Below, piece after piece: positions 1 to 54,677 of a DNA stretch of 54,677 nt (within the stretch, counting starts at the first letter, position 1; each line of letters starts with the position of its first letter). The notes beneath the pieces are model-generated. The model was given only the letters and a program-made list of their open reading frames with translations. It had not been told where the DNA came from and did no database searches. The position numbers were made by a program, and so were the translations under genes. The stretch is from Parvularcula sp. (GTDB taxonomy: Bacteria > Pseudomonadota > Alphaproteobacteria > Caulobacterales > Parvularculaceae), in assembly GCA_002704915.1 (NCBI GenBank), contig PAIP01000069.1, forward strand, positions 1 through 54,677, written 5' to 3'.

Positions 1-66
1 AGCTCAATGGCAGAGCAGAAGCTTCCCAAGCTTACGACGAGGGTTCGATTCCCTTCACCCGCTCCA
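1..66 (+). tRNA. tRNA-Gly (anticodon CCC), 5' end cut by window edge
   Basis: The first eight bases of the acceptor stem lie outside the window. The anticodon loop is TTCCCAA at 23-29, giving anticodon CCC at 25-27. The T arm carries the GTTCGATTC loop, and the 3' end GCTCCA (61-66) encodes CCA. The sequence closely resembles bacterial tRNA-Gly(CCC). It is the likely insertion target of the gene cluster that follows: partial copies of its 3' half occur at 27588-27630 and about 28264-28286. Confidence 0.95.
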
Positions 67-324
67 ACTTTTCTCAATTGTTGGTTCCGCCGGCTAGAAA
101 TACGGCGGAAGTGGTCGGCAAAGATGGCCGCTGATCGAACAAATTTTTCACCCAGCTAGAAGAATGATGAGGAGTCATTCAGCTAACAATAGCCGGCAGA
201 ATCGCTATGCAGTGACAATGTGAGCCGAGGCCTGGTCGAGCAGCATATCTGAAATTTGCGCCTTCGCTCGTCGACTAACAGGCGCGCCAATTCAGCCAAT
301 CGATAAGGTCGTCTCGCCTATATC

Positions 325-345
325 CGACATTATCTGTAAATGTCG
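325..345. promoter_or_regulatory. Inverted repeat CGACATT-N7-AATGTCG
   Basis: Perfect 7-base arms (325-331 and 339-345) flank a 7-base spacer. The inner GACATT/AATGTC resembles the TGACAT half-site that recurs at promoters across the island, so this may be a distant copy of the same operator. TTATATAAAG just downstream could be a -10-like element. No gene start lies close by. Confidence 0.35.
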
Positions 346-608
346 CCGGATTATATAAAGCATGGCTGGCGCCGAGCTGGAAGCGGAGAAGCTAGTCTTA
401 TCAAGCGCATTGAATTTGAAGATTAATGCTCGCTTTGCGCTTTTTAGGAGCTTTGGCCTGTCCCGCCAGTGGGACGGGGTGAGCCTTATCGACCATTGGC
501 AATGATGAGATACGAACCGGAAGTCTGTCCTGTTTTTTGTCTTACCGTAAAACAAGGATGCCAGCTTGGGGATTTGAAAATTCTTTCCAATTACATCAAT
601 TTATGAGG

Positions 609-625
609 ATGACATTTTATGTCAT
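609..625. promoter_or_regulatory. Palindromic operator ATGACAT-TTT-ATGTCAT
   Basis: A perfect 7-base inverted repeat with a 3-base spacer lies 91 bases before the GntR start. A second, one-sided copy TGACATTTTA lies at 664-673. Size, symmetry and position next to a GntR/FCD gene fit an autoregulatory operator, since FCD-type regulators usually bind short palindromes with a central spacer of about 3 bases. The same half-site recurs at other island promoters. Confidence 0.6.
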
Positions 626-715
626 AATCCATTGTTGGATGTTTGCCTGAAAAAAGTCCATTCTGACATTTTAGATTCTGCTGCGGTTAAATCATAACGG
701 CCTGAGGAGAAGTCA

Positions 716-1453
716 ATGCCTAAGAAAGCGCCGGTCTTTCAGGAGGTTGCAGGGGACGCTGCATCAGACAAGGCGGATCTCGGCGAGAAAGCTTATCGAC
801 TTCTCTACGGCGAAATTGTCCGTTGCAGGATTCTGCCCGGCGACGACATCACGGAAGCGCAAATGTGCGAGAAATATGATCTCAGCCGCAGCCCGGTGCG
901 CCGGGCGCTGGCGCTGCTCGCCCATGACGGCCTGATCACGCCAATCCCCCGTCTTGGTTTTCATGTTTCCGATATCAGCCTGGTGACCATACGCCAGACT
1001 TTCGAAATGCGTGCGGCGTTGGAAGGATTGGCCGCGCGGGCGGCCGTCGGCCGTGTGGATGTCGGCCTCCTTCGCAAGCTCAATGAAGAATATGTTTCTG
1101 GAGCGAAGGCGGGCCGCCATGGCATGATGGAGATTCACAACAGGATCCATCGTGAAGTTTACGCAGCCAGCAGCAATCCCATTCTAGAAAAAGTACTGAC
1201 CCAACTGCTCGACCAGTCAAACCGTATCGCCTATTTCGTGCCAAAAGTCGGTGGACGGGCGTTTTCCAGCAGCGACATCAACGCCGAAGAGCACGAATTG
1301 CTTTTTGACGCGATAAGCGAGAATGACGCTGAAAAAGCTGCAGCGCTGTTTCAGGCTCATATCCGGGAAAGCGAAGAGCAAGTGGTCGAAGCGCTGATGC
1401 AGTCTCGCTATTTCAGCGAACTTCCTATCCGGGTCGAAAGGCCGAGCGGCTAA
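716..1453 (+). CDS. GntR-family transcriptional regulator, FCD subfamily
   Basis: A 245-residue DNA-binding regulator, probably the local control protein of the catabolic cluster. A winged helix-turn-helix spans about residues 25-90 (core SRSPVRRALALLAHDGLI). An all-helical FCD ligand domain follows at about 95-230. The FCD domain keeps the usual metal/ligand histidines (NRIHREV, EEHELLF, FQAHIRES). A GAGGAG ribosome site lies 7 bases before the ATG, fixing the start. FCD regulators are normally repressors released by an organic-acid ligand, often the pathway substrate or an intermediate. The palindrome at 609-625 is its likely own operator. The ligand is unknown. Confidence 0.9.
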   Translation: MPKKAPVFQEVAGDAASDKADLGEKAYRLLYGEIVRCRILPGDDITEAQMCEKYDLSRSPVRRALALLAHDGLITPIPRLGFHVSDISLVTIRQTFEMRAALEGLAARAAVGRVDVGLLRKLNEEYVSGAKAGRHGMMEIHNRIHREVYAASSNPILEKVLTQLLDQSNRIAYFVPKVGGRAFSSSDINAEEHELLFDAISENDAEKAAALFQAHIRESEEQVVEALMQSRYFSELPIRVERPSG

Positions 1454-1625
1454 AGGAAGCAGGGCGCTCGCCCGCCCGCGTTTGGGGCATTCAAAGAACG
1501 CTAGTCGAAAACTTCGTGAAGGCGGCGGATCGCTTTTTTCATAGTCCTCAGGGGCTGGGACGGGGCGTGCGCCTCCGTCAACGCCAGAATTTCGGCAAAA
1601 TTTCTTGGAATGTCAGAAAAGGCAA

Positions 1626-1659
1626 TTGACATTCCATAATGCTATATTAAAAATGTCAC
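1626..1659. promoter_or_regulatory. Inverted TTGACAT / ATGTCAC pair before TonB receptor
   Basis: TTGACAT at 1626-1632 and ATGTCAC at 1653-1659 face each other 29 to 62 bases before the receptor start. TTGACA could also be a -35 box, but TATATT (1643-1648) would be only 11 bases away, too close for a sigma-70 promoter. An operator reading is favoured. It resembles the sites at 609-625 and 8809-8848. Confidence 0.4.
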
Positions 1660-1687
1660 AATGGAGAGGGCAAAATCATAGGGGGTC

Positions 1688-3904
1688 ATGATGAGAGGCG
1701 CGGCACATTTATTGGCATCCACGGCGGCGGTGGCTTTGGTTTCACAGGCCGGCGCGAATGCACAGACTGAGCAGCCGCAGACAGGGGCGCGTGCTGCAAC
1801 AGATCAGGTGGTCGTCACGGCTCGCCGCCGTGAAACCGTATTGAGCGTGACGCCGGTTTCTGCGACGGCGTTTAGCGGCGAGCAATTAGAGGATGCCGGT
1901 ATTGGAACCCTCGATGAGATTGCCGTTCAAACGCCGAACTTTAATTACGTGGATACAGGTCTTCAGCCCCGCTACCGGATTCGCGGCGACGGCCTTCAGG
2001 TTTTCAACGACACATCCGATTCGCCCGTCGGCTTCGCCGTGGATGAGGTTTTTTATGGAGCGGGCGCCCTTCAGCGTGCGCCGCTTTACGACATTCAGCG
2101 GGTTGAGGTTCTTCGCGGCCCCCAGGGCACGCTGTTCGGTCGAAATACGACTGCCGGTCTCGTCAATGTCTTCACCAACCAGCCGACTGAAGAGCATGAA
2201 GGCTATCTGACGGGTCAGTTCGGTTCGTTCAAAGGGCGGTTGATTGAAGGAGGGGTTAGCGGAGGGATAACCGATAACATTCGCGGTCGCGCCTCCTTTT
2301 ATTACAATGAGGATGAAGGCTTCCAGACGAACCTCGCTATTCCTGATGGGGTCAAATGGTCCAAAAAGGATGTTTTCTCGGCTCGTGTTCAGTTGTCTGT
2401 TGACTTGACGCCCGACGCGAACCTGCTCCTCAAGGCAGGCTATACAGAAGATCGCAGCGTTGCGCCGATGACCGGAACGCAAGGCGCGCTCGATCCGGAT
2501 ACGCTGGCGCCCTGCAGCAACGACCGCATTATCGCCAATGAATGCGTCAACGGCGTCGGTTTCATGGGGGTCGTTCCCAGGCCTGAGCGCGGTTACAGCG
2601 AATATGACGGTATGCCGAACCATCTCGATTTTGCTGAATATTCGGCACGATTTAATTGGGACATCACGCCGTCCATAAAGCTTGTGTCGATTACCGGCTA
2701 TCTGGATTACGACCGGTATTTTCAGGAAGACGGCGACGGTTGGGCTGTTGGCGGATTCCTCGGAAACGCCGGCTCGATCTATGGTCTCGATGCAGAGCAA
2801 TTCTCCCAAGAGCTGCAATTGCATGGAGAAACCGGCATCGCAAACTGGGTGCTGGGCGGCTTCTATTATAATGACGATCGGACCGCTATCAGCACAATTC
2901 CGGAGTTTTTCGGTGATGCGATCGATACGACCGGCAGAATTAAGACTGAATCATTTGCGGGGTTTGTCAGTGTTGACGCGCCGGTGACGGAAACGGTTTC
3001 GTTGGAAGCGGGAGGGCGTTTTACAAATGAGACGAAAGAACTTGATCTCATATTCGCTTTTGCTCCGGACGCCAGTTATGAAGTTGAGGTGAATGAATTC
3101 ACCTGGCGAACCGGCGCCAACTGGCGCCCAATAGATCCGGCTTTCTTCTATTTCAATGCTGCAACAGGGTACAAATCCCCCGACTTCAATACGACATTAT
3201 TGTTCGGCGATGCGTCCGCTGCTGCGCCGACTGAGCCTGAGACCAGTTTTTCCCTCGAGGCGGGTGGCAAGCTGGACCTCGGTGATGGGAGATTTAGCCT
3301 GTCCGCGGCGATTTTCCGGAATCGCGTCAAAAACAAGCAGGCGACAGTTACGCAAATTGTCAATGATTTGCCTGTCGCCCGGTTGTTTAACTTCGGCGAA
3401 GTGGAAATCCGCGGCGCCGAACTGGAATTTGCTGGCAAGCTGGCGGAAGGGCTGACAACGAAATTTGGAGTCTCGCTGCTTGATACGGAAATTCACGCAC
3501 CGGCGACGACGACATACAGTACCGGGCCGGCTAGCGACGTTACGCCAATCGACGGCAATGAGTTGCCCGCGACGCCGGAATACACATTTAACGGGCTTGT
3601 GCGATATGACTTTCCTGAAGTGTCTGCCGGTAATTTCGCACTTCAGGGTGATTTCAACTATATTGCCGATCAGTACTTCCAGCTCGACAATAATGAGCGG
3701 GACACACAGGATGCATATGGCGTCTTGAACCTGCGTGCTTTCTGGCGCGACAGCACTGACCGGTACAGCGTTCAGGTTTTCGTCGAAAATGTAACCGACA
3801 CCACTTACGCCTCTTACGTTGGAACGTGGAACGGTTTTGACACGCGCTATATCTGGTGGGGATTGCCGCGTACCTGGGGCGTTCGGGCGGGCGTTGAATT
3901 CTAG
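1688..3904 (+). CDS. TonB-dependent outer-membrane receptor
   Basis: A 738-residue outer-membrane gated channel for active uptake of a substrate too large or too dilute for porins. It has an N-terminal signal peptide ending near the alanine-rich stretch around residue 25, a TonB-box-like segment (DQVVVTARRR), and a plug domain at about 45-160 with the typical VEVLRGPQGTLFGRNTT block. A beta-barrel follows and ends in an aromatic C-terminus (VRAGVEF). It resembles the large receptor family of sphingomonads and Hyphomonas-like bacteria used for plant- or pollutant-derived organics rather than a clear siderophore receptor. No iron-uptake genes are nearby. It is first in a plus-strand run with the RidA fusion, an MFS carrier and an MDR oxidoreductase, so it likely imports the island's substrate. 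Confidence 0.93.
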   Translation: MMRGAAHLLASTAAVALVSQAGANAQTEQPQTGARAATDQVVVTARRRETVLSVTPVSATAFSGEQLEDAGIGTLDEIAVQTPNFNYVDTGLQPRYRIRGDGLQVFNDTSDSPVGFAVDEVFYGAGALQRAPLYDIQRVEVLRGPQGTLFGRNTTAGLVNVFTNQPTEEHEGYLTGQFGSFKGRLIEGGVSGGITDNIRGRASFYYNEDEGFQTNLAIPDGVKWSKKDVFSARVQLSVDLTPDANLLLKAGYTEDRSVAPMTGTQGALDPDTLAPCSNDRIIANECVNGVGFMGVVPRPERGYSEYDGMPNHLDFAEYSARFNWDITPSIKLVSITGYLDYDRYFQEDGDGWAVGGFLGNAGSIYGLDAEQFSQELQLHGETGIANWVLGGFYYNDDRTAISTIPEFFGDAIDTTGRIKTESFAGFVSVDAPVTETVSLEAGGRFTNETKELDLIFAFAPDASYEVEVNEFTWRTGANWRPIDPAFFYFNAATGYKSPDFNTTLLFGDASAAAPTEPETSFSLEAGGKLDLGDGRFSLSAAIFRNRVKNKQATVTQIVNDLPVARLFNFGEVEIRGAELEFAGKLAEGLTTKFGVSLLDTEIHAPATTTYSTGPASDVTPIDGNELPATPEYTFNGLVRYDFPEVSAGNFALQGDFNYIADQYFQLDNNERDTQDAYGVLNLRAFWRDSTDRYSVQVFVENVTDTTYASYVGTWNGFDTRYIWWGLPRTWGVRAGVEF

Positions 3905-4085
3905 CGTGGAAGGCGGGCTCTCACCGGCCGGACTGGCGCCGGTGCATGCGCAAACCAGGCGTGAAGAGGTGATTGGGAAGCCGCTGCGCTTCCCGTTTCA
4001 TTGTCAAGCTGGCCACATGCTAGCTTGGCTGTAAATCGATTACGGCGGCGATTATGCGTACGCTTTCCGCTCGACCGGAGTGAGC

Positions 4086-5252
4086 ATGAGCAGAGATAAA
4101 TCAACAAGCGGACGGCTAACCATCGGCGTCTCGCCCATGGTCAAGAAAGTCATGGAGGGCTTTAAGATCAGCCGCGCGGTTCGCAGCGGAGATTGGCTGT
4201 TCACCAACGGACAGATGGATATCGGCGACAATGCCAAGACCCTCAATCCGGATGACATGCTGGCCCAGAGCGTCACTTGTATGCGCAGCATTTACGAGGT
4301 GGTCGCGAGAGCGGACTGCCGGCTTGCCGAACTTGCGCAGATTCAAGTTTTCTATCTCGCAGACGCCATCGAAAACGAGACCGCCTATCGTGAGCAGATA
4401 CTTGAAGAGTTCCCGGAATGCCGCGACACGTTGATGATTTTGACGCCAGTGCCGAGCTTCGCGACTGTCGGTCATGTGGTCGAGATTGATGCGATTGCCG
4501 TTAAAGGAAAGCGCAGGGCCGTGAAGAGTGAGAAGGGCGTCACACTCGGCGTCAGGCGCGGCGATTGGGTGTTCGCTGAGGCTCGCTCTAATAACAGTCC
4601 GGCTGACGCATTGGCCGAGTTGCGCGAAACTCTTGACGGCCTCGGGGCTGACGTCAGCGATGCATGTCGAATCTACGCATATTACGGCGCCGAAAGGGAG
4701 ATCGAAGAACGGGTCTCGATGCAGCTGGAGCTAGCGACCGCGTTTCAGCAATCGCGGCCCGCGATTCACGCAACGCTGCTTCCTGGAAACAGGAGTTCGG
4801 ATTGTAAAATCGCCCTGGAAATTATTGCAAACGTAAACGCCGATGCGCCAAGGCGCGGTTTCGGCTCCGCCTACAGCCCCGATGCGATTGAAGACTGGCC
4901 GTTTAGCAATGCCCTGCGATGCGGAGAGGTTGTGTTCGTGAGCGGTCAGTTTCCCGTAAACGAAACCGGCGAGATCGTTCACCGAGGCGATATCGCCGAA
5001 CAGGCCAGGGCGGCGATGCGCGCCTTGCGCGAAGCGCTGGCCGAGGCCGGTGCAGGAATGGGTGATCTTGCAAAAATCAAAACCTATTACGAAGGCGCCT
5101 GGGACAAGGAGAATTGGTTTGACAATCTGAGAGCCCGCATGGAGCTGCTCAGCGATCCGGGTCCCGCGTCTTCCGGTATTGAAGGATTGCCGCCGGTGGA
5201 GGACGATGCGCTGCTGTCAGTAGATGGCGTGGCCGTTCTCGAACAAAATTGA
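4086..5252 (+). CDS. Triple RidA-domain (YjgF/UK114) fusion protein
   Basis: RidA proteins hydrolyse reactive enamines/imines and usually form homotrimers of about 130-residue subunits. This 388-residue protein contains three consecutive RidA-like segments: about 10-140 (core SGDWLFTNGQM), 145-250 (RGDWVFAEARS, degenerate) and 265-388 (CGEVVFVSGQFPV). One chain could therefore fold as a pseudo-trimer. At the active-site position where canonical RidA has arginine (PAR motif), segment 1 has PSFATVG and segment 3 PASSGIE, so the arginine seems missing there. An arginine occurs near the equivalent place in segment 2 (LPGNRSS). ATG 4086 is preferred over GTG 4080 because GGAG lies 5 bases before it. 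MFS follows 11 bases later. Confidence 0.8.
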   Translation: MSRDKSTSGRLTIGVSPMVKKVMEGFKISRAVRSGDWLFTNGQMDIGDNAKTLNPDDMLAQSVTCMRSIYEVVARADCRLAELAQIQVFYLADAIENETAYREQILEEFPECRDTLMILTPVPSFATVGHVVEIDAIAVKGKRRAVKSEKGVTLGVRRGDWVFAEARSNNSPADALAELRETLDGLGADVSDACRIYAYYGAEREIEERVSMQLELATAFQQSRPAIHATLLPGNRSSDCKIALEIIANVNADAPRRGFGSAYSPDAIEDWPFSNALRCGEVVFVSGQFPVNETGEIVHRGDIAEQARAAMRALREALAEAGAGMGDLAKIKTYYEGAWDKENWFDNLRARMELLSDPGPASSGIEGLPPVEDDALLSVDGVAVLEQN

Positions 5253-5263
5253 AGCGGTAGAGC

Positions 5264-6526
5264 ATGACCATCATCCGCAATCACGCCGTTCTTCTGGTTT
5301 TGACATTCATCATCATCATTCACGCCATTGATCGACTTGCGATCGTGATCCTGCTCGAGGATATAAAGAACGATCTCGGCCTGACCGACGCGCAGCTCGG
5401 GTTTTTATCAGGATTTGCTTTCGTCGTGCTCTATGTGGCGGCGAGCATCCCGATGGCCTATGTCTCCGATCGCTCAAATCGCAGCCGCCTTATTGGCGCC
5501 GCCTTGATGGTGTTCGGCGGGATGACGGTGCTTTGCGGTCTTGCACAAAATTTCGCGCAACTCGCTGCAGCCCGGTGCGGCGTCGGCATCGGCGCTTCGC
5601 CATGCGTGCCGGCGGCCCATTCAATAATCGCTGACATCTATCCGCCGCGTCAAAGGACCACGGCGCTTTCCATTACGGAATGCGGGTTCTTTATCGGCTC
5701 GTTCATCGGTCTGTGGTTGTGCGGCTGGATAGCCACGCATTATGGCTGGCGTATGGCATTTTTTGTGGTGGGTCTGGCGCCGGTCCTTCTTGGGCTCGTT
5801 TCATTCTTTGTAATGCGCGACCCACCGCGCCGCGCCAAAGCGCATGAAGCGAATCGCAGCTTCCTGGGTTCTCTCGGTGTTATTCTTGGCGTACCTGCAG
5901 TGCGATATTACATTCTCGGAAGCGCTCTGGCGGTATTCGGCCTGGCCGGCATGATCACCTGGCTGCCGACCCTGATGATACGCGCTTATGATATGACGCG
6001 TGCGGAAGCGGGCGGATATATCGGCGCAATCAATGGCGTTGGAGGGTTGTTCTTTACCATCATTGTCGGCGTCGCCGCCGACCGGTTGTCGCGGCGGGAC
6101 GCGCGCTGGAATCTCTGGATACCGGCGTCGCTCTTTGCAGTTAGCGCGCCCTTCGCGGCCATGGCGTTTCTCAGTCATACACCGATGGCAATATTGGTCT
6201 TTTTCGCGTTCGCCGCGTCTTTCGTGACGGCCTGCAGCGCGCCTATTGTCAGCTATTCCCAACAGATCATGCCGTCCAATGTCCACGCCATGGTGACAGC
6301 AGTGATATTCTTGGCGTTGAACCTCATTGGCTTCGGCGCGGGTCCCCTAGCCATTGGCGTTCTTAGCGACGCATTGGCGCTGATCTCCAGCGAGGATCAA
6401 GCCTTGCAAAAGGCGCTGCTTTACCTTGCACCGCCGGCCCTCTTGATTGGTTCTGCTTTCGTGACGCTAGGGGCCAGTCTTTCAGGTAAACCGCAAGAGC
6501 CCGACAGGCTGCAGACGGCGCGCTGA
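5264..6526 (+). CDS. MFS transporter (12 TM, spinster-like)
   Basis: A 420-residue inner-membrane secondary transporter with about 12 hydrophobic helices. The loop between TM2 and TM3 carries a motif-A relative (AYVSDRSNRSRLIG), and the first helix contains the IHAIDRLAIVILL signature seen in the spinster/organic-anion-like MFS group common in alphaproteobacterial catabolic clusters. It sits 11 bases behind the RidA fusion and ahead of the MDR oxidoreductase, in one transcription unit. The likely role is proton-coupled import of the compound delivered by the TonB receptor. Export cannot be excluded. Confidence 0.9.
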   Translation: MTIIRNHAVLLVLTFIIIIHAIDRLAIVILLEDIKNDLGLTDAQLGFLSGFAFVVLYVAASIPMAYVSDRSNRSRLIGAALMVFGGMTVLCGLAQNFAQLAAARCGVGIGASPCVPAAHSIIADIYPPRQRTTALSITECGFFIGSFIGLWLCGWIATHYGWRMAFFVVGLAPVLLGLVSFFVMRDPPRRAKAHEANRSFLGSLGVILGVPAVRYYILGSALAVFGLAGMITWLPTLMIRAYDMTRAEAGGYIGAINGVGGLFFTIIVGVAADRLSRRDARWNLWIPASLFAVSAPFAAMAFLSHTPMAILVFFAFAASFVTACSAPIVSYSQQIMPSNVHAMVTAVIFLALNLIGFGAGPLAIGVLSDALALISSEDQALQKALLYLAPPALLIGSAFVTLGASLSGKPQEPDRLQTAR

Positions 6527-6590
6527 ATGCTCGAACCCGACCTTGGCGCAGATGGGTCAAGAGCGCCGTTCAACAAAGGAGACATGTTTC

Positions 6591-7592
6591 GTGAAAGCGT
6601 TATTGTCCTTCAGTCCCGGCGGTCCTGAAACGCTGAAGCTGGCGGAAATGCCGGTTCTCAACCCCGGACCAGGCCAATTGCGCGTTCGCGTTCTCGCCTG
6701 CGGGATCAATTATCCGGACGTGCTCATCATTGAAGATAAGTATCAGTTCAAACCGGAACGGCCATTCGCGCCAGGAAGCGAGATTACCGGCGTTGTGGAG
6801 GCGATTGGTGAAGAGGTCGAGGGGTGGAAGCAAGGCGAGCGCCTGATCGCTATCATGGGCGCCGGCGGCGGTCTCGCAGAACAGGCGGTCGTCAAAGCCG
6901 ATGACGCCATCAAGTTGGGCGATGATCTAGATCCTGTGGAAGGCGCCGCGCTCGTCTTCACCTATGGCACAACGCTTCATGCATTAGCTGATCGGGGCCA
7001 GCTCAGGCCAGGCGAGACGTTGTTGGTGTTAGGCGCGGCCGGCGGCGTCGGGCTGGCCGCCATTGAAATCGGCAAGGCGATGGGCGCGCATGTTGTTGCG
7101 GCGGTTTCAAGTTCGGAGAAAGCCGCGGCGGCGTCAGAAGCGGGCGCGGACCGGACCATGATCTATCCGCGCGGGCCATTTGACAAAGACGCATCGAAGG
7201 CGCTTTCGCGCCAGTTCAAGAGCGAGGTTGGCGATGATGGCGCGCATGTGATCTATGATCCTGTCGGGGGGGATTATGCGGAACCCGCTCTGCGTGCGAT
7301 TGCCTGGGAGGGGCGTTACCTGGTCGTCGGTTTTCCTGCCGGTATTCCCAAACTACCGCTGAATTTGACGCTGTTGAAAGCATGCGATGTCCGCGGCGTG
7401 TTTTGGGGCGGCTTTTTCATGCGCGATCCGAAACGTCACCGCCAGCATGTGGCGCAGCTTCTCGAATGGTGGCGGGATGGTCGTATTCGTCCGCGCATAG
7501 ACAAAATTTATCCGCTTGAGGAAGGAGGCGAGGCGATCGCGCGGCTTTCGAGCCGATCCGTTATTGGCAAAGTTGTCGTCCGTTTGAATTGA
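6591..7592 (+). CDS. Zinc-free MDR oxidoreductase (quinone reductase / enoyl reductase-like)
   Basis: A medium-chain dehydrogenase/reductase, 333 residues from the GTG at 6591. That start is chosen because AAAGGAG lies 9 bases upstream and the fold begins directly (VKALLSF). A GroES-like N-terminal domain is followed by a Rossmann domain with the NADPH-binding block LGAAGGVGLAAIEIGKAMGA. The cysteine/histidine ligands of zinc alcohol dehydrogenases are absent, as in quinone oxidoreductases and acryloyl-CoA/enoyl reductases. In a CoA-ligase and crotonase cluster, reduction of a conjugated enone or enoyl-CoA is as plausible as quinone reduction. It ends 12 bases before the convergent deacylase gene. 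Confidence 0.88.
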   Translation: MKALLSFSPGGPETLKLAEMPVLNPGPGQLRVRVLACGINYPDVLIIEDKYQFKPERPFAPGSEITGVVEAIGEEVEGWKQGERLIAIMGAGGGLAEQAVVKADDAIKLGDDLDPVEGAALVFTYGTTLHALADRGQLRPGETLLVLGAAGGVGLAAIEIGKAMGAHVVAAVSSSEKAAAASEAGADRTMIYPRGPFDKDASKALSRQFKSEVGDDGAHVIYDPVGGDYAEPALRAIAWEGRYLVVGFPAGIPKLPLNLTLLKACDVRGVFWGGFFMRDPKRHRQHVAQLLEWWRDGRIRPRIDKIYPLEEGGEAIARLSSRSVIGKVVVRLN

Positions 7593-7604
7593 ATATTGAA
7601 GGGG

Positions 7605-8651
7605 TCACGTCAGATCGAGATGCGTCCAGTCATGGGCGAGATAGGCGACGCTGTCGCCCGTATGCACGACCGGGTCTTGCCTGACCGCTATCAATAAAAC
7701 GTCTTTCGGCACGATAACAGTATCGGCGAACAAGCCGGTAAGATCGGTGACCGTTCCAATTTCTTGCCCGGCTTTGATGAGAACCCCGGGTTGATGCTTA
7801 GACTGCCACATGCCGCCCGCATCGGAATTGCAATGGCTGCGTTCGGACACCAGCCAGGTCTTTACTCCTTTGGGATGGTCTTTTTGCGCCGGCAGCATGC
7901 CAAGCTCGGCGCATATACTGCCGTAACAGGCGGCGCCGAAGCTGACCTGGTCCGGCGTTGCCCGTTGCGCCACCCCGAGCTCGATCATGAATGCGGGGAT
8001 GCCGTTGGCCAGCGCCATGTAATCCAAAGCGCCCGCATGGTTGCCGGGATGTTCGCCGGAGCCGGGCTTGACGCTTTGATGGCAAATCACGAAAGGCTCG
8101 AAACAGCGCATGTAGCGATAAAGCTGTTCCGGTTTCACAGGGCAATCGGGCGGCAGCTTGTAAACGCCATATACCATGCTTTCAAAGTCGGTCCCCTGCG
8201 CATGCATACTCAGCAAGAGATCGGGCCTTACCGCCATAACCTCGCGAAACAGCCGGTCCGCCATGCGTTCGGTTACAAAGCCGTTTGACCGGCCGGGAAA
8301 CATCGTGTCGAGGTTTTGACCGAAATCCTGTTGTGTGCTCCAGGTCCGGCTTTCAAGCGCCAGAGGATTGGCGCTAGCTGTGAAAATCACGCAGCCTTTC
8401 AGTGTTTTCGGGTCGAGACGGTTGCAAAAATTGATGCCGGCGACGATGGCGCATACTTCTGTCCCATGGACTTGGCCGTTGATCCAGAGCGTAGGTCCCG
8501 GCTCCTCGCCGATCACGACAATGTAGCTGACGGCGATTTCCGCTCCGGTCGCGCGCGCGCCCAGCGGGATGCGCCCGCGATGAACCGTGCCCGGAGCCCC
8601 GTCGCGGGTGATTGCTTCGATCGTCATTAGTTCTAGACCGGCCTCATCCAT
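7605..8651 (-). CDS. Succinylglutamate desuccinylase/aspartoacylase-family zinc deacylase
   Basis: A 348-residue M14-like metallohydrolase. Zinc ligands are visible as HxxE in NGQVHGTEVCA (about residues 58-68) and a later histidine in LLLSMHAQGTD. The C-terminal beta domain (GQEIGTVTDLTG) is typical of the family. Members remove an acyl group from N-acyl amino acids or related amides, so this enzyme may open an amide-linked substrate before CoA activation. It is divergent from the crotonase gene across a 354-base region with a strong inverted repeat (8809-8848). An alternative start is the Met at residue 9 (8627). No convincing ribosome site separates the two. Confidence 0.85.
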   Translation of the reverse strand: MDEAGLELMTIEAITRDGAPGTVHRGRIPLGARATGAEIAVSYIVVIGEEPGPTLWINGQVHGTEVCAIVAGINFCNRLDPKTLKGCVIFTASANPLALESRTWSTQQDFGQNLDTMFPGRSNGFVTERMADRLFREVMAVRPDLLLSMHAQGTDFESMVYGVYKLPPDCPVKPEQLYRYMRCFEPFVICHQSVKPGSGEHPGNHAGALDYMALANGIPAFMIELGVAQRATPDQVSFGAACYGSICAELGMLPAQKDHPKGVKTWLVSERSHCNSDAGGMWQSKHQPGVLIKAGQEIGTVTDLTGLFADTVIVPKDVLLIAVRQDPVVHTGDSVAYLAHDWTHLDLT

Positions 8652-8808
8652 GGTTCTTGTTCGTCCTTTTCTTGATGCGGTTTCAGCGACGCGGTGCGCA
8701 AGCGCAACCCCGATGAAACCCCTTGTCTTACCAGCCGATCGCGAGAAAGGCTGTTACAAAGCCCCAAAACGCCATGCCGCTGCCCCATAATTGAAATTTC
8801 AGAAAATC

Positions 8809-8848
8809 ATATTGACATATCACAATTGATAAAAGAAAATGTCAATAT
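8809..8848. promoter_or_regulatory. Long inverted repeat ATATTGACAT-N20-ATGTCAATAT
   Basis: Perfect 10-base arms (8809-8818, 8839-8848) sit 30 bases apart start to start, about three helical turns, in the divergent promoter region between the deacylase and the crotonase (8652-9005). GAAATTTC, itself a palindrome, lies at 8793-8800. Each arm contains the TTGACAT half-site found elsewhere in the island. The layout suits cooperative dimer binding controlling both directions. Confidence 0.6.
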
Positions 8849-9005
8849 TGCGAACGGTGCTGTAATCTATTGTTTCCGGCTGCTGAAACCGGATGAGGGG
8901 AGCGTTAAGGCCTGTGGAAAATCTGCAATCGGGGATGGATGCAGCATGCGTGGCGGGTCTCGCCGGCTTATGCGTCGCGCTTGCGCTTTGGACCGCTTCC
9001 AGACA

Positions 9006-9761
9006 ATGACGGATCTAAAAACAAATTCCGGAACTGTGGCGAATTCAAGCCGGCATATCGAGTGGTCCGTGCGCGATAGCGTTGGGGTCTTGATGCTGAA
9101 TCGGCCTGAAAAGCGCAACGCCATGTCTTCGCATATGTATGACCTCTTTAATGAAGGCATGAGGGCGCATCAGTCAGATCCTGATGTGAAAGCGATACTG
9201 ATTGCCGCAAACGGCTCGGCGTTTTGCGCCGGCGGCGATCTCAACATGATCGATAACGCCAAGCGCGGCGTCATCAGCGCTGATAATCTGGACCTTGAAT
9301 TTTGTCAGTCGGGGTGGGTGACCAAGCCGATTGTTTGTGCGGTTGTCGGTGCGTGCGTCGGCGAAGGCGTCGCTATTGTTCTTGCGAGCGATCTTGTGAT
9401 TTGTGGCGCCTCCGCGCGATTTTGCATGCCTGAAGTGGGGTTTGGCATTCTGCCCGTCGATATTCCGTTGCTGGCCGGGCGAAGGCTCAATCCTGCCTAT
9501 ATGCTTGAGGCCTTGCTCACAGGCGATTGGAAGGATTCCACCTGGGCGGATAAGGTCGGTTTGGTCAATGAAGTCGCGCCCGATGACGAGGTCTGGGATA
9601 AGAGCTTCGCGCTCGCGAGGAAAATCGCAACTGCGCCAAGCGATGCTGCTGCGCTTGTCAAATCACTGATTTACGACGCGCGGACTCCGGGCGATATTAC
9701 CGCAATAAGAACGAACGGCGCCGCCGCCCGCGCAAAAATTCAAGAAGAGCAACGGCGCTGA
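9006..9761 (+). CDS. Enoyl-CoA hydratase/isomerase (crotonase) family protein
   Basis: A 251-residue crotonase-fold enzyme acting on CoA thioesters. The first oxyanion-hole segment is FCAGGDLNMID. The second region reads VGACVGEGVAIVLASDL. The residue matching the first catalytic glutamate of true hydratases is alanine here, while the second is kept (MPEVGFGILP). Isomerase, hydrolase or lyase chemistry is therefore more likely than plain hydration. ATG 9006 gives a normal family length. The frame is open upstream to 8694, but that part overlaps the regulatory repeat and shows no family similarity. It is followed 44 bases later by the PaaK-like ligase. Confidence 0.85.
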   Translation: MTDLKTNSGTVANSSRHIEWSVRDSVGVLMLNRPEKRNAMSSHMYDLFNEGMRAHQSDPDVKAILIAANGSAFCAGGDLNMIDNAKRGVISADNLDLEFCQSGWVTKPIVCAVVGACVGEGVAIVLASDLVICGASARFCMPEVGFGILPVDIPLLAGRRLNPAYMLEALLTGDWKDSTWADKVGLVNEVAPDDEVWDKSFALARKIATAPSDAAALVKSLIYDARTPGDITAIRTNGAAARAKIQEEQRR

Positions 9762-9805
9762 GCGCTGTTCGGACAATATTCTAGCTTGCCCGTCAGGAAC
9801 GCATA

Positions 9806-11176
9806 ATGAGTTTTGTTTTGCACCGCCCGGAAGTCGAGACGTTGTCAGGTGAAGAATTGCGGAACGTGCAGCTATCGAAATTGCGCCAGCAGCTTGTCCG
9901 TGTATATGAAAAATCGCCATATTATCGCGAAAAATTCAAATCCGCCGGTGTCGACCCGCATAACTTCAAAAGCTGGGCGGATTATGCCGCATACCCTTTC
10001 TTCGATAAGGAAGAGGAGCGGATCAGCCAGCAGCGCTCGCGTGAAGAGTTTAATCATCCTTTCGGCATGCATGTGACCTGTGGCGTTCGCGAGATCAACC
10101 GCGTCAGCGCGTCGTCCGGTACCACCGGCCTGCCAACCTATGTCGGCTATACGGCGAGGGACAGGGCGGTCTCGGAAGATAACTTTGCACGCATGGCCGC
10201 GCGAACAGGATTGGTTCGCGGCGACAGGGTAATGTTCGCAGGCGTGATGAGCATGTGGATCGTGGGCATCCCCGCAGTCGATGCTTTGCTCAATCTTGGT
10301 TTCGCCGTCATCCCGATCGGCGGGTTGGCGAAAACCGAGCGCCTTGCGCAAACGGCGATGGATACGCGTCCGGATCTCTTAATGTGCACGCCGTCATACG
10401 GACTTCATTTGATTAAATCCGTGCCGGAAAAAACGCGTTGGCGCACTCAGGATTTCGGCATCCGCAAACTTTATGTCTTCGGGGAGCCGGGAGGCAGCAT
10501 CCCGAAAATAAGGGAACAATTGTCGGAAGGCTTTGGCGGCGCGGAGATTTACGACATGTCCGGCGGCACTGGATGCAATAATCCACTTGGTATCTCGTGC
10601 GAAGAAAATTCAGGGATACATCTTTTCGCCAACGACAACGCCCTGATGGAGATATTGGATGACGACTTGCAGCCCATGCCTTTGGAACATGGCGTAGAGG
10701 GTGAGGTGGCGTTTACCGGTCTTGTAAAAGAATGCCAGCCACTAATTAGATTCCGCGACAAGGACATCATTCGTGTTTACACCGATCCGTGTCCTTGTGG
10801 ACGTCCCGGGCCGCGAATAGAGTTCCGCGGGCGCATTGACGACATGCTGCTCGTTAAGGGCGTCAACGTATATCCTAACGCTGTGCGCGACGTGGTTGCG
10901 CGGAGTTCCGATCTCGTCACTGGCGATATCCAGATCGTTCGGTATTCTTCATCCGCCGTGGTTGAAGCGCCCGTGGATGTCCAGGTTTGCCTGAAAAAAG
11001 GCGTCAGAGAAGCACAGCAGGCGGCTATCAAAGAACAGCTAGAATCCGCTATTCAAAACACGCTTCGCTTCAAGGCGCAGGTAAACCTGGTGCAGCCAGA
11101 CGCATTCAGGCCTGAATATGGCGCAACCGGAAAAGCCAAGCTGGTGAAGACGGTTTCAAATCCGGACAAGGCGTAA
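9806..11176 (+). CDS. Phenylacetate-CoA ligase-like (PaaK family) acyl/aryl-CoA ligase
   Basis: A 456-residue adenylate-forming enzyme of the PaaK type. It joins a carboxylic acid, often aromatic, to CoA using ATP. Visible blocks are the P-loop SASSGTTGLPTYVGY, the PaaK-specific cysteine motif TDPCPCGRPGPR, and the hinge/C-terminal element GRIDDMLLVKGVNVYPNAV. No paa genes (monooxygenase, ring hydrolase) accompany it, so phenylacetate itself is not the obvious substrate. Between two crotonase genes on the same strand, it probably activates an acid released by one of the island hydrolases. Confidence 0.9.
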   Translation: MSFVLHRPEVETLSGEELRNVQLSKLRQQLVRVYEKSPYYREKFKSAGVDPHNFKSWADYAAYPFFDKEEERISQQRSREEFNHPFGMHVTCGVREINRVSASSGTTGLPTYVGYTARDRAVSEDNFARMAARTGLVRGDRVMFAGVMSMWIVGIPAVDALLNLGFAVIPIGGLAKTERLAQTAMDTRPDLLMCTPSYGLHLIKSVPEKTRWRTQDFGIRKLYVFGEPGGSIPKIREQLSEGFGGAEIYDMSGGTGCNNPLGISCEENSGIHLFANDNALMEILDDDLQPMPLEHGVEGEVAFTGLVKECQPLIRFRDKDIIRVYTDPCPCGRPGPRIEFRGRIDDMLLVKGVNVYPNAVRDVVARSSDLVTGDIQIVRYSSSAVVEAPVDVQVCLKKGVREAQQAAIKEQLESAIQNTLRFKAQVNLVQPDAFRPEYGATGKAKLVKTVSNPDKA

Positions 11177-11260
11177 TCTCTATTCAGCTGCGAAAACAAA
11201 CTGCGGCTGCGGCAGCGGGCCTGGGAGTTTACGCGCAAAACTTTCTAGAAAAGGGTGACT

Positions 11261-12136
11261 ATGCTCATTGAAATGACGCAAACCGAAGACATACGCATTA
11301 TTCGCCTCGCTAATGGCGGAGCGAATATCCTGTCGATTAGCAATGGCATGGCGGCGGCGCTTTTTGATGCTTTCAACGATGCATTAACATACCCTTCCTG
11401 CAAGGCGATTATTATCGCCGGGGCGGGCCGAATGTTTTGCGGCGGCGCCGATTTAAAAGACCTACCCATCGCCGGCGAGTTGCGCGACATTTTTGACGCT
11501 ATCGAACAATCTGCGAAACCCGTTGTTGTCGCGATGCACGGTATGGCTTTAGGCGGCGCGGTGGAGTTGGCTATGGCGGGGCATGGCCGCATTGCGCATT
11601 CGGATACGCGGTTTTCATTGCCCGAGGTTAATTTAGGTCTGTTGCCCGGACTCGGCGGCACACAGAGATTGCCGCGGCTCGTCGGCGCAGAAGCGGCGCT
11701 TGAGATGATGTTGGCCGGAAAGACAATTAATGCCGAAGAGGCGCTGGCGGCCGGGCTTATCGATCATGTCACGAATGACGATGTGGTAGCGGAGGCAATG
11801 GCGCTTATTCGCAATAAAATACTGACTTATAGGCGAACGGACCAGATTACGCCGCCTGCGGACTTAAAATCAGCTCTCCAACGTCATCGCAATGAGACCC
11901 ATGATCCCTATAATCAAGCTCAGAAACTCATTCTCGACAGCGTTTCAGCGATTTCTGAGGACTTCGAAACAGGGTGCGCTGTTGAACGCAGCAATTTCGA
12001 CTTAGCTATGAAATCCGAAAATGCGCAGGAATTGCTGCGTGATTTTTTCGCCAGACGCGACAAAAAAGCCGGCCGTGAGGATGCCGGACCCGGGAACGCC
12101 GGGCGCAGCGCTTCCCAGGCCCAATTGCACTGTTGA
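11261..12136 (+). CDS. Enoyl-CoA hydratase
   Basis: A 291-residue crotonase. Both catalytic glutamates of true hydratases are present (LGGAVELAMAG and LPEVNLGLLPGLGG), and the oxyanion segment is MFCGGADLKDLP. The sequence resembles the hydratase half of multifunctional FadB-like proteins, but the dehydrogenase half is absent and the last ~25 residues are non-conserved. ATG 11261 is preferred over GTG 11255 because AAGGG lies 5-9 bases upstream of the ATG. It is third in the plus-strand unit with the other crotonase and the PaaK-like ligase, and ends 11 bases before the convergent RidA gene. Confidence 0.88.
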   Translation: MLIEMTQTEDIRIIRLANGGANILSISNGMAAALFDAFNDALTYPSCKAIIIAGAGRMFCGGADLKDLPIAGELRDIFDAIEQSAKPVVVAMHGMALGGAVELAMAGHGRIAHSDTRFSLPEVNLGLLPGLGGTQRLPRLVGAEAALEMMLAGKTINAEEALAAGLIDHVTNDDVVAEAMALIRNKILTYRRTDQITPPADLKSALQRHRNETHDPYNQAQKLILDSVSAISEDFETGCAVERSNFDLAMKSENAQELLRDFFARRDKKAGREDAGPGNAGRSASQAQLHC

Positions 12137-12147
12137 CAGTATTGGCG

Positions 12148-12555
12148 TCAGGACGGAAGCCGCACAATCAGCTCAAGTTCCAACTGCAGCTTCGGTCCGG
12201 CAAGCGCAGCGACGCCCACTCCGGTGAGACTCGGTTTGGCGCCGTCGAAAAATTTGATGAGGCTTTGCATAACGATGTCCTGGCGATCGGGGGTCAGGTC
12301 GATCATGTAAACGCGAGCGTTGACGATGTCTTCCGGCGTCGCGCCGACCGCGGTCAACGCTTTTCTCGCGTTGTCCGTGACGATATCAGCCTGTCCGGCG
12401 AGACCGTCCGGAATCTCTTCGCCATTGGCGGGCCAGGCAACTTGTCCCGAGATGTAAGCCAACCGGCCAGGTTCAGCTATGGATATCTGCGAATAGCCGA
12501 TAGCCCCGGCGTCAGGAAGCGAAGGAGGGTTCATGCGCGTGACAGGTTTTGTCAT
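12148..12555 (-). CDS. RidA family protein (single domain)
   Basis: A 135-residue YjgF/UK114 protein with the family core GRLAYISGQVAWPANGEEI. Canonical RidA uses an arginine in a PARTxVGV-type motif. Here the matching stretch reads KPSLTGVGVAAL, so the arginine is replaced. Members without it are often not imine deaminases, and some act as deaminases of other enamine-like intermediates, for example in aminomuconate metabolism. It is the last gene of a minus-strand unit: CoA ligase, isomerase, SDR, RidA. Confidence 0.88.
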   Translation of the reverse strand: MTKPVTRMNPPSLPDAGAIGYSQISIAEPGRLAYISGQVAWPANGEEIPDGLAGQADIVTDNARKALTAVGATPEDIVNARVYMIDLTPDRQDIVMQSLIKFFDGAKPSLTGVGVAALAGPKLQLELELIVRLPS

Positions 12556-12595
12556 TATTTAAAATATCCTCGTCTTTAGTTGAAGGGCGAGCGGT

Positions 12596-13453
12596 TCAGG
12601 CGTCCTCGGAGGCTCTCAACTCGCGCAGGCTCGGCACGAAGAAGTCAGGCAACAAGTCTTCGTCGGATGTTCCCTCGGGCGCGTATGCGCTCAGGTCAGT
12701 GATTCCATGCATGGCGAGAAGCTCATCATCAACAAAGAAATTGCCCGTCACCTTCGCCGCCTCGGATGTGAGTATAAGATGCGCAGCGTCGGCCATGATA
12801 TCCGGAGAGCGGAGCACGCCGCCTTGCGAGGCCGGCTTGAATTCAGCCATGGCGGCTGTGTCGATCGCCGTGCGCGGCCATAAGGCGTTGACGCCGACTT
12901 TTCCACGCAACTCGCCGGCTGCGCCCAGCACCATGAGGCTCATGCCATATTTGGCCATGGTGTAAGCGACATGCGGTGCGAACCAATGCTCGTCCAAATT
13001 AAGGGGGGGAGAAATCGAAAGCATATGCGGATTATCCGATTCCAGCAGATAAGGCAGGCATTTCTGCGTAACCAGGAAGGTTCCTCGCGCATTGACGTCA
13101 TGCATAAGATCAAACTGTTTCATCGGCGTTTCCAAGATGGCCGTGAGTTTGATCGCGCTTGCGTTGTTGACGCAGATGTCTATACCGCCAAAGGCGGACA
13201 CGGTCTTTTCGACGGCGCTCTCGACTTGAGTCTCATCTCTGATATCGCAAAGGATTGGAAGCGCCTGTCCCCCGGCGTTTCTGATCTCTTCGGCGGCTGT
13301 ATGAATTGTGCCGGGGAGCTTGGGGTGCGGTTGATCGGTTTTGGCGGCGATAGCGATGTTCGCGCCGTCTCTTGCTGCGCGCAATGCAATAGCAAGGCCA
13401 ATTCCGCGGGATCCGCCGCTGATGAAAATGGTTTTGTCCTTTAACGAAGGCAT
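12596..13453 (-). CDS. SDR oxidoreductase, HSDL2-like
   Basis: A 285-residue short-chain dehydrogenase. Cofactor motif SGGSRGIGLAIALRAA, CVNNASAI, and active-site YTMAK (YxxxK). The long loop containing QPHPKLPGTI and the C-terminal profile resemble the HSDL2/citronellol-dehydrogenase-like group, which handles hydroxyacyl or terpenoid-type substrates. ATG 13453 is used because AGGAG lies 6 bases upstream. The frame stays open to 13609, but that part overlaps the neighbour and is not conserved. Likely function is oxidation of a hydroxyl intermediate in CoA-dependent breakdown. Confidence 0.87.
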   Translation of the reverse strand: MPSLKDKTIFISGGSRGIGLAIALRAARDGANIAIAAKTDQPHPKLPGTIHTAAEEIRNAGGQALPILCDIRDETQVESAVEKTVSAFGGIDICVNNASAIKLTAILETPMKQFDLMHDVNARGTFLVTQKCLPYLLESDNPHMLSISPPLNLDEHWFAPHVAYTMAKYGMSLMVLGAAGELRGKVGVNALWPRTAIDTAAMAEFKPASQGGVLRSPDIMADAAHLILTSEAAKVTGNFFVDDELLAMHGITDLSAYAPEGTSDEDLLPDFFVPSLRELRASEDA

Positions 13454-13499
13454 TGATTTCTCCTGAACCCTTGCTGCTTGTGATGTTTCGGGATGATCG

Positions 13500-14147
13500 T
13501 CACCATCCGTTGTGTTCAAGCCACGCTTCAAGCATGGGCATGCGGTCGACGCCCCAAAACGGCTCTCCGTCGACGATAAAAGTCGGCGACCCGAAAACGC
13601 CAAGGTCAATTGCGCCTTCTACTTCGTTGCGAAATGCGTCTTTGATGGCTTTGCCGGCAAGCACATTAGCGGCGCCATCCCGGCAAAAGCCGGATTCTTC
13701 GAGAACATCGAGTATGGTCTTTTCATCGGAAATATCGCGTCCCTGCGCCCAATGGGCGCGATAAAGAGCGAGGGTCAGATCGCTCATCGACCGGCCCTCA
13801 AGCGACCGAGCCCAAGTTAAGGCGCGAGATGCGGGAACGGAGTCGAAGCCGAAGCGCGCCTTGTTTGATATGACTAGCCCGTAATATCTGGCTGTCCGTT
13901 TTATATCGTGCAGAAGATATGAACCCTTGAGCGGCAACTCCAGCGGCGGTGTCGCCTTCATGATTTTTCCCACTGATACGCGCAGCAAAAATGGGCGCCA
14001 GTTCACCTGACGGTTAAATCGTTTCGCCATCGCGCCGATCCGCTCAGCGGCGAACCATCCATAAGGAGAAATAAAGTCGAAAAAGAACTCTATCGTCGGC
14101 TTGGGAGGCGCGCCTGCTTCCGCGGAGTTGCGTAACCCAGCCTTCAT
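13500..14147 (-). CDS. 2-hydroxychromene-2-carboxylate isomerase family protein (DsbA/GST-kappa fold)
   Basis: A 215-residue thioredoxin-fold protein. The N-terminal FFFDFISPYGWFAAERI contains the serine that binds glutathione in NahD/GST-kappa enzymes, and the C-terminal GVFGSPTFIVDGEPFWG is the family hallmark. NahD isomerises a chromene carboxylate in naphthalene catabolism, but the family is broad and no PAH dioxygenase or ring-cleavage genes are here. A glutathione-dependent cis-trans isomerisation or thiol transfer is a safer reading. Its ATG overlaps the stop of the upstream CoA ligase (ATGA), so the two are translationally coupled. Confidence 0.87.
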   Translation of the reverse strand: MKAGLRNSAEAGAPPKPTIEFFFDFISPYGWFAAERIGAMAKRFNRQVNWRPFLLRVSVGKIMKATPPLELPLKGSYLLHDIKRTARYYGLVISNKARFGFDSVPASRALTWARSLEGRSMSDLTLALYRAHWAQGRDISDEKTILDVLEESGFCRDGAANVLAGKAIKDAFRNEVEGAIDLGVFGSPTFIVDGEPFWGVDRMPMLEAWLEHNGW

Positions 14148-15817
14148 ATCAGGTCCTCTTTTCCGTTTTTTTCGATTGAGATGGCGGGCAAACCGCTAGC
14201 CTCAGTCATATTCACTTCAAGCAGTTGTTTGCGTAGAGCGAATTTTTGTATTTTTCCTGATGCGGTCTGCGGGAAGGAGTCCAGAAATATCCAACTGCGA
14301 GGTACTTTAAAACTCGCCAGTTTCTCACGGCAGAATTTTTCCAAGTCTTCGGCCGCCGCAGCTTGCCCGTCACGCAAGATGAGGCATGCAGCCACTACCT
14401 CTCCCCATTCAGGGTCCGGCAGACCTATAACGGCGACGCTAGCCACGGCGGGATGTTCAAATAGGACATCTTCCACTTCCTTCGGGTAGATATTCTCACC
14501 GCCGCGGATGATCATGTCGCGCAGTCTCCCGTGAACGCGGCAATATCCAAGCGCATCCATGGCGCCGATATCGCCGGTATGGAGCCAGCCCTCCTGATCT
14601 ATAGCTGCACGTGTGGCTTCTGTGTTTTTATAATAGCCTTCCATCACACTATAACCGCGCGCGCAAATTTCACCGGAAACGTCAATCGGCGCGATATCAC
14701 CGGTTGCCGGATCAACGATTTTTAACTCGGTTTGAGGCAGGACTTTGCCAACAGTTTCAAACCATGTTGGATGCGGATCTTTCACGGCCGTATGAGTTAA
14801 ATAAGGGGACGCTTCGGTCTGGCCGAAACCGATCGCCACTTCGACGCCGAGAACTTTTTCGGCCCGGCGCACCAGTTCCGCCGGTACTGGCGCTCCGCCT
14901 AAGGTTACGAGCCGCCAGGATGATACATCGCGGGGATTGTTTTCCTGCTCCTCGAGCATTCTGATGAGCATCGTCGGAACACATAGCATGATTGTTCCAC
15001 GCTCCTGCTGAAATAGATCGAGCAACACTCCTGCGTCGAATTCCGGCGGTATAATGTGAGCGCCGCCCGTATGGAGCGCGCCTAACGTCGCCAGCCCGCA
15101 CCCTGCCGTGTGGAACATTGGCATAGGATTAACCCAGACATCACAAGCCGTAGCGCCGATGGCCTCCGCGTATAAACGGCCATTGTTGCTCAGTCCCCGG
15201 TGCGACAGGCAGGCGCCTTTGGGAAAGCCTGTGGTGCCGGAGGTGAATTGAATCTGCGCGCGGTCTGTGGCTTCGACCGTCGGTAGTGATTTCTGATTAT
15301 TGTTGCCCTTCAGATCGTCCAATGCGCTAAGGCGAAGCACAGTGTGCAGCAAGGGCAGCTCATTACGTGTTTCATCGAGGATTTGAAGAAGATTTCGGCC
15401 TCTGTAGTGATCCTGGACGACAACGCCGCGTGCGTCCGATTTTTCCAGAACATATTTCAGTTCATGCGCAAGGTAGGCGGGATTGACTGTCACCAGAACG
15501 AGACCGGCGAGCGATGCGCCGAGTTCGAGCAGCACCCATTCAGGACAGTTGCTTGCCCAGACCGCCACATGATCGCCAGGTTCGAAGTGCTGCAACAACG
15601 CGTTTGCGACTTTGCGGCTTTCTTCGGCAAGCCCGGCATAACTCCAGCGACGCCTGGCGCCCCCAGCGCCGCCGTCAATTAGGGCTGTTCGGGCGGCGTG
15701 TGTCTCCGCCAGTCGCATGAGCGCGGCGCCAATCGTTTCTTCTAAGATGGGACTGCTTTTGTCGGCTGGTGAATAAGAGCTCGTCAGCGACTTCGGGTTA
15801 GCACGCATGTCCTGCAT
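14144..15817 (-). CDS. AMP-dependent acyl-CoA synthetase (FadD-like)
   Basis: A 557-residue adenylate-forming ligase of the medium/long-chain acyl-CoA synthetase group. Motifs in order: FTSGTTGFPKGA (ATP P-loop), GFGQTEASP, TGDIGAMDALGY, RDMIIRGGENIYPKEVED, and the catalytic lysine in SGKIQKFALRK. ATG 15817 is favoured because GGGAG lies 8 bases upstream. The frame stays open to 15877 without conserved sequence. It heads the minus-strand unit with the isomerase, SDR and RidA, and is divergent from the alpha/beta-hydrolase. It is the second CoA ligase of the island, which suggests two acids, or two steps, need activation. Confidence 0.9.
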   Translation of the reverse strand: MQDMRANPKSLTSSYSPADKSSPILEETIGAALMRLAETHAARTALIDGGAGGARRRWSYAGLAEESRKVANALLQHFEPGDHVAVWASNCPEWVLLELGASLAGLVLVTVNPAYLAHELKYVLEKSDARGVVVQDHYRGRNLLQILDETRNELPLLHTVLRLSALDDLKGNNNQKSLPTVEATDRAQIQFTSGTTGFPKGACLSHRGLSNNGRLYAEAIGATACDVWVNPMPMFHTAGCGLATLGALHTGGAHIIPPEFDAGVLLDLFQQERGTIMLCVPTMLIRMLEEQENNPRDVSSWRLVTLGGAPVPAELVRRAEKVLGVEVAIGFGQTEASPYLTHTAVKDPHPTWFETVGKVLPQTELKIVDPATGDIAPIDVSGEICARGYSVMEGYYKNTEATRAAIDQEGWLHTGDIGAMDALGYCRVHGRLRDMIIRGGENIYPKEVEDVLFEHPAVASVAVIGLPDPEWGEVVAACLILRDGQAAAAEDLEKFCREKLASFKVPRSWIFLDSFPQTASGKIQKFALRKQLLEVNMTEASGLPAISIEKNGKEDLI

Positions 15818-15891
15818 TTTGGCGTTCTCCCATCGTTTCCCGCAAACGCGCCAATAGGGGAAGGCGCCCCTCTCCACATATTTGCGCGAAG

Positions 15892-15923
15892 TGCATTATT
15901 TGAAATTTTGCAAATATTGACAT
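15892..15923. promoter_or_regulatory. Divergent promoter sites TGCATTATTTG and TGCAAATATTGACAT
   Basis: In the region between the divergent CoA ligase and alpha/beta-hydrolase genes, TGCATTATTTG (15892-15902) is followed by TGCAAATATTGACAT (15909-15923). The second 15-mer recurs exactly at 22673-22687 before the second TonB receptor. The first matches half of the 22-base palindrome at 20257-20278. GTCAATAT, the same core in reverse, also occurs at 16962-16969 before the aldehyde dehydrogenase. Confidence 0.5.
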
Positions 15924-16041
15924 ACTGCACGCAAGCCGTAAAGTTGGAGCGCTGAAAACCGAACAAAAAACCGGGCTGGCGTGGGCGGCTGCCAAAACAA
16001 GCATGTACAAAGCCTGTCCGACCGGGAGGGAGCGTAGCGCT

Positions 16042-16905
16042 ATGTCGTCAGCAAGAGGCGTCCCTGTAAGGGATACGATTTTATGGGTTGAGGACACTGG
16101 CGAAGTGGACTTGCCGGTTATCCTTTGTCTGCATTCTCTATTCGTCGACGGCCGCATGTTTGAAGGCCTTGTGCGGGAGGCCAAGGGGCGTTTTCGTGTT
16201 GTCCGCCCGGATTTCCGATCGCAGGGAAGCAGCGCGCCGGCCACGGGCGAGATCGTGTCCATGGAAGAGTGCGCCGAAGATATGTTGGCGCTGATCGATG
16301 TTATGAAATTACCCCCCTTGCACATCGCTGCAGCCTCCATGGGCGGCGATGTGTCCGTGCGGATGGCGGCGGCCCGGCCAAATCTTTTCTCGTCCATGCT
16401 GATGATGGGTTCGTCGGTGCGGGCTGAGCCGCCGGACCAGAAAGCTCAGTTTACGCAATTGCTGGAGCGCACCCTGGCAACCGGTTTTGCTGGAGAGGAT
16501 CTCGAGATGCTGATGGCGATCATGTTCGGTGCTGCGACTCGAGGACGGAGGGATATGCAGCCAATACTTGATTATTGGCGTGTGAGAATGGAGTTGCTTC
16601 CACGCTCGGCATGGCCGGCCATGTATGGCGTTCTGGAGCGGAAAAGTGCAAGCGCTGCGCTTCGCAAAATCAAGACGCCGACCTTGATAATCAATGGCAA
16701 AGACGACATCGCCCGGCCTCCTGCATGGGCCAAGGAGGTGGCCGAGGGCATTAAAAGCGCCGAATTGATGATGTTAGACGGCATCGGTCACAGCCCGATT
16801 CTCGAAGCGCCCGACATCGTTATCCCAAGGATGCTGCAATTTTTTGAACGCGCCTCTGGCGGCGCCAGGCAGTCAAGAAAGCTTTTTGGCGGGTTGCTTG
16901 GTTGA
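16042..16905 (+). CDS. Alpha/beta-hydrolase
   Basis: A 287-residue hydrolase of the esterase/lactonase-like fold. The nucleophile elbow is AASMGGDVS, the acid residue is probably in NGKDDIARP, and the histidine is in GIGHSPILEAP. It resembles enol-lactone hydrolases and related catabolic esterases. ATG 16042 follows a GGGAG at 10 bases. The earlier ATG at 16003 has no ribosome site. It begins the plus-strand unit with aldehyde dehydrogenase and SDR, so it may cleave an ester, lactone or C-C bond to feed those enzymes. Confidence 0.87.
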   Translation: MSSARGVPVRDTILWVEDTGEVDLPVILCLHSLFVDGRMFEGLVREAKGRFRVVRPDFRSQGSSAPATGEIVSMEECAEDMLALIDVMKLPPLHIAAASMGGDVSVRMAAARPNLFSSMLMMGSSVRAEPPDQKAQFTQLLERTLATGFAGEDLEMLMAIMFGAATRGRRDMQPILDYWRVRMELLPRSAWPAMYGVLERKSASAALRKIKTPTLIINGKDDIARPPAWAKEVAEGIKSAELMMLDGIGHSPILEAPDIVIPRMLQFFERASGGARQSRKLFGGLLG

Positions 16906-16998
16906 GGCGCGTGGTGGGAACCAGGCGTTTCAATGAAGCATGAGGCGGCGGAAAAATAGACGTCAATATAACTTATTTCACGCAAGGGAGCGCCAAAG

Positions 16999-18429
16999 AT
17001 GGTCTTCAACAATCAATATTCGCTGTCGATCAATGGAAAAATGATTTCGGCGGGAAAAACGTTCGGTGTCGTTAATCCTGCGACTGAAGAGGTTTTTGCA
17101 GAAGCGCCAGATGCTAGCCGAACACACTTGGACGAGGCCGTTGCTGCAGCCAAAGCGGCGTTCCCGGCGTGGTCCGGCAGGCCAATCGTTGAGCGAAAGG
17201 AATTGGTCGCCGCCATTGGAAAATGCCTGGAAGACAACCGCGAGGAGTTTTCGCGTTTGATTACGCTTGAACAGGGAAAATCACGCGCCGGCTCCGACTT
17301 TGAAATTGATCTTTCTGCGAGCTGGTGCCGGGGCGTTGCGGAATATGACTTGCCGGCAACGATAATAGAAGATTCATCTGAGCGGACAGTTGAGGTCCGT
17401 CATACGCCAATTGGCGTTGTCGGCGCCATCACGCCATGGAACGTGCCGATCCTTATCGCCATCTGGAAACTGGCGCCTGCGCTTCTGGCCGGAAATACGG
17501 TAGTGTTGAAACCATCGCCCTTCACGCCACTGGCGACGCTCAAGCTGGGCGAGCTTTTGCAGGACGTGCTGCCTGCGGGCGTATTGAATGTCATTTCGGG
17601 CGGCAATGAGCTTGGGCAGTGGATGACCGACCATCCCGACATTGGAAAGGTGTCCTTCACCGGTTCGACGGCAACCGGAAAAAAAGTCATGGAAAGCGCG
17701 TCCAAAACCCTTAAGCGGGTGACGCTGGAGCTTGGCGGGAATGATGCGGCGATTGTGCTTCCCGATGTCGACCCAAAAGCAATTGCGCCAGCTCTGTTCT
17801 GGGGCGCGTTTTTCAACAGCGCGCAAGTATGCGTCGCAGCCAAGCGGGTTTATATCCATGAAGATATTTATGATGCGGTGGCGCATGAACTGGTTGAATT
17901 TGCCAAGACGGTGACGGTCGGGGATGGGGCGCAGCAAGGCGTCGACCTTGGGCCGGTTCAAAATCGCATGCAGTTTGAAAAGGTCAAAAGCCTCCTTGCC
18001 GATTCGAAGGCGCAGGGGCATCGTTTCTTGATGGGAGGGGAGCCGTCCGGCGGGAAAGGATATTTCATTCCGATTTCTATTGTCGACAATCCGCCAGAGA
18101 ATTCGCGTGTTGTCGTGGAAGAAGCTTTTGGGCCTGTGCTTCCGCTATTGAAGTTTAGTGACATTGATGATGTCGTGCAGCGTGCAAACAATACGCTTAC
18201 CGGACTTGCTGGATCAGTCTGGTCTAGCGATCCCAAAAAGGCGCGTGAGATCGCGGAGAGACTCGAGACAGGGACAGTGTGGATCAACGAGATCTTGTTC
18301 TTCTCACCTGATGCCCCGTTTTCCGGTCATAAACAGTCGGGTCTTGGCGCGGAACACGGCATGGAAGGTTTGCTGGAATTCACGAACACGCAAACGATCA
18401 CATCCAAGAAGCTTGAAGCGGCAAGCTGA
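16999..18429 (+). CDS. NAD(P)-dependent aldehyde dehydrogenase
   Basis: A 476-residue enzyme oxidising an aldehyde to its acid. The oxyanion asparagine is in ITPWNVPILIA, the general-base glutamate in LELGGNDAAIV, and the nucleophilic cysteine in NSAQVCVAAKR. The late motif EEAFGPVLPLLKF is present. It has normal length for the superfamily and is complete, unlike the remnant at 22201-22494. A GGAG lies 9 bases before the ATG. It is followed 21 bases later by an SDR gene. The product acid could be the substrate of one of the CoA ligases. Confidence 0.93.
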   Translation: MVFNNQYSLSINGKMISAGKTFGVVNPATEEVFAEAPDASRTHLDEAVAAAKAAFPAWSGRPIVERKELVAAIGKCLEDNREEFSRLITLEQGKSRAGSDFEIDLSASWCRGVAEYDLPATIIEDSSERTVEVRHTPIGVVGAITPWNVPILIAIWKLAPALLAGNTVVLKPSPFTPLATLKLGELLQDVLPAGVLNVISGGNELGQWMTDHPDIGKVSFTGSTATGKKVMESASKTLKRVTLELGGNDAAIVLPDVDPKAIAPALFWGAFFNSAQVCVAAKRVYIHEDIYDAVAHELVEFAKTVTVGDGAQQGVDLGPVQNRMQFEKVKSLLADSKAQGHRFLMGGEPSGGKGYFIPISIVDNPPENSRVVVEEAFGPVLPLLKFSDIDDVVQRANNTLTGLAGSVWSSDPKKAREIAERLETGTVWINEILFFSPDAPFSGHKQSGLGAEHGMEGLLEFTNTQTITSKKLEAAS

Positions 18430-18450
18430 CAGGAATTACAGGAAAGCTGC

Positions 18451-19248
18451 ATGATCGATAGTAAGGCAGAAGGCGCAGTGATGCGCCCTGTGGCGATCGT
18501 TACAGGGGGCTTGCAAGGGCTTGGGCTTGGCATTGCTCAAGAATTGTTGTCGGACGGTTTTCGTGTCGCCATCGTAGATTTGCCACAATCGCCCCGTTTG
18601 CCAGAGCGCCTGGATGGGGATCCAGACGGCTGTCGCTATTATCAGTTGGATATCGCAGATATTGACCGACACGAGGATGTGCTCTCGGCGATCGAAGCGG
18701 ATTTCGGCAGGATGGATTGTCTTGTCAATAACGCAGGCATTGCGGCAAGACCTTTGACCGATATTCTGGATCTTGAACCGTCTGCCTTTGATAAGTCGGT
18801 TGATGTCAATCTGAAAGGCACATTTTTCCTGACGCAGAATTTTGGGAAAAAGCTGATCGACACCAAGGCGAGCGCTAAAGACGTCTATCGCTCGATTATC
18901 ATCATCACTTCAATTGCTGCGGAAATGGTTTCCATTGAACGTTCCCAGTATTGCGTCACCAAGGCCGCGCTTAGCATGGTCGCTAAGCTTTTTGCAGCTC
19001 GCCTTGCGTCGGAGGGTGTTTATGTCCATGAGGTCAGGCCGGGGTTTATGCAAACGGCCATGACGGCGTCGGGCAGCAGCGGTAGAATAGAAGAATTACT
19101 GCAGAGCGGCTTCGTGCCGGTTCCCCGCTGGGGGCAGGCCGGTGACGTGGGGCGAGCGGTGGCCTCTCTGGCGGCCGGGCGTATTCCTTATATGACAGGC
19201 CAGCCTTTTTGGATTGCTGGCGGGTTGAACATTGCGCCTAACCTTTGA
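18451..19248 (+). CDS. SDR-family oxidoreductase (3-ketoacyl reductase-like)
   Basis: A 265-residue classical short-chain dehydrogenase. NAD(P) motif TGGLQGLGLGIA, CLVNNAGIA, serine in IIITSIAAE, and catalytic YCVTKAA. The C-terminus (MTGQPFWIAGGLNIAP) is the usual substrate-loop end. An AGGA site precedes ATG 18451. An in-frame ATG at 18481 is an alternative. It is third in the unit hydrolase, aldehyde dehydrogenase, SDR. It probably interconverts an alcohol and a ketone or aldehyde, possibly supplying the aldehyde dehydrogenase. Confidence 0.9.
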   Translation: MIDSKAEGAVMRPVAIVTGGLQGLGLGIAQELLSDGFRVAIVDLPQSPRLPERLDGDPDGCRYYQLDIADIDRHEDVLSAIEADFGRMDCLVNNAGIAARPLTDILDLEPSAFDKSVDVNLKGTFFLTQNFGKKLIDTKASAKDVYRSIIIITSIAAEMVSIERSQYCVTKAALSMVAKLFAARLASEGVYVHEVRPGFMQTAMTASGSSGRIEELLQSGFVPVPRWGQAGDVGRAVASLAAGRIPYMTGQPFWIAGGLNIAPNL

Positions 19249-19314
19249 GGGCGGATCTCCTGCGAGCTTATAGGATGTGGCGCGTCGCAAGAAGTCGTGC
19301 CTTCGATAAACAAA

Positions 19315-19340
19315 GCAATTTCCAAATTAGGGAAAATTGC
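19315..19340. promoter_or_regulatory. Palindrome GCAATTTCC-N6-GGGAAAATTGC before IclR gene
   Basis: Seven-base perfect arms GCAATTT (19315-19321) and AAATTGC (19334-19340), with CC/GG extending inward, end 16 bases before ATG 19357. Placement suits autorepression by an IclR regulator. It would lie inside the coding region if the GTG at 19297 were the start, which is one reason to prefer 19357. Confidence 0.5.
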
Positions 19341-19356
19341 GTTATCTGAAACACAT

Positions 19357-20127
19357 ATGGAGCAGCAGACCACATTACAGACCGTTGAGCGGGCGATTAC
19401 GTTTCTGGAATATGTCGCGGAAGCGGCGGAGCCTCCGCATATTCGCGAAATATCTGAAGCGCTCGATCTCAATATCACGACCTGTTACCATTTGCTGCGC
19501 ACGCTGGTCGCCAGGAATTACATAAAACGTCGGACGGACGGCCGGTTGGAATTGGGCGACGGCGTCAATAAGCTTTTCCGCAGTTATCGACGCACTACGG
19601 ATATTGAAGAGTACCTAGCCGACGTCGTTAAACGCCTGGCTGCAAATACGTTCGAAACGTCGAGCTTGTCCTTAATAGAAGGCGACAGCGTAATCTTGAA
19701 AGTCCTTGTGGAGGGATCGCATCGACTTCGCGTGGCGGGGCTCTATATCGGTTTAAAAGGTTACGAATATCGTAGAGCGGCAGGAAAGGCTGTGCTCTCT
19801 CACCTGAGAGAGAAAGAAAGGTCCGCGATGCTGGATAAAAGCCTTGCTGACTTGTCAGAAAAGCAGAGCAAGCCGATCAGAAAAGCTTTGGAAAAAGAGT
19901 TCAAGCAGATAGCAGCACGCGGATGGGCTATCGATGACGGCCAGACCGAAGAAGGCATTATTGCTATTGGCGCGCCGATATTTGATGCACAAGGACATGT
20001 CCTTGGGGCGGTCAGCACAATTCTACCGACTGTACGAATGGAAAAATCTCGCGATAAATTTATTCAGTCAGTAATGGCCGCCGCCGGCGAGGCGACGCAG
20101 TTACTGAAAGAGGCGGTCGAAGACTAG
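19357..20127 (+). CDS. IclR-family transcriptional regulator
   Basis: A 256-residue regulator. Winged helix-turn-helix at about residues 8-70 (IREISEALDLNITTCYHLLR) and an IclR effector domain at about 80-250 (GYEYRRAAGKAVLSHL, ARGWAIDDGQTEEGI, ILGA-type small-molecule pocket). IclR proteins sense organic acids and either repress or activate degradation genes. It lies in the middle of the island, downstream of the SDR and upstream of the ThDP enzyme. The palindromes at 19315-19340 and 20257-20278 are candidate binding sites. An upstream GTG at 19297 would add 20 residues. I prefer the ATG although its ribosome site is weak. Confidence 0.9.
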   Translation: MEQQTTLQTVERAITFLEYVAEAAEPPHIREISEALDLNITTCYHLLRTLVARNYIKRRTDGRLELGDGVNKLFRSYRRTTDIEEYLADVVKRLAANTFETSSLSLIEGDSVILKVLVEGSHRLRVAGLYIGLKGYEYRRAAGKAVLSHLREKERSAMLDKSLADLSEKQSKPIRKALEKEFKQIAARGWAIDDGQTEEGIIAIGAPIFDAQGHVLGAVSTILPTVRMEKSRDKFIQSVMAAAGEATQLLKEAVED

Positions 20128-20159
20128 CTTCAAATCGGCTTGTAGCGGCTGTCCGATAA

Positions 20160-20178
20160 AGCGCCATGGGGTGGCGCT
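20160..20178 (+). terminator. Hairpin downstream of IclR gene (AGCGCCA-N5-TGGCGCT)
   Basis: A perfect 7-base stem with a TGGGG loop lies 33 bases after the IclR stop. There is no T-run, so a factor-independent terminator is uncertain. A second pair, CCTTCCCAG (20180-20188) and CTGGGAAGG (20225-20233), could form a larger structure. It separates the IclR unit from the ThDP enzyme. Confidence 0.35.
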
Positions 20179-20256
20179 GCCTTCCCAGATGAATTTCACC
20201 AGGCCTTTCCCGGCGAGGCGCGCGCTGGGAAGGGGCTTTACTGCTCGCCAGCAATG

Positions 20257-20278
20257 TGCAAATAATGCATTTATTGCA
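20257..20278. promoter_or_regulatory. 22-base near-palindrome before ThDP enzyme gene
   Basis: The stretch beginning TGCAAATAATGC and ending TTTATTGCA is symmetrical except for two position pairs. It lies 79 bases before the ThDP gene start and just behind the IclR gene. Its half-site TGCAAATA is shared with 15909-15916 and 22673-22680, and its other half with 15892-15902. TATATGAAA (20280-20288), just downstream, recurs at 22660-22668. It is a likely operator of the island IclR regulator. Confidence 0.5.
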
Positions 20279-20356
20279 ATATATGAAATTATGTGTTTGG
20301 CTTCGAGCGGGGCTTGCCGACAGCGAGCCCGCGCGGAGCCATGAGGAGGGGACTGG

Positions 20357-22105
20357 ATGACCGAGAGCGTTGCTGAGGCGATTGCGTCTGCGCTGGTGCG
20401 GCACGAAGTTGAATTTGTCTTTGGTCAGAGCAATCCGACAGCCTTAATGCTGGCGGTTGAGGGCGCCGGCATCCGGCAACTCCTCTACAGGACGGAGAAT
20501 GCTGCAGGCGCAATGGCCGACGCCTATTCTCGCATTTCGAACAAAATAGGTGTTGTGGCTGCTCAGAATGGCCCGGCCGCCACGTTGATGGTGGCGCCTA
20601 TGGCGGAAGCGATGAAAGCTTCAAATCCCATGCTGGTGTTGGTTCAGGAAGTTCCGGCGTCCCAGCGCGATCGCAATGCTTTTCAAGAGCTCGATCACTT
20701 CGCCCTGTTTGCCGGAGTATCAAAGTGGGTTCGCCGCTTGGACGACCCTGACCGAGCTGCGGAATATATTGACCTGGCGATGACGGCGGCCAATGGCGGA
20801 CGGCCAGGGCCGGTCGTGTTGCTCCTTGCGAAAGACATGTTGCTCAAACCAAGCGATCCGGCAGGTTTGCCGCGAAGACAAAGTCTTGGACGCTTCCCGC
20901 TTGACCGTCCCCGGCCCGAAGCTCAAACCGTTGAGGTTGCGGCCAAGTTGCTTGCTGACGCGAATTCGCCTGTTGCGATTGTCGGCGGCGGGGTTCATGC
21001 GGCGCAAGCCACGCAAGAGCTGGCCCGTTTCATTGATGTTTCTCATATACCTGCTGCGACAACCTTTATGGGCAAGGGGGCCGTAGACGAAACAAGCCCC
21101 TTGTCGATGGGCGTTGCTGCAAATATCACGGGCGAAAACGGACCGGCGGACGCATATAAAGATATGCTGGCGAACGCTGATGTTGTTCTGCTAGTTGGAA
21201 CACGCACCAATGAAAATGGGACTGATGCGTGGTCTTTAACGTCAAAAGACGCCGTTTATATCCACATCGATGTAGACTCTTCAGAAGTCGGAAGAAACTA
21301 TGAGAGCGTGCGTCTTGTCGGTGATGCGAAATCGGCCATATGCGATCTTGCTGCAGCGTTGGAGAGGCGTGATTTAAAAAAGCGCATTCAGAGCTTCTCT
21401 GATTTGGTCGGCAAAATTGATGCCGGCCGCAAGCGAAGGGAAAACGCGCTTCGCCCTGAGTTGATCTCTTCGGCGCGACCTATCATGCCGCAACGCCTTA
21501 TGGCCGATCTCGATCAAATGATCGACGCGGACGATATCGTTGTTGCGGACGCCAGTTATTCGTCTGTTTGGGTTACGGCGTATCTGACGGCCCGGCGAGC
21601 TGGGCAGCGCTTTCTAACGCCGCGTGGATTAGCGGGGCTGGGCTGGGGACTGCCATATGCCATGGGCGCCAAGCTGGCGCGCCCGCAGGCGAAAGTTGTC
21701 GGTGTGGTGGGGGATGGCGGTTTCGCTCATGTTTGGGGTGAGTTGGAGATGGCGGTTCGCGAACACATTCCGCTTGTGCTTATCGTTCTCAACAATTCTC
21801 AACTTGCAATGCAGCGCCACGGCGAGCTGGTCGGGTTTGGAAAAACGACGACCGGCATTGAGTTTGCTGCTGTGGATCACGCCGGGATAGCCAGAGCGGT
21901 TGGTGCGGCGGGCGTGCGCGTGGAAGACCCGGAAGAATTCGGGCCTGCGCTACGAAAAGCGCTCGCGGCTGATACGGTGACCGTTCTCGATGTCATCAGT
22001 TCTCCAAACGCATTTGCGCCGCTGAAGGTTTTTGAAGGCCACACGCAAAAGCTTGATACGCCGGCGGCCAAAAGACGCGCACATCTGAAAAGTGTAGAGG
22101 CGTGA
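20357..22105 (+). CDS. Thiamine-diphosphate-dependent enzyme, acetolactate synthase/benzoylformate decarboxylase-like
   Basis: A 582-residue ThDP enzyme with the usual three domains: pyrimidine-binding at about 1-165 (catalytic glutamate in YRTENAAGAMADAY), central at about 190-320, and pyrophosphate-binding at about 370-530 (VGDGGFAHVWGELEMA followed by NNSQLA). Members decarboxylate 2-oxo acids or make and break acyloin C-C bonds. No small regulatory subunit gene (ilvH-like) is adjacent and the context is catabolic, so a biosynthetic acetolactate synthase role is unlikely. A GGAGGGG ribosome site precedes the ATG. The stop runs into the remnant of an aldehyde dehydrogenase, suggesting an ancestral lyase-dehydrogenase pair. 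Confidence 0.88.
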   Translation: MTESVAEAIASALVRHEVEFVFGQSNPTALMLAVEGAGIRQLLYRTENAAGAMADAYSRISNKIGVVAAQNGPAATLMVAPMAEAMKASNPMLVLVQEVPASQRDRNAFQELDHFALFAGVSKWVRRLDDPDRAAEYIDLAMTAANGGRPGPVVLLLAKDMLLKPSDPAGLPRRQSLGRFPLDRPRPEAQTVEVAAKLLADANSPVAIVGGGVHAAQATQELARFIDVSHIPAATTFMGKGAVDETSPLSMGVAANITGENGPADAYKDMLANADVVLLVGTRTNENGTDAWSLTSKDAVYIHIDVDSSEVGRNYESVRLVGDAKSAICDLAAALERRDLKKRIQSFSDLVGKIDAGRKRRENALRPELISSARPIMPQRLMADLDQMIDADDIVVADASYSSVWVTAYLTARRAGQRFLTPRGLAGLGWGLPYAMGAKLARPQAKVVGVVGDGGFAHVWGELEMAVREHIPLVLIVLNNSQLAMQRHGELVGFGKTTTGIEFAAVDHAGIARAVGAAGVRVEDPEEFGPALRKALAADTVTVLDVISSPNAFAPLKVFEGHTQKLDTPAAKRRAHLKSVEA

Positions 22106-22200
22106 ATGGCGACTTCGGAAAATTTTGAGAACGAAGAACAGTCGTTAAATGAACAAAGGCTCCTGGGTTCCGTTCGGCCTCAGCTTGTAACAGGCGACGA

Positions 22201-22494
22201 TTCGGACCGGTTGCGCCATTTCAGAGTTTCTCCGATGAGCGCGATGTCATCAAGCGCGCCAATAGCACGGATTTGGGCTTTGCCTTCTATGTTTATACGC
22301 GTGACCTCGATCGGGTCTTGCGAGTTGGAGCGGATCTCGAAGCCGGGTTGGTAGGCGTCAATACTGGGTTCATTTCCGATCCGGTTGCGCAATTTGGCGG
22401 CGCCAAGCAATCGGGGCTCGGCAAAGAGGGCGGGGTTGTAGGCATCGAGGAATTTCTCAGCGCCCAGTACAGCGGCATCGGCCTGGGCGCATAG
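22201..22494 (+). pseudogene. Aldehyde dehydrogenase remnant (C-terminal ~97 codons)
   Basis: From 22201 the frame reads FGPVAPFQSFSDERDV and continues with the C-terminal domain of a succinate-semialdehyde-type aldehyde dehydrogenase, ending in FGGAKQSGLGKEGG and a normal stop. The catalytic cysteine and the whole NAD-binding part (about 80% of the gene) are missing. A short frame starting at 22106, directly after the ThDP enzyme stop, is out of register with it and not recognisable. This looks like an internal deletion. The residual frame lacks a usable start and is probably not translated. Confidence 0.85.
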
Positions 22495-22649
22495 CCTGTG
22501 AGTATTCTGCGCTTTTTCTAAAGTGAAATAAGCCTTTTTCAGCAAGTCGGAAATGCAGCAACGGGGGCCGGATGCCGATCCCCGTATTTTTCTGTGCCCC
22601 CATCGGGAGGCGGCCTCACAGAGGCGTTTTTTCGTCCTGGCCGCTGGCA

Positions 22650-22687
22650 GAAATTTCAGTATATGAAAAAGATGCAAATATTGACAT
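22650..22687. promoter_or_regulatory. Promoter sites before second TonB receptor
   Basis: GAAATTTC (22650-22657, also at 8793-8800), TTTCA-GTATA-TGAAA (22654-22668, inverted) and TGCAAATATTGACAT (22673-22687, identical to 15909-15923) lie 82-119 bases before the receptor start. TTGACA at 22681 could serve as a -35 box with TACGGT at 22703 as a weak -10. The shared sequences indicate common regulation with the divergent CoA ligase/hydrolase units. Confidence 0.5.
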
Positions 22688-22768
22688 CATGATGAAACCC
22701 GGTACGGTGGGGATAAGGGCGCATTTCGAAAATAAAAAAGCTGCGCTGGTGAAGCTCCACGGGGGGGG

Positions 22769-25045
22769 ATGATGAAGTTAAGTGTTTTCAAAAGCTGTTT
22801 GGCGTCCGCCGCATCAACGGTTATTTCCATCGGCGCAGCGCAGGCGCAGGTCGATGAAATTGTCGTTACATCGCAAAAGCGCGAGCAGAATGTTCAGGAT
22901 GTCGGCATCGCTGTGACGGCATTTGGCGACGAGCAAATCAGGGCCGCGGGCATCTCAACGGCTGATAATGTTGCGGACTCAATCTCCGGCGTACAGATCT
23001 ATAATTATCGGGGCAAAAGCCAGCCATCTTTCGTTGTAAGAGGGGTTGGAACCCAGGATTTTGCGCCGAACACGTCGCCGACAGCGGCCGTTTACATCGA
23101 CGAGGTTTATCTCGGATCAAACATCCTCACAGGCTTTCAGATTTTTGATGTCGAGCGTGTCGAAGTTTTGAAAGGTCCCCAGGGAACACTGTTCGGCCGC
23201 AATACGACAGGCGGTGCGGTCAGCTATACGACGAAGAGGCCTACCGACGAATTTGAAGGCTATGCGGAACTCGGCTATTCGAATTATCAGTCAGTAGACG
23301 GCAAGCTGGCGATTGGCGGAGCTGTCGCAGATGGGATCAGAGCCCGTTTGGCGGGAAAAGTATCTAATCAAGCCCGTGGATATTACGAAAACACCTTTAC
23401 CCAGGATCAAAACCCATTCGGGCCTTTTCCCAACTTTTCTAATCTGGAGACGGATATTGGCGAAGACTTCAACTGGGCGGCGAGACTGCTTACTGAATTC
23501 GATATTGGCGCTAACGCGACCCTATTGCTGAATGTTCACGGCGGCGGCAGAGAATCGGATACTTTGCCTGTCACTTCATTTGGATTCACGCAAATCCCGG
23601 GCTCCGGCGGGGTATGTCAGGCCACCGCCACGGGCGGTGCGGTTTCTGATCCGCGCTTTTGTGGCGATGCCTTTGGCTACTCCGATACGGATGGCGATCC
23701 GTATGTCGTCAGCAATGATGTCGTCGGTAAGAATGATGAAGAGAACATCGGCGCTTCGGCTCGTTTGGAATGGGATCTCGGATCTGTATCCTTTACATCG
23801 GTATCCGCTTATGAAAATGCAGATAAGCTGCAGAGCGCAGACGCTGACGGTTCTGCCTTTGCGGTTTTCACAAATGAATACGATATCGAGTTAAAACAAT
23901 TCAGCCAGGAATTCCGGCTGAACTCAAACTCAAATGGCGATCTATTCTGGATTGCGGGGGCGTATTTCAGTTTCGATGAAATCGATCAATTGTTTTACGG
24001 CGATTTGAATCCGCTACTTGGGCTTGGTGTCGAGTTTAATAATGAGTTCGAGCAGAAAACCACTAGCGCCGCAGGCTACGGGCAAGCAGAGTATTTTTTC
24101 ACCGATAAACTGCGCGCGACTGCAGGACTGCGGTTCACGTATGAAAAACGGGACTTCTTCAGCATCAACACCTTTACGGATGAGTTTGGGAACGAGACAA
24201 TCGCGAACTTCGGTCTTACGCCAGACGACGCTGCGATCATTGACGATACTGTCACCAATAAAAAACTCTCGGGCCGCATCGGCCTGGATTATTTCCTGAC
24301 CGATGATGCGATGATTTACGCAAGTTATTCGCGAGGCTTCAAAAGCGGCGGCTATGATGGCGACTTCTCATTTACGCGCCAGCAGCTGGACCCCTACAGC
24401 GAAGAGATTCTAACCTCCTACGAATTCGGCTGGAAAACGACTCTGGCGGACGAGCAGCTTCGTTTCAACGGCGCCGCCTTTTACTATGATTATGCCGACC
24501 CGCAGGTTCGGGTGCAGCGCATCAGCAACGCCGGCCTTCCGTTCAACCAATTGATCAATCTGAATTCTGCAGATGTTCTCGGTGTTGAGACGGATCTTTT
24601 GTGGGCGCCTGTTGACGGGCTGGATTTGGCGGCCTCCTACACATATCTCGATACGCAATTAAATGTTGTGGACCCTGATCCTGCGCTGGCTTTGTTTGAC
24701 GGAAATGAGCTTCCGCTTGCCGCAAACCATTCCTTCACCGTATTGGCGCGATATGAGCAGCCAGTGACAGATCGTTTTTCTGCATCGTTCCAAGTCGACG
24801 GAAAGTATAACGGCGAGTATGAACTGAACGCGGAAAACCTGCCCTGGCTAGCACAGGATTCCTATTTCTTGCTCAATTCGCGGCTGAGCCTTTTTGAAAC
24901 GGATGGCGGCTGGGAGTTGTCTGTCTGGGGGCGGAACCTGCTCGATGAGACCTTCCTGATCGGTAGCTATTCCTTGTTTGGCGCCTTCCCCGGCTATTAC
25001 AACGCGCCGCGAACCTATGGCGTAACGCTTCGTTACGACTGGTAA
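22769..25045 (+). CDS. TonB-dependent outer-membrane receptor (second)
   Basis: A 758-residue receptor, of the same broad family as the one at 1688 but clearly not a recent duplicate. Signal peptide ending near AAQAQ (about residue 26), TonB-box-like DEIVVTSQKREQ, and plug with VEVLKGPQGTLFGRNTTGG. The barrel ends in VTLRYDW, the aromatic C-terminus recognised by the outer-membrane insertion machinery. The start codon follows directly a run of eight G (22761-22768) that takes the place of the ribosome site. It leads the unit with an MFS carrier and an exported cyclase-family enzyme, forming a second uptake module at the right end of the island. Confidence 0.93.
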   Translation: MMKLSVFKSCLASAASTVISIGAAQAQVDEIVVTSQKREQNVQDVGIAVTAFGDEQIRAAGISTADNVADSISGVQIYNYRGKSQPSFVVRGVGTQDFAPNTSPTAAVYIDEVYLGSNILTGFQIFDVERVEVLKGPQGTLFGRNTTGGAVSYTTKRPTDEFEGYAELGYSNYQSVDGKLAIGGAVADGIRARLAGKVSNQARGYYENTFTQDQNPFGPFPNFSNLETDIGEDFNWAARLLTEFDIGANATLLLNVHGGGRESDTLPVTSFGFTQIPGSGGVCQATATGGAVSDPRFCGDAFGYSDTDGDPYVVSNDVVGKNDEENIGASARLEWDLGSVSFTSVSAYENADKLQSADADGSAFAVFTNEYDIELKQFSQEFRLNSNSNGDLFWIAGAYFSFDEIDQLFYGDLNPLLGLGVEFNNEFEQKTTSAAGYGQAEYFFTDKLRATAGLRFTYEKRDFFSINTFTDEFGNETIANFGLTPDDAAIIDDTVTNKKLSGRIGLDYFLTDDAMIYASYSRGFKSGGYDGDFSFTRQQLDPYSEEILTSYEFGWKTTLADEQLRFNGAAFYYDYADPQVRVQRISNAGLPFNQLINLNSADVLGVETDLLWAPVDGLDLAASYTYLDTQLNVVDPDPALALFDGNELPLAANHSFTVLARYEQPVTDRFSASFQVDGKYNGEYELNAENLPWLAQDSYFLLNSRLSLFETDGGWELSVWGRNLLDETFLIGSYSLFGAFPGYYNAPRTYGVTLRYDW

Positions 25046-25135
25046 CGGATATAAAGTTCCGCCGCTGCTCAATCCCTCATCGACGGCGTTGGTGAAAGGC
25101 CGGCTCCCTGATTGGCGGGCGTATAGAGGCAATCA

Positions 25136-26467
25136 ATGCGAGAAGTAAGTCAGAGCGACGTTAAGAGCGGGCTATACCCTTGGTTTGTCGTGATCGTGTT
25201 GCTAGTGGCCTACACCCTGTCGTTTATTGACAGGCAGATCATATCGTTATTGGTCGATCCCATACGTGATGACCTCAAGATATCAGATACGCAGATCAGT
25301 TTGCTTCAGGGACTCGCGTTTGCCCTTTTCTATACGCTGATGGGCATCCCAATAGCCAAGTGGGCGGACACGCGTTCACGACGAAACATCATTGTTGCGG
25401 GCGTATTCGTATGGTCCTTGATGACGGCGTTTTGCGGCATTGCCAAGAATTATTGGAGCCTCTTTATCGGACGCCTGGGCGTCGGCGTTGGAGAGGCGGC
25501 GCTATCACCCGCATCTTATTCAATGATAACAGATTACTTTCCTCCAAACAGGTTAAGCACAGCGTTGTCGCTTTACGGCGCTGGCCCATATATCGGGTCG
25601 GGGCTTGCATATCTGCTCGGCGGCGCGACGGTCAGCTATCTCGACAGCCTTGGCGCCATTAACATGCCGGTCCTTGGCGCAGTTTCCAGTTGGCAAGCAG
25701 CGTTTGTTATTGTGGGTGCGCCGGGCCTCATTCTGGCGCTGTTGATGCTGGTTCTTGTCCGGGAGCCGGTGCGCAAATTCGAAAGACCTGATCGCAAACA
25801 TGAGGTATCTTTTATAAAGGATGTGGCGCCCTTTATGATAAAGCATGCGAGGTTCTATCTATGCCATGCTTGCGCCATCGGGCTTGTTTCGTTGGTCGCT
25901 TACAGCACCTTTGCCTGGCTGCCGTCCTATTTCATCCGCGTTTATGGGATGCCGGTTGGTGAAGTCGGTAGGAATATCGGTCTCTTGATTCTCATTTTCG
26001 GACCGCTTGGCATCATGGCGGGCGCGCGCCTTGCTGAGTACTTGCAAAACAAGAAATCATATATTGACGGCGCCATGCGCAGCGTATGGATCGGCACGTT
26101 TTTGATAACGCCCGCAGTAATAGGCATTACGGCGATACGCACCGAAGTGATCTCTTTTTCGTTAGTGGGCGTCGTCTTTTTCCTTGTCGCATTTCCATTC
26201 GGGTCCGGCGTTGCGGCGCTTCAAATGGCGACGCCTCCGCATTTTCGGGCGCAAGCCTCAGCCGTGTATCTGTTCATCAATAATCTGATAGGGTTGGCCA
26301 TTGGGCCGACGGCTGTGGCGCTGGTCACAGACTTTGTATTTGAGAATGACGCCGCCGTCGGCGCCTCGCTCAGTATTGTCGGGGCGGGCGCCGGCGCCGG
26401 CGCATGTTTGCTGAGTTATTTATCGCTTAAACCGTTTCGGAAAATGTTAGCGGCCGACACCTTTTGA
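25136..26467 (+). CDS. MFS transporter (spinster-like)
   Basis: A 443-residue, 12-helix inner-membrane carrier. The first helix contains TLSFIDRQIISLLVDPI and the TM2-TM3 loop GIPIAKWADTRSRRNIIVAG, both typical of the spinster-type MFS group also represented at 5264. It lies 90 bases after the TonB receptor and 51 before the cyclase, in one direction. It probably moves the compound imported by the receptor, or its periplasmic hydrolysis product, across the inner membrane. Confidence 0.9.
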   Translation: MREVSQSDVKSGLYPWFVVIVLLVAYTLSFIDRQIISLLVDPIRDDLKISDTQISLLQGLAFALFYTLMGIPIAKWADTRSRRNIIVAGVFVWSLMTAFCGIAKNYWSLFIGRLGVGVGEAALSPASYSMITDYFPPNRLSTALSLYGAGPYIGSGLAYLLGGATVSYLDSLGAINMPVLGAVSSWQAAFVIVGAPGLILALLMLVLVREPVRKFERPDRKHEVSFIKDVAPFMIKHARFYLCHACAIGLVSLVAYSTFAWLPSYFIRVYGMPVGEVGRNIGLLILIFGPLGIMAGARLAEYLQNKKSYIDGAMRSVWIGTFLITPAVIGITAIRTEVISFSLVGVVFFLVAFPFGSGVAALQMATPPHFRAQASAVYLFINNLIGLAIGPTAVALVTDFVFENDAAVGASLSIVGAGAGAGACLLSYLSLKPFRKMLAADTF

Positions 26468-26518
26468 TGCGTTATCGGCTCAGTATTTCTGCGACGCAAA
26501 CGAAGAGGAACAGAGAAT

Positions 26519-27460
26519 ATGAGAAAAATGCTGAGATCTTTGACCCTCTGTGCCATCGTTGTTAATGGCGCAGTCTGTCCGGTTGCCGCGCAACCCCATC
26601 CGCAGTCAAAATGGGGTAAAGAAGATACGATTGGTTCAGCCAATTATCTGACAGCGGAGCTGGCGCTTGGAGCAGCTGAGCTGGTTACGACAGGAAAAGT
26701 TTATGCGCTTGGCCTTCCTGTTGGCGGCAGCTCGCCCGCGGTCGCGCCGCGCAGAATGGCGATCAATATATTGATGCCGGGCCAGTATGGCGGGGCCACA
26801 TTGGGATCGAATGAAGCGAGTTACCTCGATGACATGATTTCAGGTTGGCTTGGCGTCGGCACCCAGATAGACGGTCTGGCTCATGCCGGCCGCCGTGGAG
26901 TTTTTTACAATGGAAACAAAGCGAGCGATTTCGCAACACCGACCGGCGTCAAGAAACTGGGCGTCGAGGGCATTCCGCCAATCGTCACACGTGGCGTCTT
27001 GATCGATATCGCCAAGCATCGAGGCGTGACAAGGTTGGAAGAAGGAGAAGTAATTTCGCCGGAAGAGTTGGAAGCCGCGGCGAGAGAGCAGGGCGTGTCC
27101 ATCCGTGAAGGCGATGTGGTGATTATTCACACGGGCTGGATATCCATGCTCGACGAAGATCCCGACCGCTTTTTGGCGGGTGAGCCGGGAATAGATCGAA
27201 AAGGCGCTGAATATCTTGCCGGCAAGAATGTCGTTGCGGTTGGCGCGGACACATGGGGGATCGACGCCGTTCCATTCAAGGACGACACTGTCTTTGATGC
27301 GCATGTAACGCTGCTTTATGAAAACGGCACCTATTTGTTGGAGAGTTTGGACACGCGCGAACTTGCGTCGGACGAGGTCTATGAGTTTATGTTCGTGTTA
27401 GGGCAGCCCCGCTTTGAAGGCGCGGTGCAGACTGTGGTCAATCCTGTTGCAATAAAATAG
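26519..27460 (+). CDS. Exported cyclase-family (kynurenine formamidase-like) metal hydrolase
   Basis: A 313-residue protein of the cyclase family (PF04199 type). The first ~24 residues form a signal peptide ending at PVAAQ, so it acts in the periplasm. The metal-site region reads LGVGTQIDGLAHAG, a variant of the HxGTHxDxxxH motif in which the first histidine is not obvious. Family members hydrolyse amides (kynurenine formamidase, isatin hydrolase) or make cyclic products. Downstream elements GDVVIIHTGW and VGADTWGIDAVP are typical. Placed behind a TonB receptor and an MFS carrier, it may open an amide or lactam ring in the periplasm before inner-membrane uptake. It is the last intact gene before the tRNA-like repeat. 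Confidence 0.87.
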   Translation: MRKMLRSLTLCAIVVNGAVCPVAAQPHPQSKWGKEDTIGSANYLTAELALGAAELVTTGKVYALGLPVGGSSPAVAPRRMAINILMPGQYGGATLGSNEASYLDDMISGWLGVGTQIDGLAHAGRRGVFYNGNKASDFATPTGVKKLGVEGIPPIVTRGVLIDIAKHRGVTRLEEGEVISPEELEAAAREQGVSIREGDVVIIHTGWISMLDEDPDRFLAGEPGIDRKGAEYLAGKNVVAVGADTWGIDAVPFKDDTVFDAHVTLLYENGTYLLESLDTRELASDEVYEFMFVLGQPRFEGAVQTVVNPVAIK

Positions 27461-27587
27461 CTTGTGGGCCTCCTGAACAGGTTTCTAAATGTGACGGACG
27501 AAAAGCCTCAGGAGGATATGTCAACTAAGCTTGATGTTATTTGCAATCCTGTGTGATGGTTCCCAGGCGACAAAAGCAGCTGGACTA

Positions 27588-27630
27588 TTCCCAAGCTTAC
27601 GACAAGGGTTCAATTCCATTCACCGATCCC
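27588..27630 (+). repeat. Degenerate copy of tRNA-Gly 3' half (candidate attachment-site remnant)
   Basis: Aligned to tRNA positions 23-65, the first 16 bases (TTCCCAAGCTTACGAC) are identical, and over 37 bases there are only three substitutions. The acceptor part then continues with one deleted base and one substitution. It covers anticodon loop, variable and T arms, in the same orientation as the tRNA. This is the pattern left by integration of an element into a tRNA 3' end. The 5' half is absent, so it is not a tRNA gene. Confidence 0.8.
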
Positions 27631-27841
27631 TGCTATTAAAGAAAACGGGATGCCGTTTATGCCTCGCACGCGTAAACTCGTTATAGCCGCATAGCTGCGC
27701 CAACAACGCCGCCAACGCTGACGGCCGCTTGGCGGCCTGCGCATCCGCCAGATGGGCGTCTCGCTAGGTGGTCTTCGGCGGGAGATGACCGAGGAGGCGC
27801 CGATGATTGGCAAAGACAGCCCCTCCGATAGCCCGAAACTG

Positions 27842-28099
27842 TCGAAGCTGTGCCGCTTCACCGTGGATCTGGAAGCGATCAGGGTTCCGGCCCTATTCCT
27901 GCGTGGCGAAGACGATCAGATCGTCCCGATTGAAAACTCGGCGCACAAGGCGATCAAACTCGTTCGCGATAGAACCTTGAAGACCTATCCCGGGCTTTCG
28001 CATGGCCTGTTCGCCAGGCATCCTGAACTGATCAACGTCGACCTCCTGGCGTTCATCCGCGCCTGGGCAAGAAACACGGGCTACAATCGCGCGCCGTAA
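27842..28099 (+). pseudogene. Alpha/beta-hydrolase remnant (chloroperoxidase/arylesterase-like C-terminus)
   Basis: About 85 codons match the last third of non-haem chloroperoxidase-type hydrolases: VPALFLRGEDDQIVPIE contains the acid residue, and YPGLSHGLFARHPE the catalytic histidine. The nucleophile serine and the N-terminal two thirds are missing. The frame extends upstream to 27752 without similarity. It lies between the two tRNA-like repeats, so it may be the last trace of a second integrated segment. Confidence 0.75.
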
Positions 28100-28592
28100 C
28101 GGCCACACTGACAATGGGGCAATATCAAATCGAAACGTGGAGAATTATTGTCGTCGCGAAACGCAACATGATCTTTCCCGCCTCCGCCCATGCGCTTTAT
28201 GAAGTCCATAATTCCCCTTAGTGGAGCCCGTAACTATCTGAAACTATTATGGTTATGGGCAGCAATCGAGCCCGTCACCCGCTCCATATCGCTTTATTTC
28301 TATATTTGCTTGAAAAAGAAAAATTCAAATTAGTATTTGAGAGCCTCTTTTTTGAAAATTCCTGCAATAATCGTCTTATAAGACAGGTTCTATTTTTTGT
28401 AATGCATTTCGAATTTCGTAATTATTACAGCTTTGATATTGAAAACTGTTCCTGTATTTTGATGCTAATGCCGCTCAGTCAGAAAGTTTGAGTGATGTGA
28501 GCGATTCCGCGGGGGAAGTCGCACAAGAAAATTCATGAACGCGTGGAATTCACGTGCGAGCAAGGCTGTGGGTGACATAGGGCGTAAGGTGC
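28100..28592. other. Non-coding AT-rich stretch at the right end of the island
   Basis: This 493-base gap has low G+C around 28240-28490 and no convincing gene. The 80-codon frame at 28249-28491 has no ribosome site, no family resemblance and an unusual composition. It contains the second tRNA-like remnant (about 28264-28286). The promoter of the following IclR gene must lie near its right end, but I see no clear boxes. Confidence 0.5.
28264..28286 (+). repeat. Second tRNA-Gly 3'-end remnant (T arm to CCA)
   Basis: CCCGTCACCCGCTCCA at 28271-28286 matches tRNA positions 51-66 with one substitution and includes the CCA end. The preceding ATCGAG resembles the T loop with one base deleted. Same orientation as the tRNA. 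The match is short, so chance or an unrelated tRNA fragment is possible, but the position just outside the first remnant supports an outer attachment site. Confidence 0.5.
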
Positions 28593-29390
28593 ATGGTTGG
28601 TGATAATGAAGGCGGTTCCGGCGTAAAGTCCGTGAGCCAGGCCATACGTATTCTCAATATCGTCGCGGAAATGAATGGTCCTGTTTCCCTGAAGGAAATC
28701 GCGGCGCGCGCCGAGGTGGCGCCCAGCAAGGCTCATCGTTATTTGCAGAGTTTATGCACCTGCGGCTTTTTAAGTCAGGCGTCGAAATCGGGCGCCTATG
28801 ATCTCGGCATGCAAACGCTGCGTCTTGGTCTGGCTGCGATAAACCGGGTCGACATCATCAATCGAGCCGGCGAAGCTTTGCCCGGCCTTTCCGCTGAAAC
28901 CGATGCTGACGGATTCCTGAGCGTCTGGGCCGAAAGCGGTCCGACAATCGTGCGGTTCGAACGGTCGAAGCGGCCCACAATGGCGATGCTCGGCGCGGGC
29001 GTCTCCATGCCGGTTCTAACGTCTGCTACAGGATTGGTTTTTCTGGCCTTCGGACATCCTGACCGAATAGAGGAAGTTGTAAGGCGGCAGACAAAAGAAA
29101 ATTTCGATGAGGCGATCAAGAAAGTCTCTTCCCGGGTCGAGACGATTCGCAAGGCAGGTTACGCCTATTCTGTCGGCCTCATCGTGCCAGGCAGGCAATG
29201 CATTGCGGCGCCGATTATGTCCTATGACGACAAGGTGATTTCGGTAGCCTCGCTTGTTTCCCTTGAGCAGGACATCGTTGACCCCGACAGCGCACATGTG
29301 AAAAAGCTGCTCGATTTCTGCAAGCGCTATTCGATCCGGAAGCGCGGCTATGCCGAAGAAACGCTGATCGAAAAAAAGATCGCCGTTTAA
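28593..29390 (+). CDS. IclR-family transcriptional regulator (second)
   Basis: A 265-residue regulator with an N-terminal helix-turn-helix at about 10-75 (SLKEIAARAEVAPSKAHRYLQ) and an effector domain at about 85-250 (MAMLGAGVSMPVLTSATGLV, RKAGYAYSVGLIVPGRQC). It is not closely similar to the island IclR at 19357. It stands alone, ending one base before the convergent gloB stop, so it was either the outermost island gene or an independent insertion. Its targets are unknown; the remnant region on its left suggests its regulated genes may have been lost. Confidence 0.88.
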   Translation: MVGDNEGGSGVKSVSQAIRILNIVAEMNGPVSLKEIAARAEVAPSKAHRYLQSLCTCGFLSQASKSGAYDLGMQTLRLGLAAINRVDIINRAGEALPGLSAETDADGFLSVWAESGPTIVRFERSKRPTMAMLGAGVSMPVLTSATGLVFLAFGHPDRIEEVVRRQTKENFDEAIKKVSSRVETIRKAGYAYSVGLIVPGRQCIAAPIMSYDDKVISVASLVSLEQDIVDPDSAHVKKLLDFCKRYSIRKRGYAEETLIEKKIAV

Positions 29391-29391
29391 C

Positions 29392-30159
29392 TCAGAAACT
29401 GTCTTTCAGGCGCCGCGTCTCTGCGAACACCTCGACGGGCTTGTCGCCGGCCATGTTGATCGCGGTTTGAAGCGATGGATCGGCCGCGCGCAAAAACGGA
29501 TTGGTTGCGCGTTCGAGGGCGACGGTTGTGGGCACGGTCGGAAGATTTTCTGCACGCAGAGCATCGACCTCCGCCGACCTTTTTTTCAGATCAGCGTTCT
29601 GCGGGTCCACGGTAAGGGCGAAAGCTGCATTTGCTTTCGTATATTCATGTGCGCAATAGAGTTTGGTTTCGGCCGGCAGCCGCGCGATCATCGAAAGAGA
29701 TGCCCACATCTGGTCGGCGGTGCCTTCAAACAGCCGCCCACAGCCCATGGCGAAAATCGTATCGCCGACAAAGGCGGCGCCGTCATCGGCGAAATAATAG
29801 ATGATGTGCCCCAGCGTATGGCCCGGCGTTTCGTGAACCACCGCCCTTGACGCGCCGAGCATGACGTCGGCGCCTTCACCCACCGGACGGTCGAGGCCCG
29901 GGATTTTCGCCGCCTCGCCTTTCGGGCCGATGATTTCGCAGCCCCATTTTTCTTTCAGCGCCTCATTGCCGCCCGCATGATCCCAGTGATGATGGGTATT
30001 GAGAATATGGGTGAGCTTCCAGCCTGCGGCCTCGAGTTCGCGATTGATGGCTTCCGGATCGGGCGTGTCGATGGCGGCGGTCTCGCCTGTTTCCCGGTCA
30101 TGGATCAAAAACCCGTAATTGTCGGAAAGACAGGGAAACTGGCGAATATCAATGGGCAT
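29392..30159 (-). CDS. gloB: Hydroxyacylglutathione hydrolase (glyoxalase II)
   Basis: A 255-residue metallo-beta-lactamase-fold enzyme that hydrolyses S-lactoylglutathione to lactate and glutathione, finishing methylglyoxal detoxification. The binuclear metal motif is THHHWDHAGG, followed by HETPGHTLGH, GDTIFAMGCGRLFEG and the C-terminal glutathione-binding part (LYCAHEYTKANAAFA). ATG 30159 gives the usual N-terminus (MPIDIRQFPCLSDNYG). The frame stays open to 30297 without conserved sequence and would overlap the divergent methyltransferase. This marks the return to core chromosome. Confidence 0.95.
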   Translation of the reverse strand: MPIDIRQFPCLSDNYGFLIHDRETGETAAIDTPDPEAINRELEAAGWKLTHILNTHHHWDHAGGNEALKEKWGCEIIGPKGEAAKIPGLDRPVGEGADVMLGASRAVVHETPGHTLGHIIYYFADDGAAFVGDTIFAMGCGRLFEGTADQMWASLSMIARLPAETKLYCAHEYTKANAAFALTVDPQNADLKKRSAEVDALRAENLPTVPTTVALERATNPFLRAADPSLQTAINMAGDKPVEVFAETRRLKDSF

Positions 30160-30289
30160 GGCTAAGTCTTTCGGAACTGGCGGGCAAGAGATTGACGGCT
30201 GATTAAGGCGGGCAGCATAACAATCGAAAAAGCCCGGTGCAAAACCGCGAGGAGCCGGTCGCAGCCTGTTATGGCGCCAGGAAGCATTC

Positions 30290-31030
30290 ATGCGCACTGA
30301 TATTCTCGATTTCCACGAATTCTATCAGGCCCCGCTTGGGCGCATGGCGCATGAGTTCATTTCAACCCGGTTGACGGAGTTGTGGGGTGAGGGCGCCGGT
30401 CTTTCCATTGCCGGATTTGGCTACGCCAACCCTTATCTCAAGCTTTTCACGAACGCCCATGCGCGGTTCGCTCTGGCGCCGGGCGGTCAGGGGGTGATTC
30501 GCTGGCCGCGCGAGGGCGCGAATGCGGCGAGCCTTGTGGGCGAACATGAATGGCCGTTGCCCGATGCATGTCTCGACCGCGTGCTCATTATTCACGGATT
30601 GGAGGAAGCGCCACAGCCCCAGCGCCTGATGCGGGAAGTGTGGCGCGTTCTTAAAGACGACGGCCGGGTCATCATTGTCGTCTCCCATCGGCGTGGGTTG
30701 TGGTCAGTGATCGACACAACGCCTTTCGCCGCGGGCCGGCCCTATCTCAAACGCCGTCTCGAGGGCCTTCTGCGCGATGCGGTGTTCCGTCCCACGGTCT
30801 GGAATTCAGCCCTGTTTTTCCCGCCGCTCCGCTCAGGGGTTCTTCTCAGGGCCGCCCGTGCATGGGAACGGGCGGGTTCGCGCCTGTGGCCCGGCCTTGG
30901 CGGGGTCCTGATGCTTGAGGCGGAAAAGGACATGCTGGCGCCGGTGGGCCTGGTGCGCCAGGAGGGCGCGCGCGCCGTGCGGCCCGCCTTGGCTGCGCCC
31001 CAGCCATTGCAGCCCCGCTCCCGGTCCTGA
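30290..31030 (+). CDS. Class I SAM-dependent methyltransferase-like protein
   Basis: A 246-residue protein divergent from gloB. The post-I/motif regions are weak, but the pattern CLDRVLIIHGLEEAPQPQRL then REVWRVLKDDGRVIIVVSHR is typical of methyltransferase type-11 domains. A canonical glycine-rich SAM loop is replaced by SIAGFGYANPYL. Proteins of this kind are regularly found next to gloB in alphaproteobacteria. The substrate is unknown. The C-terminus is basic and rich in proline/glutamine. It ends 82 bases before hisC. Confidence 0.8.
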   Translation: MRTDILDFHEFYQAPLGRMAHEFISTRLTELWGEGAGLSIAGFGYANPYLKLFTNAHARFALAPGGQGVIRWPREGANAASLVGEHEWPLPDACLDRVLIIHGLEEAPQPQRLMREVWRVLKDDGRVIIVVSHRRGLWSVIDTTPFAAGRPYLKRRLEGLLRDAVFRPTVWNSALFFPPLRSGVLLRAARAWERAGSRLWPGLGGVLMLEAEKDMLAPVGLVRQEGARAVRPALAAPQPLQPRSRS

Positions 31031-31112
31031 AATACGAGCGAAATCGGCTCGGTTGCCAGCGCCGCCGCCCCGCCGCTATATCGCGGGCGGAAAAGCAAAG
31101 GATTTTGAGAAG

Positions 31113-32207
31113 ATGGCGCTCCCACAGCCGCGTCCCGGCATCATGGACATCAAGCCTTATAAACCCGGCGGTTCGCAGGCGCCCGGCGCGCAGGAGATTT
31201 TCAAGCTCTCCTCAAATGAGTCTGCGCTGGGGGCCAGTCCCAAGGCCCTGGAGGCCTATCGCGGCGCCGCGGACAGCTTGTTCCTTTACCCTGACGGCGC
31301 GGCGACGAAGCTCCGGGAAAAGATCGGTGAAATCCACGGCCTCGATCCGGAGCGCATCGTCTGCGGCGCGGGGTCCGATGAACTTCTTCAGCTTCTGGTC
31401 CGCGCCTATGTGGGCGAGGGCGACAATATCATTCAGAGCGCCCACGGCTTTCTCGTCTATGCGCTTGCCGCGAAAAGTTGCGGCGCCGAGCCGCGTTTCG
31501 CCCCCGAGAAGAACCTCGCCGGCGATGTCGACGCCATGCTGAAGCTCGTCGATGAGCGGACGCGCATGGTCTTTATCGCCAATCCGAACAATCCGACGGG
31601 CGCCTATATTCCCGACGCCGACATCCGCCGCCTGCGTGAAAATCTGCGCGAGGACATCATTCTCGTGATCGACGCCGCCTATGCGGAATTCATGGAGGAG
31701 GCGGACTATGCAGATGGGGCGGCGCTCGTCGATGAGCATCCCAATGTCGTAATGACTCGCACATTCTCCAAGATTTACGGGCTTGCGGCGCTGCGCTTAG
31801 GCTGGGCTTATTGTCCCTTCGCAATTGCGGATGTGTTGAACCGTATTCGCGGACCCTTCAATGTCGCTATGGCCGCCCAGGAAGCGGGGATCGCGGCGGT
31901 CGAGGATCAGGACTTCGTTCAAGAAAATCTCGCCTATAACCGCGCCGAGCGCGATTATCTGCAACAGCAGTTGGGCGGTCTCGGTCTCGACTTCGTGCCG
32001 AGCTACGGCAATTTCATACTCGTGAAGTTTCCTGAAGAGCCGGGCCATAACGCCGACGACGTTCAGTCCTATCTGAAGGCGAATGGCGTCATTGTGCGCG
32101 AGATGGGCGCTTACGGATTGCCGCAATATCTGCGCGTCAGTGTCGGCCCGAAAGCGGGAAACCGCAAATTCATCGAGCTTCTGGAAAAGAAATTCTCTCG
32201 TGACTGA
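31113..32207 (+). CDS. hisC: Histidinol-phosphate aminotransferase
   Basis: A 364-residue PLP-dependent class I/II aminotransferase. It converts imidazole acetol phosphate to histidinol phosphate and in many bacteria also transaminates prephenate/aromatic 2-oxo acids. Key blocks: SSNESALGASPKAL, NPNNPTGAY, and the PLP lysine in RTFSKIYGLAALRLGW. The gene directly precedes and overlaps tyrA, a common alphaproteobacterial pairing that suits a role in tyrosine/phenylalanine supply as well as histidine. ATG 31113 matches the family N-terminus. The longer frame from 30915 overlaps the methyltransferase. Confidence 0.93.
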   Translation: MALPQPRPGIMDIKPYKPGGSQAPGAQEIFKLSSNESALGASPKALEAYRGAADSLFLYPDGAATKLREKIGEIHGLDPERIVCGAGSDELLQLLVRAYVGEGDNIIQSAHGFLVYALAAKSCGAEPRFAPEKNLAGDVDAMLKLVDERTRMVFIANPNNPTGAYIPDADIRRLRENLREDIILVIDAAYAEFMEEADYADGAALVDEHPNVVMTRTFSKIYGLAALRLGWAYCPFAIADVLNRIRGPFNVAMAAQEAGIAAVEDQDFVQENLAYNRAERDYLQQQLGGLGLDFVPSYGNFILVKFPEEPGHNADDVQSYLKANGVIVREMGAYGLPQYLRVSVGPKAGNRKFIELLEKKFSRD

Positions 32208-33129
32208 CAAAGTGAAGTTCAAGCGCGCCGCAGTTATCGGAGTCGGGCTTATCGGTTCGTCGCTTGCGCGCGCTCTGCGCGAGCGCGGGCTTGTCGATGA
32301 AATTGTCGGCGTTGACCGCGATGCGGATGTCATCGCCCGCGCGCAAAAACTCGGCGTTATCGACAGCGGCGAAACCGACCTCGCCAAGGGCGTTAAAGGC
32401 GCGGACCTTATTGTGGTTTCGACGCCCGTGGGCGCCATTGGCGCGGTGGCGAAAGAACTTGGCGAAGCGGCGGAGGACGGCGCGCTCATCATCGATGTGG
32501 GCTCGGTGAAAGGCGTTGCGGTGGAAGCCGCCAAGGCCATGCCTGAGCGGGTTCATTTCGTGCCCTGCCACCCCGTTGCGGGCACTGAGCAGTCAGGGCC
32601 TGAAGCGGGCTTTGCGTCGCTCTTTCGGGACCGGTGGTGCATCCTGACGCCGGCCCCGCGCGAGGATGAGGCCTATAAGGCGGCAGTGGAGAAAGCCGCC
32701 GCGTTATGGACGTCGGTCGGGGCAAGGCCCGAGATCATGGATGCGGGCCATCACGATCTGGCGCTCGCCGTCACCAGCCACCTGCCGCACCTCATCGCCT
32801 TCACCCTCGTTGGCGCGGCGGACGATGTTGAATCGGTGGCGCAGGGCGAAGTGGTGAAATATTCCGCCGGCGGTTTTCGCGACTTTACGCGCATCGCCGC
32901 GTCCGATCCGATCATGTGGCGCGATGTGTTCCTGACCAACAAGGACGCCGTGCTGGAAGTGCTGGGCCGGTTTTCGGAAGAGCTCGCGGTCATGCAGCGC
33001 GCCATCCGCTGGGGCGACGGCAAGGCGCTTGAAGACGCCTTCACTCGCGTGCGCGGGCTGCGCAAGGCGATTGTCGAAGCAGGCCAGGAAAGCGCCGCGC
33101 CGAATTTCGGCCGGGATAAAGGCGACTAG
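32200..33129 (+). CDS. tyrA: Prephenate/arogenate (cyclohexadienyl) dehydrogenase
   Basis: A 309-residue NAD(P)-dependent dehydrogenase of tyrosine biosynthesis. The Rossmann motif is AVIGVGLIGSSLARAL, followed by STPVGAIG and the hallmark CHPVAGTEQSGPEAG with its catalytic histidine. A helical dimerisation domain occupies the C-terminal half. GTG 32200 overlaps the last 8 bases of hisC, so the two are translationally coupled. No chorismate mutase or ACT domain is fused. Confidence 0.93.
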   Translation: MTDKVKFKRAAVIGVGLIGSSLARALRERGLVDEIVGVDRDADVIARAQKLGVIDSGETDLAKGVKGADLIVVSTPVGAIGAVAKELGEAAEDGALIIDVGSVKGVAVEAAKAMPERVHFVPCHPVAGTEQSGPEAGFASLFRDRWCILTPAPREDEAYKAAVEKAAALWTSVGARPEIMDAGHHDLALAVTSHLPHLIAFTLVGAADDVESVAQGEVVKYSAGGFRDFTRIAASDPIMWRDVFLTNKDAVLEVLGRFSEELAVMQRAIRWGDGKALEDAFTRVRGLRKAIVEAGQESAAPNFGRDKGD

Positions 33130-33177
33130 TTACATCTTTTGTCAATTCTGATTAGGTTTGCACGTTTGAAGAAGGAA

Positions 33178-34128
33178 TCAAGCACTCCCGTCGGTGTTTG
33201 ATCCCTTTGTGCTATCTTCCGAAGGTCGCGTTCCGTTTTCGGCAGACCGTTCTTTGATTCTTTTTTTCGCAGTTTCAATCAAGGCCCTTCTCAAGTCATC
33301 AGGCATCTCAATGCCAAAATTCTCATATTCATCTTCGATCAGCATGTTGTTGAGGTGTCGATCATAATCGAATGCGATAAACTTCGCCCACTTAACGTGG
33401 TTCTGGATATGTGAAAGAGTCAGGAGAAGCGAAAGTGCATCTGATGGGCGGCGAATGAGACCATATTCTCCGGGTTCGACAGGAGTGCCGCTGAAATCGA
33501 CGAGTCCACTCATTGTCACTCGCTTCATAATTAGATTTTCGCCCAAAATATGAATGATCTCGACGCGTCGTTCGGCCGGTATCGATGGGTTCTCTTGATA
33601 AAAGAGTTTTACATTTTCATATATGGTCTCAAGTGAGCTGCCGGCTTTTTGAGCAAAAACAATTTTTAATGGCCAGTGCTGATAATAGAGTAAGTTCAGG
33701 CCGGAAATCATCCGATCCGTCGCAGGTGGCGTTGGCGGGATAGAGGCCAAGTTGTCGAGGGCGTCATATAGGTCTGTCTTTGCAAGCGTCGACTTGCAGC
33801 TTATCGCCGCGAGACAGCCTTCAATTGAAGCATGCGCAATCTCGTTGCCGCGCGTGTTTCGCAAGTCGTAAATAGGAGAATCACCTGCGGTAATAATTCC
33901 GTCAATCTGTTTGCTGGCATTCCCATCTGCATCAAAGATCGAGCCGCCACTGTGTATGTTGCATGACGAGGGTATGTAGCGTGAAAGAAAGTCGAGATAT
34001 TTGTTTTCGCGATCTTCTCCTCGATTGCCCATGTGTGGATACACCTCGGCAGCTTCCAGCTCTCCCTTGAGAACTAGCGCTACTTTCTCAAAATGTTTTA
34101 CGAGGCGTACGTTGAATGAGTCGGCCAA
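33178..34128 (-). CDS. DUF6602 (nuclease-like) protein
   Basis: A 316-residue protein. Residues about 30-130 show the DUF6602 pattern: NRGEDRENKYLDFLSRYIP, the GSIFDADGNASKQIDGII segment, then AISCKSTLAKTDLYDAL. The spacing of QID and the xxK strand resembles PD-(D/E)xK nuclease-fold domains, although the usual acid before lysine is cysteine here (SCKS), so cleavage activity is uncertain. Proteins of this group often occur alone or in defence/accessory regions. The gene is AT-richer than tyrA and spoVR on either side, has a TTG start and no partner, and is likely acquired. Function not established. Confidence 0.7.
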   Translation of the reverse strand: MADSFNVRLVKHFEKVALVLKGELEAAEVYPHMGNRGEDRENKYLDFLSRYIPSSCNIHSGGSIFDADGNASKQIDGIITAGDSPIYDLRNTRGNEIAHASIEGCLAAISCKSTLAKTDLYDALDNLASIPPTPPATDRMISGLNLLYYQHWPLKIVFAQKAGSSLETIYENVKLFYQENPSIPAERRVEIIHILGENLIMKRVTMSGLVDFSGTPVEPGEYGLIRRPSDALSLLLTLSHIQNHVKWAKFIAFDYDRHLNNMLIEDEYENFGIEMPDDLRRALIETAKKRIKERSAENGTRPSEDSTKGSNTDGSA

Positions 34129-34243
34129 AGGGAAACCTATTCACAGGAATTCGTAGATACTTATGCGTACTAAAGCTAATTTTCGACGTTAGCTGGTTTT
34201 TCGCTTAAATCCGAAAAGCGTGATAATAATAACTTAAAAGCGC

Positions 34244-35737
34244 TTACGCATCTTCCTCGTCCATGGTCACCTCATAGCCCCACAGGGTTTCAATATGGGT
34301 GAGGACCGCAGCCGCGGTTTTTTCGTTCAGCTTGCGGCCGTTATGGACCGTGTGGCGAAGCTGGAGCGTGCGGTCGCCTTCGAGATCGGCGCCGACGACC
34401 TGAATGTTCGGCTCATGCATGCCGAGATCATACATAGCGCTAAGCGCCTGGCGCACCTTGCGGAAACCGCGGTCGTCATGGATCGCCTCGATCTCCACAT
34501 GGCTCTGTTCGGAATCATCGCCGATGGCGAACATGCGGAAATGGCGCATCACCGTGGGGGAGAGATATTGCAGAATGAAACTCTCGTCGCGGTAATTCGC
34601 CCAGGCGTCTTTCAGGACATTGCGCCAGTCATTTGAGCCGGCGATGTCGGGAAACCATTCGCGGTCTTCGCCTGATGGGTCCTCGCAGATGCGCTTGATG
34701 TCTTCCATCATCGCAAAGCCGAGCGCGTAAGGATTGATCCCTGAATAGCGCGGATCGTCGAATTCCGGCTGGAAGACGACGGAGGAGTGCGAGTGCAGGA
34801 ACTCCATGATCGCGCCTTCGGAAATCTGGCCGCGATTGTAAAGCTCGTTCATGATGTAGTGGTGGACGAACGTGGCGCAGCCTTCGTTCATCACCTTGGT
34901 CTGTTTCTGCGGATAGAAATACTGTCCGATATTGCGCACGATGCGGACGATCTCCCGCTGCCACGGACGCAAAATCGGCGAGGCTTTCTCGATGAAATAA
35001 AGAAGGTTTTCTTCGGGAAGCTGGATGTTCCTGACTTCCGCCTGACGTTCTTCCTTTTCGTCTTCGGGTTCTTCCGAATTGGGGAGCGTGCGCCAGATAT
35101 CGTTGAAATTCGTTTCTTCGTGCTTGATGCGGGCGGCGATGCGCGCCAGCCGGTCGGCGTCGGAAAGGCGCGGCGGGCGGTTGTAACGGAAAACGCCCTG
35201 ATCCATCAGCGAATGGGCGGCGTCGAGCACGGCTTCCACCTCTTCGGCGCCATATTCGTCTTCGCATTTCGCGATGTATTTTTTCGAAAAGTCGAGATAG
35301 GGCAGGATGCCGTCCGCGTCCGTCCATTGCCGGAAGAGATAGTTGTTCTTGAAAAAGTGGTTATGGCCGAAACAGGCATGCGCCATCACCAGCGCCTGCA
35401 TGGTCATGGTGTTTTCTTCCATGAGATAGGCGATGCAGGGGTTCGAATTGATCACGATCTCATAGGCGAGACCGGAATAGCCCTTTTGATAGTTCATCTG
35501 GTCGCGGGCGAAATGCTTGCCGAAGGACCAGTGCTTGTACATCAGCGGCATGCCGTGGCTTGAGTAAGCGTCGAGCATCTGTTCCGACGAGATGATCTCG
35601 ATCTGGTTCGCATAGACATCGAGGCCGAGATCATTGAGGCCGATATCCTCAATTGCGTCATAGGCGCGCTTCAGGGTTTCGAAATCCCAGTCGGCTTCGT
35701 TGTAGATGAGGGGGAGTTTTTCGGCTGTTGCGCTCAT
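34244..35737 (-). CDS. spoVR: SpoVR family protein
   Basis: A 497-residue soluble protein of the SpoVR/YcgB family, with typical blocks SSHGMPLMYKHWSFGKHF, HACFGHNHFFKNNYLF, NEGCATFVHHYIMN and the C-terminal QVVGADLEGDRTL. Biochemical function is not settled. The family is linked to sporulation cortex formation in Bacillus, and in non-sporeformers to starvation/stress together with PrkA and YeaH. The ATG at 35737 overlaps the stop of the preceding small membrane gene (ATGA), so it is coupled to the prkA operon. Confidence 0.93.
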   Translation of the reverse strand: MSATAEKLPLIYNEADWDFETLKRAYDAIEDIGLNDLGLDVYANQIEIISSEQMLDAYSSHGMPLMYKHWSFGKHFARDQMNYQKGYSGLAYEIVINSNPCIAYLMEENTMTMQALVMAHACFGHNHFFKNNYLFRQWTDADGILPYLDFSKKYIAKCEDEYGAEEVEAVLDAAHSLMDQGVFRYNRPPRLSDADRLARIAARIKHEETNFNDIWRTLPNSEEPEDEKEERQAEVRNIQLPEENLLYFIEKASPILRPWQREIVRIVRNIGQYFYPQKQTKVMNEGCATFVHHYIMNELYNRGQISEGAIMEFLHSHSSVVFQPEFDDPRYSGINPYALGFAMMEDIKRICEDPSGEDREWFPDIAGSNDWRNVLKDAWANYRDESFILQYLSPTVMRHFRMFAIGDDSEQSHVEIEAIHDDRGFRKVRQALSAMYDLGMHEPNIQVVGADLEGDRTLQLRHTVHNGRKLNEKTAAAVLTHIETLWGYEVTMDEEDA

Positions 35738-36126
35738 GACCAACTAACTCCGATCTTTGCACCGGCTTTTTTCCACCGGACGGCAATTGGCATTAGCACC
35801 AGCATGGGGACGATTATTGGTGTCAGAATTGCCCAAACGCCAGGATCAAGAATCACTTCCAGTGAACCCATAGGCTCTCGTGTTGCAGATATATCGACGC
35901 CTTTGAACCCCGCCCAATAGACCGCCCACGAGGAAGCACCAAACAAAAGTCCGCCAATCATAACAACCAAGAACGCAAGTGTGCCTACTAGCGATGCAAA
36001 CCACTTTTGTTTTATCCGCTTTGCTATTTGATAGGTGGGCCAAAATACCATTAGCGCCCAAATGATTGTGAGCAATAAAGCCGCCAAAGTTGGCAGCAAG
36101 AAGTCCATGGCGGTCGGGCTTGTCAC
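35734..36126 (-). CDS. Small membrane protein inside the prkA-yeaH-spoVR operon
   Basis: A 130-residue protein of no recognised family. It has three or four hydrophobic segments: about 10-28 (LLPTLAALLLTIIWALMVFW), 42-62 (VGTLAFLVVMIGGLLFG) and 100-120 (ILTPIIVPMLVLMPIAV), with a basic segment QIAKRIKQKW between the first two. GTG 36126 is preferred: AAGGAGG lies about 5 bases upstream and GTGA overlaps the yeaH stop. An internal ATG at 36108 would remove six residues. Its stop overlaps the spoVR start. Both overlaps imply it is a genuine, co-translated member. It might anchor or modulate the kinase/VWA/SpoVR assembly at the membrane; that is inference. Confidence 0.75.
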   Translation of the reverse strand: MTSPTAMDFLLPTLAALLLTIIWALMVFWPTYQIAKRIKQKWFASLVGTLAFLVVMIGGLLFGASSWAVYWAGFKGVDISATREPMGSLEVILDPGVWAILTPIIVPMLVLMPIAVRWKKAGAKIGVSWS

Positions 36127-37445
36127 GCCGCCTCCTTCTTGTCTCGCGCGAAAAGCTCGCGGAAGACCGGGAAGATATCTTGAGGGCGCGCGATGCGCGT
36201 CTGCGCGAAGTTCGGCCATTGCGGCGCGAAAGAGCGATAGGCGCGCCAGAGTTCCGCGCCTGAATCGGCGTCCGAAAAGACTTCCAGCTCGCGCTCGTCG
36301 AGAATTTCGATATAGGCGTAATATTGCGAAATCGGCATCACCTCTTCGCCGAGCATCTCGACGCAGCGCTTGGCGTCGCCGGACTGGGTGAAGCCGTCAG
36401 AAGCCTGCGCCACATAGATGTTCCATTCATGGGCCGGGAAGCGGTCGCGCTGGACCTCCAGCATTTTTTCAAGCGCGGTCGAGACCACCGTGCCGCCGGA
36501 CTGGCGCGAATAGAAAAAGGTTTCCTCGTCCACTTCCTCGGCGTGGTGCGTATGGCGGATGAAAACGACCTCGACGCGCTCATAGCGGCGTTTGAGGAAG
36601 AGATAGAGCAGCATGTAGAACCGCTTGGCGAGGTCTTTCTCGCGCTCGCCCATGGAGCCGGAGACGTCCATGAGACAGAACATGACCGCGGCGGTCGTCT
36701 CCACCGGCGTCGGCTCATAGGCGTTGAAGCGCAGATCCAGCGGATCGATATAGGGCGTGAAGCGGCGGCGCTTTTCCATGCCCTCAAGCTTTTCGAGGAT
36801 CGCTTTTTTCTCCGCGATTTCCTCCTCAGACGGGCTTGCAATCTTCTCAAGCTCGAAAAGCCGCTCTTTCAGCTCGTTCATTTCCTTTGTCGACGGGCGC
36901 TTCAGCGCCAGGCGCCGGCCATGGGCGTTCCGCATGGTGCGGATCAGATTCATATTGGTGGGCGAGCCGGCGACGGTCAGCCCCGCGCGCTTATAGGCGT
37001 AGGATTTGATCTCTTTTAAGGAGCGCTTGACGAGATTGGGGAGTTCGAGGTCCTCGAAAAAGATGTCGAGAAACTCGTCCTGGGTCAGGGTGAACTGGAA
37101 TGAATCCTCGCCCTCGCCGCTATCGCTCGCTTCCTTGCCCTTGCCGCGGCCTGCGCCCTTGGGCGGTTTCTTGATCTTGTCGCCAGCGGAAAATTCCTTG
37201 TTGCCGGGATGGACGGCTTCGCGCGCGCCCTTGTCGCGGTCATGGGAAAAGCGCGGCTCCGCCGTCGATTTCGACGGAATGGTGATCTTCTCGCCCTTGT
37301 CGATCTCCTTCATGGACCGCTCGCGCAAGCTTTTGTTCACCGCTTCCTTGATCTGCGCCTTGGCGCGTTTGAGGAAGCGCTGACGGTTCCCAAGGGACTT
37401 GCCCTTGGGATTCTTGCGCCGGTCGATGAAGTGAAAACTGTTCAT
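36123..37445 (-). CDS. yeaH: YeaH/YhbH family protein (DUF444, VWA-like)
   Basis: A 440-residue protein. The N-terminal third is highly charged (RRKNPKGKSLGNRQRFLKR, then a glycine/lysine-rich linker). A von Willebrand A-like domain follows in the C-terminal half, with a metal-ion-dependent adhesion motif MDVSGSMGE, then FIRHTHHAEEVDE. In Enterobacteria YeaH is co-transcribed with the kinase YeaG/PrkA and contributes to survival of nitrogen starvation and stationary phase. In the same operon here as prkA and spoVR, it is presumably the kinase partner or substrate. Confidence 0.94.
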   Translation of the reverse strand: MNSFHFIDRRKNPKGKSLGNRQRFLKRAKAQIKEAVNKSLRERSMKEIDKGEKITIPSKSTAEPRFSHDRDKGAREAVHPGNKEFSAGDKIKKPPKGAGRGKGKEASDSGEGEDSFQFTLTQDEFLDIFFEDLELPNLVKRSLKEIKSYAYKRAGLTVAGSPTNMNLIRTMRNAHGRRLALKRPSTKEMNELKERLFELEKIASPSEEEIAEKKAILEKLEGMEKRRRFTPYIDPLDLRFNAYEPTPVETTAAVMFCLMDVSGSMGEREKDLAKRFYMLLYLFLKRRYERVEVVFIRHTHHAEEVDEETFFYSRQSGGTVVSTALEKMLEVQRDRFPAHEWNIYVAQASDGFTQSGDAKRCVEMLGEEVMPISQYYAYIEILDERELEVFSDADSGAELWRAYRSFAPQWPNFAQTRIARPQDIFPVFRELFARDKKEAA

Positions 37446-37449
37446 AAGA

Positions 37450-37510
37450 GGTTTTAGGGGTTGGGGGTCAGGGATTAGGGGAGACTGTAAAGCCTCTAAT
37501 CCCTAAAACC
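37450..37510. repeat. Telomere-like inverted repeat between prkA and yeaH
   Basis: GGTTTTAGGG (37450-37459) is perfectly inverted by CCCTAAAACC (37501-37510). Inside it, GGGATTAGGG (37471-37480) pairs imperfectly with CTCTAATCCC (37494-37503). The strand is strongly G-rich on the left and C-rich on the right, built from variants of TTAGGG/CCCTAA, and continues as CTAATCCC to about 37525. It interrupts the operon. It could be a transcript-processing hairpin or a mobile palindromic element. Confidence 0.7.
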
Positions 37511-37528
37511 TAACACCTAATCCCTCCC

Positions 37529-39478
37529 TTAACCGGCCTTGTTAACGCGCATATACCATTCGACGAGCCGGCGGACCTGACGCGGCGTATAGCCCCGCTC
37601 CTCCATGCGGCTGACGAAGTTCTCGTGTTTGGCCTCGGTCTCCGAATCCTTCTTGGAGTCGAAGGAGATGACCGGCAGGAGGTCCTCAACTTGCGAGAAC
37701 ATGCGCTTTTCGATGACATTGCGCAGTTTCTCATAGGACGTCCATTTCGGGTTCATGCCCTCATTGTTCGCCCGGGCGCGCAGCGCGAATTTGACGACTT
37801 CGTTGCGGAAGTCTTTCGGGTTGGCGATGCCCGCCGGCTTTTCGATCTTCGAAAGCTCGGCGTCAAGCGTCGCGCGGTCGAGAAGCTGGCCGGTGTCGGG
37901 GTCCTTGAAGTCCTGATCCTCGATCCAGGCGTCCGCATAGGAGATATAACGGTCGAAGAGGTTCTGGCCGTATTCCGCATAGCTTTCGAGATAGGCTTTC
38001 TGGATTTCCTTGCCGATGAACTCCGCATAGCGCTGGGACAGCTCCGACTTGATGAAATCGAGATATTGCTTCTCGGTCTCGTCGGGGAATTGCTCGCGCT
38101 TGATGGCGTTTTCCAGCACATACATGAGATGCACCGGATCGGCGGCCACTTCATCCGTGTCGAAGTTGAAGGTTTCCGACAACACCTTGTAGGCGAAGCG
38201 GGTCGAAATGCCGTCCATGCCTTCGTCGATGCCAGCGGCGTCGCGATATTCCTGCATGGTCTTGGCTTTGGGGTCCGTGTCTTTCAGCTTTTCGCCGTCA
38301 TAGACCCTGAGCTTCGAATAAAGGTTCGAATTTTCGTGCTCGCGCAGGCGGGTCAGCACCGAAAAGCGCGAAAGAAGGTCGAGGGTTTCCGGCGCGCAGG
38401 GCGCTTCGCTCAATTCCGAGCTCGCCAGCAGCTTTTCATAGATCTGCCGCTCTTCCGTCACGCGCAAGGAGTAGGGCACCTTGATCACATTGATGCGGTC
38501 GAGGAAGGCTTCGTTATTCTTGTTGTTGCGGAAGGCCTGCCACTCGCTTTCATTGGAGTGGGCGAGGATGACGCCGCTGAAGGGAATGGGCCCGAGCGCT
38601 TCGGTGCCCACATAATTGCCTTCCTGCGTTGCGGTCAGGAGCGGGTGCAGCACCTTGATCGGGGCCTTGAACATCTCGACGAATTCCAGAAGGCCCTGGT
38701 TAGCGCGGCAGAGACCGCCCGAATAGGAATAGGCGTCGGTGTCGTCCTGGGAGAAATGCTCAAGCTTGCGGATATCGACCTTGCCGACTAGCGCCGAGAT
38801 GTCCTGATTGTTTTCATCGCCGGGTTCCGTTTTGGCGATGGCGAGCTGGCGCAGCTTCGACGGGAAGATGCGCACGACTTCGAATTTCGAAATGTCACCG
38901 CCGAATTCGTCGAGGCGCTTGACCGCCCACGGGCTCATCAGGCCCGTAAGACGGCGCTTCTCGATGCCGTATTTGTCGCCGAGAAGGCTCTTCAGCTCTT
39001 CCGACTGGAACAGGCCGAGCGGGCTTTCGAATACCGGCGAGATTTCGTTGCCGGCTTTCAGGACGTAAATCGGATGGACCTCCATCAGGTCTTTGAGGCG
39101 TTCGGCGAGCGAGGATTTTCCGCCGCCCACAGGGCCGAGGAGATAGATGATCTGGCGCTTTTCTTCGAGGCCTTGCGCCGCGTGCCGGAAGAAGGAGACG
39201 ATGCGCTCGATCGTGTCTTCCATGCCGTAGAAACCTTCGAAGGCTTCATAATGGCGGATGGTGCGGTTTGAAAAGATGCGGGCAAGCCGCGGATCTTTCG
39301 AAGTGTCGACCAGCTTCGGTTCGCCGATGGCTTTGACCATGCGCTCCGCCGGTGAGGCGTAAAGCATAGCATCGTCGCGCGCCGCGAGCAGGTAGTCGCG
39401 CAGGCTCATCGCCTCCTGTTTCAGCTTGGTGTAGCTCTCGGTAAAAACATCAAAGACATCGAGGCTTTGGTCGGTCAT
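37529..39478 (-). CDS. prkA: PrkA family serine protein kinase
   Basis: A 649-residue protein with an N-terminal AAA+ domain (Walker A in LLGPVGGGKSSLAERL) and a C-terminal PrkA kinase-like domain. Homologues YeaG (E. coli) and PrkA (Bacillus) phosphorylate proteins and/or act as AAA proteases in starvation, stationary-phase and spore programmes. ATG 39478 matches the family start (MTDQSLDVFDVFTESY). Seven extra residues are possible upstream. It is first gene of the minus-strand unit prkA, yeaH, small membrane protein, spoVR. The hairpins at 39508-39567 lie in its leader region. Confidence 0.95.
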   Translation of the reverse strand: MTDQSLDVFDVFTESYTKLKQEAMSLRDYLLAARDDAMLYASPAERMVKAIGEPKLVDTSKDPRLARIFSNRTIRHYEAFEGFYGMEDTIERIVSFFRHAAQGLEEKRQIIYLLGPVGGGKSSLAERLKDLMEVHPIYVLKAGNEISPVFESPLGLFQSEELKSLLGDKYGIEKRRLTGLMSPWAVKRLDEFGGDISKFEVVRIFPSKLRQLAIAKTEPGDENNQDISALVGKVDIRKLEHFSQDDTDAYSYSGGLCRANQGLLEFVEMFKAPIKVLHPLLTATQEGNYVGTEALGPIPFSGVILAHSNESEWQAFRNNKNNEAFLDRINVIKVPYSLRVTEERQIYEKLLASSELSEAPCAPETLDLLSRFSVLTRLREHENSNLYSKLRVYDGEKLKDTDPKAKTMQEYRDAAGIDEGMDGISTRFAYKVLSETFNFDTDEVAADPVHLMYVLENAIKREQFPDETEKQYLDFIKSELSQRYAEFIGKEIQKAYLESYAEYGQNLFDRYISYADAWIEDQDFKDPDTGQLLDRATLDAELSKIEKPAGIANPKDFRNEVVKFALRARANNEGMNPKWTSYEKLRNVIEKRMFSQVEDLLPVISFDSKKDSETEAKHENFVSRMEERGYTPRQVRRLVEWYMRVNKAG

Positions 39479-39507
39479 GATCGCACGCTCACTTTTCACT
39501 CGCTCAG

Positions 39508-39531
39508 ATCGCGGGGAGGCCCGCCCGCGAT
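39508..39531 (+). terminator. Hairpin ATCGCGGG-N8-CCCGCGAT followed by T-run
   Basis: Perfect 8-base arms (39508-39515, 39524-39531) followed on the plus strand by TTTTGTATT look like a plus-strand intrinsic terminator, but no plus-strand gene ends here. It lies 30 bases before the prkA start, so on the minus strand it would fold in the prkA leader. An antisense stop or a leader structure are both possible. Confidence 0.45.
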
Positions 39532-39540
39532 TTTTGTATT

Positions 39541-39567
39541 AAAAAAGGCGCTGGCCAAACCAGCGCC
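39541..39567 (-). terminator. Intrinsic terminator GGCGCTGG-N5-CCAGCGCC + T-run
   Basis: Read on the minus strand, a perfect 8-base GC-rich stem (39547-39554 with 39560-39567) is followed by six T (39546-39541). This is a strong factor-independent terminator for a transcript coming from the right, where there is no protein gene until 40081. It therefore may end the downstream-most transcript of 40081-42160 or a short non-coding RNA. Confidence 0.75.
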
Positions 39568-40080
39568 CCCCGCTCGCACTACGCAACTTCGCCGCCAGCA
39601 ACGGCGATTTCATCTCCCGGCGCCTTTTCCGGTTCTATTGGCTCAGTGCAAAAGATATGGGTCGCTTTCCTCATGAAGCAAGCATGGCGCCCGGCCATTC
39701 TTTTCGCTTCTTTGTGATTGCTTCCCGTCATTTCGCCCGCCGCTATAAAACCGCCGCCTTGTTGTTTTTACCGCCCCGTCCCCAATACAAAACTCTACAT
39801 ACAACGCACGCCAGAAAGCCGCGCGAATGAAGGTTACCGAAGGGTCCCTAACATTTCGTTTTTTTGACTCGATTGCCGAATAATATAACATCGATTGGAT
39901 AAGGGCGCGACAGTAAAAACGCGAAACGACCAGCCTAATTGTCGCCGCAATTTGAGTCGTGAAGTTAAAGCCCGCAATTGTGCGGCATGTGCTTTATTGG
40001 AAGCTTCTGCCAATCAAGCCATGTTGTTTGTCGGCGCTGTGCAGGGCGTTAGCGCTTTCACGCGCCGGCTGCCAAAAATT
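39568..40080. other. Gene-free interval upstream of prkA, possible small RNA
   Basis: No convincing protein gene is present. The 82-codon minus-strand frame (39643-39891) and the plus-strand frames near 39900-40100 lack ribosome sites and family resemblance. Because a strong minus-strand terminator sits at its left end, a small RNA transcribed leftward from about 39650-39850 is possible. The tiny minus-strand frame that reads into the terminator (39544-39618) has its GGGAG directly against the ATG, too close for good initiation. Confidence 0.4.
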
Positions 40081-40743
40081 TTACGCAGCTTCAATATTCG
40101 TTGAGGATTCGGAAACTGGTCGTTCGCGCCGGTTTCGCCGGAAATGCAGGAAAACGAGAACGCTCGCGAGGGCTGAGAAAAAGCACCAGACCGAGGCGGC
40201 GGCGAAATAAAAGGCGACGACCGTGACGATAGCGCCCAAAAGCGTCGCTCCGCCAAACGCAACGACATAGCGGTAGCGAGACAGGAATAAGGGCGCCGTC
40301 GTCGCAATAAGATAAAGACCCAAGAGGCGATATTCGAATTCATGATCCGTAGCGTAGCGCAGGCCGTCCGATATGGCGGTGACGCTGTAACGGTGATTGA
40401 CCAGAATAAGCGCGAGCGCACCCGAGACGAAAAGGCCGGCGGCCAGCAACACCCAGAGACCGGGGCGGCGGCGTCCGCGCTCCATCAGGATGACGCTCAA
40501 TGGAATATAACTCGGCCAGAGAACCTGCGCGATCATGAGATAGGCGACGATCAGCGCGTAAGGGACGCCGCCGTGGTGAAGCGTCATCCAGATCGCGCCT
40601 TCGATCGCCTGATGGGCGGCGAAAATAACGGGGATTGCGGCGAAGGCGAGATCTTTTGCTTTCGGTTTTTGCGCCAGCGTCGCTGCGCCGACGCCGCCGA
40701 TGATGGCGGCTGCGGTGAAGCTGGCGGCGGCGGAAAAACACAT
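40081..40743 (-). CDS. DUF6629-like integral membrane protein
   Basis: A 220-residue protein with about seven hydrophobic segments. The N-terminus MCFSAAASFTAAAIIGGVGA and the following AAIPVIFAAHQAIEGAIWM are characteristic of a widespread family of uncharacterised bacterial membrane proteins (DUF6629). The C-terminal tail is charged and cytoplasmic. No partner genes suggest a function. It is the gene nearest to the minus-strand terminator at 39541-39567. Confidence 0.8.
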   Translation of the reverse strand: MCFSAAASFTAAAIIGGVGAATLAQKPKAKDLAFAAIPVIFAAHQAIEGAIWMTLHHGGVPYALIVAYLMIAQVLWPSYIPLSVILMERGRRRPGLWVLLAAGLFVSGALALILVNHRYSVTAISDGLRYATDHEFEYRLLGLYLIATTAPLFLSRYRYVVAFGGATLLGAIVTVVAFYFAAASVWCFFSALASVLVFLHFRRNRRERPVSESSTNIEAA

Positions 40744-40792
40744 GGGGCGAGCTTAGCGCTGCGCCGGGCTTTCCGTCGAATTATTTTGCCGA

Positions 40793-42160
40793 TTACTCCA
40801 CCGGGGCATTGGGGGAAAGGAGGTCGCCCTGCGGCTCCTCGCGGCGCTCCTCCTCCACCTTTTCTTCAAGGTGGGTGTCGGGGGCGACGTCCTGCGCCGC
40901 CGCAGGGGCTGCGCGTTCGCGCTTCTTCGGTTTTTCGGGGCCGGCCTCTTCGGTGGTGACGGTCGCCGCCGCCGTCTCTTTCAGGATTGGCGGGGCCTTT
41001 TCGTCAAACCGCAGGCGATAAATGGGTTCGGGCAGGGCGAAGCCGGCGTCTTCAAGGGCGTCTTTAGCGGCCGAAAGGGCGAGGCTGCGCGATTTTGCAA
41101 AATCCGCCTGGCGCTGGTCGATCCAGGCGGCGAAGAAGATGACAATGTTGGAATCGCCAACGACCTTTATAAAGCCGAGAGGGGGTGGCTCTTTCAGAAC
41201 GAAATCGAGGGATTTCATGGCCTCGATGCCGGTCTCGATAGCGGCGATCGGATCGTCATCGGCGTCGACGCCGAGTTCGAAATCGAAACGGCGCTCCGGA
41301 TTGCGGGTGTAGTTGAGGATCACCGCTTTAAAGACGCTGGCGTTCGGAATGCGCAAATGATTGCCGTCGAGGGTCATCAGGATCGTCGCCCGCGAGGTGA
41401 GGCGGATGACCCGGCCTTCCTTGTTGTCGATTACGACGTGATCGTTGGGACGAAAAGGCTGGCGCAGGGACAGCATGATCGAGGCGATGTAGTTCTCGAT
41501 CGTGTCGCGCACGGCGAAGCCGACGGCGAGGCCAATAACGCCGGCGGCGCCGAGAAACGCGCCGAGCAGCGCCGTCGCATCGAGAAGGCTTAAGGCTGCA
41601 ACGGCGCCGAGAATGAAGAAAAGACCGCGAAAGGTCGAGGCGGCAAGCTCCGCGATAAAGGCGTTTGGCGTGATATGCCGCCAAAGCCAGCGCCATGAAG
41701 ATAGCAGCCAGCCAAAAGCGGCGATGGCGGCGAACATGGCGAGAGCGAGGAGAATGAGCGGCAAGGAGCGCAGCGCATCACGGAAAAATGTCTCCGCCTG
41801 TCCCGCCGCGGGCGTCAGGCGGGTCGAGACTGAAACATCCCGTTCGATTTCATTCTCGACGGTGACGACGCCATTGATGCGCGCCGCGATTGCCTCGGCG
41901 CGGGCGGCGGCGTCCGCTGTTTGTGTTGTGCCGGAAAGCGTGACGACGCCCGATGCGACCGATGCCTCCACCCGTTGCAGCGAGTCGATCTCGGCAAAGA
42001 TGTCGTGAATGCGTGCGGCGATCTCGGCGTCGCCTGCGCCCGGCGGCGCGGTTTCGATGACGGGGGCGGGATCCGCCGGCGCCGGGTCCTGTGCGCTGGC
42101 GGGCGCGATGATGATCGCGGCGGCCATGAGAAGCGCAATAATCTTCAAACCTGTCGTCAT
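40793..42160 (-). CDS. Mechanosensitive channel (MscS family) with periplasmic BON domain
   Basis: A 455-residue protein. Signal-like first helix ending at PASAQ, a BON domain at about 40-110 (VASGVVTLSGTTQTADAAAR), then three transmembrane helices at about 125-215 including the pore-lining TM3 (AFLGAAGVIGLAVGFAVRDT), and an MscS cytoplasmic beta domain (NDHVVIDNKEGRVIRLTSRA). The C-terminus is a long charged tail. MscS channels open under membrane tension to release solutes at hypo-osmotic shock; BON domains bind membranes or envelope. ATG 42160 is used, and a GTG at 42175 overlaps the GAGGA motif. Confidence 0.9.
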   Translation of the reverse strand: MTTGLKIIALLMAAAIIIAPASAQDPAPADPAPVIETAPPGAGDAEIAARIHDIFAEIDSLQRVEASVASGVVTLSGTTQTADAAARAEAIAARINGVVTVENEIERDVSVSTRLTPAAGQAETFFRDALRSLPLILLALAMFAAIAAFGWLLSSWRWLWRHITPNAFIAELAASTFRGLFFILGAVAALSLLDATALLGAFLGAAGVIGLAVGFAVRDTIENYIASIMLSLRQPFRPNDHVVIDNKEGRVIRLTSRATILMTLDGNHLRIPNASVFKAVILNYTRNPERRFDFELGVDADDDPIAAIETGIEAMKSLDFVLKEPPPLGFIKVVGDSNIVIFFAAWIDQRQADFAKSRSLALSAAKDALEDAGFALPEPIYRLRFDEKAPPILKETAAATVTTEEAGPEKPKKRERAAPAAAQDVAPDTHLEEKVEEERREEPQGDLLSPNAPVE

Positions 42161-42218
42161 GACGCTGAAGAACACTCCTCTTTTTTAATGGTTGCGAGAG
42201 GGCGCGGTCTCGCGTCTC

Positions 42219-43802
42219 TTAGCGCGCCAGCGCGTCATCGATCAGTTTCGCTGTTGCTCCTGCGCCGTAAATCTTGGTGAAGGGGCCCATGCGCGGGCCT
42301 GCTTCCTGGCCGAAGACAACTTCGTAAAGGCCCCTGAACCAGTCGCGAATGTTTTCGAAGTCCTGAGCCTTTCCCGCGTCGAAAACAGCCGTCTGGTAAT
42401 CGTCTTCGGAGCCGTCCTCGCCGATTTCTTTCAGCCGCGCCGACAACATCTCCAGCGCCGCCCGTTCCTTGTCCGAAGGCGTGCGGAATTTTTTCGTCGG
42501 CTGGATGAAGCGCAGGAAATAGCGCTCCGCATAGACGAGCATGGCGTCGGCGGCAGCGAACTCTTCTTCCGTGGCGTCAGGGCGATATTTGCGGATAAAG
42601 CCGCGCAAGACGGCGGCGTCCGCCGCGCCCGCGGCGCTGACGAGATTCAACAGCATGGCGAAGTTCACCGGCGGCAGCACCGCCGGCGGCTTGCCCTCGT
42701 GAATATGCCAGACCGGGTTGTCGAGAGCCTTCGCGCCTTCCTGATCGCCATATTTCTCCAAATGCGTCCAGTATTCGTCGGCCGTTTTCGGGATGATGTC
42801 GAAATAGAGCTTCTTCGCCGATTTCGGATTCTGGAACATGTAAAGCGACAGGCTTTCCGGCGAGGCGTAGGTGAGCCACTCCTCGATGGTGATGCCATTG
42901 CCTTTGGTCTTGGAAATCTTCTTGCCCTGTTCGTCGACAAAGAGCTGATAGTTGAAGCCCGCGGGCGGTTCTGCGCCGAGCGCTTTGACGACCCGGTTCG
43001 ACAGACGCACCGATTCCGTCAGGTCTTCGCCCGACATTTCGTAATCGACGCCGAGCGCATGCCAGCGTCCGGCCCAGTCGACTTTCCATTGCAGCTTCGC
43101 CGCGCCGCCGGCGACGCTCATGCGGGTTTTCTCGCCGTCTTCATCCTCGAAAACGACTTCGCCCTTTTTCGCATCGATCTCGAGCATGGGAACGTAAAGA
43201 ACGCGTCCCGTCTTCGGTGAGATCGGCAGGATTGGCGAATAGCTCGCGCGGCGTTCTTCACCCAGCGTCGGCAGGATGATCTCCATCACCTGATCGTAGC
43301 GTTCAAGAACGCGGATCAGCGTGTCGTCGAACATGCCGCTGCGATAGCACTCGGTGGAGGACATAAACTCGTATTCGAAGCCGAACTGGTCGAGAAAGGC
43401 GCGAAGCTTGGCGTTGTTGTGATGCGCAAAGCTTTCATGTTCGCCCCATGGGTCTGGCACGACCGTCAGCGGCTTTTGCAGATAGCCGTTCAAGAGTTCC
43501 TGGTTCGGGACATGGGGCGGGACTTTCCGCATGCCGTCCATGTCGTCGGAAAAGGCGATGAGGCGCGTCTCCCGCCCCGTCAGCAATTCAAAGGCGCGGC
43601 GCACCATGGTGGTGCGCGCCACCTCGCCGAAGGTGCCGATATGGGGCGGGCCGGAGGGGCCGTAACCGGTTTCGAACACGATCGGACCATCCTTTTTCAC
43701 CTTGTCGAGACGCTTGATCAGGGATCTGGCTTCCTGAAACGGCCAGCTTTTGGCCGCGGCGGCGTCTTCGGCGGTGAAATTCTTGATCTGGAGGGCGGTC
43801 AT
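42219..43802 (-). CDS. lysS: Lysyl-tRNA synthetase, class I
   Basis: A 527-residue class I (archaeal-type) lysyl-tRNA synthetase, the form found in most alphaproteobacteria in place of the class II enzyme. It charges tRNA-Lys with lysine. The HIGH-type motif is SGPPHIGTFGE and the KMSKS-type motif is KKISKTKGNG. The C-terminal anticodon-binding helices are complete. ATG 43802 gives the normal start (MTALQIKNFTAEDA). The frame stays open to 43865 without conserved residues. Confidence 0.96.
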   Translation of the reverse strand: MTALQIKNFTAEDAAAAKSWPFQEARSLIKRLDKVKKDGPIVFETGYGPSGPPHIGTFGEVARTTMVRRAFELLTGRETRLIAFSDDMDGMRKVPPHVPNQELLNGYLQKPLTVVPDPWGEHESFAHHNNAKLRAFLDQFGFEYEFMSSTECYRSGMFDDTLIRVLERYDQVMEIILPTLGEERRASYSPILPISPKTGRVLYVPMLEIDAKKGEVVFEDEDGEKTRMSVAGGAAKLQWKVDWAGRWHALGVDYEMSGEDLTESVRLSNRVVKALGAEPPAGFNYQLFVDEQGKKISKTKGNGITIEEWLTYASPESLSLYMFQNPKSAKKLYFDIIPKTADEYWTHLEKYGDQEGAKALDNPVWHIHEGKPPAVLPPVNFAMLLNLVSAAGAADAAVLRGFIRKYRPDATEEEFAAADAMLVYAERYFLRFIQPTKKFRTPSDKERAALEMLSARLKEIGEDGSEDDYQTAVFDAGKAQDFENIRDWFRGLYEVVFGQEAGPRMGPFTKIYGAGATAKLIDDALAR

Positions 43803-43954
43803 GATGGCGTTGCTTTCGGCGTTAAAAGAGAGGCGGAGGTTTAACGCGGCGCGGCGGCAGGTCAATTGCCGCTAACCTCGCGGTTGCCGTTTTCCGGTCG
43901 CGCCGCTAGGGTCCGCCCAATTCTCGGACAGCCATATTCTAAGGAGCCCCATTC

Positions 43955-44389
43955 ATGGCCGGAAGTCTCGTCAGCCTCACGCCGCAGGAAGCGGTGATCT
44001 ATCTGATGGTCATGACCTCGGCCTCCGATGGCGCTATCAAGGATGAGGAGCTTCGCACCATCGGCCGGGTCGTGCGCTCTTTTCCGCTCTTTTCCGATGC
44101 GGACGAGGCGGGGCTTGTGGAGACGGCGGAGGCCTGCGGCGCGCTGATGTCGTCCGAGGGCGGGTTGCACAAGGTTCTGGAATCGGCGGCGAAAGCCCTG
44201 CCGGATCATTTGGGCGAAACCGCCTATGCGGCGGTCGTCGACGTGGTGACGGCGGATGAAAATCTCGACGTCACGGAAATCCGGGTGCTTGAGCTCATTC
44301 GCGAGGCGCTGAAAGTATCCGATGAAGGCGCGCAGGCGATCGATCACGCGGCACGCGCCCGTCACATGACGCTCGACGAGGCGTCGTAA
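43955..44389 (+). CDS. TerB-like (tellurite resistance TerB fold) protein
   Basis: A 144-residue all-helical protein. Duplicated acidic helix-loop segments MTSASDGAIKDEELRTIGRV and VVTADENLDVTEIRVLELI match the TerB/DjlA N-terminal fold, which is thought to bind metal ions. AAGGAG precedes the ATG. No other ter genes are nearby, so tellurite resistance should not be inferred. Standalone TerB proteins are common in alphaproteobacteria and functionally obscure. It ends one base before the convergent membrane gene. Confidence 0.85.
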   Translation: MAGSLVSLTPQEAVIYLMVMTSASDGAIKDEELRTIGRVVRSFPLFSDADEAGLVETAEACGALMSSEGGLHKVLESAAKALPDHLGETAYAAVVDVVTADENLDVTEIRVLELIREALKVSDEGAQAIDHAARARHMTLDEAS

Positions 44390-44390
44390 G

Positions 44391-44789
44391 TTACTTTTCG
44401 ACGATGCGCGCCTGAAAAAGCGGAAACAGTCCGAAGAGGATTTGCCCGGCGAGGCCGAGTGCGCCGGGCGTCTCTTTGTAGGCGGATAGCTGTTCGGAGA
44501 GGCTTCGGCCAAAGCCGTACTCGCCAAGGATGAACTCGGCCAGCAACAAGAATCCGAAGGCGGAAAATCCCATAAGAAGGCGCGGGGCCGTTGCCGCCGC
44601 CACGGCGAAGCGGCGCACCCAATAGCCGCAGAGCAGCCAGCTTGCACTCAGGATGAAAGGCGTCTCAATAAGCACCGCCGCGAGCGGGCCCAGTGCTGGT
44701 TCAAGAATGAGCACGCGCAGAGATCCCAACAGGAAGCCTACAGCGAACACCGAAGCGAAGTAAGCGACGCCTGCGAGAAAAACACTCAT
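44391..44789 (-). CDS. Small integral membrane protein
   Basis: A 132-residue protein with four hydrophobic helices (for example FLAGVAYFASVFAVGFLLGS and LLMGFSAFGFLLLAEFILGE). No family is recognised with confidence. ATG 44789 overlaps the stop of the SLC13 transporter gene (ATGA), so it is co-translated with it. An accessory role for the carrier is possible but unsupported. Confidence 0.75.
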   Translation of the reverse strand: MSVFLAGVAYFASVFAVGFLLGSLRVLILEPALGPLAAVLIETPFILSASWLLCGYWVRRFAVAAATAPRLLMGFSAFGFLLLAEFILGEYGFGRSLSEQLSAYKETPGALGLAGQILFGLFPLFQARIVEK

Positions 44790-46150
44790 CGCAGCATCAT
44801 CCAGCACATGCTGGAGACGAGAAAGGCGATAATGACGTTCAGCGCCGAGCCTTCACGCGCCATGCGGGCGATGGAGATGCGCTGGGTGCCGTAAATGATG
44901 GCGTTGGGCGCGGTCGCCACGGGGAGCATGAAGGCGCAGGAGCAGGAGATAACCGCCGGGATCATCAAGAGCTCCGGTTTCAGTCCTGCGCCGGCGGCGA
45001 CGGCGGCGAGAATCGGCATCAGCAAGTTCGCCGTGGCGGTGTTCGACGTCACTTCGGTGAGGAAGGTCACGGAAAGGCACAAGCCAAGCATGGTGAGGAA
45101 CAAGGGCGCGCGTGTCAGCCCTGCCAACTGATCGCCTATCAGCACATCAAGTCCGCTCGCCCGGAAGGCGCTGGCGATGCAGATGCCGCCGGCGAACAAC
45201 AGCAGCATGCCCCAAGGGATGTCGCCCGCCGATTTCCAGTCGAGCAGGGCGCTTCCCTTTCCGTTGGGCACGAGAAACATGAGAATGACAGCGAAGACGG
45301 CCACGGTGGAATCGCCCGCGTTTTCCATGCCGAGGGCCCCGGACCAGCCGCCGAACGGTTCGATCCGCGTCACCCATAAAAGGATCGCCACCGCGAAGAC
45401 GATAAGGGTTCGCTTTTCATCCGTGCGCCATGGGCCCGGATCGGAAAGTTCCGGCGTTCTGACGCCGCCAAGGGAGCGGGTCAGCCAGAGCGCCATAACG
45501 GGAACGCCGATGACGACGATGGGCAGGCCGATGCTCATCCAGTGCAGGAAAGAAAATTCCTCGCCTGTCGCGCGCAGGTAGTTGTCGGCGAAAATAAGAT
45601 TTGGCGGCGTGCCGATCAGCGTCGCGGTGCCGCCGAAGGAGGCGGCGTAGGCGATGCCGAGCAGCAGCGCAGGGCCGAGCTTCGGATCGTCCGTGCGCGT
45701 CAGGATCGCGAGGGCCATAGTGGCGAGCATCAGGGTGGTCGCGGTGTTGGATATCCACATGGACAAAACCGCCGCGGCGACCATGAAGCCGATCACCAGC
45801 CGGCGGCCCGACCCGCCGACCAGCTTGATCATATAAAGCGCGAGCCGCTCATGGGCGCCGGAGCGTTCCAGCGCTTTCGACAGCATGAAAGACGCCATCA
45901 GGAGTATAATGACATATGAGCCGAGCGCGGCGGCCGCCTCGCGCTGGTCGAGAACGCCCGCCAGCGGAAACAGCGCAAACGGAACCAGCGAGGTCGCCGG
46001 GATCGGCAGCGCCTCGCTCACCCACCAGAAGGCGGTCAGCGCCGTGATGGCGATGGTGGCGATAATGGGTTCAGGCAGTCCTGCGACAAAGGACGCGGCG
46101 CCGGCGACGGCTGCGAAGGCAAGGCCGGAAAGAATGCGCATGGGGTTCAT
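44786..46150 (-). CDS. SLC13/DASS-family sodium-dicarboxylate/sulfate-type symporter
   Basis: A 454-residue inner-membrane carrier with about 11-12 helices. Two SNT substrate/sodium motifs, one in each inverted half, are visible: WISNTATTLMLA and EVTSNTATANLLMP, plus GTPPNLIF and TAPNAIIYGT. Family members import C4-dicarboxylates, citrate or sulfate with sodium. Start uncertain: ATG 46150 begins just before the first helix, while ATG 46198 has an AGGAG only 2 bases away and adds 16 residues. Confidence 0.9.
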   Translation of the reverse strand: MNPMRILSGLAFAAVAGAASFVAGLPEPIIATIAITALTAFWWVSEALPIPATSLVPFALFPLAGVLDQREAAAALGSYVIILLMASFMLSKALERSGAHERLALYMIKLVGGSGRRLVIGFMVAAAVLSMWISNTATTLMLATMALAILTRTDDPKLGPALLLGIAYAASFGGTATLIGTPPNLIFADNYLRATGEEFSFLHWMSIGLPIVVIGVPVMALWLTRSLGGVRTPELSDPGPWRTDEKRTLIVFAVAILLWVTRIEPFGGWSGALGMENAGDSTVAVFAVILMFLVPNGKGSALLDWKSAGDIPWGMLLLFAGGICIASAFRASGLDVLIGDQLAGLTRAPLFLTMLGLCLSVTFLTEVTSNTATANLLMPILAAVAAGAGLKPELLMIPAVISCSCAFMLPVATAPNAIIYGTQRISIARMAREGSALNVIIAFLVSSMCWMMLR

Positions 46151-46249
46151 GGGCGCGCAGTTTGTCCTTGGTTGCCGCGCGCTGTCCAGCGTGCTCATCT
46201 CTCCTGATCCGTCTGGACCGGCGGGACGGGGCGGGGTAGGCAGGCGCCC

Positions 46250-46606
46250 ATGATCGAAAACACCCCTGAATTTGTCTATCGTCTCGCCAGCGCCGAAGAA
46301 TGGCGACAGGCGCAAGAAACCGGCGCCCTGCCGCGGCGCGATATCGATGTGAAAGACGGATATTTCCATCTGTCGACGCGTGAACAGGCGTTAAAAACGG
46401 CGCGGCTTCACTTCGCTGGGGCGACCGATCTGGTGGCGCTTGAAATTCCTCTCGCCGCAATCGCCGACAAGGTGAAGTTCGAGCTTGCGCCCAAGCGCGG
46501 CGAGGCCTTTCCCCATTATCATGGCGATCTCCTGTCGAGCCATGTGCGAAAGGCCATCCGGTTGGAGCCGAACGGCGCGGCGTTTTCCTTCGGAGGAGAT
46601 CAGTGA
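46250..46606 (+). CDS. DUF952 family protein
   Basis: A 118-residue protein of the DUF952 family: [18 protein letters not shown], then [13 protein letters not shown] and [16 protein letters not shown]. Function unknown; the fold resembles ADP-ribosyltransferase-like proteins. Its stop overlaps the pyrD start (GTGA). This pairing is common in alphaproteobacteria and probably reflects co-transcription rather than a shared pathway. Confidence 0.9.
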
Positions 46607-47661
46607 GAACGCCGATTTTCCTGGCGGGGCTCGGCGCCATGGCCATGGGCGCGCTCGATGCGGAGACGGCCCATCATCTGACGATCCGTATACTGAAGGC
46701 CGGCTTGGGGCCGAAGGTCGATCTCGAAACGCCGCGCCTTGCCATCGATGTCGCCGGCATTTCCTTTCCCAACCCCCTGGGTCTCGCCGCCGGTTTCGAC
46801 AAGAACGCGGAAGCGCCGAACGCCGCGCTTGATATGGGGTTCGGTTTCGTCGAGGTGGGCGCCGTGACGCCGCGCCCGCAGCCGGGCAATCCGCGCCCCC
46901 GGGTTTTTCGGTTGCGCGCCGATGCAGGCGTCATCAATCGTTACGGGTTTAACAATGACGGACTTGACGCCGTTGCGGCGCGGCTGAAGGCGCGCGAAAG
47001 GCGCGGCATTGTCGGCGTCAATCTCGGCGCCAATAAGGATTCGGAAGATCGTACGGAAGACTATGTGCAAGGCGTAATAACGCTTGCCGGGCTCGTGGAC
47101 TTCTTCACGGTCAATATTTCTTCGCCCAACACGCCGGGCCTGCGCGCGCTGCAGGGGAAATCGACGCTTGAGGAATTGATGCGGCGGGTTCTCGCGGCGC
47201 GCGATGCGGCGGCGGCGGGAACGCCGGTGTTTTTAAAGATCGCGCCGGATCTCGCCGATGAAGACAAGGCGGATATCGCTGATGTGGCGAAGGCGATGGA
47301 GCTTGACGCGCTGATCATCTCTAATACGACGATTGCGCGCGCTCCGAATTTGCGCAGCAGTGCGGCGAGTGAAAAAGGCGGGCTTTCGGGTCAACCGCTT
47401 TTCACCATGTCGACGGCGCTGTTGCGTGAGTTCTATCGCATCATTGGAAAGGACGTTCCGCTGATTGGCGTCGGCGGCGTGTCGACGGCGCGCGACGCCT
47501 ATGAAAAAATTCTCGCCGGGGCCTCGCTGGTCCAGCTTTACACGTCGCTCGTCTATGAAGGGCCGGGGCTGCCGTCACGAATTCTGAAAGAGCTGCCGTC
47601 TTTTCTCAATGCGGATGGTTTTACGACTATTGACGAAGCCGTGGGCGCGGGCGCGCAATAA
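46603..47661 (+). CDS. pyrD: Dihydroorotate dehydrogenase (quinone), class 2
   Basis: A 352-residue flavoenzyme of the inner-membrane face that oxidises dihydroorotate to orotate with ubiquinone in pyrimidine synthesis. FMN/active-site blocks: [29 protein letters not shown], the serine-type base region, ISNTTIAR and [15 protein letters not shown]. The N-terminal helical extension is typical of membrane-associated class 2 enzymes. GTG start overlaps the upstream DUF952 stop by 4 bases. Confidence 0.95.
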
Positions 47662-47808
47662 CATTCCATCACATTTCGGCGACTTGCTTGTAAGCATCTG
47701 AAATCTCTTCGCATCCTCTGAAGTGCGGAATGCGACTTTGCTGTTTTTCCCGTGTTTAATACGGACAGTTGCGTTTTTCATTTTTCATTGAAATTACGGA
47801 GAAGAAAC

Positions 47809-48435
47809 ATGATCCGAAGAGTTCTGACGGCCTTTATTGGCCTCACGGCTCTCTTTGTACCTGTAACAGCGGCAAACGCCGCAGTGCTCGTTGGTCAAAC
47901 CGTCGTTGAACCGACTTTCGATTTCGATTCAGCAGGTTTGACCCCCTCTCTGCTTGGAGACGCCGGCACAACCAGCGAGGGATATTTGTCATTCCCCATT
48001 ACTGGTGGCAATCTGGGCGCCGGGCTGATTGAACATGAGAATTCTGGCGTTCGACTTACCGCAGGCTCTGTTTTCGTCGATCTGGAAAATTTCCTTATTG
48101 ATATTTCCGACCCGGCAAATGGAACTATTTCAGCCGATGTTTCGGCAAGCACCGGCGCTATGGTCGCCGATGCGCCGGTCTTTTCCTTTGATTTGACCTC
48201 GGTCAGCGATCCTTTCGACCTCAGCAATCCGACGATTGAACTTTTGTTCACGGCGGCGGCGTCAAGTTTGTTGAACAGTGTCTTCAATCTTGGGGACCCG
48301 GATGCGTTAACCGGCGCACGCTTCGGTTTTGCCGCGACTGCGCCTTCCGAAGTGCCTTTGCCTGCCGCGGCATGGTTGTTCCTTGCCGGCGCCGGAGCGT
48401 TGGGTATGTCACGGCGTAAAAAAGCAATCGCTTAA
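47809..48435 (+). CDS. VPLPA-CTERM sorting-domain protein
   Basis: A 208-residue exported protein. Signal peptide with hydrophobic FIGLTALFVPVTA ending near ANAA (about residue 24). The body is low in cysteine and beta-rich without a known domain. The C-terminus is a VPLPA-CTERM signal: VPLPAAAWLFLAGAGALG followed by RRKK. Such signals are processed by exosortase-type enzymes and mark proteins for surface or matrix export. No exosortase gene is in this window, so it must be elsewhere. GGAGAAG precedes ATG 47809. A strong terminator follows. Confidence 0.87.
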   Translation: MIRRVLTAFIGLTALFVPVTAANAAVLVGQTVVEPTFDFDSAGLTPSLLGDAGTTSEGYLSFPITGGNLGAGLIEHENSGVRLTAGSVFVDLENFLIDISDPANGTISADVSASTGAMVADAPVFSFDLTSVSDPFDLSNPTIELLFTAAASSLLNSVFNLGDPDALTGARFGFAATAPSEVPLPAAAWLFLAGAGALGMSRRKKAIA

Positions 48436-48457
48436 GTTGGCTTTTTAGCGATTAGAG

Positions 48458-48486
48458 AGGGCCGCCTTGTTCGGGCGGCCCTTTTT
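48458..48486 (+). terminator. Intrinsic terminator AGGGCCGCC-N7-GGCGGCCCT + T-run
   Basis: Perfect 9-base stem (48458-48466, 48474-48482) followed by TTTT on the plus strand, 23 bases after the VPLPA-CTERM stop. It lies at the convergent junction with the MATE gene, whose stop codon overlaps the T-run. Confidence 0.9.
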
Positions 48487-49837
48487 AGCGGAAGTCGTTC
48501 TGTAAACGCGGCAGCCAGAAGGCGAGCGTGACAGCGCGCAGAATGAAATACAGGGAAAACGCAGCCCACAGCCCGTGATTGTCCCACCGCCCGGCGAGCC
48601 AGATCGAGGCGGCGATAAAAAGCGGCGCGGAAATGATCATGGAATCGCGCATTTCCCGAGAGCGCGTGGCGCCGATGAAAATCCCGTCCAGTTGAAAGCC
48701 GATAACGACGATCAACGGGCTGACGACCACCCAGGGCATATATTCCGTCATCGCGTTCCGGATCGGCCCCGCTGGCGTCAGCAGGGCGGCGAGCGGCGCG
48801 CCCGCAATCCAGTAAAACAGTGTGAAAGCGACAGCCGCGATGCTGGCGAGAATGAAGGTCTTGCGCACCGCTTCGGCGTAGCGCGCCTTTCCAGCCTCGC
48901 GATCCTTCGCGCCGATGGCCTGTCCGACGAGCGTTTCCGCCGCAATCGCCGTGCCGTCGAGGGCGAGGCCGGTAAAAAGAAAGAGCTGCAACAGCGCCTG
49001 ATTGGCGGCGAGCGTGACATCCCCAAAAGCACCGCCGCGCTGCACGAACCATGAGAAGGAAAAGGCAAGCAGCAGCGTGCGGATGAAGATGTCCATATTG
49101 ATGGAGGCTGTGCGGCGCAGGCGGTCGGCCCTCCAGAACTCGCCGGGCCGCCAGTGGCCGGTCAGGCCGCCTTGTTTTTTCATGATCAGGAGAACGAAAC
49201 TGATGGCGGCGAAAAAGCCGGCGATTTCGGCGGTCAACGTTCCCCAGGCGACGCCGGCTGCGCCCCAGTTCAATCCGACAACGAACCAGTAATCGAGACC
49301 GATATTGAGGATCGTCATGAAAAGGCTCGCGGCCATCAGAAAGTCTGTGCGTCCGCGCGCTGTCAGCCAGCCGAATGCGGCGTAGGAGGCGAGGGCGAAG
49401 GGCGCGCCCCATATGCGAATGTCGAAATAAACGCGCCCGTGCTCAAGGGTTTCGGCGCTCGCCTCCGATCCGGTGCCGAGGAGCTGAAAGGCGAGGAGGC
49501 CCACAGGAATCTGCAGGAGGACAAGGATGACGCCAACGCCGGCGCCGATGACGCCGCCGCGGACAAGCGCTGCACGGGCTTCGCTCTCGTCTTCGGCCCC
49601 CGCCGCCTGCGCCGTCAGTCCGGCGACGCTCATGCGGATGAAACCGAAGGTCCAATAGGCGAGGGAAAAGATCACCGAGCCGAGGCCGACCGCCGCGATG
49701 TCGAGGGGCCGCGCCGACTGCGCCAGCGCCCAGACATCGACAGCGCCGAGAAGCGGCGTCACAGAGGCCGCCACGGACGCCGGCCAGGCGAGGCGCAGGA
49801 TGTCCCGATAGGAAACAGTTGTCGTGGCGGCGGTCAT
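48485..49837 (-). CDS. MATE family efflux transporter (DinF-like)
   Basis: A 450-residue inner-membrane antiporter with 12 predicted helices in two halves, e.g. LRLAWPASVAASVTPLLGAV at the start and GLNWGAAGVAWGTLTAEIAG mid-protein. The profile is closest to the DinF subgroup. MATE proteins export cationic or organic toxic compounds with sodium or protons. There is no adjacent regulator, and substrates cannot be predicted. Confidence 0.93.
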   Translation of the reverse strand: MTAATTTVSYRDILRLAWPASVAASVTPLLGAVDVWALAQSARPLDIAAVGLGSVIFSLAYWTFGFIRMSVAGLTAQAAGAEDESEARAALVRGGVIGAGVGVILVLLQIPVGLLAFQLLGTGSEASAETLEHGRVYFDIRIWGAPFALASYAAFGWLTARGRTDFLMAASLFMTILNIGLDYWFVVGLNWGAAGVAWGTLTAEIAGFFAAISFVLLIMKKQGGLTGHWRPGEFWRADRLRRTASINMDIFIRTLLLAFSFSWFVQRGGAFGDVTLAANQALLQLFLFTGLALDGTAIAAETLVGQAIGAKDREAGKARYAEAVRKTFILASIAAVAFTLFYWIAGAPLAALLTPAGPIRNAMTEYMPWVVVSPLIVVIGFQLDGIFIGATRSREMRDSMIISAPLFIAASIWLAGRWDNHGLWAAFSLYFILRAVTLAFWLPRLQNDFR

Positions 49838-49892
49838 GGCTTCCGCCTAATCGCTCTCGCCGCGCTTGTCACCTTGGACCGAACGGCGGACA

Positions 49893-50600
49893 ATGCCGGC
49901 AATGAGAGAAGACTGGGAGCAATGGGAAACGCCGCCGGGCGGGACGGGAAACAAGCTCGATTCCTCCGAGATCGGCGCGCTCGCCCATCTTTATCGGGGC
50001 GAGGTCTACCGCTCCACTATCTGGCGCACACGGCTCGATAATACGACAAACTGGTCGGTGGTGACGCTTGGCATCGCCCTGTCGGTGACGTACGCCAACC
50101 CTGCCGCCTCGCCGCTGCCGCTTTTGCTGGTGGGCATTCTCATCACTATGTTCCTGATTCTGGAATCGCGGCGTTATCGCTTCTTCAATGTCTGGCGCGC
50201 GCGTTGCCGCTGGATCGAGACGAATTTCTATGCGCCCATGCTGTTCCGCTCCACCCGGCCCGATCCCGGCGAATGGCAGGACGTGCTCGCCAAAGATTAT
50301 CTTGCGCCGCAATATCATATCGGTTTCTGGCGGGCGATGGGCCGGCGACTTCGCCGCAACTATATGTGGATTTTCAGTTTCCAGGCGATCGCCTATGGCG
50401 GCAAGATCGTTATCCATCCGACGCCAGTCGCCTCGTTCAGTGAATTGCTGGACCGCATGGCGGTGGGGCCGTTTCCGGGCGTCATGATGCTGGCGCTGGG
50501 CGTCGTCTTTCATGGCGCGTGGCTCGGTCTTACAATCCACACGCATCTGCTCGATCACCGCGCCCATGGCCGCAGCCGCAGCGTCGGCGGCATGGGCTAG
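49893..50600 (+). CDS. DUF2270 family membrane protein
   Basis: A 235-residue protein of the DUF2270 family. The family signature ALAHLYRGEVYRSTIWRTR then LDNTTNWSVVTLGIALSV is clear, followed by two helices (PLPLLLVGILITMFLILES) and a C-terminal helix pair near PFPGVMMLALGVVFHGAWLG. Function unknown. ATG 49893 is chosen, and 49902 is an alternative. Confidence 0.88.
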   Translation: MPAMREDWEQWETPPGGTGNKLDSSEIGALAHLYRGEVYRSTIWRTRLDNTTNWSVVTLGIALSVTYANPAASPLPLLLVGILITMFLILESRRYRFFNVWRARCRWIETNFYAPMLFRSTRPDPGEWQDVLAKDYLAPQYHIGFWRAMGRRLRRNYMWIFSFQAIAYGGKIVIHPTPVASFSELLDRMAVGPFPGVMMLALGVVFHGAWLGLTIHTHLLDHRAHGRSRSVGGMG

Positions 50601-50607
50601 CGCTATT

Positions 50608-51252
50608 TTATGAACGCGCGCCCGCGGCGTAAGCGGCAAGTTCCGCCTTCAGGCTGGCGTTTTCCGCTTCAAGCGATGCGAGCTTCTGACGGGTTGGCGC
50701 GAAGGCTTCTTCTATCTCCGCGCGGGTATAGCGCTCGGTGATGTGCTGCGGGCAATTCCAGTCATAGCCGGCGACATCAATCATTACCGCGCGTTCCGGC
50801 GTCGCACGATAGTCCGGTTTTGAAAGGCGTGCGATCAGACCGGGATCGTCCGCCGCGTCCACCGTGCGCGCATGGCCGAGGAGCTTCAGCCGGCGGCGGT
50901 TCGCGTAGTCCATGAAGAATAGCGCGATGCGGTCATCAGCGCTGAGATTGCCGACGGAAAGATACTGCCGGTTGCCCCTGAAATCAGCGTAAGCAAGAGT
51001 CTTTTCATCAAGCACATGAAGAAATCCCTTGGGCCCGCCGCGATACTGAACGTAAGGCCAGCCTGTCTCCGACACTGTCGCCTGATAAAACCCGTCGCGG
51101 GCGCGAATGAACGCTGCTTCGGCTTCGGTCAGCGCATCGTTGGGCGGCGCTTCGGGCGCAAGAAATTTTGCATAGGCGTTGTCCGACCCCTGTTTTTTCT
51201 GCATTTCCAGAACACGGGGCGTAAAGGCGATGTCGTAAAAGGCGCGCGTCAT
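50608..51252 (-). CDS. Pyridoxamine 5'-phosphate oxidase-family (FMN split-barrel) protein
   Basis: A 214-residue protein with a split-barrel flavin-binding core: FYQATVSETGWPYVQYRGGP, LAYADFRGNRQYLSVGNL, and RIALFFMDYANRRRLKLLG. This subgroup is not the vitamin B6 enzyme PdxH but a general flavin/F420-type reductase-like protein. A short coiled coil (KLASLEAENASLKAELAA) ends the chain. It is last of a minus-strand unit with DUF1348 and a small membrane protein, probably under TetR control. Confidence 0.87.
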   Translation of the reverse strand: MTRAFYDIAFTPRVLEMQKKQGSDNAYAKFLAPEAPPNDALTEAEAAFIRARDGFYQATVSETGWPYVQYRGGPKGFLHVLDEKTLAYADFRGNRQYLSVGNLSADDRIALFFMDYANRRRLKLLGHARTVDAADDPGLIARLSKPDYRATPERAVMIDVAGYDWNCPQHITERYTRAEIEEAFAPTRQKLASLEAENASLKAELAAYAAGARS

Positions 51253-51285
51253 GGGCTCTCCCTCCCTTTGGCTGTTCGCATGGCG

Positions 51286-51690
51286 CTATAGGCGCCGGTC
51301 ATTTTCCGAAATGGGCTGATCATTGATGCTGGCGTAGCGGCGGCGCATCAGGCCGTCCGCATCGAACTCCCACATCTCGTTGCCGTAGCTGCGTTTCCAG
51401 TTTCCATCCGCATCGCGCGACTCATATTCGAACCGCACGGCGATGCGATTATCCGTATGCGCCCAATATTCCTTGCGGAGCTTGTAATCGAGCTCTTTCG
51501 ACCATTTGTCTGCAAGGAAGGCGCGGATTTCTTCGCGCCCTTTGAGGAATGTGTCGCGGTTGCGCCATTCGGAGTTTTCCGAATAGGCGAGGGAGACTCG
51601 CTCCGGATCGCGGCTGTTCCAGGCGTCTTCGGCGGCCTGAATTTTCGCGCGGGCGGTTTCTTCTGTGAAGGGAGGGATGAGCTTGGTCAT
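51286..51690 (-). CDS. DUF1348 (SnoaL/NTF2-like) family protein
   Basis: A 134-residue small alpha+beta barrel: [40 protein letters not shown], and the C-terminal [11 protein letters not shown]. The DUF1348 family belongs to the NTF2/SnoaL superfamily; no reaction is established. Middle gene of the putative TetR-controlled unit, 33 bases before the PPOX-like gene. Confidence 0.9.
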
Positions 51691-51700
51691 GACGATTCCT

Positions 51701-51907
51701 CTAGTTCACTGCTGCCGGAATTTGGGCCGGAATAGTGGTTTGGACGATCTCCACGGGGCTTGCCTGGCCGCGGGCGAGGCGCGCTTCCGGCGTGAAGGCG
51801 AGCAGCAGGACAACGCCCAGCGTAAGAACGAGCCCGGTTGCTGCGCTGAAGGCGACGGCCAGATCATCGATCTGGCGCATGTAAAAGGTGGGGCGGGTGG
51901 TTTTCAT
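51701..51907 (-). CDS. Small single-pass membrane protein
   Basis: A 68-residue protein with one hydrophobic helix ([17 protein letters not shown], about 22-38) and a polar C-terminal tail. CGGAGAGA lies 6 bases before the ATG, supporting translation. First gene of the minus-strand unit, 10 bases ahead of DUF1348, and directly behind operator-like sites shared with the divergent TetR gene. No known family. Confidence 0.7.
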
Positions 51908-51933
51908 GGATCTCTCCGTTGGTCCTCATAGGG

Positions 51934-51980
51934 GTAACCGATCTGTTACGGTGAAGATGGCAAACCATAACTGATCTGTC
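51934..51980. promoter_or_regulatory. Two TetR-operator-like sites for the divergent unit
   Basis: ACCGATCTGTT (51937-51947, inside the inverted GTAAC-N6-GTTAC at 51934-51949) and ACTGATCTGTC (51970-51980) are near copies of the perfect palindrome at 52105-52116. They lie 30-73 bases upstream of the small membrane gene, so the same regulator probably represses it. Confidence 0.6.
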
Positions 51981-52104
51981 AATGTTGTGCCGGATCTCTT
52001 TTCCGTGAGCGCCAGAAACCAAGGTTTTCATCCTGCTTTCATAGTCAGGATAGGCTTATCCTTTGTGCATTTCAGCTTGAAGATTCATCCTGTGGTTCCT
52101 AGTT

Positions 52105-52116
52105 TACCGATCGGTA
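52105..52116. promoter_or_regulatory. TetR operator TACCGATCGGTA
   Basis: A perfect 12-base palindrome 15 bases before the TTG start of the TetR gene, of the form commonly bound by AcrR/TetR regulators. Overlap with the ribosome-binding region (AGGAG at 52118-52122 follows at once) suits tight autorepression. Confidence 0.8.
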
Positions 52117-52131
52117 TAGGAGAACGCAGAT

Positions 52132-52692
52132 TTGAGCGCTTCGAAGAGAGATGAACTGGTCCAGAAGGCCCTGAAGGCGTTCTATCGCGGCGGCTTCCAC
52201 GCCATGGGCATGGATGCGCTGGCGAAGGAGACGGGCGTCTCCAAGACCGCCATGTACAAGCATTTCCGGACCAAGGAGGATCTGATCCTCGCCGTCCTTC
52301 GTTTGCGGGACGAGCAGTTCCGTAACTGGCTTATTCGCAGGGTCGAGGCGCTTGCCGAGAGTCCCAGGGGCCGGCTTCTCGCCGTTTTCGATGCGCTCGG
52401 CGAATGGTTTGCGGAACCGGAATACCGCTCCTGCATGTTCATCAAGGCGTCGTCCGAATATCAGGACCGTGCGCATCCGATCCATTCAGCGGCGGCTGAA
52501 CATAAAAGACTGCTGCTCGGTTATTTCGAAAAGCTCGCACGGGAAGCGGGCGCGAAGGAGCCGGAAGAGCTCTCCCGGCGCATCCTTCTGATAAAGGAAG
52601 GCGCTATCGTGATGGCTCATCTTGGCGACCGCGAGGCGGTGGCCAAAAGCGCGCGAGGCGCGGCGGAAGATATTCTCGCCGCCGCTCTTTAA
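52132..52692 (+). CDS. TetR/AcrR-family transcriptional regulator
   Basis: A 186-residue repressor. N-terminal helix-turn-helix at about 20-50 ([20 protein letters not shown]), then an all-helical ligand domain. TTG start at 52132 with AGGAG 10 bases upstream; no later ATG precedes the DNA-binding domain. Its own operator lies at 52105-52116 and related sites precede the divergent small membrane/DUF1348/PPOX unit. The ligand is probably a hydrophobic or electrophilic small molecule; unknown. Its last four bases overlap the convergent hisI. Confidence 0.92.
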
Positions 52693-53090
52693 TCCCTGAT
52701 CTTTAGGTCGCCTGCCGACGTCACCGTCCGGTAGAAACAGGACCGTCTCCCCGTGTGGCAGGCGGGACCCGTCTGTTCGACGACAAGTTCGACCGCATCC
52801 TGGTCGCAGTCCGTGCGGATTTCGACGACGCGCTGGACATGGCCTGAGGTTCCCCCCTTGCGCCAGAGTTCCCCGCGTGAGCGCGACCAGTACCATGCCT
52901 CGCCGGTCTTGATGGTCTTCGCCAGCGCCTCCGCATTCATATGCGCGAGCATCAGGATTTGGCCTGTTTCCGCATCGGTTGCGACCGCAGTGATAAGGCC
53001 GTCGGCCCCGAATTTCGGGGCGAAACGCGTCGTTTCCTCCACGGGCTCGTTGAGGGACTTTGGATCGGCGAAGGGGGCGTTGACAGTCAT
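52689..53090 (-). CDS. hisI: Phosphoribosyl-AMP cyclohydrolase
   Basis: A 133-residue metal-dependent enzyme that opens the adenine ring of phosphoribosyl-AMP, third step of histidine biosynthesis. Motifs: [46 protein letters not shown] and [13 protein letters not shown] with metal-binding cysteines and aspartates. No HisE domain is fused, as usual in alphaproteobacteria. ATG 53090 gives the normal length. Confidence 0.94.
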
Positions 53091-53202
53091 GTGCGCGACC
53101 ATAGCAGTCTCGGCGCGCCGGGAAAGCAGCTTCTTCTCGCCTTCTTGTTGCCTCCGCCGCCCGGCGCGGCTAGCAACGGCGCCTAGAGGAAAGATCGCCC
53201 CC

Positions 53203-54597
53203 ATGGCCCTGACGATTTACGACTCGATGGCGCGAGAAAAGCGTGTGTTCGAACCCGCCGATCCGGACCGGGTGACAATGTATGTCTGCGGGCCGACGGT
53301 CTATAGCTACGCCCATATCGGCAATGCGCGCTCAGCGGTGGCGTTCGATCTTCTCTATCGAGTGCTGCGCGCGCGTTACGGCGCCGATCACGTCGTCTAT
53401 GCGCGCAACATCACCGATATCGACGACAAGATCATCAAGGCCGCGCAGGAGACGGGCGACCCCATCGACGCGATCACCAAGAAATTCGCCGAGATTTACC
53501 GCGCCGACATGGGCGCCCTTGGCGTCATCAGGCCGGATCTGGAACCAAAGGCGACGGGTCATGTTGGGCCGATGATTTCCATGATGGAGCGGCTTATAGA
53601 AAAGGGCGCGGCCTATGCGGCGGAGGGGCATGTGCTCTTTTCCGTCGATGCTTACGCCGAATACGGCAAGCTCTCCGGCGCGGACCGCGACGAGATGATC
53701 GCCGGCGCCCGGGTCGAGGTTGCGCCTTACAAGAAAAGTCCGGCGGATTTCGTTTTATGGAAGCCGTCGAAGGAGGGCGAGCCCGGCTGGGACAGCCCAT
53801 GGGGACGCGGCCGTCCGGGCTGGCATCTTGAATGCTCGGTGATGATCGCGAGCGAGCTTGGCGAGACCATCGATATTCACGGCGGCGGCCAGGATCTCAG
53901 ATTTCCACATCATGAGAACGAGATCGCGCAATCGGCCTGCGCTCATGACGGCGCGCCGCTCGCCCGCTACTGGATGCATAACGGGTTCCTCCGCATGGGC
54001 GCCGACAAGATGTCGAAGTCGCTGGGCAACATCGTCCTCGCCCATGACCTGTTGAAAGACTGGCATGGCGAGGTCGTTCGCTGGGCGCTGCTCTCGGCGC
54101 ATTACCGCCAGCCGCTGGAATGGACCGAAGAACTCTTGAAGCAGTCGAAAAAACAGCTCGACCGCTTCTACCGGCTCCTGGGGGAAATTCCGTTTACGGA
54201 AGAAACAGGCGCTGCGCCGGACAGCATCATGTTGGCCCTGGAAGACGACCTCAACACGCCCGAAGCCTTCGCCGGCCTTCATGAACTGCGCGACATCGCC
54301 GGCCAGGTTGAGGGCGACGCGAAGCAAAAAGCGATTTCCCGGCTGCGTGACGCCGGCCGGCTGATGGGGTTCTTCAACGAAGACCCTGTTGAGTGGAAGA
54401 AGTTTGGCGTTTCTATAGAAGACCGGTCAGTTTTGGACAAAAAAGTTTCTGAGTACGATGAAGCACGTAAGAACAAGAATTATCAAAAATCGGATCAACT
54501 TCGTGCCGAGATAACTATGGAATATCCGGTTAGCATAGAAACCACAGGTGGCGTTACAAATTGGGTATTTAAACCAAAAACAGATTCAGAATCTTGA
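53203..54597 (+). CDS. cysS: Cysteinyl-tRNA synthetase
   Basis: A 464-residue class I synthetase charging tRNA-Cys. The zinc/HIGH region is [18 protein letters not shown], then GWHLECSVM and [11 protein letters not shown] (zinc ligands), and [11 protein letters not shown] 53203 matches the conserved start ([13 protein letters not shown]). The last ~65 codons (from about 54400) keep the family pattern ([25 protein letters not shown]) but switch to AT-rich codons (AAA, ATA, TTA-type choices, TCA, ACA) quite unlike the GC-rich remainder, as if the 3' end had been replaced by a foreign homologous segment. Confidence 0.95.
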
Positions 54598-54634
54598 TGT
54601 TGGAACTGCAAAGTCTGATGGATGATGAATTCTT

Positions 54635-54677
54635 CCCCCGTTTACGGGGGAAGTACCCGCGAAGCGGGGGATGGGGG
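54635..54677. repeat. GC-rich palindromic intergenic repeat, cut by window edge
   Basis: Two consecutive hairpins: CCCCCG-TTTA-CGGGGG (54635-54650) and CCCGC-GAA-GCGGG (54656-54668), followed by a G-rich end able to pair back to the first C-run. This form is typical of dispersed palindromic elements between alphaproteobacterial genes. It is not a CRISPR array as far as can be seen, with only one unit. It could also act as the transcription end of cysS. Confidence 0.6.

Follow-up and report, generated by a model that had tools for sequence, protein, structure and literature searches.

A long series of uptake and degradation genes lies beside tRNA-Gly(CCC) in the window (the whole stretch of DNA analysed, 54,677 nucleotides forming contig C71 of Parvularcula sp.), and the question it raises is how such a series came to this tRNA and whether it can still move. 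The reading we prefer, at a probability of roughly 80%, is a tRNA-bounded island resembling a CIME (cis-mobilizable element), placed in tandem within what is left of an earlier insertion. Under this reading, an element of about 27.5 kb (67-27587) would have been inserted site-specifically into tRNA-Gly(CCC), most likely by a tyrosine integrase and with the crossover at the anticodon loop. The element's own copy would have restored the tRNA (attL), the displaced 3' half would have become a repeat, DR1 (attR), and of the older insertion 645 bp and an outer repeat, DR2, would have been left.

Ends of the island and the stretch beyond

At the left end, the window begins inside tRNA-Gly(CCC), at tRNA position 9, and tRNA positions 9-74 (attL) occupy 1..66 on the plus strand. 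Contig C34 of the same genome (G000) terminates exactly with the same 66 bases, and a complete tRNA-Gly(CCC) is called there; ARAGORN called no tRNA in the window because C71 starts at position 9 of the gene. The cutting of the tRNA by the contig end was absent from the initial annotation. The joining of C34 and C71 is based solely on the 66-base overlap and on the gene order of relatives, and this was counted against the preferred reading.

At the right end, DR1 (27588..27630, plus strand) is a degraded copy of the tRNA 3' half, just as had been claimed, in the same orientation as the tRNA: 27588-27624 agrees with tRNA positions 31-67 at 34 of 37 bases, and from there on, as far as 27630, the copy shows one deletion and a further substitution. 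Its 30-base core, with up to 3 mismatches allowed, found no match in 100 shuffles. Moreover, a 66-base tRNA query against the own genome gives just four matches, namely two self copies from the contig overlap, tRNA-Gly(TCC) at 80% and DR1 itself, and therefore DR1 is not scattered over unrelated loci. Farther out, the tRNA's final 11 bases recur without a mismatch at 28276..28286 on the plus strand (DR2), a length of only 11 bases that was likewise counted against the preferred reading, with 0.03 chance matches of this 11-mer expected in the window. In the close relative G005 a 14-base copy of the tRNA 3' end stands at the matching place, and DR2 may be taken as the older outer boundary. DR2 had gone unremarked in the initial annotation, where 28286 is nevertheless the end coordinate given. 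One might suppose that these repeats are chance and that the interval varies through ordinary rearrangement, and for DR2 by itself, with its 11 bases, chance has some appeal; for DR1, however, the supposition is refuted by the shuffles, and with a repeat spanning the tRNA 3' half in the correct orientation and near-empty sites in relatives, it is almost certainly wrong as a whole.

The stretch between the two repeats (27631..28275), in which Pfam and the open reading frames show a C-terminal hydrolase fragment (27752-28099), looks like the remnant of another insertion. From DR2 to the following IclR regulator (28593..29390, plus strand), the alignment of G000 with G005 scores higher than shuffled sequence (z 5.0), whereas the stretch before DR2 aligns no better than shuffles (z 0.6); the sequence common to the window and G005 starts at 28276, ahead of the IclR gene. 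Against the preferred reading, the stretch before IclR gives no alignment with G003 (z 0.8). Core genes had been taken to resume at gloB, the flanking core gene for a gloB-like hydrolase (29392..30297, minus strand). The element's character as a tRNA-bounded accessory island stands, but its extent does not, the island ending at 27630 and sequence shared with G005 beginning at 28276. The IclR gene, which also adjoins gloB in G003, G004, G005 and G040, was not mentioned between 28286 and gloB.

Cargo and the search for a recombinase

The cargo would be a 20-gene module for uptake, CoA activation and oxidation, preceded by a 649-bp leader (67..715) in which profile and tblastn searches recognised no integrase. 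On the plus strand unless stated, it opens with a GntR/FCD regulator (716..1453), a TonB-dependent receptor (1688..3904), a 390-aa Rid/L-PSP domain protein (4080..5252), an MFS transporter (5264..6526), a member of the zinc-type dehydrogenase / quinone reductase family (6543..7592) and an AstE/AspA-like hydrolase (7605..8651, minus). Then follow a crotonase of the enoyl-CoA hydratase family (8694..9761), a PaaK-like CoA ligase (9806..11176), a second crotonase (11255..12136), and on the minus strand a short-chain dehydrogenase (12596..13609, 79% in G023), over which the plus-strand frames are probably spurious, a DsbA-like thioredoxin-fold protein (13500..14147) and an AMP-binding acyl-CoA synthetase (14144..15877). 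The remainder comprises an alpha/beta hydrolase (16003..16905), an aldehyde dehydrogenase (16999..18429), a short-chain dehydrogenase (18451..19248), an IclR regulator of the module's own (19297..20127), a ThDP enzyme of the acetolactate-synthase-like type (20357..22105), the 3' remnant of a second aldehyde dehydrogenase (22201..22467; the last 89 codons, at 70% identity, of a gene that is long in G023), a TonB-dependent receptor (22769..25045), an MFS transporter (25136..26467) and, as the last gene, a cyclase-family hydrolase (26519..27460). A candidate route for the substrate would be a pathway of the isatin or indole-acetate type; the cyclase has one matching PDB chain, itself uncharacterised, and no matching NCBIfam model.

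The island differs modestly from its flanks in composition (GC 0.548 against 0.590-0.593, GC3 0.604 against 0.682). Against G023, dN/dS is 0.03-0.17 in 20 of the 21 aligned ORFs, the remaining one being spurious, and the module still evolves under purifying selection. That the element is old, as first proposed, agrees with the degraded repeat and with the one module gene cut to its last 89 codons.

As for the machinery of integration, no tyrosine or serine recombinase was matched on the window contig: of the genome's 13 matches to PF00589 (E<=10) and six to PF00239, none is on C71 or C34, and Pfam at E<=1 found no recombinase in any of the six frames of 67-715 or in the two frames scanned, of six, of 27461-28592. 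With tblastn, four integrases of the genus (from G014, contig C49 of G000, G007 and G005, the interrupted one of G013 being left out) revealed no remnant in the 649-base gap, the best match in the window having E 2.4. Nor is there an integrase beside tRNA-Gly(CCC) in the eight fully listed genomes or among the matches listed for the others; these integrase negatives also count against the preferred reading. The window ORFs scanned with Pfam include no transfer genes. The initial annotation had seen no recombinase frame and had advised a search of the tRNA-side gap for integrase remnants with translated profiles; the former is confirmed and the latter, once run, was empty in 67-715. With no recombinase left, the island would at present be a decayed, CIME-like element incapable of moving itself. 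Its supposed fixation by loss of a mobility gene fares less well, for the absence of a recombinase holds while no remnant of the gene was met, and, with a contig breaking off precisely where the tRNA ends, the sampled population may still differ at the site. Fixation by loss of an integrase formerly present is plausible, not proven.

The site in relatives and a second location

The tRNA-Gly(CCC)-gloB interval is an insertion hot spot in the genus. In fact, the tRNA and gloB are only 14 bp apart in G043, 26 in G021, 39 in G006 and 114 in G016, other relatives have different cargo between them, and in G020 the insert consists of one gene, flanked by the tRNA on one side and a 29-bp exact repeat on the other. 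The module is missing from the interval in all 23 relatives with both flanking genes on one contig, where the module proteins have a single match, to a crotonase of G002 at 26%. The empty site foreseen for related genomes is found in near-empty form, and the opposite picture, the same gene order in all relatives with core-like composition, is not.

Among 27 relatives the module is present in one, the ThDP enzyme being absent from the other 26. This one, G023, has all 20 module genes, with the order kept but inverted, at tRNA-Arg(ACG), bounded on one side by that tRNA and on the other by a 48-bp exact repeat of the tRNA 3' half. At the nucleotide level the similarity of G000 to G023 spans 770-27460 only, and the island ends show none outside the module. 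When aligned with G023, 6 of 22 ORFs read through stops: three have them at the extreme ends, two are spurious, and one, the crotonase at 8694..9761, probably starts near 9040, since its stops all lie ahead of the enzyme domain, within the first 80 columns. Median amino-acid identity between the two genomes is 80.4 for the island (22 ORFs called mechanically, of which two or more are spurious) against 68.7 for 12 core genes, whereas fourfold-site identity is 0.462 in the module and 0.514 in the core, near saturation. With silent sites saturated and the module no closer than the core, a recent transfer between G000 and G023, which the protein identity might have favoured, is unsupported.

Such fourfold values, not higher in the module than in the core, count against the preferred reading and would be expected if the module were an ancestral chromosomal cluster, present here in the genus ancestor, lost by most lineages and moved in G023. 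Considering, however, how few relatives retain the ThDP enzyme and that none retains the module here, together with the lower GC and the tRNA repeats that bound the module in both genomes, we regard this as very unlikely. As to wider occurrence, a scan of 84,980 species genomes returned the G023 contig and one distant 26% relative, with two strict peptide patterns of narrow reach and perhaps without the window's own genome. For a possible plasmid vehicle, the best plasmid match is 62.8% (Embleya) for the ThDP enzyme and 51.7% for the cyclase, the Embleya stretch having no listed genes.

Another possibility is that one 20-gene cargo has travelled on two integrase-free elements of one genus, at tRNA-Gly(CCC) and tRNA-Arg(ACG), that repeat-bounded inserts down to one gene form a class of cargo moved in trans, and that the site is still polymorphic in the sampled population, as the break in the contig would suggest; this combination we think unlikely. 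Such cargo would be integrase-free by nature, satellite-like, and moved by integrases encoded elsewhere; this we think quite unlikely. The identical cargo at two tRNAs and the one-gene insert of G020 speak for it, as does the lack of any PF00589 match (E<=10) within the inserts that repeats bound in G000, G023, G020, G031 and G014. On the other hand, the tRNA-Arg integrases of relatives show a graded decay (intact in G014, interrupted in G013, a fragment in G015) that fits ordinary loss, larger islands with an internal deletion would also yield small inserts, and no helper for tRNA-Gly(CCC) was found.

Comparison with known elements

The preferred reading, a decayed island beside its tRNA, is close to several known systems. 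A literature search on islands without an integrase gave no match by wording, which tests wording only. The islands of Islander, as portrayed in PMC4383910, have an intact tRNA at one end, a directly repeated 3' fragment opposite and a crossover in the anticodon region. The window island has the same kind of ends (a complete tRNA on C34 and a 3' fragment in the same orientation), accessory genes between them and a near-empty site in relatives, but the integrase that Islander requires inside is absent. Since Islander, by that account, rejects candidates without an integrase, the window island would go unreported, and detectors with this demand would overlook it. An ICE or IME is likewise distinguished by its own integrase and conjugation or mobilisation genes, which the window island does not have. 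It is nearer to a CIME, which according to PMC5704250 keeps its att sites, has lost its integration and transfer genes and accretes in tandem. Here too attL and attR are retained, integration and transfer genes are absent, and the arrangement is in tandem at one target gene; unlike what is described for CIMEs, attR is degraded and no partner ICE or IME appears at the site. Mobilisation in cis, following accretion with an active element as in a CIME, would be a prediction.

With its site empty or differently filled in relatives and its composition differing from the flanks, the window island belongs to a common type of old genomic island, one for which the natural comparisons are unusually good. 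Taken together, the near-empty sites, the alternative contents of the interval, the remnant in tandem and the module's second location show how a complete pathway of uptake and degradation acts as exchangeable tRNA-site cargo in a marine alphaproteobacterial genus. A parallel in metabolic cargo is given by the Dehalococcoides islands at ssrA, which carry vinyl chloride reductase genes (PMC3146451). As presented there, they target the tmRNA and sixteen of them have a serine-recombinase integration module, which is not seen in the window; yet they are alike in being tandem islands of metabolic cargo, bounded by repeats from the 3' end of an RNA gene and with strain-specific content.

The interval between tRNA-Gly(CCC) and gloB

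The tRNA-Gly(CCC)-gloB interval is a hot spot, with fillings that vary among relatives. The gene 5' of the tRNA on C34, the contig of the same genome (G000) that ends in this tRNA (274 aa, a gene which we take to be SYLF), and gloB (29392-30297) were looked for in G000 and 27 further members of the genus. Both flank genes lie on a single contig in 23 of the 27 relatives and on separate contigs in G001, G005 and G013; from G018 no ortholog of either was obtained. The initial annotation had held that an empty site would have the tRNA close to gloB, and such sites are indeed found: the tRNA stands 14-114 bp from gloB in four of the 23 relatives (G043, 14 bp; G021, 26 bp; G006, 39 bp; G016, 114 bp), the distance is 352, 435 and 437 bp in G010, G007 and G011, and in the remaining 16 the interval takes about 0.9 to 15.5 kb. 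A tblastn search of the 23 intervals with the window proteins returned no module gene except a 26% crotonase match in G002.

The interval is filled by Tad-pilus genes in G022, by Tad-domain proteins in G004 and G040, and by an AAA_15 gene with a ParA-type gene in G008. In G020 the filling is a single gene, a different AAA_15 one whose OLD-like TOPRIM match falls slightly below the Pfam cut-off, bounded by the tRNA and, 2,275 bp further on, by an exact 29-bp repeat of the tRNA 3' end; this insert (G020:C12:34235-36604; GC 0.477 vs 0.634 in its surroundings) is a one-gene, integrase-free one, and the gene may serve defence. In G031, which belongs to another family, the tRNA is separated by 1.1 kb from a 48-bp repeat at 96%, and in G014 by 90 bp from a 29-bp repeat at 93%. 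The tRNA itself seems dispensable in the genus, judging from the broken gene of G040, where 5 bases replace positions 25-53 (L057, G040:C36, 2205-2254), and from its absence at this place in G002 and G012, in whose interval stretches it was not found. Further downstream in the window, a conserved block (34244-39499) consists of SpoVR, DUF444 and PrkA genes, with identities of 82-90% in G023 and 92-96% in G022.

Repeats, contig break and a probable older boundary

The G000 genome has 4.5 Mb in 85 contigs, the window being C71, and the first 66 bases of the window are positions 9-74 of tRNA-Gly(CCC). C34, on which the whole tRNA is called, terminates in the identical 66 bases; this overlap stops where the tRNA ends, and a third copy of it was not found in the G000 assembly. 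A mixed population with differing sequences 3' of the tRNA would give such a break and may be the explanation here. The G013 assembly (C13, C11) likewise breaks at tRNA-Gly(CCC), with the two contigs overlapping by 99 bases, the last two of them past the tRNA.

The degraded copy DR1 (27588-27630) begins at tRNA position 31, two bases 5' of the anticodon, and agrees with the tRNA at 34 of 37 positions, followed by one deletion and one further substitution; its 30-base core found no match in 100 shuffles at a tolerance of 3 mismatches. A shorter copy, DR2 (28276-28286), reproduces exactly the last 11 bases of the tRNA, 0.03 being expected, and lies about 306 bp upstream of the IclR gene (28593-29390). 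The close relative G005 (SYLF 91%, gloB 79%) has a 14-base copy of the tRNA 3' end about 330 bp upstream of IclR. The stretch from DR2 to IclR aligns with that of G005 far above shuffles (z 5.0), and neither the 300 bp preceding DR2 compared with G005 (z 0.6) nor the corresponding G003 stretch compared with the window (z 0.8) gave an alignment above shuffles. We infer that DR2 is an older outer boundary, inside which the window species and G005 would hold differing cargo; 27631-28275, with a hydrolase fragment, was probably left from an earlier filling.

The catabolic module and its second location

The island (67-27587) differs from its flanks in GC (0.548 vs 0.590-0.593) and in GC3 (0.604 in 22 ORFs vs 0.682 in 47 ORFs). 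By Pfam, its module of 20 genes (716-27460) encodes two each of TonB receptors, MFS transporters, CoA ligases (one PaaK-like), crotonases and SDRs, one GntR and one IclR regulator, an aldehyde dehydrogenase, a zinc-type dehydrogenase, AstE/AspA-like, cyclase-family and alpha/beta hydrolases, a ThDP enzyme, a Rid-domain protein and a DsbA-like protein. Of 17 of the 20 genes scanned with NCBIfam, just two, the ThDP enzyme and the SDR at 18451, pass a curated cut-off among the matches listed, and we guess that the substrate is an acid, aromatic or similar, that is processed as its CoA ester. The minus strand carries the gene at 12596-13609, and the plus-strand frames overlapping it look spurious.

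All 20 genes recur in unchanged order in the relative G023 (C2:146884-174964), where the module stands inverted, with tRNA-Arg(ACG) (146512-146588) on one side and, on the other, a repeat (176787-176834) that copies exactly positions 30-77 of that tRNA. A second aldehyde dehydrogenase is long in G023 and reduced to its last 89 codons in the window. Upstream of tRNA-Arg, all 14 genomes sampled keep the block at least partly (in G004 in inverted form, in G008 as one partial gene), and of four genes to the right of the G023 repeat the stretches taken from these genomes yielded none. In G015, an 18-kb stretch (G015:C8:24603-42803) runs from tRNA-Arg(ACG) to a 51-bp repeat at 96% and holds peptidases, a TonB receptor and a ParB-like gene.

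Between G000 and G023, 20 of the 21 ORFs aligned have dN/dS of 0.03-0.17; dS is saturated and the ratios are therefore rough. Identity at fourfold sites, 0.462 for the module vs 0.514 for 12 core genes, does not support that the two species exchanged the module recently, and the choice is left between acquisition on two separate occasions and a single old one. In G023 the exactness of the repeat suggests an insertion younger than that in G000.

Recombinases and known kinds of element

Of the 13 G000 matches to the tyrosine recombinase profile PF00589 (E<=10), none is on C71 or C34; C2 likewise has none of the 7 in G023, C12 none of the 6 in G020 and C28 none of the 9 in G014, and the 5 of G031 all lie away from its insert. 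The serine recombinase profile PF00239 matches G000 at 6 places, all outside C71 and C34, and G023 nowhere. Elsewhere in G000, a tyrosine integrase ORF (405 aa, G000:C49:55259-56593) starts about 120 bp downstream of tRNA-Gly(TCC), and this sister tRNA is an insertion site as well; no second repeat of it was seen within 11 kb. At tRNA-Arg, G014 has an open integrase of 353 aa adjoining the tRNA, that of G013 is interrupted by an internal stop, and at a distance of 160 bp from the tRNA G015 keeps a fragment that matches profile positions 107-161. This series, which belongs to tRNA-Arg and not to tRNA-Gly(CCC), favours loss of the integrase over elements that never had one. Helper-dependent elements are treated in a review (PMC11389934).

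The island belongs to an already known kind of element. Its structure is that of the tRNA-bounded islands (PMC4383910), in the decayed, tandem form termed CIME and accretion (PMC5704250), and a metabolic parallel is found in the ssrA islands of Dehalococcoides (PMC3146451).
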